Origin: a virus
IMG/VR virus record: IMGVR_UViG_3300037010_001635
Coordinates: 1 to 22,171 of that record
Direction: 5' to 3' (one strand)
Length of the DNA stretch: 22,171 nucleotides
The notes beneath the pieces were generated by a model. The model searched no databases and was not told where the DNA came from. It saw only the letters and a program-made list of their open reading frames with translations. Within the stretch, counting starts at the first letter, position 1. Each line of letters begins with the position of its first letter. Below, piece after piece: positions 1 to 22,171 of this stretch. Made by a program: the position numbers and the translations under genes.

Positions 1-63
1 TCTGCTCTTTATGCAAGATCATTTGGAATTGATTTCACTAACACAGTGCTTAAATCATACTAA
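1..63 (+). CDS. C-terminal end of a plus-strand gene (partial)
   Basis: Reading from base 1 gives 20 codons (SALYARSFGIDFTNTVLKSY) and a TAA stop at 61-63. A UUCG hairpin and a long inverted repeat follow, as expected after a gene end, and the next gene is convergent. The fragment is too short to name. It could be the end of a virion gene, but nothing in the 20 residues proves that. Confidence 0.5.
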   Translation, partial: SALYARSFGIDFTNTVLKSY

Positions 64-74
64 TTTTTAAATTC

Positions 75-90
75 TTTCCCTTCGGGGAAA
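75..90 (+). terminator. C(UUCG)G hairpin after the plus-strand gene end
   Basis: TTTCCC-TTCG-GGGAAA forms a perfect 6-bp stem closed by the very stable C(UUCG)G tetraloop, 12 bases after the stop at 61-63. Such hairpins are common between genes in T4. The following bases (TTATTAAG) are only weakly T-rich, so intrinsic termination is not certain; it could also protect a 3' end. Confidence 0.45.
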
Positions 91-96
91 TTATTA

Positions 97-151
97 AGTT
101 CAAATAAAGAAGAGCAACCCCCCCCCCACCTTGCTCTTCTTTATTTGAACT
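97..151. repeat. 21-bp perfect inverted repeat with C-rich loop
   Basis: The arms 97-117 and 131-151 are perfect reverse complements (21 bp). The 13-base loop 118-130 holds ten consecutive Cs followed by ACC. It lies between two convergent genes, and its right arm covers the first two bases of the minus-strand stop codon (150-152). It probably ends or insulates both transcripts, but there is no U-run after it in either direction. The C10 run stands out sharply in such AT-rich DNA. Confidence 0.8.
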
Positions 152-437
152 AAATAAAAAACTCTGGATATTCTTCTTTTAATTTTATATCACTAATATT
201 CCCTAAATTATTTTTGATATTAGATAATAAGTACTGAAATGATCTACGTTTCTTTTGATTTTTAAATCTATAATTGATTAAAAATCTAGGTTCTTCTCCA
301 ATCGCAAATGTATCCACAATAACATCTTCAACTCTATAAAGTCTATTGATTTTATCAACAAGCACATCATTTTTTTGAATAAAAACTCCTTCTTGCTTAA
401 TCATCTCATCCATAAAAAATTTTTCAATGTTATTCAT
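150..437 (-). CDS. Small tagged protein, unknown function
   Basis: 95 aa, not recognised. The middle (about 25-65) is rich in alternating hydrophobic and charged residues, suggesting a small beta-rich fold, followed by a helical tail. It ends in LKEEYPEFFI, one of eleven copies of a C-terminal tag in this window. The start ATG overlaps the stop of the upstream gene as ATGA (434-437), so it is probably translated by coupling. It is the last gene of a four-gene run driven from the promoter near 1590. The stop is TAG. Confidence 0.75.
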   Translation of the reverse strand: MNNIEKFFMDEMIKQEGVFIQKNDVLVDKINRLYRVEDVIVDTFAIGEEPRFLINYRFKNQKKRRSFQYLLSNIKNNLGNISDIKLKEEYPEFFI

Positions 438-646
438 ATGAAAAACTCTGGGTATTGATCTTTTACTTCTTCTTCTGACATTCCTTCACCTTCAATAAGA
501 GATTTTATAAATTTTGTATCTGCTCGAAACTCTCTAGATTTACCAAAAATTCGATATTTAACAGTTTCGCCATTTTCAATAATGTCAGTGATGTAAATAA
601 AATCTGCTTTGTTTGAAATTACTCTATAAACTTTGTTTACTTGCAT
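434..646 (-). CDS. Small tagged protein, unknown function
   Basis: 70 aa. Residues 1-40 look beta-rich (VYRVISNKADFIYITDI, then ETVKYRIFG), and residues 45-70 form a helix running into the tag VKDQYPEFFI. An AAGAGGA ribosome binding site stands 6 bases before the ATG. The stop overlaps the next start as ATGA. The architecture (short beta domain, charged helix, YPE tag) resembles the proteins at 150 and 673 without clear sequence identity beyond the tag. No function can be assigned. Confidence 0.75.
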   Translation of the reverse strand: MQVNKVYRVISNKADFIYITDIIENGETVKYRIFGKSREFRADTKFIKSLIEGEGMSEEEVKDQYPEFFI

Positions 647-672
647 TTATTTTCCTCTTATATAGAATCAAA

Positions 673-930
673 TCAAATAAAAAACTCTGGATAAACTTCT
701 CTAAATGTTTCTGGATTAAGATTCTTTACTTCTTTGAAATCAAAAATTTCAGGAAGAACTGCTTTGATATCTTGTATATGAGTCACATTGTACTTTTTAA
801 TATCTTCGAGATTGCCGTTTAATTGTTGACATTCAAAAAAGCTAGGGTCCATTTTTCTTCCATATATTCTGCAAAAACCTTTTTGATTCTTTAACTCTAT
901 ATAAATAATATCGCCAACTTTAACTTTCAT
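673..930 (-). CDS. Small tagged protein with MKVKVGDIIYI start
   Basis: 85 aa. The N-terminus (VKVGDIIYIEL, then GFCRIYGRKM) looks like a small SH3/KOW-type beta barrel; this is inference from pattern only. The C-terminus is helical and ends with the tag FREVYPEFFI. The start overlaps the stop of the 211-aa gene as ATGA (927-930) and there is no strong ribosome binding site of its own, so translation is probably coupled. Function unknown. Confidence 0.75.
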   Translation of the reverse strand: MKVKVGDIIYIELKNQKGFCRIYGRKMDPSFFECQQLNGNLEDIKKYNVTHIQDIKAVLPEIFDFKEVKNLNPETFREVYPEFFI

Positions 931-1562
931 ATCATTAACTCAGGGTAAATTTCTTTTTTCCATTTTTTAATAGCAAAACTCTCAGCATCATTAGAATGTT
1001 TTGGAAAATCTGAAAAGGCTTTCATAGTATTTGCACCTGTCCAGTATTTTATGAAATCTTTATTATATAGTTTATTTAAAGTGATGCAAAAATTATTTAT
1101 TTTAAACTCACCAGTTTCAATATTAAGAACTCCTTTAACTACAGTATTATATTGGTGTACTGCTATTAAAAAATAATCATTCCGTATAGTTTCTTTAAAA
1201 TTTTTAGATTTAAGAAATACATTAAAGAAATTTTCTTTAAAATCCTGAATATATGTTTCTATGTATTCTTTATCTAACATTGCTTGTTCTAAGTCTTTAG
1301 GTTTCATTAAGATATCATTTCTATATCTACTTTTGCCTCCTGGGTGTTGCAAAAGTAATTGTAAACAATAATCAGTTTCTATTTTATTGCAGCATTCATA
1401 ACCATCTCTTCTTAACTTTTCTGAATTAAAATAATCAGTATTTTTTAAATCATGAACTTCTTTATAAAACTCGAAGTTCATTTTAAAAAAACTTTTTAAC
1501 TCCATTAGAAGAGCAATATACGTGCTAAAATTAGCTTTTGTTAAATCTTCATAGAATTTCAT
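927..1562 (-). CDS. 211-aa unknown protein with variant tag YPELMI
   Basis: First gene of the left-hand operon, with an AAAGG site and the promoter at 1588-1622. It is the largest of the tagged proteins, mostly helical, with aromatic-rich stretches (MELKSFFKMNFEFYKEV) and two short beta-like segments near 150-165 (VVKGVLNIETGEFKINNF). No family was recognised. The end, KKEIYPELMI, is a diverged copy of the YPE tag and overlaps the next start as ATGA. The tag on a much larger, different body argues for a transferable module. Confidence 0.75.
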   Translation of the reverse strand: MKFYEDLTKANFSTYIALLMELKSFFKMNFEFYKEVHDLKNTDYFNSEKLRRDGYECCNKIETDYCLQLLLQHPGGKSRYRNDILMKPKDLEQAMLDKEYIETYIQDFKENFFNVFLKSKNFKETIRNDYFLIAVHQYNTVVKGVLNIETGEFKINNFCITLNKLYNKDFIKYWTGANTMKAFSDFPKHSNDAESFAIKKWKKEIYPELMI

Positions 1563-1587
1563 CTTGAACCTTTCTTTTTAGTAAACT

Positions 1588-1622
1588 ATTATATACTAAA
1601 ATGTGTTAAAAGGATATTAAAG
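1588..1622 (-). promoter_or_regulatory. Early/middle-type promoter with 17-bp box (copy A)
   Basis: On the minus strand CTTTAATATCCTTTTAA (1622-1606) is followed by 12 bases and TATAAT (1593-1588), about 25 bases before the start of the 211-aa gene. The same 17 bases at the same spacing occur at 8172-8188 and 20224-20240. Confidence 0.7.
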
Positions 1623-1652
1623 ATTGAAATTAATATTGATGTTTAAATTTTA

Positions 1653-2504
1653 TTAAATAAATTGTTCAAGGATGCAATCGTCGAAAAATTCTGTTCTGCC
1701 ACATCCTTCTTCAATACATATTCTATAATTTGCAAATTTCTCATGCAAAGAAGTTTCTAAAGCAAAACATTCTTGAGTTTCTATTATATCTATAATAGTG
1801 TATTCACCAAAATCTTTAAATAGACTTACTGACCTCTTTTCAAAATCTCCAGATAAACCTATTTTAACAGCTGAGTGTTGAGGAAAATGGAGAACATAAA
1901 CAACTCCAGAATAATCTGTTCCTTCGTTGTTTCTTCTTTCATTAAAGTGTTTTGCTTTTGAAATAGACATTATATCTTTTATTTCTGGCGATTTAGAAAC
2001 ATTGTCAACACCGTATCGTTCAAGACATGTTACAGCAATCTTAGCTGCATTATTATAATTTCTTGAACCATTTCGTTCAAAATTTGTTTGTTTGGCACCT
2101 TCTCTATTTTCTGGGAGTTTGGAAGTATGATCAACACCATATCTTTCAAGGCAAGTAGTCCTTGCTTTATCAGGATTAACAAATGTCTCTGAACCATATT
2201 TTTCTAATTTGGTAAGTTTTGTTTTTGTTTGTACTTCTGGATTTTTAATTCCACAAGAATGCGAACAAGTAATTGAATATTTGCCATTTTTAAGGAATTT
2301 GTTATCTTTATTACAAACAGGACATTTTGTATATTCTGTTATATTATTTAAAATACAGTGAACTCTTTCTCTTATTGACTTTCTTGATGTATCTTCAATC
2401 CAAGGAGTTAATGAGAGTATTTCTTTAAATTCACTTTCTGAGAAATTTCTTCTTATAAATCCTGAATATTTTCCAGAAGTTTGTAAATACTGCAAATCTT
2501 GCAT
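1653..2504 (-). CDS. Free-standing homing endonuclease, zinc-finger plus T5orf172/GIY-YIG-type nuclease
   Basis: 283 aa. Residues 61-84 hold a CPVC...CSHSC zinc-binding cluster. Residues 95-170 hold repeated LERYGV-type DNA-binding modules (KLEKYG, CLERYGVDHTSK, NFERNG, CLERYGVDNVSK). Residues 199-275 form a T5orf172/MUG113-like GIY-YIG domain: VVYVLHFP, VKIGLSGDFEKR with Arg224, the likely catalytic Glu250 in FALETSLHEKF, and TEFF. It sits just downstream of the sheath gene, is separated from it by a terminator, and has its own TTAA-N12-TATAAT promoter, a free-standing mobile gene layout. Its paralogue is at 19458. Nuclease type is family knowledge; homing activity is inferred. Confidence 0.8.
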   Translation of the reverse strand: MQDLQYLQTSGKYSGFIRRNFSESEFKEILSLTPWIEDTSRKSIRERVHCILNNITEYTKCPVCNKDNKFLKNGKYSITCSHSCGIKNPEVQTKTKLTKLEKYGSETFVNPDKARTTCLERYGVDHTSKLPENREGAKQTNFERNGSRNYNNAAKIAVTCLERYGVDNVSKSPEIKDIMSISKAKHFNERRNNEGTDYSGVVYVLHFPQHSAVKIGLSGDFEKRSVSLFKDFGEYTIIDIIETQECFALETSLHEKFANYRICIEEGCGRTEFFDDCILEQFI

Positions 2505-2533
2505 TTATTACCTTTTATTAAATAAATTAGTTT

Positions 2534-2555
2534 ATTATACTTTAATTTTACTTAA
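2534..2555 (-). promoter_or_regulatory. TTAA-N12-TATAAT promoter of homing endonuclease 1
   Basis: On the minus strand TTAA (2555-2552), 12 bases, TATAAT (2539-2534), then the AAAAGG site and ATG of the endonuclease gene. It partly overlaps the terminator tail of the sheath gene. Confidence 0.6.
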
Positions 2556-2580
2556 TAAAATCCCCAGAAGGGGAAATTAA
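2556..2580 (-). terminator. Intrinsic terminator of the tail sheath gene
   Basis: Directly after the sheath stop the minus strand reads TCCCC-TTCT-GGGGA followed by TTTTATT. This is a 5-bp GC-rich stem (2561-2574) with a T-rich tail, well placed to end the late sheath transcript before the endonuclease gene. Confidence 0.65.
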
Positions 2581-4335
2581 TTATGCACCAATGATAGAAG
2601 CAAAAGAATTTACTCCAGCATTTGTGAATCTCAACTGAATGAACTCGGCCACAAACGTTGGCTTGACATAAACATCGACAACTAATTCATTTCTTGAAAT
2701 GACATCTGGAGTATTATTAGTGTTATCACAAACTACCAAATAATCTTGAATACCACGACCAGCTTGAACTGAGCCCAAGAAAGGATTAATCATCGCTTGA
2801 ATACGATTACGAGTGAATGAATCATTGAATTCAAAAACTTGGTACTTAGCCATTTTCCATAAAGCTCTTTCGAGTGTATTGAAAAGACCACGAACATTGA
2901 TTCTATCAAAACTTGAAGGTTTATCAAGAAGAGTCTTTTGACCCCAACAAACAGTTCCTTGACCAGGGAAAGCAACAACAGGATTTAAACCAGCTTTGTA
3001 TAGTAAATCACGAAGAGCTTGATTTGGATTATATGCTAATTTATTAACATTTTTAATCTGACCTCTATCAAGACCAGCAGATGCCCACCATGAAGCAAGT
3101 TTAGTGTTAGTCACTGCTCTAAGTCCAGCTAATGAACCAGCACAGTTAATCCAACGATATTTATCAGCGTATTTATCATAAACATTTAGGTAGTTTGCAC
3201 CAACCATTGCAAATGAACTATTAACATTTAAACCAGTTCCACTTGGAGGAAGGTCTGCAGTATTTCCTACACGCCATTTGATAATATTTTGAACAGCAAC
3301 ATTAGCTGTTTGTCCAACAACATCTTTAAAATTAGCACCGATAAATGCGATACAATCTTGTCTGTTGTTTGCTAGGTTAAATGCAGCCATTGGATTAGCT
3401 TCATTAGCAATAACAATATCAATATCAATTTCTTCTTTATTAGAAAAAATATCATAAGCATCTGCTATATCACCTTCAGTTAATGTAGCAACAGTTACGC
3501 CACCAGTAAGTTGAATAGGTTTTGCCCCAACATCAGAGTTACCATAAAGATATGATTTAATTGCGTGAATACCAGCTTGAGTTTCAACAGTATTGTCTTT
3601 AACATATATTAAATCACTTTGTGTGTTAATAACAGTTTCAATATACATTGATTTTTTAGATTCATCACGAGCTGCTTCATTTAGAGAAACAACATAATGT
3701 TCTTTAATAACACCATCATGTGTAACAATGATTGCAAATTCATCATATCCTGAAAGACTGTTATTAATTGCTAGTCTTGGAACATATGTAAAAATATCAG
3801 TTAAAAGAACACCTTGTTGAACATATTTACCAGCTGCGAAATCTGCAGGAGTAGCGACACTTACTGTAGTTGTATTAGCGTAATCACCAGGAGCACGAGA
3901 AATAAATTTAAGACCTGCAGAAACGCCTGTAGGGAAAACAATCAAATCTTCATTAGCATTAAAATCTGAAATGTTTCTTATCATTATTGTATTTGAAGAG
4001 GATACTGTAGTATCATAATTTGCATCATTTGCAGCTGCAAGAACTGTTTGAGCAATACCGATAGCATTTTTATTTGCAGAAGAAAATCCACGAGAAACTA
4101 AAAGAATATTTCCATAATCCAAGAAAGTTTTACATTGATACCAGTCATTATAATTGGTATTTGAAGGTTTTCCATAATAGTATTCTAAATCAACACTATT
4201 TGTAACAATTCCATAAGTTCCAACAGGGCCTTTTTCAAAAGTTCCTCCAAAAACTGCAATAGAATTTGATATTGTAGGTACAATTCCAGAAGCATCAACT
4301 TCTAAAACACTAACACCAGGGGATAACATAGGCAT
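2581..4335 (-). CDS. 18: Tail sheath protein (T4 gp18-like)
   Basis: 584 aa (T4 gp18 is 659). It polymerises around the tail tube and contracts on infection. The N-terminal MLSPGVSVLEVDASG and the C-terminal stretch with VYVKPTFVAEFIQLRFTNAG are typical of the family, as is the KLASWWASAGLDRG region. An upstream in-frame ATG at 4341 lies only 1 base after the TAAGGAGG site, whereas the ATG at 4335 is 7 bases after it, so 4335 (MPMLSPGV) is preferred. It has its own late promoter at 4464-4471 with a leader of about 120 bases, and a terminator at 2556-2580. Confidence 0.93.
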   Translation of the reverse strand: MPMLSPGVSVLEVDASGIVPTISNSIAVFGGTFEKGPVGTYGIVTNSVDLEYYYGKPSNTNYNDWYQCKTFLDYGNILLVSRGFSSANKNAIGIAQTVLAAANDANYDTTVSSSNTIMIRNISDFNANEDLIVFPTGVSAGLKFISRAPGDYANTTTVSVATPADFAAGKYVQQGVLLTDIFTYVPRLAINNSLSGYDEFAIIVTHDGVIKEHYVVSLNEAARDESKKSMYIETVINTQSDLIYVKDNTVETQAGIHAIKSYLYGNSDVGAKPIQLTGGVTVATLTEGDIADAYDIFSNKEEIDIDIVIANEANPMAAFNLANNRQDCIAFIGANFKDVVGQTANVAVQNIIKWRVGNTADLPPSGTGLNVNSSFAMVGANYLNVYDKYADKYRWINCAGSLAGLRAVTNTKLASWWASAGLDRGQIKNVNKLAYNPNQALRDLLYKAGLNPVVAFPGQGTVCWGQKTLLDKPSSFDRINVRGLFNTLERALWKMAKYQVFEFNDSFTRNRIQAMINPFLGSVQAGRGIQDYLVVCDNTNNTPDVISRNELVVDVYVKPTFVAEFIQLRFTNAGVNSFASIIGA

Positions 4336-4407
4336 ATTCATGCCTCCTTATATATAGATTTGACCAATTGAAAAATCTCTTTTTCTTACCGTTTCTATGA
4401 GATAAAT

Positions 4408-4438
4408 CTTGAACTCTCAAGTTCGGGAAAAGACCCGA
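4408..4438 (-). promoter_or_regulatory. Two adjacent hairpins in the sheath mRNA leader
   Basis: Between the late promoter and the sheath start lie TCGGG/CCCGA (4423-4427 with 4434-4438, 6-base loop) and CTTGA/TCAAG (4408-4412 with 4417-4421, 4-base loop), only one base apart. They could stabilise the mRNA 5' end or control translation. No known riboswitch was recognised. Confidence 0.35.
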
Positions 4439-4463
4439 CATACAGTAATTATTGGTATCCATC

Positions 4464-4471
4464 TATTTATA
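4464..4471 (-). promoter_or_regulatory. T4-type late promoter of the sheath gene
   Basis: TATAAATA on the minus strand, matching the T4 late consensus exactly, 9 bases after the gp13 stop and about 130 bases before the sheath start. It gives the sheath a transcript independent of gp13. Confidence 0.75.
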
Positions 4472-4480
4472 ATTTTGTTT

Positions 4481-5197
4481 TTATCCGATTATCATAGGAG
4501 CAGGGCCAATCCATTTATCTTTAAGTTCTTGCATAAGAACTTCAATTTCGGCTTCAGCCATACTTTGCATCTTTTCATGGTTAATTCTTGCTCCACCAAC
4601 CAATGTTTGATCATATTTTCCTGTGGTAGAACTTTGAAGTAGTCTTGTTTTAGCAACACACATTCGTTTAATCCAAGTGTTATCAAAAATATAATCAACA
4701 GCATCTGCTATATATTCTGTGTTTAATTCAATAATAATAGGACCATAGTAAGTCTCAGAAACTTCTAATATCTTTTTATTTGGATTAAATTCAAAAGTTA
4801 CATCTTGACCAAAGAATTTCTCCATAAGACTTCTTGTGCTTGAAAGAAGTAATGTACTTCCAATAGCATCATTCATTGAAAATCCCATAGATTGAAGAGA
4901 AAAATAGTCTAAAACATATCCTCCTCCACCAGCCATTCCGGCAAAGTTTAATCCTCCACCTTTAGTAACTTTTTGAATTGATTTTACATCTCCGCTTAAA
5001 GTTATATTACATGGTGCAGAAATCCTCATTTGGAGATATTTCGTTAATTCTCCCTCTAATGCATAAGACGAAAATAACTGTATATTATTATCAATAATAT
5101 CATTTACTTGATCTTCTGTAACTTCTACTTGAACTAATGGCGCGCCCAACTGGCGCAAAATATAGTCATATAGTGCAGATTTTGTTGAGATTGCCAT
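4481..5197 (-). CDS. 13: Neck protein (T4 gp13-like)
   Basis: 238 aa (T4 gp13 is 309). It acts at the head-tail junction, completing the neck with gp14 so that filled heads can accept tails. The N-terminal signature KSALYDYILRQLGAPLVQVEVTEDQVNDIIDNN closely follows the gp13 pattern (YILRRLGAP...VELTPDQ). A glycine-rich stretch (GGGLNFAGMAGGGGYVLDY, about 79-97) may be a flexible loop. The AAAGGACT site before ATG supports the start. It follows the repeat protein at 5212 by 14 bases and shares its late promoter at 5580. Confidence 0.85.
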   Translation of the reverse strand: MAISTKSALYDYILRQLGAPLVQVEVTEDQVNDIIDNNIQLFSSYALEGELTKYLQMRISAPCNITLSGDVKSIQKVTKGGGLNFAGMAGGGGYVLDYFSLQSMGFSMNDAIGSTLLLSSTRSLMEKFFGQDVTFEFNPNKKILEVSETYYGPIIIELNTEYIADAVDYIFDNTWIKRMCVAKTRLLQSSTTGKYDQTLVGGARINHEKMQSMAEAEIEVLMQELKDKWIGPAPMIIG

Positions 5198-5211
5198 TTA
5201 TAGTCCTTTAC

Positions 5212-5553
5212 TTATTTTTTCTTTTTTGGAACTTCAACTTCAACAGTCGATGAATCTTCTGTGAGAATTTCTTCAACTGGAGCTACTTCTGGAGAAACTT
5301 CTGGAGAAACTTCTTCAACTGGAGCTACTTCTTCAACTGGAGCTACTTCTTCAACTGGAGCTACTTCTGGAGCTACTTCAACAACTGGAGCAAGTTGAGC
5401 AACTTCTGCGTCTGTCATTTTAAAATACTGAGGATACTTTGAAATTAATTCTGCATTAACGATAATATCTCCTTCTTTAAGTTCTATTGATGAACCATTG
5501 AAAGATACGTGAACTTGTGTATAACCATATGAGTGTAAATCTACTTTTGCCAT
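5212..5553 (-). CDS. Repeat-rich acidic protein upstream of gp13
   Basis: 113 aa. Residues 1-57 are a compact domain (VHVSFNGSSIELKEGDIIV, then ELISKYPQYFKMTDAEV). Residues 58-95 are a low-complexity linker of EVAPVE/EVSPE units, and the end is acidic and then basic (EVPKKKK). The Pro-Glu-Val linker is probably extended and may vary in length. It is expressed from the late promoter at 5580 with gp13, so a minor virion or assembly role is likely but unproved. The SKYPQYF segment resembles the YPE tag found at the ends of other proteins here, but it is internal. Confidence 0.75.
   Translation of the reverse strand: MAKVDLHSYGYTQVHVSFNGSSIELKEGDIIVNAELISKYPQYFKMTDAEVAQLAPVVEVAPEVAPVEEVAPVEEVAPVEEVSPEVSPEVAPVEEILTEDSSTVEVEVPKKKK
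5269..5379. repeat. 18-bp-unit coding repeats (AP-V-E-E linker)
   Basis: Imperfect tandem copies of an 18-base unit (plus-strand GGAGCTACTTCTTCAACT) encode EVAPVE, with shorter EVSPE variants between. In-frame length changes by slippage or recombination are expected. Confidence 0.7.
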
Positions 5554-5579
5554 TTTATTTCCTTTAATTTAATTTAGAC

Positions 5580-5587
5580 TATTTATA
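5580..5587 (-). promoter_or_regulatory. T4-type late promoter for 5212-5553 and gp13
   Basis: TATAAATA on the minus strand, followed by GT as in many T4 late promoters, 26 bases before the start codon. It overlaps the stop codon of the gp31-like gene, so early and late units abut here. Confidence 0.7.
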
Positions 5588-5915
5588 CATTTTCATCAGC
5601 GTGTCTGAATCCAAGAACTGTGTCTTCTGTAATCATCATATGAAATCCATTTTTAAACTCAATATCTTGTCCACGAACAATATCCCAAAATATTTCCATT
5701 CCCGCTTGGACTATTTTACATTCTGGTCCACAAGAGAGAACAATTCCATTTGTAGGTCTATCATTAACAACCGATTTGTCTTTTGAAAGAGCTATAATCA
5801 ATCCAGACTCTGTTGTTTGTTCTTCTTTTTTTCCTTCCATTGTAGTAGATGGTTTAATAAGAATAAAATTTTGCATTGGTGTAAATTTATCCGAACTAAT
5901 ATTTTTAAAATCCAT
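5583..5915 (-). CDS. 31: GroES-like co-chaperonin (T4 gp31-like)
   Basis: 110 aa, same size as T4 gp31 (111). It should cap host GroEL during folding of large virion proteins, classically the major capsid protein. Visible features are the barrel start NFILIKP (16-22), a mobile-loop region about 23-38 ending in TESGLII (as in gp31 and GroES), then NGIVLSCGPE (56-65), GMEIFWD (72-78) and a closing strand MMITEDTVLGF. An AAAGGA site stands 7 bases before ATG. Upstream of it is a (GT)6 tract. It is the last gene of the unit starting at 6506, so it is likely made early or in the middle phase. Confidence 0.85.
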   Translation of the reverse strand: MDFKNISSDKFTPMQNFILIKPSTTMEGKKEEQTTESGLIIALSKDKSVVNDRPTNGIVLSCGPECKIVQAGMEIFWDIVRGQDIEFKNGFHMMITEDTVLGFRHADENV

Positions 5916-5926
5916 TTGTTTCCTTT

Positions 5927-5938
5927 GTGTGTGTGTGT
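5927..5938. repeat. (GT)6 dinucleotide tract before the gp31 ribosome binding site
   Basis: Six GT units fill the space between the stop of the upstream gene (5939-5941) and the AAAGGA site (5921-5926) of the gp31-like gene. Slippage here would change spacing upstream of the site but not the reading frame. Confidence 0.8.
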
Positions 5939-6130
5939 TTATATAAAGAGTTCAGGAAAAAATTCTTTGAGTTTATTGTGAATCTCTTGAATTTCTTCGC
6001 GTTCTTGTATATTTTCATTTTCTGATGAGTTAGATGTTTTTTCTAATAATTCTAACATTTTATCAGTGTATTTTTTTGAAATTAAAGCCTGTTCTAAAGA
6101 CATCTCTTTATAAACATTAGAATTTGACAT
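5939..6130 (-). CDS. Small tagged helical protein
   Basis: 63 aa, strongly charged and predicted mostly helical or coiled coil (SLEQALISKKYTDKMLELLEKT, then NIQEREEIQEIHNKLKEF). It ends in the tag LKEFFPELFI. The start overlaps the end of the 129-aa gene by 14 bases. It lies just upstream of gp31 in the same unit. Function unknown. Confidence 0.7.
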   Translation of the reverse strand: MSNSNVYKEMSLEQALISKKYTDKMLELLEKTSNSSENENIQEREEIQEIHNKLKEFFPELFI

Positions 6131-6506
6131 GTTCTTTTGGTGTTTCTACGCGGTCAGAATTAATATAACTTCCAGCTAAATATGCACTAGCAATAACTAC
6201 AATAAGAGCCAGTGTTTCATAAACATTTTGTTTATTTATTTTAAAAAAGCCATTTTCTTTTTCAGATGTTGTTTGCTTTTCTGTATGCAATTCAGAAATG
6301 AATTTATCAATTGATGCAACATTGTCTATTTCTTCTGCGACTGGAGTAGTTGGAGTGACTGAAGGTTCTTTTGGTTTACGAGGTGCTCTAGTTTTCTTAA
6401 CTGGAGTATCTGGATGTACTTCCACCATAGCTGGAGTGACTGAAGATTCTTTTGGTTTACGAGGTGCTCTTGGTTTACGAGGTGCTCTTGGTTTTGCGGT
6501 TGTCAT
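6117..6506 (-). CDS. Basic-repeat protein with a transmembrane segment
   Basis: 129 aa. Residues 1-20 and 37-47 hold Pro/Arg/Lys repeats of the type PRAPRKPKE, separated by a VTP-rich linker (SVTPAMVEVHPDTP, SVTPTTPVAEE). A hydrophobic segment at about 97-114 (TLALIVVIASAYLAGSYI) is a likely membrane helix. The cationic N-terminus could bind nucleic acid or acidic proteins at the membrane; this is inference. First gene of a unit with a clear AAAGG site and the promoter at 6533-6554; the tagged gene and gp31 follow. Confidence 0.75.
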   Translation of the reverse strand: MTTAKPRAPRKPRAPRKPKESSVTPAMVEVHPDTPVKKTRAPRKPKEPSVTPTTPVAEEIDNVASIDKFISELHTEKQTTSEKENGFFKINKQNVYETLALIVVIASAYLAGSYINSDRVETPKEHVKF

Positions 6507-6532
6507 TTATTACCTTTATTTTAAATTAATAT

Positions 6533-6554
6533 ATTATACTATATTTGTGCTTAA
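6533..6554 (-). promoter_or_regulatory. TTAA-N12-TATAAT promoter of the gp31 unit
   Basis: On the minus strand TTAA (6554-6551), 12 bases, TATAAT (6538-6533), 27 bases before the start of the basic-repeat gene. It lies just beyond the stop of the tagged gene at 6564. Confidence 0.6.
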
Positions 6555-6563
6555 TAAAAATAC

Positions 6564-6800
6564 TTAAATAAAATGTTCAGGATATTTTTCTTTAATTTCT
6601 TCTTGGCTGTCAAATCCTTCCTTGATTAGTGTGTATTGTTCTACAAAGTGTGTATTATCAGTGATTAGTTGTTCATTACCATTTTCGGTATAAGTCCATG
6701 TCAGTGTTGCGTTGCTATTAACACTGACAACAAGTATTACATTTTTTATGCCTTGAAGCCATCCATCCATTAAATAATACTTGCCTTTTTCAAAATTCAA
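6564..6800 (-). CDS. Small tagged protein, TTG start
   Basis: 78 aa. The body looks beta-rich (KGKYYLMDGW, NVILVVSVNSNATLTWTYTENG), followed by a short helix SQEEIKEK and the tag KYPEHFI. The likely start is TTG at 6800, which overlaps the upstream stop as TTGA, analogous to the ATGA overlaps elsewhere. The alternative ATG at residue 11 has only a distant ribosome binding site. It is the last gene of the unit starting at 8125. Function unknown. Confidence 0.65.
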   Translation of the reverse strand: MNFEKGKYYLMDGWLQGIKNVILVVSVNSNATLTWTYTENGNEQLITDNTHFVEQYTLIKEGFDSQEEIKEKYPEHFI

Positions 6801-7057
6801 GATTCATCACTAACTTTCCCTTCTATTTGTCCAATTAAATTTTTAATATCATTCTTTAAATTTTGGACAACATCTTTTAGATTAGAAATTTCAGAATTCT
6901 GTTTTCCTATAATATCAATTGAAGTAATAATATATCCGCCCATTCCTTGAGCTAATGTTTTAGCATCTTCTGAAACATCTTCACTATTTATGATAGTTTC
7001 TAATTTTCCTAACGCGCCATTGAGTACTTCTATTATAATTGATGTATTATTTATCAT
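6797..7057 (-). CDS. Small helical protein, unknown
   Basis: 86 aa. Residues 40-80 have a heptad-like pattern (ITSIDIIGKQNSEISNLKDVVQNLKNDIKNLIGQI), suggesting a coiled coil. It starts with ATG at 7057, preceded by GGAAGGA, and overlaps the stop of the upstream membrane protein by 11 bases. It lacks both C-terminal tags (ends GKVSDES). It could be a spanin-like or assembly accessory given its membrane-protein neighbours, but nothing proves that. Confidence 0.65.
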   Translation of the reverse strand: MINNTSIIIEVLNGALGKLETIINSEDVSEDAKTLAQGMGGYIITSIDIIGKQNSEISNLKDVVQNLKNDIKNLIGQIEGKVSDES

Positions 7058-7244
7058 TTTTTCTACATTCCTTCCAAATTAATTCTCCTGTAATAGGAGA
7101 ATAAGAAGCCAATCCTTCTTGGACTAGCTGTTCATTAACTGCTCTAACATGATGTGGAAATAACATTGTGAAACCCACCATCAATAATGCTCCTGTTATT
7201 AAACTTATAAGTATACAATTAGTATTTAATTCTTCATTTGCCAT
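7047..7244 (-). CDS. Small single-pass membrane protein
   Basis: 65 aa with one membrane segment at about 9-29 (CILISLITGALLMVGFTMLF) and a hydrophilic C-terminal part (HHVRAVNEQLVQEGLASYSP...). A good AAAGGA site precedes the ATG. It overlaps both neighbours by 11 bases. Unknown role; it may be a lysis-timing or host-membrane factor. Confidence 0.65.
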   Translation of the reverse strand: MANEELNTNCILISLITGALLMVGFTMLFPHHVRAVNEQLVQEGLASYSPITGELIWKECRKNDK

Positions 7245-7476
7245 TATTTTCCTTTAACTGGTTTGTTGTACTATTCCAATCATTGAATCTAAGTTTATAA
7301 GCATCTGGAAATCTATCAAATGCCATTTGTTTTAATGTCATATTTTGTTCAACACAATTTAGAGTATATCTTGAAAAATCTTTTTCTGAAGCAATTAATA
7401 CTGTTATAGCTCCTACAATAAAACCTATTACTGTGCCTATCCAAAGTACATCTATAAATGGTAATTCATTTCTCAT
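7234..7476 (-). CDS. Small single-pass membrane protein
   Basis: 80 aa from the chosen start. The reading frame can be extended to TTG at 7503, but the ATG at 7476 overlaps the upstream stop as ATGA and follows a GGGAAG site, so it is preferred (MRNELPFIDV). One membrane segment at about residues 8-30 (VLWIGTVIGFIVGAITVLIAS), followed by a hydrophilic domain with one Cys. Neighbour of a second small membrane protein. Function unknown. Confidence 0.65.
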   Translation of the reverse strand: MRNELPFIDVLWIGTVIGFIVGAITVLIASEKDFSRYTLNCVEQNMTLKQMAFDRFPDAYKLRFNDWNSTTNQLKENNGK

Positions 7477-7823
7477 TTTTCTTCCCATCCGTGAATTGGA
7501 CAATTTTGAACTTGAACATATCTGCCATAAGGATAGTTATCATCATTGTCCATTTTTGGGCAAGTACATGCTGGGAAATTCCAAAACTTAATGTAGTTGT
7601 CGTCTTGTGGAAAATTCCAAAGTTTTTGAAGAAGTTTTTCATTTTCAAACCATTCTTTATATGCATGTTTTTGATACTCTGCTTCTAAAGTTGTAAATTT
7701 TTGCTCTTTAAGATTTATACTATGATCTTCAAGCAAATCTCGAAGAATATGAAGCTTGTCTATAACTTCTCTGTTAAGTTCTGAAACACCTTGTCTATCT
7801 GCTAATGCTGGGTTATGTGCCAT
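7473..7823 (-). CDS. Unknown 116-aa protein with a Cys-x-Cys and Cys-Pro motif
   Basis: The N-terminal half is helical (VSELNREVIDKLHILRDLLEDHSINLKEQKF). The C-terminal part holds FPACTCPKM and VQNCPIHGW, so C-x-C-P...C-P-x-H could bind a metal ion (about residues 83-112). An AAAGGACAG site precedes the ATG. Part of the unit from 8125; overlaps the next gene as ATGA. No family recognised. Confidence 0.65.
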   Translation of the reverse strand: MAHNPALADRQGVSELNREVIDKLHILRDLLEDHSINLKEQKFTTLEAEYQKHAYKEWFENEKLLQKLWNFPQDDNYIKFWNFPACTCPKMDNDDNYPYGRYVQVQNCPIHGWEEK

Positions 7824-7846
7824 TTTCTGTCCTTTAAATTAAAATT

Positions 7847-8125
7847 TTATTCAATATCTTTGTATTTTTTCTTTAGTAGAAGATATTTTGCGTATTCATC
7901 ATCATATTTTAAAAAATATTTTTGCCAAATCTTTGGTACAGAAATAAGTGGATTGTCATCCACGAGTCTATTCCCATCAATCCAATTAAAGGCACAATAA
8001 ACTCCCAACATAAATGAGTTAAACTTCTCAGTAAGGTTTTCTGTTTCTTCTCTTGTCATTAAACCATTCTCATCTTCAATGATTTTTGCCATTTCTTTAT
8101 GAAAGAACTTATATTCTTGTTGCAT
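7847..8125 (-). CDS. Unknown 92-aa protein, first gene of its unit
   Basis: The open frame extends to an ATG at 8155, but that codon overlaps the TATAAT of the promoter (8154-8159). The ATG at 8125 has a proper AAAAGGA site, so the protein starts MQQEYKFFHKEM. It is helical and acidic in the first half, with a hydrophobic patch FMLGVYCAFNWIDGN near the middle and a lysine-rich end. No tag. It opens a run of six small genes reaching 6564. Function unknown. Confidence 0.65.
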   Translation of the reverse strand: MQQEYKFFHKEMAKIIEDENGLMTREETENLTEKFNSFMLGVYCAFNWIDGNRLVDDNPLISVPKIWQKYFLKYDDEYAKYLLLKKKYKDIE

Positions 8126-8153
8126 TTTATGTCCTTTTTGTTTTCTTATATGC

Positions 8154-8188
8154 ATTATACTATAAACTATATTAAAAGGATATTAAAG
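8154..8188 (-). promoter_or_regulatory. Early/middle-type promoter with 17-bp box (copy B)
   Basis: CTTTAATATCCTTTTAA (8188-8172) is followed by 12 bases and TATAAT (8159-8154) on the minus strand. It is identical in box and spacing to the copies at 1588-1622 and 20206-20240 and drives the small-gene run from 8125 to 6564. Confidence 0.7.
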
Positions 8189-8222
8189 AATTAAATTAAT
8201 ATTTTATTTGTTTGTTTGTTTG

Positions 8223-8496
8223 TTTTACTCTACACACCAGCCAACAGGAATCCTAAAGCGTCTGACACTAGAACCTTTTGTTGTTGGATTTGAACGAACT
8301 TTATGAATCTTAAAAGTTAAATAAAAAAATTTGAACTCTGAATTTTAAGCTCTAAACTTTAAGCTCTAAACTTTACAGTTGTACGCTTTGGGTTGCGTAA
8401 TAATTCGAATTAAAAAAATTCATAATTTAATTTATTAGTGTATTCAGCAAACTAATACCCGACAACATTTAAGAATATTCGGTGTATAGAGTAAAA
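8223..8496. ncRNA. Candidate structured RNA closed by a 16-bp stem
   Basis: TTTTACTCTACACACC (8223-8238) pairs with GGTGTATAGAGTAAAA (8481-8496): 16 positions with one change, a G-U pair if the minus strand is the RNA and a C-A mismatch if the plus strand is. Inside are CCAACA/TGTTGG (8241-8246/8282-8287), TACGC/GCGTA (8382-8386/8395-8399), GAATT/AATTC (8407-8411/8417-8421) and TATTAGT/ACTAATA (8433-8439/8451-8457). A hairpin with a T-run on the plus strand follows at 8512-8542. Strand and function are unknown. A tRNA, tmRNA or group I intron was not recognised. Confidence 0.3.
8330..8371. repeat. Three tandem 14-bp units
   Basis: TTTGAACTCTGAAT, then two exact copies of TTTAAGCTCTAAAC (8344-8357 and 8358-8371), inside the gene-free region. 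The first unit is diverged. Confidence 0.75.
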
Positions 8497-8511
8497 TAAA
8501 CAACAAAATAT

Positions 8512-8542
8512 ATTCCAGCTGTTATACTGGAATTTTTATTTT
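8512..8542. terminator. Bidirectional hairpin terminator at the end of the 241-aa gene
   Basis: ATTCCAG (8512-8518) pairs with CTGGAAT (8527-8533) across an 8-base loop. On the plus strand a T-run (TTTTATTTT) follows; on the minus strand ATATTTTGTT follows. The stem covers the last codons and stop of the minus-strand gene. The better T-run is on the plus strand, which would suit a plus-strand transcript of the gene-free region. Confidence 0.6.
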
Positions 8543-9247
8543 GACTTGAGCATTTGCTTCAGAAAGTGCAAAATCTACTTCTGATTCAAAGTCTTCAATC
8601 ATTAATTCATAGAGTTCTAAGTTTTTGATTAGAGTTTCTTCATCAACAACTTGAGACAAATTTGCTTTATTAAATGGACCAGCAATAGCTTCATAGTCAT
8701 TTGCATCTGCTCGTTTATCTTTCCCGAAGTTTTGTTCAAGAAGATTAGCAAGTTTGTTTCCTGCTTCTTCATTAGCACGGTTTACAATGCCTTTAATATT
8801 TCGATAATCTCTTTGAGCTTTATCAAGAGCCATTTTCTGTGCATCTATTCCTTCTTTCATAGCAAGTGCAGCTGCAATAGTTAAACGATATTGTCCAACT
8901 TCAATTAATACTTGAGCATTTGCTAAAGAAATGGCATTCTTAATCTGTGCTCTATTCTCAATAAGTTTTTGTAAACCTTGAACATGAGAAAGAAAATCAA
9001 CAGCATTTGCTGGCTCTTGTTTACCAGTTTCTCCTTTTTGAAACTTAACAAGTGAACTAACTTCTGCAGTTTTAAGAATACGTTTAGTAAGTAACTTGAC
9101 TTCATTAAGAGCACGAGCAATTGTAATCTCTTTCATTTCTGGCCCTACTGGTTGATCAGTTTGAGCTTCTGTCTCAGGCTCAGATGGAATTGCTTCATCA
9201 TCTGGTACTACCGTTGGTTGAATTTCCAAATGTTCTTCTGGTGTCAT
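8522..9247 (-). CDS. Helical 241-aa protein, unknown
   Basis: Residues 1-38 are acidic, Pro/Glu-rich and probably disordered. From 39 onwards the protein is helical: ITIARALNEVKLLTKRILKTAEV, a QGLQKLIENRAQIKNAISLANAQVLIEVGQYRLTIAAALAMKEG block (about 90-135), a charged helix to 170, and a C-terminal helix ending in KIKIPV. The start ITIARALNEVKLLTKRI resembles short phage proteins of the DUF6847/DIP1984-like helical type, but this is a weak memory-based match. It has its own promoter (9276-9297), an AAAGGA site and a terminator, so it is transcribed as a single gene. No tag. Confidence 0.75.
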   Translation of the reverse strand: MTPEEHLEIQPTVVPDDEAIPSEPETEAQTDQPVGPEMKEITIARALNEVKLLTKRILKTAEVSSLVKFQKGETGKQEPANAVDFLSHVQGLQKLIENRAQIKNAISLANAQVLIEVGQYRLTIAAALAMKEGIDAQKMALDKAQRDYRNIKGIVNRANEEAGNKLANLLEQNFGKDKRADANDYEAIAGPFNKANLSQVVDEETLIKNLELYELMIEDFESEVDFALSEANAQVKIKIPV

Positions 9248-9275
9248 AAATGTCCTTTAATTTTTTATATGTAGT

Positions 9276-9297
9276 ATTATACTATACAGTTACTTAA
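9276..9297 (-). promoter_or_regulatory. TTAA-N12-TATAAT promoter of the 241-aa gene
   Basis: On the minus strand TTAA (9297-9294), 12 bases, TATAAT (9281-9276), 29 bases before the ATG at 9247. Confidence 0.6.
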
Positions 9298-9306
9298 ATA
9301 AATTGC

Positions 9307-9570
9307 CTAAATAAATTTCTCTGGATAGTATTCTCTTAGTGCAATTAAAATTTCCTCTTTTGATACTTTTACTTTTAAATATGGTTCAAAATTAATTTCT
9401 GAAGTAAAAGTTGGTCCTGACGAACAAGTAATAATTTGACTAACCTTTGCTGAGGCTGGAATACTAACATCAGCTAAACTAAATGATATTCCAGTATCTA
9501 TTCCACCAATGGTTGCACTTTTTGGTTCAATAAAGTCAGGTATAGTATAAATTTGTGAACCAACTTTCAT
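9307..9570 (-). CDS. Small tagged beta-rich protein
   Basis: 87 aa. It starts MKVGSQIYTI, like the KVGDIIYI start of the protein at 673. The middle alternates small and hydrophobic residues (ISFSLADVSIPASAKVSQIITCSSG), suggesting a beta sandwich or barrel. Then comes a helix KEEILIALRE and the tag YYPEKFI. A GGAGATGG site precedes the ATG. It is downstream of dUTPase in the same unit. Function unknown. Confidence 0.7.
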   Translation of the reverse strand: MKVGSQIYTIPDFIEPKSATIGGIDTGISFSLADVSIPASAKVSQIITCSSGPTFTSEINFEPYLKVKVSKEEILIALREYYPEKFI

Positions 9571-9579
9571 TCCATCTCC

Positions 9580-9621
9580 TTACAGTGTTCTAAATATTTT
9601 ACGATTAATTGAAATTAACAT
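9580..9621 (-). CDS. Possible 13-codon mini-gene (MLISINRKIFRTL)
   Basis: Between the dUTPase stop and the tagged gene at 9570 an AAGGA site stands 5 bases before an ATG at 9621. The frame runs 13 codons to TAA at 9582-9580. Its stop forms part of the TAAGGAG site of the next gene, so it may couple translation of that gene rather than make a useful peptide. Confidence 0.3.
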   Translation of the reverse strand: MLISINRKIFRTL

Positions 9622-9629
9622 TCTATTCC

Positions 9630-10259
9630 TTAAATATCGAGCTTGCGATTATCTTCATTACCATCTTCATCGTGTTTTGAATAATTGCCATCTCTATACC
9701 CACCATCTACACGTGTATGATTTAGATTATTCTTAAGAAAGTATCCACTCTCAAGGTCTGCCCAGGTCATCTCTGATTGAGCCATCAAAGTTTCTAAAAG
9801 TCCCATACCCGTATAAATTGCTGACTTAATATCTTTTTCAATTGTAAAAATAATATACGAAGCAAAATATTTAAAAATATTCTCAAGAGGAATAAGTCCT
9901 ATATTTAATGTATAATATGTTTTTGAAATATTAACAATTTCTTCTTTATCTGCCATAAGCATCCAAGAACTCAACATAAAATGTAGAATATCTATAATTT
10001 CTATTTTTTTATTTTGAACGTCATCTTCAAGATTTCGTTTCCACCATTTCCAACCTGGAGTTTCATTGGTCATTATACCACCTGAGCGAGGAGCAGATTC
10101 GAACCACTCTGCAAGTTCTGTTAGGACAGCTGAAAGCTTTTGTTCTTGTGAAATACTCTCTCTCCAATTTGGAACGTACTTGTTATTGAGCTCTTCTTGA
10201 GCATCTAAAAGCGACTTTAAATCACTGAATGTTGTTTGTGTGTTTTGGTTATTTTGCAT
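9630..10259 (-). CDS. Dimeric dUTPase / MazG-like all-alpha NTP pyrophosphohydrolase
   Basis: 209 aa. It should hydrolyse dUTP to dUMP and pyrophosphate, keeping uracil out of DNA and supplying dUMP for dTMP synthesis. The metal-binding pairs of the family are visible: TELAEWFES with Glu48 and Glu51, and KIEIIDILHF with Glu87 and Asp90. The intervening GWKWWKR (69-75) matches the substrate-site region, and NWRESI (31-36) the N-terminal motif. This all-alpha type is also the chromosomal dUTPase of Campylobacter. The AAGGA site and the promoter at 10283 support the start. dCTP could be an additional substrate. Confidence 0.82.
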   Translation of the reverse strand: MQNNQNTQTTFSDLKSLLDAQEELNNKYVPNWRESISQEQKLSAVLTELAEWFESAPRSGGIMTNETPGWKWWKRNLEDDVQNKKIEIIDILHFMLSSWMLMADKEEIVNISKTYYTLNIGLIPLENIFKYFASYIIFTIEKDIKSAIYTGMGLLETLMAQSEMTWADLESGYFLKNNLNHTRVDGGYRDGNYSKHDEDGNEDNRKLDI

Positions 10260-10282
10260 TATATTCCTTATTTTGATGTTTT

Positions 10283-10304
10283 ATTATATAGTAAAAGTAA
10301 TTAA
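10283..10304 (-). promoter_or_regulatory. TTAA-N12-TATAAT promoter of dUTPase
   Basis: On the minus strand TTAA (10304-10301) overlaps the stop codon of the upstream gene, followed by 12 bases and TATAAT (10288-10283), 24 bases before the dUTPase ATG. Confidence 0.6.
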
Positions 10305-10885
10305 CTTTTTTTAAGGTGTTTCATTTTTAGATATTTTTTATTGGTCTTTTTTAAGGAGTTTAACCAAATAAAATTGTCTTTATTAATACAATTTTGTAAA
10401 AGTTTTGGGTCTTTTGTTAAATATACTAATTTGGAACAATCTTTAAATTTACCAATAGTCAAAGAAAACGTTGACTTTTCTCCCTTAGTTTCCAAAGCAT
10501 GTAAATAGTCTTTAGCAATATCTTTAAAATCGTGACAAATTATAGCTACTAAAGTGGCTTGGTCATAATATCCATGAATAACCAACTCATTATTATTAAT
10601 CATTCGGGCAAATGTATTATAACTAATATTAGAAAATTTTACTGATAATGACTTTATTTGACTTTTACATGATCCTAGCGACATTGTTTTAATCTCAATA
10701 TGTCTTCCGCAATGACTTGTTGCGTCCCTATCATGCAAACCGCCATAAGGTATTAAATCTAAATGATCAATAATATTAGATTCTTTCATTATTCCCGATT
10801 TAATAAAATTTTCATTAAATAACTCTTCATCATTTAAACCTTTTAATTTTTCCATGTAATAAGCTGCAGGTAATTTCTTTGCCAT
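10301..10885 (-). CDS. Unknown protein with a PD-(D/E)XK-like motif, possible nuclease
   Basis: 194 aa, basic C-terminus (KKTNKKYLKMKHLKKS). Residues 48-67 read GGLHDRDATSHCGRHIEIKT: Asp52/Asp54 followed by Glu64-x-Lys66 fits the D...(E)xK core of restriction-like nucleases, and a preceding helix (LNDEELFNENFIKS) is in the right place. No close family was recognised, so the nuclease call is inference from one motif. It has its own promoter (10918-10938) and an AAAAGG site, so it may have been acquired as a single mobile gene. No C-terminal tag. Confidence 0.55.
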   Translation of the reverse strand: MAKKLPAAYYMEKLKGLNDEELFNENFIKSGIMKESNIIDHLDLIPYGGLHDRDATSHCGRHIEIKTMSLGSCKSQIKSLSVKFSNISYNTFARMINNNELVIHGYYDQATLVAIICHDFKDIAKDYLHALETKGEKSTFSLTIGKFKDCSKLVYLTKDPKLLQNCINKDNFIWLNSLKKTNKKYLKMKHLKKS

Positions 10886-10917
10886 TTTATAACCTTTTGT
10901 ACTTTTAAGATACTATA

Positions 10918-10938
10918 ATTATAACCAAGTAACCTTAA
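10918..10938 (-). promoter_or_regulatory. TTAA-N11-TATAAT promoter (GGTTATAAT type)
   Basis: On the minus strand CTTTAA is followed by GGTTACTTGGT and TATAAT (10923-10918). The TTGGTTATAAT core is shared with the ligase promoter at 12576-12596, and the spacing is 11 in both, unlike the others. Confidence 0.55.
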
Positions 10939-10953
10939 AGTCAAATAAATAAA

Positions 10954-11187
10954 TTAGATTAGTTTTTCTGGATAAGATTCTTTAAGCATTTCAATAAGTT
11001 CTTCTCTTGTGATATTAAAGTTTTTTTCCAAATAATCATCAAAAACTAACTTAGAATGCTCCTTTAAATTTGTACGAGGTTTATAAGAAGTTAAAGTTTC
11101 TGCAATTTTTCCATTATTACGATAATCATACTTCTCCAGAAATTCTTCCATCATTACTTTGCCAATATTATTAATTGGTGATATCAT
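10954..11187 (-). CDS. Small tagged protein following DNA ligase
   Basis: 77 aa, charged and mostly helical. The C-terminal part, NITREELIEMLKESYPEKLI, is a clear example of the extended tag: helix, then YPE, then a hydrophobic end. It overlaps the ligase stop as ATGA (11184-11187), so it is co-translated with ligase. It may act on DNA or with ligase, but only the position suggests it. Confidence 0.72.
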   Translation of the reverse strand: MISPINNIGKVMMEEFLEKYDYRNNGKIAETLTSYKPRTNLKEHSKLVFDDYLEKNFNITREELIEMLKESYPEKLI

Positions 11188-12527
11188 TTTAGTTCCATTG
11201 CCATTTCTCTAAGTTTAAAAGCAGTTTCAAGTGTATCAGTTGTATCTTTATCATCTCGGAGTTCAATAAATCTTGGATGTGATAAAGCATAAAAATCATT
11301 ACCTTGAGCTTTAGTTAAGTCATTGAATTGGACTGTCAGAATCCGTCCTATTAGCTCAGGACGTCTTGAATTGAAATCTTCTAGCTGAGCATCTGTAAAC
11401 CCAGAACAACGCCCTCTGATGGTTCCCTCATCATTTGAAAACTCGATCGAACCAAATGTTTTCTCTCTTTTAGTTCCTTTATTGCCTTCTAAAAATCCAG
11501 TAATTCGCATCTCAACATCAATTTGAAGTTTTAATTTTAACTGAGTTTTACTTGTCCCATCTTTAAAAAGATTTGAAAAATCTTTAAGAATTGCTCCTTC
11601 ATATCCTTCATTCATCCATTTAGATGTTTGTTCAAGTGCTTCTTTAAGAGTATCTACAAGTAAATAAGGAACAACTTCAACATCTTTACTTATTCCGAAT
11701 TCTGGTTTATTTAAGATAGATTGAAGTTGTTCGAATCTCTCTTTATAAGTTGTTATATTTTTCCCTTTAGAATTAATGTACTCTTCTGGTGTAATATAAT
11801 CCCAACAAATCATATAAATTCTGTCATGTGGAGGTAATGATGAATTAATCATACCATTAGAAAGAGCTCGGTCTGTCTCTCCTCTGACTAACAATTCTCC
11901 AATATATACACCGTCTTTTAACATTGTAAATGTTTTGGCTAGTTCTGGAAATTCCTGTTCTTCACCAGAACGAGAGATGAATGTTGCTTTACCGCCATCT
12001 ACAATTACAGAACAAAATCTACCATCGCACTTTAATTGAACCATAGCAGGGAACTTGATATTTTTAGAAGTCTTTGCAGAATATACATCACATCGCATAT
12101 ATGCTGGTTTAACTATTAATCCAGGAAAAACTTTATTGATCAATGTACGACCAAGATTAATTTTAAGGTCTCTTCCAAGTATCTTTTCAATAATAATAGC
12201 ATTTTCGGTACTAAGACTATTGAGAACTTCTTCAAGTCTTGCTTTAGCTGCATTACCAGTTACTTTACGAGTACAAAATTCTGTTTCAAGAATATCAAGG
12301 GCTTGTACAAGACCAATTGGACGACCAGACTCTGGTGTGTAAGTAATGTTCTTCATAGTAATTCCATATGTGTATGAAACTCTGTCATACGCCATCTTAA
12401 GAACTCTCTCAAGTAGCTTATTGCCTGAATTTCTTTTAAGAATTTCTAATTTGTAATTTGAACCATTTTCAAGATTTAATAAATCAAGTATCTCTGAAAT
12501 AGTAATAATACGTGTGCCTTCATCCAT
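11184..12527 (-). CDS. 30: ATP-dependent DNA ligase (T4 gp30-like)
   Basis: 447 aa (T4 ligase is 487). It seals nicks by ATP-dependent adenylation of its active-site lysine. Motif I is KCDGRF with Lys166 as nucleophile. SRSG at 185-188 and the GELLV Glu at 211 follow. Motif IV is EGYEGAILK (307-315), and motif V is the KLKL around 331-334. The C-terminal OB-fold part contains GSIEFSNDEGTIRGRCSGF. The N-terminal about 130 residues are a DNA-binding domain typical of T4-like ligases. All catalytic motifs are intact. An AAAGGA site and the promoter at 12576-12596 precede it; the tagged gene at 10954 overlaps its end. Confidence 0.93.
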   Translation of the reverse strand: MDEGTRIITISEILDLLNLENGSNYKLEILKRNSGNKLLERVLKMAYDRVSYTYGITMKNITYTPESGRPIGLVQALDILETEFCTRKVTGNAAKARLEEVLNSLSTENAIIIEKILGRDLKINLGRTLINKVFPGLIVKPAYMRCDVYSAKTSKNIKFPAMVQLKCDGRFCSVIVDGGKATFISRSGEEQEFPELAKTFTMLKDGVYIGELLVRGETDRALSNGMINSSLPPHDRIYMICWDYITPEEYINSKGKNITTYKERFEQLQSILNKPEFGISKDVEVVPYLLVDTLKEALEQTSKWMNEGYEGAILKDFSNLFKDGTSKTQLKLKLQIDVEMRITGFLEGNKGTKREKTFGSIEFSNDEGTIRGRCSGFTDAQLEDFNSRRPELIGRILTVQFNDLTKAQGNDFYALSHPRFIELRDDKDTTDTLETAFKLREMAMELK

Positions 12528-12575
12528 TGTTAGTCCTTTAAACTTGTATTTAAACTTATGTATTTAAACTGTAAT

Positions 12576-12596
12576 ATTATAACCAAATAAACTTAA
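12576..12596 (-). promoter_or_regulatory. TTAA-N11-TATAAT promoter of DNA ligase
   Basis: On the minus strand TTTTAA, then GTTTATTTGGT, then TATAAT (12581-12576). TTTTAAGTTTATT matches the TTTAAGT upstream signal reported for Campylobacter sigma-70 promoters. It is closely similar to the promoter at 10918-10938. Confidence 0.6.
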
Positions 12597-12612
12597 AACT
12601 AAATAAATTATT

Positions 12613-12924
12613 TCATATAAAATACTCAGGAAATTGTTCTTTAATAAGTTCAAGGGTAGAACAATTAGATATCCATTCAATAGAATCTTCAATAATTCTC
12701 CACTCTTTTGCCTCTTTGCCTATTTGTTTTGAATATGCATAAGTATTAGAAACTTCTTTTGAGAACTTTGTATTTGGGTTGTTTCTTGGATCAAATAAAT
12801 AAAACTCTGTCAAAATATCATTTTTCAAAGATGCAAAGTACCAACGATTATCATCAAAGCCATTTATATCAGCAAATTGAACTTCTACATTGTATTTTAA
12901 ATATTTAACTTTATCTTCTTTCAT
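12613..12924 (-). CDS. Small tagged protein, paralogue of the next gene upstream
   Basis: 103 aa. It starts MKEDKVKYLKY and ends SIEWISNCSTLELIKEQFPEYFI, nearly identical at both ends to the 94-aa neighbour at 12921, while the middle differs (an inserted INGFDDNRWYFASL region and PNTKFSKEVSN). This is a tandem duplication with a diverged core. The start overlaps the neighbour's stop as ATGA. The core looks beta-rich; function unknown. Confidence 0.75.
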   Translation of the reverse strand: MKEDKVKYLKYNVEVQFADINGFDDNRWYFASLKNDILTEFYLFDPRNNPNTKFSKEVSNTYAYSKQIGKEAKEWRIIEDSIEWISNCSTLELIKEQFPEYFI

Positions 12925-13205
12925 ATAAAATACTCAGGAAATTGTTCTTTAATAAGTTCAAGGGTAGAACAATCAGATATCCATTCAATAGATTCTTCTA
13001 AAAATCTCCACACTTTTGCTTCTTTACCTATATGTTCTGAATATTTTGTAGAATAATCATAAGCTTTAAGACTTTTTAAAACATTGTTACGTTCATCAAA
13101 TATAAAAAAATCAATTAAAATATCATTTTCCAAAGTTGCAAAATAAATATAATTTAATTTGTCTGCTACTCTGTATTTTAAATATTTCAATTTATCTTCT
13201 TTCAT
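12921..13205 (-). CDS. Small tagged protein, paralogue of the gene at 12613
   Basis: 94 aa. The pattern KYRVADKLNYIYFATLENDILIDFFIFDERN is followed by a conserved IGKEAKVWRFLEESIEWISDCSTLELIKEQFPEYFI block shared with its copy. It has only a weak ribosome binding site (GGTTAATAAGT) made from the end of the membrane-protein gene at 13211, suggesting coupling. Both copies keep the terminal tag unchanged. Function unknown. Confidence 0.75.
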   Translation of the reverse strand: MKEDKLKYLKYRVADKLNYIYFATLENDILIDFFIFDERNNVLKSLKAYDYSTKYSEHIGKEAKVWRFLEESIEWISDCSTLELIKEQFPEYFI

Positions 13206-13210
13206 ACTTA

Positions 13211-13369
13211 TTAACCAATTATATGAAAGTGCAAAAGTAATAGCTCAACATCCAAGTAAAAAGCCCACAGAGGCACAATAACAGCAAAAAATGTTGACCA
13301 AAACCCTTGCGCAATAACAATACCAGCAATCCAACAAAATGTAAAAAATAAACCAACTAATGATCTCAT
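13211..13369 (-). CDS. 52-aa small membrane protein
   Basis: A short frame with an AAAGG site 6 bases before the ATG, directly after the promoter at 13397-13418. It starts MRSLVGLFFTFCWIAG and contains two hydrophobic stretches (about 4-20 and 26-39) with GFWSTFFAVIVPLWAFYL between and after. This GFWST...P-W-A-(F/W)-YL pattern recalls small membrane proteins seen in other T4-like phages, by memory only. It is the first gene of the unit carrying the duplicated tagged pair. Function unknown. Confidence 0.7.
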   Translation of the reverse strand: MRSLVGLFFTFCWIAGIVIAQGFWSTFFAVIVPLWAFYLDVELLLLHFHIIG

Positions 13370-13396
13370 AACGAACCTTTATTTTTAAGATAATGT

Positions 13397-13418
13397 ATTA
13401 TACTATACTTTAGGTTAA
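13397..13418 (-). promoter_or_regulatory. TTAA-N12-TATAAT promoter of the 13.2-kb unit
   Basis: On the minus strand ATTTTAA ending at 13415, 12 bases, TATAAT (13402-13397). It is divergent from, and 6 bases away from, the plus-strand late promoter of gp16. Confidence 0.6.
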
Positions 13419-13423
13419 AATCT

Positions 13424-13431
13424 TATAAATA
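13424..13431 (+). promoter_or_regulatory. T4-type late promoter for gp16-gp4
   Basis: TATAAATA on the plus strand, 34 bases before the gp16 start. It is the only plus-strand late element found and explains how the inverted packaging pair is expressed late. Confidence 0.65.
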
Positions 13432-13465
13432 ATAAAAATTAGTAGAATAAATTAAAGGTCAAATA

Positions 13466-14032
13466 ATGAATATAAGTGCAGATGTCGACAATAATCCAAG
13501 AGTTGACTCATTGGTTAATAGAATAAACTCTTTGAATGATGTCTTTGACCAAGCAGAAAAAGTTTGTTCAGCAGAAATTGTAGACTTTATAGAAGAAAAA
13601 ACACATGATGTCAAATTGTACTCTTCGACAGATTCTGATATTTCGACAACAGATGTTATCAAGCTAGATTTGATGGTGGATGATTTTAAATTCACGAGGG
13701 ACACTTTAACAGAAACAGTGAATAATGGAAGAAAGGTTCTTAATGTAGTAACACTGGAATTATTAGATTCTGATGAAGACAATAGAGCCTCTTTAATAAC
13801 TTCATTTGCAGAATTGGTAACATCTGTTAATCAATCTGTTAAACTTCTTTCTCAGTCTTATAAAGATATCGCGGGTGTTCTTGAGAGTATTGAGAAAATA
13901 AGAAAGTCAAAGTTAGGAACTCCAGAACAATCCCAACCAGCTGGAACAGGAAATACATTCATAAATATTACAACACAAGAATCTACTACTGATATTATAG
14001 CAAGATTATCTCAAAAGAAATCGGATGGCTAA
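13466..14032 (+). CDS. 16: Terminase small subunit (T4 gp16-like)
   Basis: 188 aa (T4 gp16 is 164). It recognises phage DNA and stimulates the large subunit gp17 in packaging. The central region DLMVDDFKFTRDTLTETVNNGRKVL...DSDEDNRASLITSFAELVTSVNQSVKLLSQSYKDI (about 70-138) follows the T4-like pattern of a helical hairpin that forms the oligomer. A Pro/Gly linker and NTFINITTQESTTDIIARLSQ form the C-terminal part. The match is by pattern, without long identity. It has an AAAGG site and a late promoter at 13424. It overlaps gp4 by 8 bases and lies on the opposite strand to almost everything else. Confidence 0.72.
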   Translation: MNISADVDNNPRVDSLVNRINSLNDVFDQAEKVCSAEIVDFIEEKTHDVKLYSSTDSDISTTDVIKLDLMVDDFKFTRDTLTETVNNGRKVLNVVTLELLDSDEDNRASLITSFAELVTSVNQSVKLLSQSYKDIAGVLESIEKIRKSKLGTPEQSQPAGTGNTFINITTQESTTDIIARLSQKKSDG

Positions 14033-14486
14033 ATTTAAACGCGGCTTATATAATATTGTTAACATTCATAAATATATAAAACCGATAGACAAAACTATGA
14101 ATAAATCGGCACTTCCTGAATATCGTAGCTCGTGGGAAATGCGGTTTATGCAGTACGCAGATTCAAATCCAGCTGTAAAATTTTGGGGGTCTGAGCCATT
14201 TGCTATTAAATATTTTTGTCCAACAGATGGTAAAGTACACAGATATTATATTGATTTTTTCTTAGAGTTCATTGGCGGCGCAAAATTTTTGGTGGAAGTG
14301 AAACCATTTAAAGAAACACTTCCTCCTAAATTACCTAAAAAGAATACTCCAAAATCTCAACATCAATATCAAACTGCTCTAGCCACTTATATAAAGAATC
14401 AATCCAAATGGGAAGCTGCAAGGAATTTTGCAGAACAAAAAGGACTAAGATTTATTATTATAACTGAGAGAGAGCTAGGATTATAA
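14025..14486 (+). CDS. 4: Head completion protein (T4 gp4-like)
   Basis: 153 aa (T4 gp4 is 150). It completes filled heads and is thought to trim or protect the packaged DNA end. The family pattern is clear: YRSSWEMRFMQYADSNPAVKFWGSEPFAIKYFCPTDGKVHRYYIDFFLEF, then FLVEVKPFKE. Asp79 (YIDF) and Glu93-Lys95 (EVK) match a TnsA-type nuclease core, with the upstream Glu in SWEMRF. Translation probably couples to gp16 through an 8-base overlap. The stop directly abuts the stop of a convergent minus-strand gene, with no base between. Confidence 0.85.
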   Translation: MAKFKRGLYNIVNIHKYIKPIDKTMNKSALPEYRSSWEMRFMQYADSNPAVKFWGSEPFAIKYFCPTDGKVHRYYIDFFLEFIGGAKFLVEVKPFKETLPPKLPKKNTPKSQHQYQTALATYIKNQSKWEAARNFAEQKGLRFIIITERELGL

Positions 14487-14885
14487 CTAATCCTTGTAAA
14501 GTTTCATAAGTGCCATCATTCCACGTTCTGACAACTTAGTGAAGTCAAAATTTTCAAAGACATTCAAAGGAATAATATCCAAAAGTAGCAGTCCGTCCCA
14601 CGATAAATCAGCTAATATCTCAAGTGCTTTAGAAATATCTGGTTTATTTACATTAATTCTTGAAAGAATTGATCTTAAGTATGGAATTGGAATTACGTGT
14701 CTAAAGGCATTAAGTTTTCGTAGAGCTAGTATTTTGTTGAGGTCTCTTATACTTTCAGCATAAACTACCCTGTTACTAAATAAATAAAAGAAAATTTCTG
14801 CGGAAGGTTCTTCTTTAATAAATGCAGAAACACATTTTGTTACATCGTGTTTATCAATAAATTCAAACCATTGTTCTCTTGTCAT
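14487..14885 (-). CDS. 132-aa unknown protein with KLYKD end
   Basis: Last gene of the late operon. Mostly helical, with Leu-rich helices (NKILALRKLNAFRHVIPIPYLRSILSRI, EILADLSWDGLLLLDIIPL). It ends KLSERGMMALMKLYKD, one of four copies of a C-terminal module in this operon. Its ribosome binding site (AGGAGC) is made by the final codons of the endolysin gene. It ends base-to-base against gp4 on the other strand. A holin or anti-holin role is possible from position beside an endolysin, but there is no convincing membrane segment. Confidence 0.72.
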   Translation of the reverse strand: MTREQWFEFIDKHDVTKCVSAFIKEEPSAEIFFYLFSNRVVYAESIRDLNKILALRKLNAFRHVIPIPYLRSILSRINVNKPDISKALEILADLSWDGLLLLDIIPLNVFENFDFTKLSERGMMALMKLYKD

Positions 14886-14886
14886 T

Positions 14887-15501
14887 TTATGCTCCTAAAA
14901 TAACTTTAAAGTTATTATATTTTAATTTTCTGTCATCTAAACCAATCGCTCCACCATTAATAAGTTTAGTCATTTTAATAATATCATCAGCGTCACATAC
15001 AGCATTTAGGCCTCTGGTTTTCCAAAACCATAAAGCACTTTCAATAGCTCCTTCTGTTGTTTCCAAATATGTAACAACATCAGTTAAAGTTTTACCTTTA
15101 AAATCTGCAAAAGCTTTATAATTATCTTTACCTGTTAATTGTATAACTCCTCGTCCTCTGTATAGATATCCTTCTCCTGATACTTCTGACCCATTTCCCA
15201 AACGATTAGCATAAACTTTATTAGCAATTTTTTGAGGATTTTTAGCAAATCCAGTAGTGCTTGCAATATTTGGAAAATACTTGGAAAATGTACTAACCAA
15301 CCCTTCTGCACTATAATTAAGATTCTCTTTAAAAACTGTAAAACCATTTGATTCGTGACCACATTGTGCCAAAAACCCTGCTATTCTATTTGTAGTATTA
15401 ATCTCATATTTTGTGAAGTATTTTTCAAGCACTGCAAAAATGATGGCTGTGTTTCCATTTAAAGGGAACATTTCTTTAAATTTTTCAGGTGTTAATAACA
15501 T
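14887..15501 (-). CDS. Endolysin, GH19 (chitinase-like) muramidase
   Basis: 204 aa. It should cut the glycan strands of host peptidoglycan at lysis. GH19 features are FLAQCGHESNGF with catalytic Glu50, FKENLNYSAEGL with the second acid at Glu59, and the GEGYLYRGRGVIQLTGKDNYKAFAD block (about 108-132). The C-terminal half holds ESALWFWKTRGLN and KLINGGAIGLDDR, also family-typical. No signal peptide or membrane segment is present, so release probably needs a holin. The ribosome binding site AAGGAT is encoded by the KD codons of the upstream gene. It carries neither tag, ending VILGA. It sits between two KLYKD genes. Confidence 0.87.
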   Translation of the reverse strand: MLLTPEKFKEMFPLNGNTAIIFAVLEKYFTKYEINTTNRIAGFLAQCGHESNGFTVFKENLNYSAEGLVSTFSKYFPNIASTTGFAKNPQKIANKVYANRLGNGSEVSGEGYLYRGRGVIQLTGKDNYKAFADFKGKTLTDVVTYLETTEGAIESALWFWKTRGLNAVCDADDIIKMTKLINGGAIGLDDRKLKYNNFKVILGA

Positions 15502-15504
15502 TGT

Positions 15505-16290
15505 TTAATCCTTGTATAATTTAAACATAGCTTGAATTTTTTTATCTTTAAATTTAGAATTGTCCATAAGCAATTTAACTTTAACTACATCCGGCAAAGT
15601 TTCTAGCTCTTTAAGAAATGGCAATTTTGTTACATTTAAATCTTTAATTTTATCAGCAAATGGTATAGTTTTAAGTTCAGAACATCCACTGAACAAATAA
15701 TCCGTTCTAGTTACTTTTGATATATCTAATTTTGGAACTTCTTTAAGTTTTGAACAACCATTGAACATAAAAGCCATGTTTGTTACTTCTGATGTATCAA
15801 ATTCAGGAACTTTTTCAAGTTTTGAACATCCATCGAACATACTAGCCATATTTGTTACTTCTGATGTATCAAATTTTGGAACTTCTGTAAGTCCTGTACA
15901 CCCATTGAACATATAAGCCATGTTAGTTACACTTGGGGTTTCAAATTTTGGAACTTCTCTAAGTGATTTACATCCATAGAACATATAAACTATAGTTTTT
16001 ACACTCGATGTATCTAATAGTGGAACTTCTTTAAGTGAAGTACACCCACTGAACATACTAGACATATCAGTTACTTTTGATGTATCTAATTTTGGAACTT
16101 CTTTAAGTGATTTACATCCATAGAACATATACACTGTATTTGTTACATTTGATGTATCTAAATCAGGGACTTCTTTAAGTGATAAAGACCCGTAGAACAT
16201 ATTTGACATATCTATTATATGAGAATAATCTATACCTGAAATATCTTCATTATTTAAAATTTTATCTCTGAGTTCTTCTTTAGTTATCAT
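15505..16290 (-). CDS. BspA-like 24-residue leucine-rich-type repeat protein (DUF285) with KLYKD end
   Basis: 261 aa. Residues 38-205 hold seven 24-residue repeats of the type LKEVPKLDTSKVTDMSSMFSGCTS, the BspA/DUF285 family known from surface proteins of bacteria and from Trichomonas. A partial repeat (IDYSHIIDMSNMFYG) precedes, and a degenerate one follows. There is no signal peptide, so it is probably not secreted by itself; a virion-surface or binding role is possible. The C-terminus (LPDVVKVKLLMDNSKF...) ends QAMFKLYKD. It lies between the 202-aa KLYKD gene and the endolysin. The AAGGAT ribosome binding site comes from the upstream KD codons. Confidence 0.85.
   Translation of the reverse strand: MITKEELRDKILNNEDISGIDYSHIIDMSNMFYGSLSLKEVPDLDTSNVTNTVYMFYGCKSLKEVPKLDTSKVTDMSSMFSGCTSLKEVPLLDTSSVKTIVYMFYGCKSLREVPKFETPSVTNMAYMFNGCTGLTEVPKFDTSEVTNMASMFDGCSKLEKVPEFDTSEVTNMAFMFNGCSKLKEVPKLDISKVTRTDYLFSGCSELKTIPFADKIKDLNVTKLPFLKELETLPDVVKVKLLMDNSKFKDKKIQAMFKLYKD
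15676..16179. repeat. Seven 72-bp coding repeats (24-residue units)
   Basis: In-frame tandem repeats of 72 bases within the BspA-like gene. The units share LxEVPxxDTSxVTxMxxMFxGCxx and differ at the variable x positions, which suggests copy-number and sequence change by recombination between units. Confidence 0.85.
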
Positions 16291-16293
16291 TGG

Positions 16294-16902
16294 TTAATCC
16301 TTGTAAAGCTTGACTAGGGCTTGAGCGGCCTTTTCATTAAATTTTCCTTTTTTTGCATCACCAGTTATTTTAGCAAGAAGATGTAAAGGAATTTTATTTA
16401 AAATTTGAAAATTAGGCAAATATTCTTCTGCTAATTTGTTTAGAAAAAATACAATACCACATTGAATTGACAATGGAACTATATCAAATAAACCATTTCT
16501 TTTTAAATATCTTAAGGTCATAATATTAATTTTTGACAAGTATATTAGCCAGGTACTCCAAAGAGAATCATACGGGAGTCTTCCATCATCATAAACGAAC
16601 CACCATTTTCTCAGAACATCTGCATTATGCATAATAGCAATTTGCCAATCCTCTTCAGTAAGACAGTCTTTATTAATATCTGTAATTGCAGCAGGGTTCT
16701 TAGATAAAACGTACTCTTTAACTTTATCTGTTGGTTTAGACATCCAAATAATTAAATTAGTATTACTTTGTACACAGTACATTTGTATGTTCTCTGTTTG
16801 CTGTTTATCACTAATTAATGAAATGTCCCTAGGATCTTTTTTTAGCATTTTTAAAAGCTTTTCCTCTGACATTTTAGATGTATCCATTATATCTTTAAAC
16901 AT
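16294..16902 (-). CDS. 202-aa unknown protein with KLYKD end
   Basis: Helical throughout, with Trp-rich stretches (IWMSKPTDKV, VLRKWWFVYDD, SLWSTWLIYL). Pieces such as NPAAITDINKDCLTEEDWQIAIMHNADVL recall helical repeat proteins (DUF4116-like), a weak impression only. It ends IPLHLLAKITGDAKKGKFNEKAAQALVKLYKD, aligning over about 30 residues with the ends of the proteins at 14487, 15505 and 16906. Its ribosome binding site (AGGA) is formed by the AGG AAT codons that end the upstream gene. Function unknown. Confidence 0.72.
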   Translation of the reverse strand: MFKDIMDTSKMSEEKLLKMLKKDPRDISLISDKQQTENIQMYCVQSNTNLIIWMSKPTDKVKEYVLSKNPAAITDINKDCLTEEDWQIAIMHNADVLRKWWFVYDDGRLPYDSLWSTWLIYLSKINIMTLRYLKRNGLFDIVPLSIQCGIVFFLNKLAEEYLPNFQILNKIPLHLLAKITGDAKKGKFNEKAAQALVKLYKD

Positions 16903-16905
16903 TGT

Positions 16906-17208
16906 TTAATTCCTGTAAAGTTTAATTATAGCTAAAATTTTCCTAGAGTTGTCTTTTTGAATATGAAACTCATTATAAAATCTAGCAACTAATTTCATCA
17001 CATCTGGGTCTGAATTAAAAACTAAATCATAGACATCTTTAACATCTGGAGCAAAAAGAGCAATTTGAGAATCCGAATAACTTTCAGTAACAAAATGTTT
17101 TAAAAGAATATCATAATCGAACTGTTCAGGCTCTTGAAACTTTTTAGCTACTTCTTTCATTTTATTATCAGTGAGAAAATACCACTGATTTTGTCTTGAC
17201 ATTTTCAT
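16906..17208 (-). CDS. 100-aa unknown protein with KLYRN end
   Basis: Helical (MKEVAKKFQEPEQFDYDILLKHF, VYDLVFNSDPDVMKLVARFYNEF). It ends SRKILAIIKLYRN, the most diverged copy of the KLYKD module. It starts 4 bases after the gp14 stop without an obvious ribosome binding site; the second ATG (residue 3) is an alternative start. The final codons supply the AGGA site of the next gene. Function unknown. Confidence 0.7.
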   Translation of the reverse strand: MKMSRQNQWYFLTDNKMKEVAKKFQEPEQFDYDILLKHFVTESYSDSQIALFAPDVKDVYDLVFNSDPDVMKLVARFYNEFHIQKDNSRKILAIIKLYRN

Positions 17209-17211
17209 TGT

Positions 17212-17874
17212 TTAAAATCTGCCGAACACGGAATCAACATCAGGAACAACAACTTTAGTTGTTTGAGGAATTTTAGTCACAGTAGCAGCTGTATCAATAT
17301 CTTCATTTCCTTGGATTAGCTCATCGAAGTAATTTTCAAGAGTTACAAAGTTATCTCCACTTGCAGTAACTGGGTCAATTTCATTTTGAGGTTTTTGATA
17401 GTAAGTATTACAAACTAATTTATAGACATTTTTATTATCTGAAGTTGGAAAAAGATTTGAACTACCAGGAGTTTCAAGTTGGCAATCAGTAATTTCAACA
17501 ACACCACCAGAAGGCAGAATTATCAAGTTTCCAATAATATCATTTACACCTTTTGAAGTATATACATCAGGATAAATTTTTTCAATTGTTTTTCTTGAAA
17601 TGAAAAAAGCCATACTCGCAGTTGATGAGTATCCAAATTGAGTAAAGGCATAGTTAATATTATCCATAGATTCTGATGTTTCTGGAAGTGCATAAATATC
17701 AAAAGCTTTGTTGTTATCTGTCTTTATGTGTGAATAATCTCCAAAAACTTCCAAATCCCTATTAATCTTTTCTACAACCAAAAATTTAACTAATAAACCA
17801 TAAAGATTTATTAGTTCGTCTATCATTGCTGCATTGAGTGAATATTCTGGGCTGTTAATTAAATTAAAATTCAT
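17212..17874 (-). CDS. 14: Neck protein (T4 gp14-like)
   Basis: 220 aa (T4 gp14 is 256). It works with gp13 to close the head portal and attach the tail. The order of features fits gp14: an early MIDELINLYGLLVKFLVVEK region, TSESMDNINYAFTQFGYSSTASMAFFISRKTIEKI (about 69-103), NDIIGNLIILPSGGVVEITDC, then YKLVCNTYYQKPQNEIDPV and a variable tail. Identity is low, so the call rests on pattern and on context in a late operon. The AAGGGG site lies between the ATPase stop and its ATG. gp13 itself is far away at 4481, unlike T4, where 13 and 14 are adjacent. Confidence 0.7.
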   Translation of the reverse strand: MNFNLINSPEYSLNAAMIDELINLYGLLVKFLVVEKINRDLEVFGDYSHIKTDNNKAFDIYALPETSESMDNINYAFTQFGYSSTASMAFFISRKTIEKIYPDVYTSKGVNDIIGNLIILPSGGVVEITDCQLETPGSSNLFPTSDNKNVYKLVCNTYYQKPQNEIDPVTASGDNFVTLENYFDELIQGNEDIDTAATVTKIPQTTKVVVPDVDSVFGRF

Positions 17875-17884
17875 TTGTTACCCC

Positions 17885-19366
17885 TTAAACATATAGTGAT
17901 ACTAGTGTAGCCCAATTTGGTAGTTTTGCTTTTCTCAATGCTACTGCAATATCATATGCTCTAATAGTAAGAGGTTTTCCAGATTTCATAAATGCAGGTG
18001 TAATATATTGAACATCTACTTTAGGTCTTTCTGTATCAGGTGTAAGTGCATCAATAATTTCATCAATATCATCAGCAGAAACACCATCTGTTTGAGCATT
18101 TGCCAAAGCAATAGTTCTAATTCTTCTAATAACATCTTGTTGATGTAAATAAACATCTACAAATATTGAACGAGATTTAATTGCATCATCGAACCAAGAT
18201 GCTTTTTTATTACTAATAAAAATTACTTGACCAGTAAAGAATATTTTAGAAGGAAGTTTTCCTTTGCCTTTACCTATTAAACCAGGGTTTTGAGCAATAG
18301 TATCATCCAAATCCATAACAAATTGATTATACTGTGCTGTGGACATTGTTGATGTGTTAACAGTAGAAGTTGGAGACATCCAACTTGCTTCACGAACACC
18401 AGAAGAGTCCAAAAGTCCTTTAAACATATTTGCACTGTCTGCATCTTCTAAAACAGAATCAGAATCATCAAATACCAATAACTTATCTCTATTAAGATAT
18501 ATGTTGGCATAAAGTGCCAAAGGAGATGCTTTGAGTCCTTTAAAATAAACCCATTCTTTACCAGCTGTACCAAGAATTTCAGTAAGCTTTTTAGTGACGT
18601 GAAAAGTTTTACCTATGCCTGGTCCACCAGCAACAATTAAAGAATTTTGATATTTTAAAGCAACTACTGAAACCAAATCTTCAATATCTTGGAAAACCGT
18701 ATCTGGATTAGCATAAAGAGTACCATTATACTGTTCTTCTACTTTCTGCAGTTTTGTAATGATTGAATTTGTTTCTTCTTTTCCTAGAAAAATTTCATAG
18801 TCTGCCATCTCACCCATTTTTGCTGCAATTTTTTTAACAGCTGTAGGTTGATTAGCTTTATCCAATGGAAGGTCTTTTGACCGAAGCCATTCTGCTCTTC
18901 TTGCTGTAGAATTTGGAAGTGACTCATTAATGTCACCTCCTTCTTCTTTAATAGAGAATTTGCCTAATTTTCCCCTTTTGATGTCATGAATAATTTTATC
19001 AATAACTTTAACAATGTTTAAATCGGGGCCAAATACTGTTGAAGAAGAAGGCTTTGCAAAGTCAGTATTATCTGTTCTCCAAAAGTCAAGAGATGAGATT
19101 TCAAAAGCATCTTTTGAAGGTGTCCAATTAAACCTAAGTTGAGTTCCTGAATTATTGATAAGTCTGTATCCTTTTCCCTTGCCATGAATTTGTGATTTAA
19201 AATCTTCAAATCCAAGAGCAAAGAACTTTGAGCCGAATTTTCGTTCAATAATTCTACTCATTAGTTGAACAGCCTTTTCAATGTTATTTTCTGAAAAGAC
19301 AGCCTCACATAAAGGCATATCTGTTGAATGAGCTGGTTTATTTTGGTGAAAGTCTAAAAATGACAT
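17885..19366 (-). CDS. AAA-family ATPase
   Basis: 493 aa. Residues 1-150 are an unknown N-terminal domain. Walker A is GGPGIGKT (247-254) and Walker B is LLVFDD (296-301). A sensor-1-like Asn is in FISNKK (about 387), and an arginine-finger-like Arg400 is in KSRSIFVDVYL. A late C-terminal helical part (STIRAYDIAVALRKAKLPNWATLVSLYV-like region, with LTIRAYDIAVALRKA) could be the lid. It opens the late operon with its own late promoter at 19394-19401 and an AGGAGA site, ahead of the gp14 neck gene. Partner and substrate are unknown; a role in assembly or remodelling is inferred from operon position only. Confidence 0.8.
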   Translation of the reverse strand: MSFLDFHQNKPAHSTDMPLCEAVFSENNIEKAVQLMSRIIERKFGSKFFALGFEDFKSQIHGKGKGYRLINNSGTQLRFNWTPSKDAFEISSLDFWRTDNTDFAKPSSSTVFGPDLNIVKVIDKIIHDIKRGKLGKFSIKEEGGDINESLPNSTARRAEWLRSKDLPLDKANQPTAVKKIAAKMGEMADYEIFLGKEETNSIITKLQKVEEQYNGTLYANPDTVFQDIEDLVSVVALKYQNSLIVAGGPGIGKTFHVTKKLTEILGTAGKEWVYFKGLKASPLALYANIYLNRDKLLVFDDSDSVLEDADSANMFKGLLDSSGVREASWMSPTSTVNTSTMSTAQYNQFVMDLDDTIAQNPGLIGKGKGKLPSKIFFTGQVIFISNKKASWFDDAIKSRSIFVDVYLHQQDVIRRIRTIALANAQTDGVSADDIDEIIDALTPDTERPKVDVQYITPAFMKSGKPLTIRAYDIAVALRKAKLPNWATLVSLYV

Positions 19367-19393
19367 ATAATCTCCTAGTACATATAATATCTC

Positions 19394-19401
19394 TATTTAT
19401 A
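19394..19401 (-). promoter_or_regulatory. T4-type late promoter of the ATPase-gp14-lysis operon
   Basis: TATAAATA on the minus strand, 28 bases before the ATPase start. Genes from 19366 to 14487 run in the same direction without an evident internal promoter. Confidence 0.72.
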
Positions 19402-19457
19402 TAATGAGAAGTTAATTGGAAATTTTAAATAAATATTTTTAAAATTTAACTTTAAAA

Positions 19458-20177
19458 TTATAAGAGTTTTAAAATGTCCTCTGAGAAAAATTCTGTTCTA
19501 CCATATCCTTTTTCAAGGCACATTCTGTACTTGGCAAATTTCTCGTGTAAAGAAGCCTCCAAAGCAAAACATGTTTGAGTTTCTCTCATATCTATTTTGA
19601 TGTACTCACCAAAATCTCTTTTTAATGATGTTGACCTTACATTAAAAGACCCGCTTATCCCTATTTTAACAGCTTTGTGCTGAGGAAAATGGAGAATATA
19701 CACCAAACCGGAATAATCTTTATCTTCATTATTTCTTCTTGATTGATAGTGATTTGCTAAAGAAATGGATTTTTTGTCTTGAACTTCTGGCATTTTAGAA
19801 ACATTGTCAACACCATATGCTGCCATTACAACAGCTTTCTTTTTGTCTTTAACAGCACTGCTAGAAGCTGAGCACTTTTTGGAACAGTACATATGATATT
19901 TTGCATGGTAGAACTCAAAATTTACGTCTTTGTTACACTCAGGGCATTTTGGATGTTCTGTAAAATTATGTTTAATACTAAAAATTCGTTCTTTTACAGA
20001 TGTCCTTGATATATCTTTAAGCCAAGGAGTTAATGAGCAAATCTCATTAAACATTTCAGTAGTCATTGCCCGAGAGTTCATTATTCCATTTGAATTTCTT
20101 GGCAATTTAAAACTTAATTTATTTAACCCTGTTCTTGCTCTTTTGATGCTGTTTACTTTAATATCTCTGAGTGCCAT
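19458..20177 (-). CDS. Free-standing homing endonuclease, zinc-finger plus T5orf172/GIY-YIG-type nuclease
   Basis: 239 aa, a paralogue of the protein at 1653. It shares SLTPWLKDISRTSVKERIFSI, the zinc cluster CPEC (78-81) with CSKKC (98-102), one AAYGVDNVSKMPE module, and the C-terminal nuclease: LVYILHFPQHKAV, KIGISGSF with Arg181, the likely catalytic Glu207 in FALEASLHEKF, and GRTEFF. It lacks the extra LERYGV modules of its paralogue and has a basic N-terminus. It lies between the portal gene and the late operon, with its own boxed promoter (copy C). The AAAGGA site supports the start. Confidence 0.8.
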   Translation of the reverse strand: MALRDIKVNSIKRARTGLNKLSFKLPRNSNGIMNSRAMTTEMFNEICSLTPWLKDISRTSVKERIFSIKHNFTEHPKCPECNKDVNFEFYHAKYHMYCSKKCSASSSAVKDKKKAVVMAAYGVDNVSKMPEVQDKKSISLANHYQSRRNNEDKDYSGLVYILHFPQHKAVKIGISGSFNVRSTSLKRDFGEYIKIDMRETQTCFALEASLHEKFAKYRMCLEKGYGRTEFFSEDILKLL

Positions 20178-20205
20178 TAAATGTCCTTTAATTTCTTTAT
20201 GTGTT

Positions 20206-20240
20206 ATTATACTACATATATTATTAAAAGGATATTAAAG
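20206..20240 (-). promoter_or_regulatory. Early/middle-type promoter with 17-bp box (copy C)
   Basis: CTTTAATATCCTTTTAA (20240-20224), 12 bases, TATAAT (20211-20206) on the minus strand, 29 bases before the homing endonuclease start. Confidence 0.7.
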
Positions 20241-20242
20241 TT

Positions 20243-20269
20243 AAATTTTAAAATATTTATTTAAAATTT
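20243..20269. repeat. 10-bp AT-only inverted repeat
   Basis: AAATTTTAAA (20243-20252) and TTTAAAATTT (20260-20269) are perfect reverse complements around a 7-base loop. It contains only A and T, so the hairpin would be weak; it may end the portal transcript inefficiently. Confidence 0.5.
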
Positions 20270-20270
20270 T

Positions 20271-20336
20271 ATTAGACATTTATTAAATGTTTATTAGACA
20301 TTTATTAGACATTTATTAGACATTTATTTAACATTT
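20271..20336. repeat. Six tandem 11-bp iterons after the portal gene
   Basis: Units start at 20271, 20282, 20293, 20304, 20315 and 20326. Four are ATTAGACATTT exactly; the second is ATTAAATGTTT and the last ATTTAACATTT. The array ends at the last base before the portal stop codon (20337-20339). A period of 11 is close to one DNA turn, so each unit would face the same side of the helix. Confidence 0.85.
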
Positions 20337-21848
20337 TTACATATCTTCGTCAGGCACTTCATAGAACGCCTTGAATAAAGGATTTTTCTTTTCTTTGGCG
20401 ATTTCTTTTAGATTGTCCTCAATTTCAAGGTCTGTTAAACCGAAGATAATTTTCATTGTTTTATTATAAGAGAAAACATTTCCTGCGTAATCTTTCGCTG
20501 TCGCGTACAGGTCAAGTTTTGAGGTCCAAGCATCGAGTGTCATTTTTTCAATAAATTTGTTTTCGTTGATAAATTGAACTTCAATCTTATCTTCATAGTC
20601 ACTCCATTCTGCTGCAGTTAAGATACCTGATGAAATAACCTCACGTTGAAGAATTTTCTTGAACATTGATGAATATACTTTACGAATTTTTGAAATAAAC
20701 ATAAAGAATTTAAGGTCATCTTTTGTAACTGTTGTTGAAGAAAAATCGAACGTACCATCTAATTCTGTCTGAAAAGGAATTCTGTTAGCAGGAATTTTAA
20801 GTGCTTTATATAATTTTTTATAGAAATAAATTATATCACCTAGTTCTCCTAGGTTTCCAGTTTCATCAATAGTTTCAACAGTTGTTCCTTTTCCTCCAGA
20901 ACGATTTGCAAACCAGTAGTCCTCTACCATTGACGTAATGTGTTGTTGATTTGTCACTTCACCAGTTTCTACGTTATAGAACTTTTTGTACTTAAATTTG
21001 TTTTGGTATTGATTTAAAACAGCCTCTCCAGATTTGTTTGGAAGGTCTCCAATATCGACATTAAATACGCGTCTTGAAACAGACCGAGAAAATCTCATAG
21101 GTATGAGTAAATCTTCAAGCGTCTTTAATTGATTGGCAGGTTTAATAGCTTGTTCAAGATATCCTTCAATAATACCGTCAGCATACAAACTAAAATCTTC
21201 CTTAACAATTTCTTCTCGAGAAAATTCTTGTTCATCTCTAACAAATGAATCAGATGTTAAAAAGGTTCCCTCTTGTTTTTTTAAATAAGAATAAGTTTCC
21301 TTTTCTGTATTAAAATAAAAGTAAATTGGGTCAATAAATTCAATTTTTTGAATACCAGATTTGGTGTTTGTTTTATCATACGCCAAATGAGCTACCATCT
21401 GACCATCGATATATCCATTTCTTACAATCGAAAACAGATTTCTATCTATGTTCATTAGCTTATAGATTTTATCGAATTTTTCAACAATCGCTTCTTTGAT
21501 TTTTTCATTTTCTTCATCAATGTTTACTTCGATTGCTCTTTTTTCATCAGTGCTAAATATTACTTCATTTACAACTTCTTCAATTGCATCATTGACATCT
21601 GCTTGTCTCGCTAAAATTCTATAAGAAGCAATTTTGAGTTTCTGTCTTTCGAGAAGAGTGGCTTTGTCTGCATTAGCATAAAGGCCTCCTCCATACGAAC
21701 CATCAAAAAATCCTCCAACAAATGGAGAATAATCTTCATCTGCGGTTACTCTAATCTGAATTGGATTAATTTCTGTAGAAAGTTCTTTGGTTTTTTTAAT
21801 GCCGAGAAAACTTTTAACTGTCTCGGTAAGTGTGTTTTTGGCTGTCAT
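20337..21848 (-). CDS. 20: Portal vertex protein (T4 gp20-like)
   Basis: 503 aa (T4 gp20 is 524). It forms the dodecameric ring through which DNA enters and leaves the head. Family-typical stretches are RQADVNDAIEEVVNEVI (about 82-98), RFSRSVSRRVFNVDIGDLPNKSGEAVLNQYQNKFKYKKFYNVETGEV (about 253-300) and EDYWFANRSGGKGTTVETIDETGNLGELGDIIYFYKKLYKALKIP (about 311-355). The start has a GGAG site 9 bases upstream and overlaps the stop of a 16-codon leader as ATGA. The late promoter is at 21914-21921. Six 11-bp iterons follow the stop. Confidence 0.95.
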   Translation of the reverse strand: MTAKNTLTETVKSFLGIKKTKELSTEINPIQIRVTADEDYSPFVGGFFDGSYGGGLYANADKATLLERQKLKIASYRILARQADVNDAIEEVVNEVIFSTDEKRAIEVNIDEENEKIKEAIVEKFDKIYKLMNIDRNLFSIVRNGYIDGQMVAHLAYDKTNTKSGIQKIEFIDPIYFYFNTEKETYSYLKKQEGTFLTSDSFVRDEQEFSREEIVKEDFSLYADGIIEGYLEQAIKPANQLKTLEDLLIPMRFSRSVSRRVFNVDIGDLPNKSGEAVLNQYQNKFKYKKFYNVETGEVTNQQHITSMVEDYWFANRSGGKGTTVETIDETGNLGELGDIIYFYKKLYKALKIPANRIPFQTELDGTFDFSSTTVTKDDLKFFMFISKIRKVYSSMFKKILQREVISSGILTAAEWSDYEDKIEVQFINENKFIEKMTLDAWTSKLDLYATAKDYAGNVFSYNKTMKIIFGLTDLEIEDNLKEIAKEKKNPLFKAFYEVPDEDM

Positions 21849-21895
21849 ATTTTAATACTCCATTTCTTATCTGATTGTTTTAAGTGAAAATTCAT
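21845..21895 (-). CDS. Possible 16-aa leader peptide of the portal gene
   Basis: Between the late promoter and the portal gene, an AAAGGA site stands 5 bases before an ATG at 21895. The frame MNFHLKQSDKKWSIKI ends with a TGA that overlaps the portal ATG as ATGA. This looks like a short leader translated to couple or tune portal synthesis. The peptide itself has no recognisable feature apart from being basic. Confidence 0.45.
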   Translation of the reverse strand: MNFHLKQSDKKWSIKI

Positions 21896-21913
21896 TTTAA
21901 TCCTTTAATATAC

Positions 21914-21921
21914 TATTTATA
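21914..21921 (-). promoter_or_regulatory. T4-type late promoter of the portal gene
   Basis: TATAAATAGT on the minus strand, about 19 bases before the leader ATG and 66 before the portal ATG. Confidence 0.72.
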
Positions 21922-21929
21922 AGAATGTC

Positions 21930-22136
21930 CTAAATAAAATATTCAGGATACTCACATTTGTACTCTTGGAGTTTGTCTTTTATTTTATTTAAAGTCGTGA
22001 ACATTTTTTCTTCATTTTCTGCGTATTTGTCTTTTTTTGAAAATAATCGAATCATAGTAGTAAGTTGTCTTTCTTTTATCTTTAATTTTTGTATATGTAA
22101 CTCTGGGTTATTTTCATATTCTGATAGTACGCTCAT
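21930..22136 (-). CDS. Small tagged helical protein
   Basis: 68 aa, charged and probably coiled coil (ELHIQKLKIKERQLTTMIRLFSKKDKYAENEEKMFTTLNKIKDKLQ). It ends YKCEYPEYFI, the copy of the tag furthest from the others. A GAGGA sequence lies 11 bases before the ATG, a rather long spacing. Its promoter is outside the window. Function unknown. Confidence 0.7.
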   Translation of the reverse strand: MSVLSEYENNPELHIQKLKIKERQLTTMIRLFSKKDKYAENEEKMFTTLNKIKDKLQEYKCEYPEYFI

Positions 22137-22171
22137 TTATTTCAAAGTCCTCATTCTCATAAAATGTTAAT

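Follow-up and report, generated by a model that had tools for sequence, protein, structure and literature searches.

A modular C-terminal tag on dissimilar small phage proteins, with a phage MoxR–VWA complex as its probable reader

Why do small phage proteins with dissimilar bodies end in the same few residues? Eleven open reading frames of this kind lie in the window, the whole 22,171-nt stretch of virus record IMGVR_UViG_3300037010_001635 analyzed here. Many small proteins in large phages have no assigned function. If the tag marks proteins acting through one machine, a six-residue rule sorts them and predicts their partner. All eleven frames listed by a sequence-only reading were found with the C-terminal sequences it had given (Table 1), and its body lengths of 63–211 aa and varied codons and stops were also correct. 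Pfam and PHROG profiles gave no useful match to the tagged proteins of the window, and an AlphaFold model of one of them had a pLDDT of 45.

Table 1. Tagged open reading frames and one untagged gene in the window
Position	Strand	Feature	C-terminal end	Remarks
150..437	-	Tagged ORF, 95 aa	LKEEYPEFFI	Tag codons 150-170
434..646	-	Tagged ORF, 70 aa	VKDQYPEFFI	Stop overlaps ATG of 150-437 (ATGA)
673..930	-	Tagged ORF, 85 aa	FREVYPEFFI	
927..1562	-	Tagged ORF, 211 aa	KKEIYPELMI	Stop overlaps ATG of 673-930
5939..6130	-	Tagged ORF, 63 aa	LKEFFPELFI	
6564..6800	-	Tagged ORF, 78 aa	IKEKYPEHFI	TTG start
9307..9570	-	Tagged ORF, 87 aa	LREYYPEKFI	
10954..11187	-	Tagged ORF, 77 aa	LKESYPEKLI	
12613..12924	-	Tagged ORF, 103 aa	IKEQFPEYFI	Paralogue of 12921..13205
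12921..13205	-	Tagged ORF, 94 aa	IKEQFPEYFI	65% identity to 12613-12924
21930..22136	-	Tagged ORF, 68 aa	YKCEYPEYFI	
15505..16290	-	DUF285/BspA-type repeat protein without YPE tag	QAMFKLYKD	

Tag counts at protein ends were set against how often the motif occurs internally. Of the window's 39 predicted genes that do not overlap, 10 end in [YFHW]P[ED]xx[IVL]-stop, where 0.006 would be expected (the greedy gene caller loses one of the eleven frames). The isolated T4-like Vibrio phage phiKT1024 has 74 of 341 predicted genes ending in PE-x-[hydrophobic]-[IVLF]; the frequency of the identical motif within its own proteins predicts 0.1. Phage Va1 has 76 tagged genes, and contig G011 has 48 of 176 (0.05 expected). 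When all three-residue motifs over the last 8 positions were ranked in phiKT1024, '...PE..I$' came first, with 67 observed and 0.08 expected. The motif is thus not equally common elsewhere in proteins; its frequency at C-termini is hundreds of times the internal rate.

The consensus as first written was too narrow: position -6 is Y, F or H and also N, C, K or L. Position -1 is I, V or L, with a phage-specific preference beyond what composition gives. Substitutions are very rare for Glu at -4 and the aliphatic residue at -1 (2 and 1 near-misses, versus 53 at -6 and 24 at -2). A helix-like stretch precedes the tag, with hydrophobic residues at -13 and -10 and K/E at -9 and -8. The layout of PEP-CTERM/LPXTG-type sorting signals, in which a transmembrane helix and a basic tail follow the motif, was not found: the tag is the protein end, and the 24 positions before it are K/E-rich and without a hydrophobic stretch.

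From T4-like, N4-like and jumbo phages, 299 distinct tagged proteins were collected. With the last 14 residues removed, their bodies formed 243 BLAST clusters, a count to be read with the weakness of BLAST for short proteins and possible merging of clusters in mind. Pfam domains among the bodies differ and include DUF285, DUF7448, nucleotidyltransferase and AAA matches. Descent from a single protein family, which would have undone the sequence-only reading, was rejected on these unlike domains. The untagged product of 15505..16290 has a body 60–66% identical to those of three proteins from contig L015 that bear the YPE tag; tag and body are therefore separable.

No tags were found in T4, KVP40, CP220, phiKZ, SPO1 and other control phages. 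Scanning bacterial genomes turned up 12 scattered matches, with at most one tagged ORF per genome, and the tag therefore looks phage-specific. In phiKT1024, tags are absent from the structural block (0 of 43 genes) and present on 74 of 298 genes elsewhere; they end 70 of the 210 proteins of at most 150 aa outside that block. The tag had been proposed as previously undescribed, and a search of mostly open-access literature found no description of the peptide or of phage proteins tagged in this way.

Selection had been placed on the protein and not on a DNA repeat. This is generally correct, except that 86 of 226 tags carry a DNA signal as well. In these 86, the stop codon shares bases with the following ATG (ATGA) and the Pro-Glu codons shift to CCG-GAG (CCG 56%, GAG 86%), the Shine-Dalgarno sequence of the next gene, with GGAG 8 bases before its start. 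In the window, the Pro-Glu codons of 434..646, upstream of the 150–437 start, are CCAGAG. Overlapping tags of this kind favor reading the motif as a translated ribosome-binding signal with no role in the protein. That reading is hardly tenable and is contradicted as a general explanation: the other 140 tags follow background codon use (GAA 85%; ATT/ATA/ATC 47/26/26 versus 46/30/24), and amino-acid change is suppressed where synonymous change is not. Between phiKT1024 and Va1, non-synonymous differences are 2.9% in the tag core and 15.8% in the bodies, and synonymous differences are 16.6% and 14.7%. Amino-acid change in the core is thus about five times below that in bodies at equal synonymous change. 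The tag is under protein-level selection, and a DNA repeat was rejected as its origin.

A docking, localization or packaging signal had been suggested. Docking fits a protein-level C-terminal signal on unrelated small phage proteins, and packaging does not fit the untagged structural block. On genomic association, the C-terminal sequence is probably a short modular docking tag read by a phage MoxR–VWA complex. The likely, best-supported partner consists of a MoxR-type AAA+ ATPase (AAA_5 1e-11, bpMoxR 2e-4) and a DUF2201 protein that joins a zincin-like metallopeptidase to a VWA/MIDAS domain; the MoxR profile matches adjoin the VWA genes. MIDAS residues D274, S276, S278, T332 and D356 (DxSxS...T...TDG) are invariant in 21 VWA sequences, and by Foldseek comparison a model of the phage VWA has a VWA fold. 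Neither phage VWA nor MoxR had a sequence match in the PDB at the cut-offs applied.

VWA, MoxR and PhoH are the main homologues common to phiKT1024 and four otherwise different contigs, one of which (G011) carries N4-type RNA polymerase genes. In a sample seeded with VWAs from tagged phages, VWA was found in every searched tag-rich record of at least 80 kb (E 1e-83 to 1e-211). T4, KVP40, CP220, CP30A, P-SSM2, HTVC008M, phiKZ and SPO1 have neither VWA nor tags. Among 37 contigs sampled by PhoH, tags are frequent in the three with a close VWA, all three already known beforehand, and the other 34 hold one pattern match. PhoH was rejected as partner, as those 34 have no tag set. Genes beside VWA/MoxR are tagged more often than expected in tag-poor loci (9 versus 2.3) and tag-rich loci (14 versus 5.5), or 2.5–4 times chance in a shuffle that does not preserve how small genes naturally cluster. 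The window record is a fragment; VWA and MoxR are absent from it and from contigs L015 and L078, and we infer the pair in the window phage from its T4-like relatives.

In MoxR–VWA chaperone pairs, the VWA MIDAS is considered to contact an acidic client residue (PMC9976466). In the proposed mechanism, a helix-like stretch followed by [Y/F/H/N]-P-E-x-[F/L]-[I/V/L]-COOH would be read by the MoxR–VWA complex. Glu at -4, nearly invariant, would be the acidic ligand of the MIDAS metal, and the aliphatic C-terminus would fill a pocket adjoining the MIDAS. Tagged bodies would be clients, or adaptors binding host or phage targets; targets delivered to the AAA+ motor would be remodeled, and those delivered to the zincin domain cleaved. 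One tag-rich phage, G009, has Asn in place of the zincin motif's catalytic Glu; proteolysis therefore cannot be general. Co-occurrence with one MoxR–VWA machine suggests a common plug that recruits a large share of phage accessory proteins. A recruitment code is a more tentative extension: up to one third of small non-structural proteins may serve interchangeably as adaptors or clients, each connecting to the MoxR–VWA–metallopeptidase machine through a Glu–MIDAS contact, such that adding the tag to any body would create a new function and host targets would be remodeled or cleaved.

The tag could instead be read by a host chaperone, protease or RNA polymerase, with MoxR–VWA merely co-occurring in the same phages. 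The partner link is a genomic association, and some VWA-clade phages are almost without tags: AD45-P1 has one, and L156 and L157 have 1 and 3 pattern matches in 127 and 306 kb. No convincing alternative C-terminal dialect was found in L156. A host reader is nevertheless unlikely, given that KVP40 lacks tags and shares its recorded host, V. parahaemolyticus, with the phiKT1024-like pv27 and phiTY18, that the last tag residue varies by phage beyond composition, and that tags are in excess beside VWA/MoxR. The partner may also be some other shared protein, too diverged for BLAST to pick up.

A degron or anti-degron, by which a host or phage protease would set the lifetime of the small proteins, would suit a short C-terminal tag, and the phiKT1024 annotation includes a Clp-like endopeptidase and other proteases. 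This is rather improbable, as the pattern is unlike the ssrA tag and a Clp-type protease leaves the VWA association unexplained. Capsid or virion packaging, with the tag doing at the C-terminus what T4 capsid-targeting sequences do at the N-terminus, is likewise improbable. The tag is common to many small non-structural proteins, and the MoxR–vWA–metallopeptidase pair of group 2.2 jumbo phages has a proposed role in virion assembly (PMC7824862); against packaging, the T4-like, N4-like and jumbo carriers differ in capsid lineage and the phiKT1024 structural block is untagged. That jumbo-phage pair has the same domain architecture and is more remotely related to the VWA proteins of the tagged phages, and a search of the paper's text for 'C-terminal motif' gave no match. 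Distant VWA/MoxR versions in CBB, Atu_ph07, G and AR9 sit in phages without the tag set; Bacillus AR9, Moorella MTATph1, PVPSE1 and PALS_2 likewise have more distant VWA/MoxR genes and no tag set.

With MoxR–VWA as the reader, the phage MoxR–vWA–metallopeptidase pair, so far proposed solely for virion assembly, would gain a different, testable client list, and the role of the tagged genes could be tested as a set in the isolated phages phiKT1024, Va1 and pv27.

Known MoxR–VWA pairs are NorQ/NorD, CbbQ/CbbO and RavA/ViaA, together with MoxR–vWA ternary conflict systems (PMC7159879). The chaperone pairs likewise join an AAA+ MoxR to a VWA partner but serve one or a few clients, whereas the tagged phages have dozens of unrelated small proteins with one C-terminal tag and a VWA fused to a zincin-like domain. 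The MIDAS of Rea1/Midasin takes a ligand Glu of Rsa4 and Ytm1 (PMC6624252). This AAA+ machine with a Glu-binding MIDAS may serve as an analogue for the proposed docking chemistry, although it is a eukaryotic single chain and the Glu it binds is part of a folded UBL domain rather than of a C-terminal peptide.

The YPE tag has no noted sequence likeness to the T4 capsid-targeting sequence or encapsulin cargo peptides. In those systems a short terminal peptide sends unlike proteins to one destination, the capsid; the T4 signal is N-terminal. The T4 arrangement of an N-terminal signal on internal head proteins was not found here, the YPE signal being C-terminal and the structural block untagged. 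Poxvirus ankyrin/PRANC proteins combine varied binding bodies with one C-terminal module that recruits SCF, an analogy from the ubiquitin system and eukaryotic viruses.

All eleven tagged open reading frames that the sequence-only reading listed are present in the window, with the C-termini it reported. The window spans the entire 22,171-base virus record. Its portal protein shares 54% identity with that of Vibrio phage phiKT1024, an isolated T4-like phage, and ~44% with those of Campylobacter phages, which identifies the record as part of a T4-like phage genome. Tail sheath, neck, ligase and small-terminase-like genes are consistent with this assignment. Judged by sequence, a pair of paralogous proteins resembles homing endonucleases; the C-terminal part is GIY-YIG-like, and some motifs contain cysteine (see table).

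Exact DNA patterns of the tag were searched against viral contigs and matched many further contigs, several with at least 10 tagged genes. In whole records, 35 matches were found on one strand of phiKT1024 (191 kb; reversed control, 0), 39 in the related tagged phage Va1, one in phage G, and none in T4, KVP40, CP220, CP30A, P-SSM2, HTVC008M, phiKZ, CBB, Atu_ph07 or SPO1. Genes were then predicted with a simple longest-ORF scheme and counted as tagged with any residue allowed at -6, positions being numbered back from the last residue (-1). phiKT1024 has 74 tagged genes of 341 (0.10 expected), Va1 76/349, and phage records G011, G014 and G009 have 48/176, 21/74 and 24/74; the records examined are mostly metagenomic fragments, and sampling started from tagged phages. 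When all three-residue motifs in the last eight positions were enumerated, with none chosen beforehand, PE..I ranked top in phiKT1024 and PE..L in G031.

The consensus was derived from one representative per body cluster, with P and E required. It has hydrophobic residues at -13 and -10, K/R at -9 and E at -8, then Y/F/H at -6, P, E, a variable residue, F/L and I/V/L. Because P and E had been required, departures at one position were also counted. These were frequent at -6 (53) and -2 (24), fewer at -5 (10, mostly Ala), and nearly absent at -4 (2) and -1 (1), with 0.03-0.5 expected by chance per class. Replacement is thus least tolerated at Glu -4 and at the aliphatic C-terminal residue. The final residue is phage-dependent (permutation p at most 0.0002): Ile ends 46/48 tags in G011, and Val ends 16/17 in G022, yet makes up 22% of that phage's I+V+L.

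Tagged bodies are dissimilar, as originally claimed: 299 distinct proteins, with the last 14 residues removed, form 243 clusters. Pfam matches among 148 representatives include DUF285/leucine-rich repeats, DUF7448, nucleotidyltransferase and AAA domains; the remaining representatives had no Pfam match. Homologues that at first seem to lack the tag mostly end in a degenerate version of it (NPELLI or NPERFI, for example). Tag and body are separable, since a window DUF285 protein is untagged and its relatives at locus L015 are tagged. In phiKT1024 the structural block has 0/43 tagged genes versus 74/298 elsewhere (p 1.6e-5); outside it, one in three small genes (≤150 aa) carries the tag.

At ATGA overlaps, including two in the window and many in loci L082-L120, the Pro-Glu codons form the next gene's Shine-Dalgarno sequence, typically CCGGAG. 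The 86 tags overlapping the next ATG shift to CCG GAG with A-ending codons ahead of TGA, which places GGAG 8 bases before the next start. At gene overlaps the tag has thus been adapted to serve also as a ribosome-binding site. It does not derive from such a site: in the 140 tags without stop/next-ATG overlap, the codons for Ile, Glu, Phe and Tyr occur at approximately background frequencies. Equal-length phiKT1024/Va1 orthologues were also compared. Synonymous difference is 16.6% in the tag core and 14.7% in the body, non-synonymous difference 2.9% and 15.8%; both members are tagged in 66 pairs and 5 are discordant. Codon usage and divergence thus agree with the earlier proposal that selection acts on the protein.

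G011 encodes N4-type virion RNA polymerase and RNA polymerase genes, and shares few BLAST-level homologues with T4-like phiKT1024. The main genes common to phiKT1024 and G011/G010/G014/G009 encode a MoxR AAA+ ATPase, a DUF2201 protein with zincin-like metallopeptidase (HExxH) and VWA domains, and a PIN-PhoH protein; some tagged proteins and nucleotide-reductase genes are also shared. The DUF2201/VWA profile matches all tag-rich records of at least 80 kb searched (G010, G011, G019, G020, phiKT1024 and Va1) and G021, which has four tags. None of eight tag-free control phages gives a match; more distantly related copies are present in some phages without tags. A scan with this profile yielded 24 loci: most of the closer ones carry tags no more than 10 kb away, and no tags accompany the three most distant, L159-L161. 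In a tree of uneven branch support, the VWAs associated with tags group together, separate from AR9, MTATph1 and L159-L161. In the window, itself a fragment, no VWA or MoxR gene was found. PhoH served as an independent sampler (37 contigs, 43-210 kb). Three contigs, all previously known, have a close VWA and 14-35 tag matches each; the other 34 give one match altogether. This rejects PhoH as the tag's partner and sets a very low baseline.

In tag-poor loci the few tags adjoin VWA or MoxR. Tag labels were shuffled among genes within each locus; tagged neighbours numbered 9 versus 2.3 expected in tag-poor loci (0/20,000 shuffles as high) and 14 versus 5.5 in tag-rich loci (p 0.00005). These p-values are optimistic, since small genes cluster naturally and the shuffle does not preserve this.

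Table. Coordinates and loci of tags, neighbouring genes and other shared C-termini (L, locus or contig)
Feature	Locus	Position	Strand	Remark
Tags at ATGA overlaps	window	434-454; 927-947		
Homing endonuclease-like pair	window	1653-2504; 19458-20177		
Four consecutive genes	window	14487-17208	minus	genes at 14487, 15505, 16294, 16906; end xxKLYKD or KLYRN
DUF285 repeat protein, tag-free	window	15505-16290	minus	ends KLYKD; repeats 60-66% identical to three YPE-tagged L015 proteins
Tagged gene directly upstream of VWA	L139			
Tagged gene downstream of VWA	L145, L150, L158			
Tagged gene between VWA and MoxR	L147			
Tagged gene after MoxR	L146			
Tagged genes on three sides	L155			
VWA-metallopeptidase	L105 (G009)	7930-9156		HNMLH replaces HEMLH
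Four successive genes	L133 (Alteromonas phage AD45-P1)	33616-35586		similar ends, QLRKEQ/QLRKG
Two small genes right after VWA	L156	11238-11800		end VPNEMLDMEF, VTDELQNLDF
Neck protein and neighbour	L082 (phiKT1024)	45153-46614		common end SDPAPID[VI]A
TROVE/Ro60-like protein	L084 (phiKT1024)	20150-21658		own VWA domain

All MIDAS residues are kept in 21 VWA sequences, tag-free relatives included. An AlphaFold model of the G010 VWA (pLDDT 83) matches VWA domains, including NorD of NorQD. In published work, metal coordination at a MIDAS is completed by a Glu or Asp from the ligand, and Rea1 uses such a Glu to remove Rsa4 and Ytm1 (PMC6624252). In NorQD, the MIDAS is required for client activation and dispensable for NorQ binding (PMC9976466). 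By analogy, the tag's invariant Glu may be the MIDAS ligand, its aliphatic C-terminal residue would add specificity, and MoxR would supply force. Proteolysis is not a universal outcome, because G009, with 24 tagged genes, has lost the zincin catalytic Glu (to Asn). More speculatively, the small bodies could be clients or, more attractively, adaptors bringing different targets.

MoxR-VWA pairs are of a known kind (PMC7159879), and a MoxR/vWA-metallopeptidase pair with a proposed virion-assembly role was noted in group 2.2 jumbo phages (PMC7824862). Literature searches, over mainly non-subscription papers, turned up no description of a C-terminal tag shared in this way. The new element appears to be the short tag common to dozens of unrelated phage proteins, novelty being a judgement.

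Other shared C-termini were observed. The window KLYKD/KLYRN genes have different-looking bodies, one being the DUF285 protein, and this end is possibly a second tag. AD45-P1 has MoxR-VWA and only one YPE tag; its QLRKEQ/QLRKG genes are perhaps paralogues or carry another C-terminal tag. The L156 phage, with almost no YPE tags, has a different common C-terminus beside its VWA. phiKT1024 has a further shared end on its neck protein and neighbour, and encodes a TROVE/Ro60-like protein alongside its tag set.
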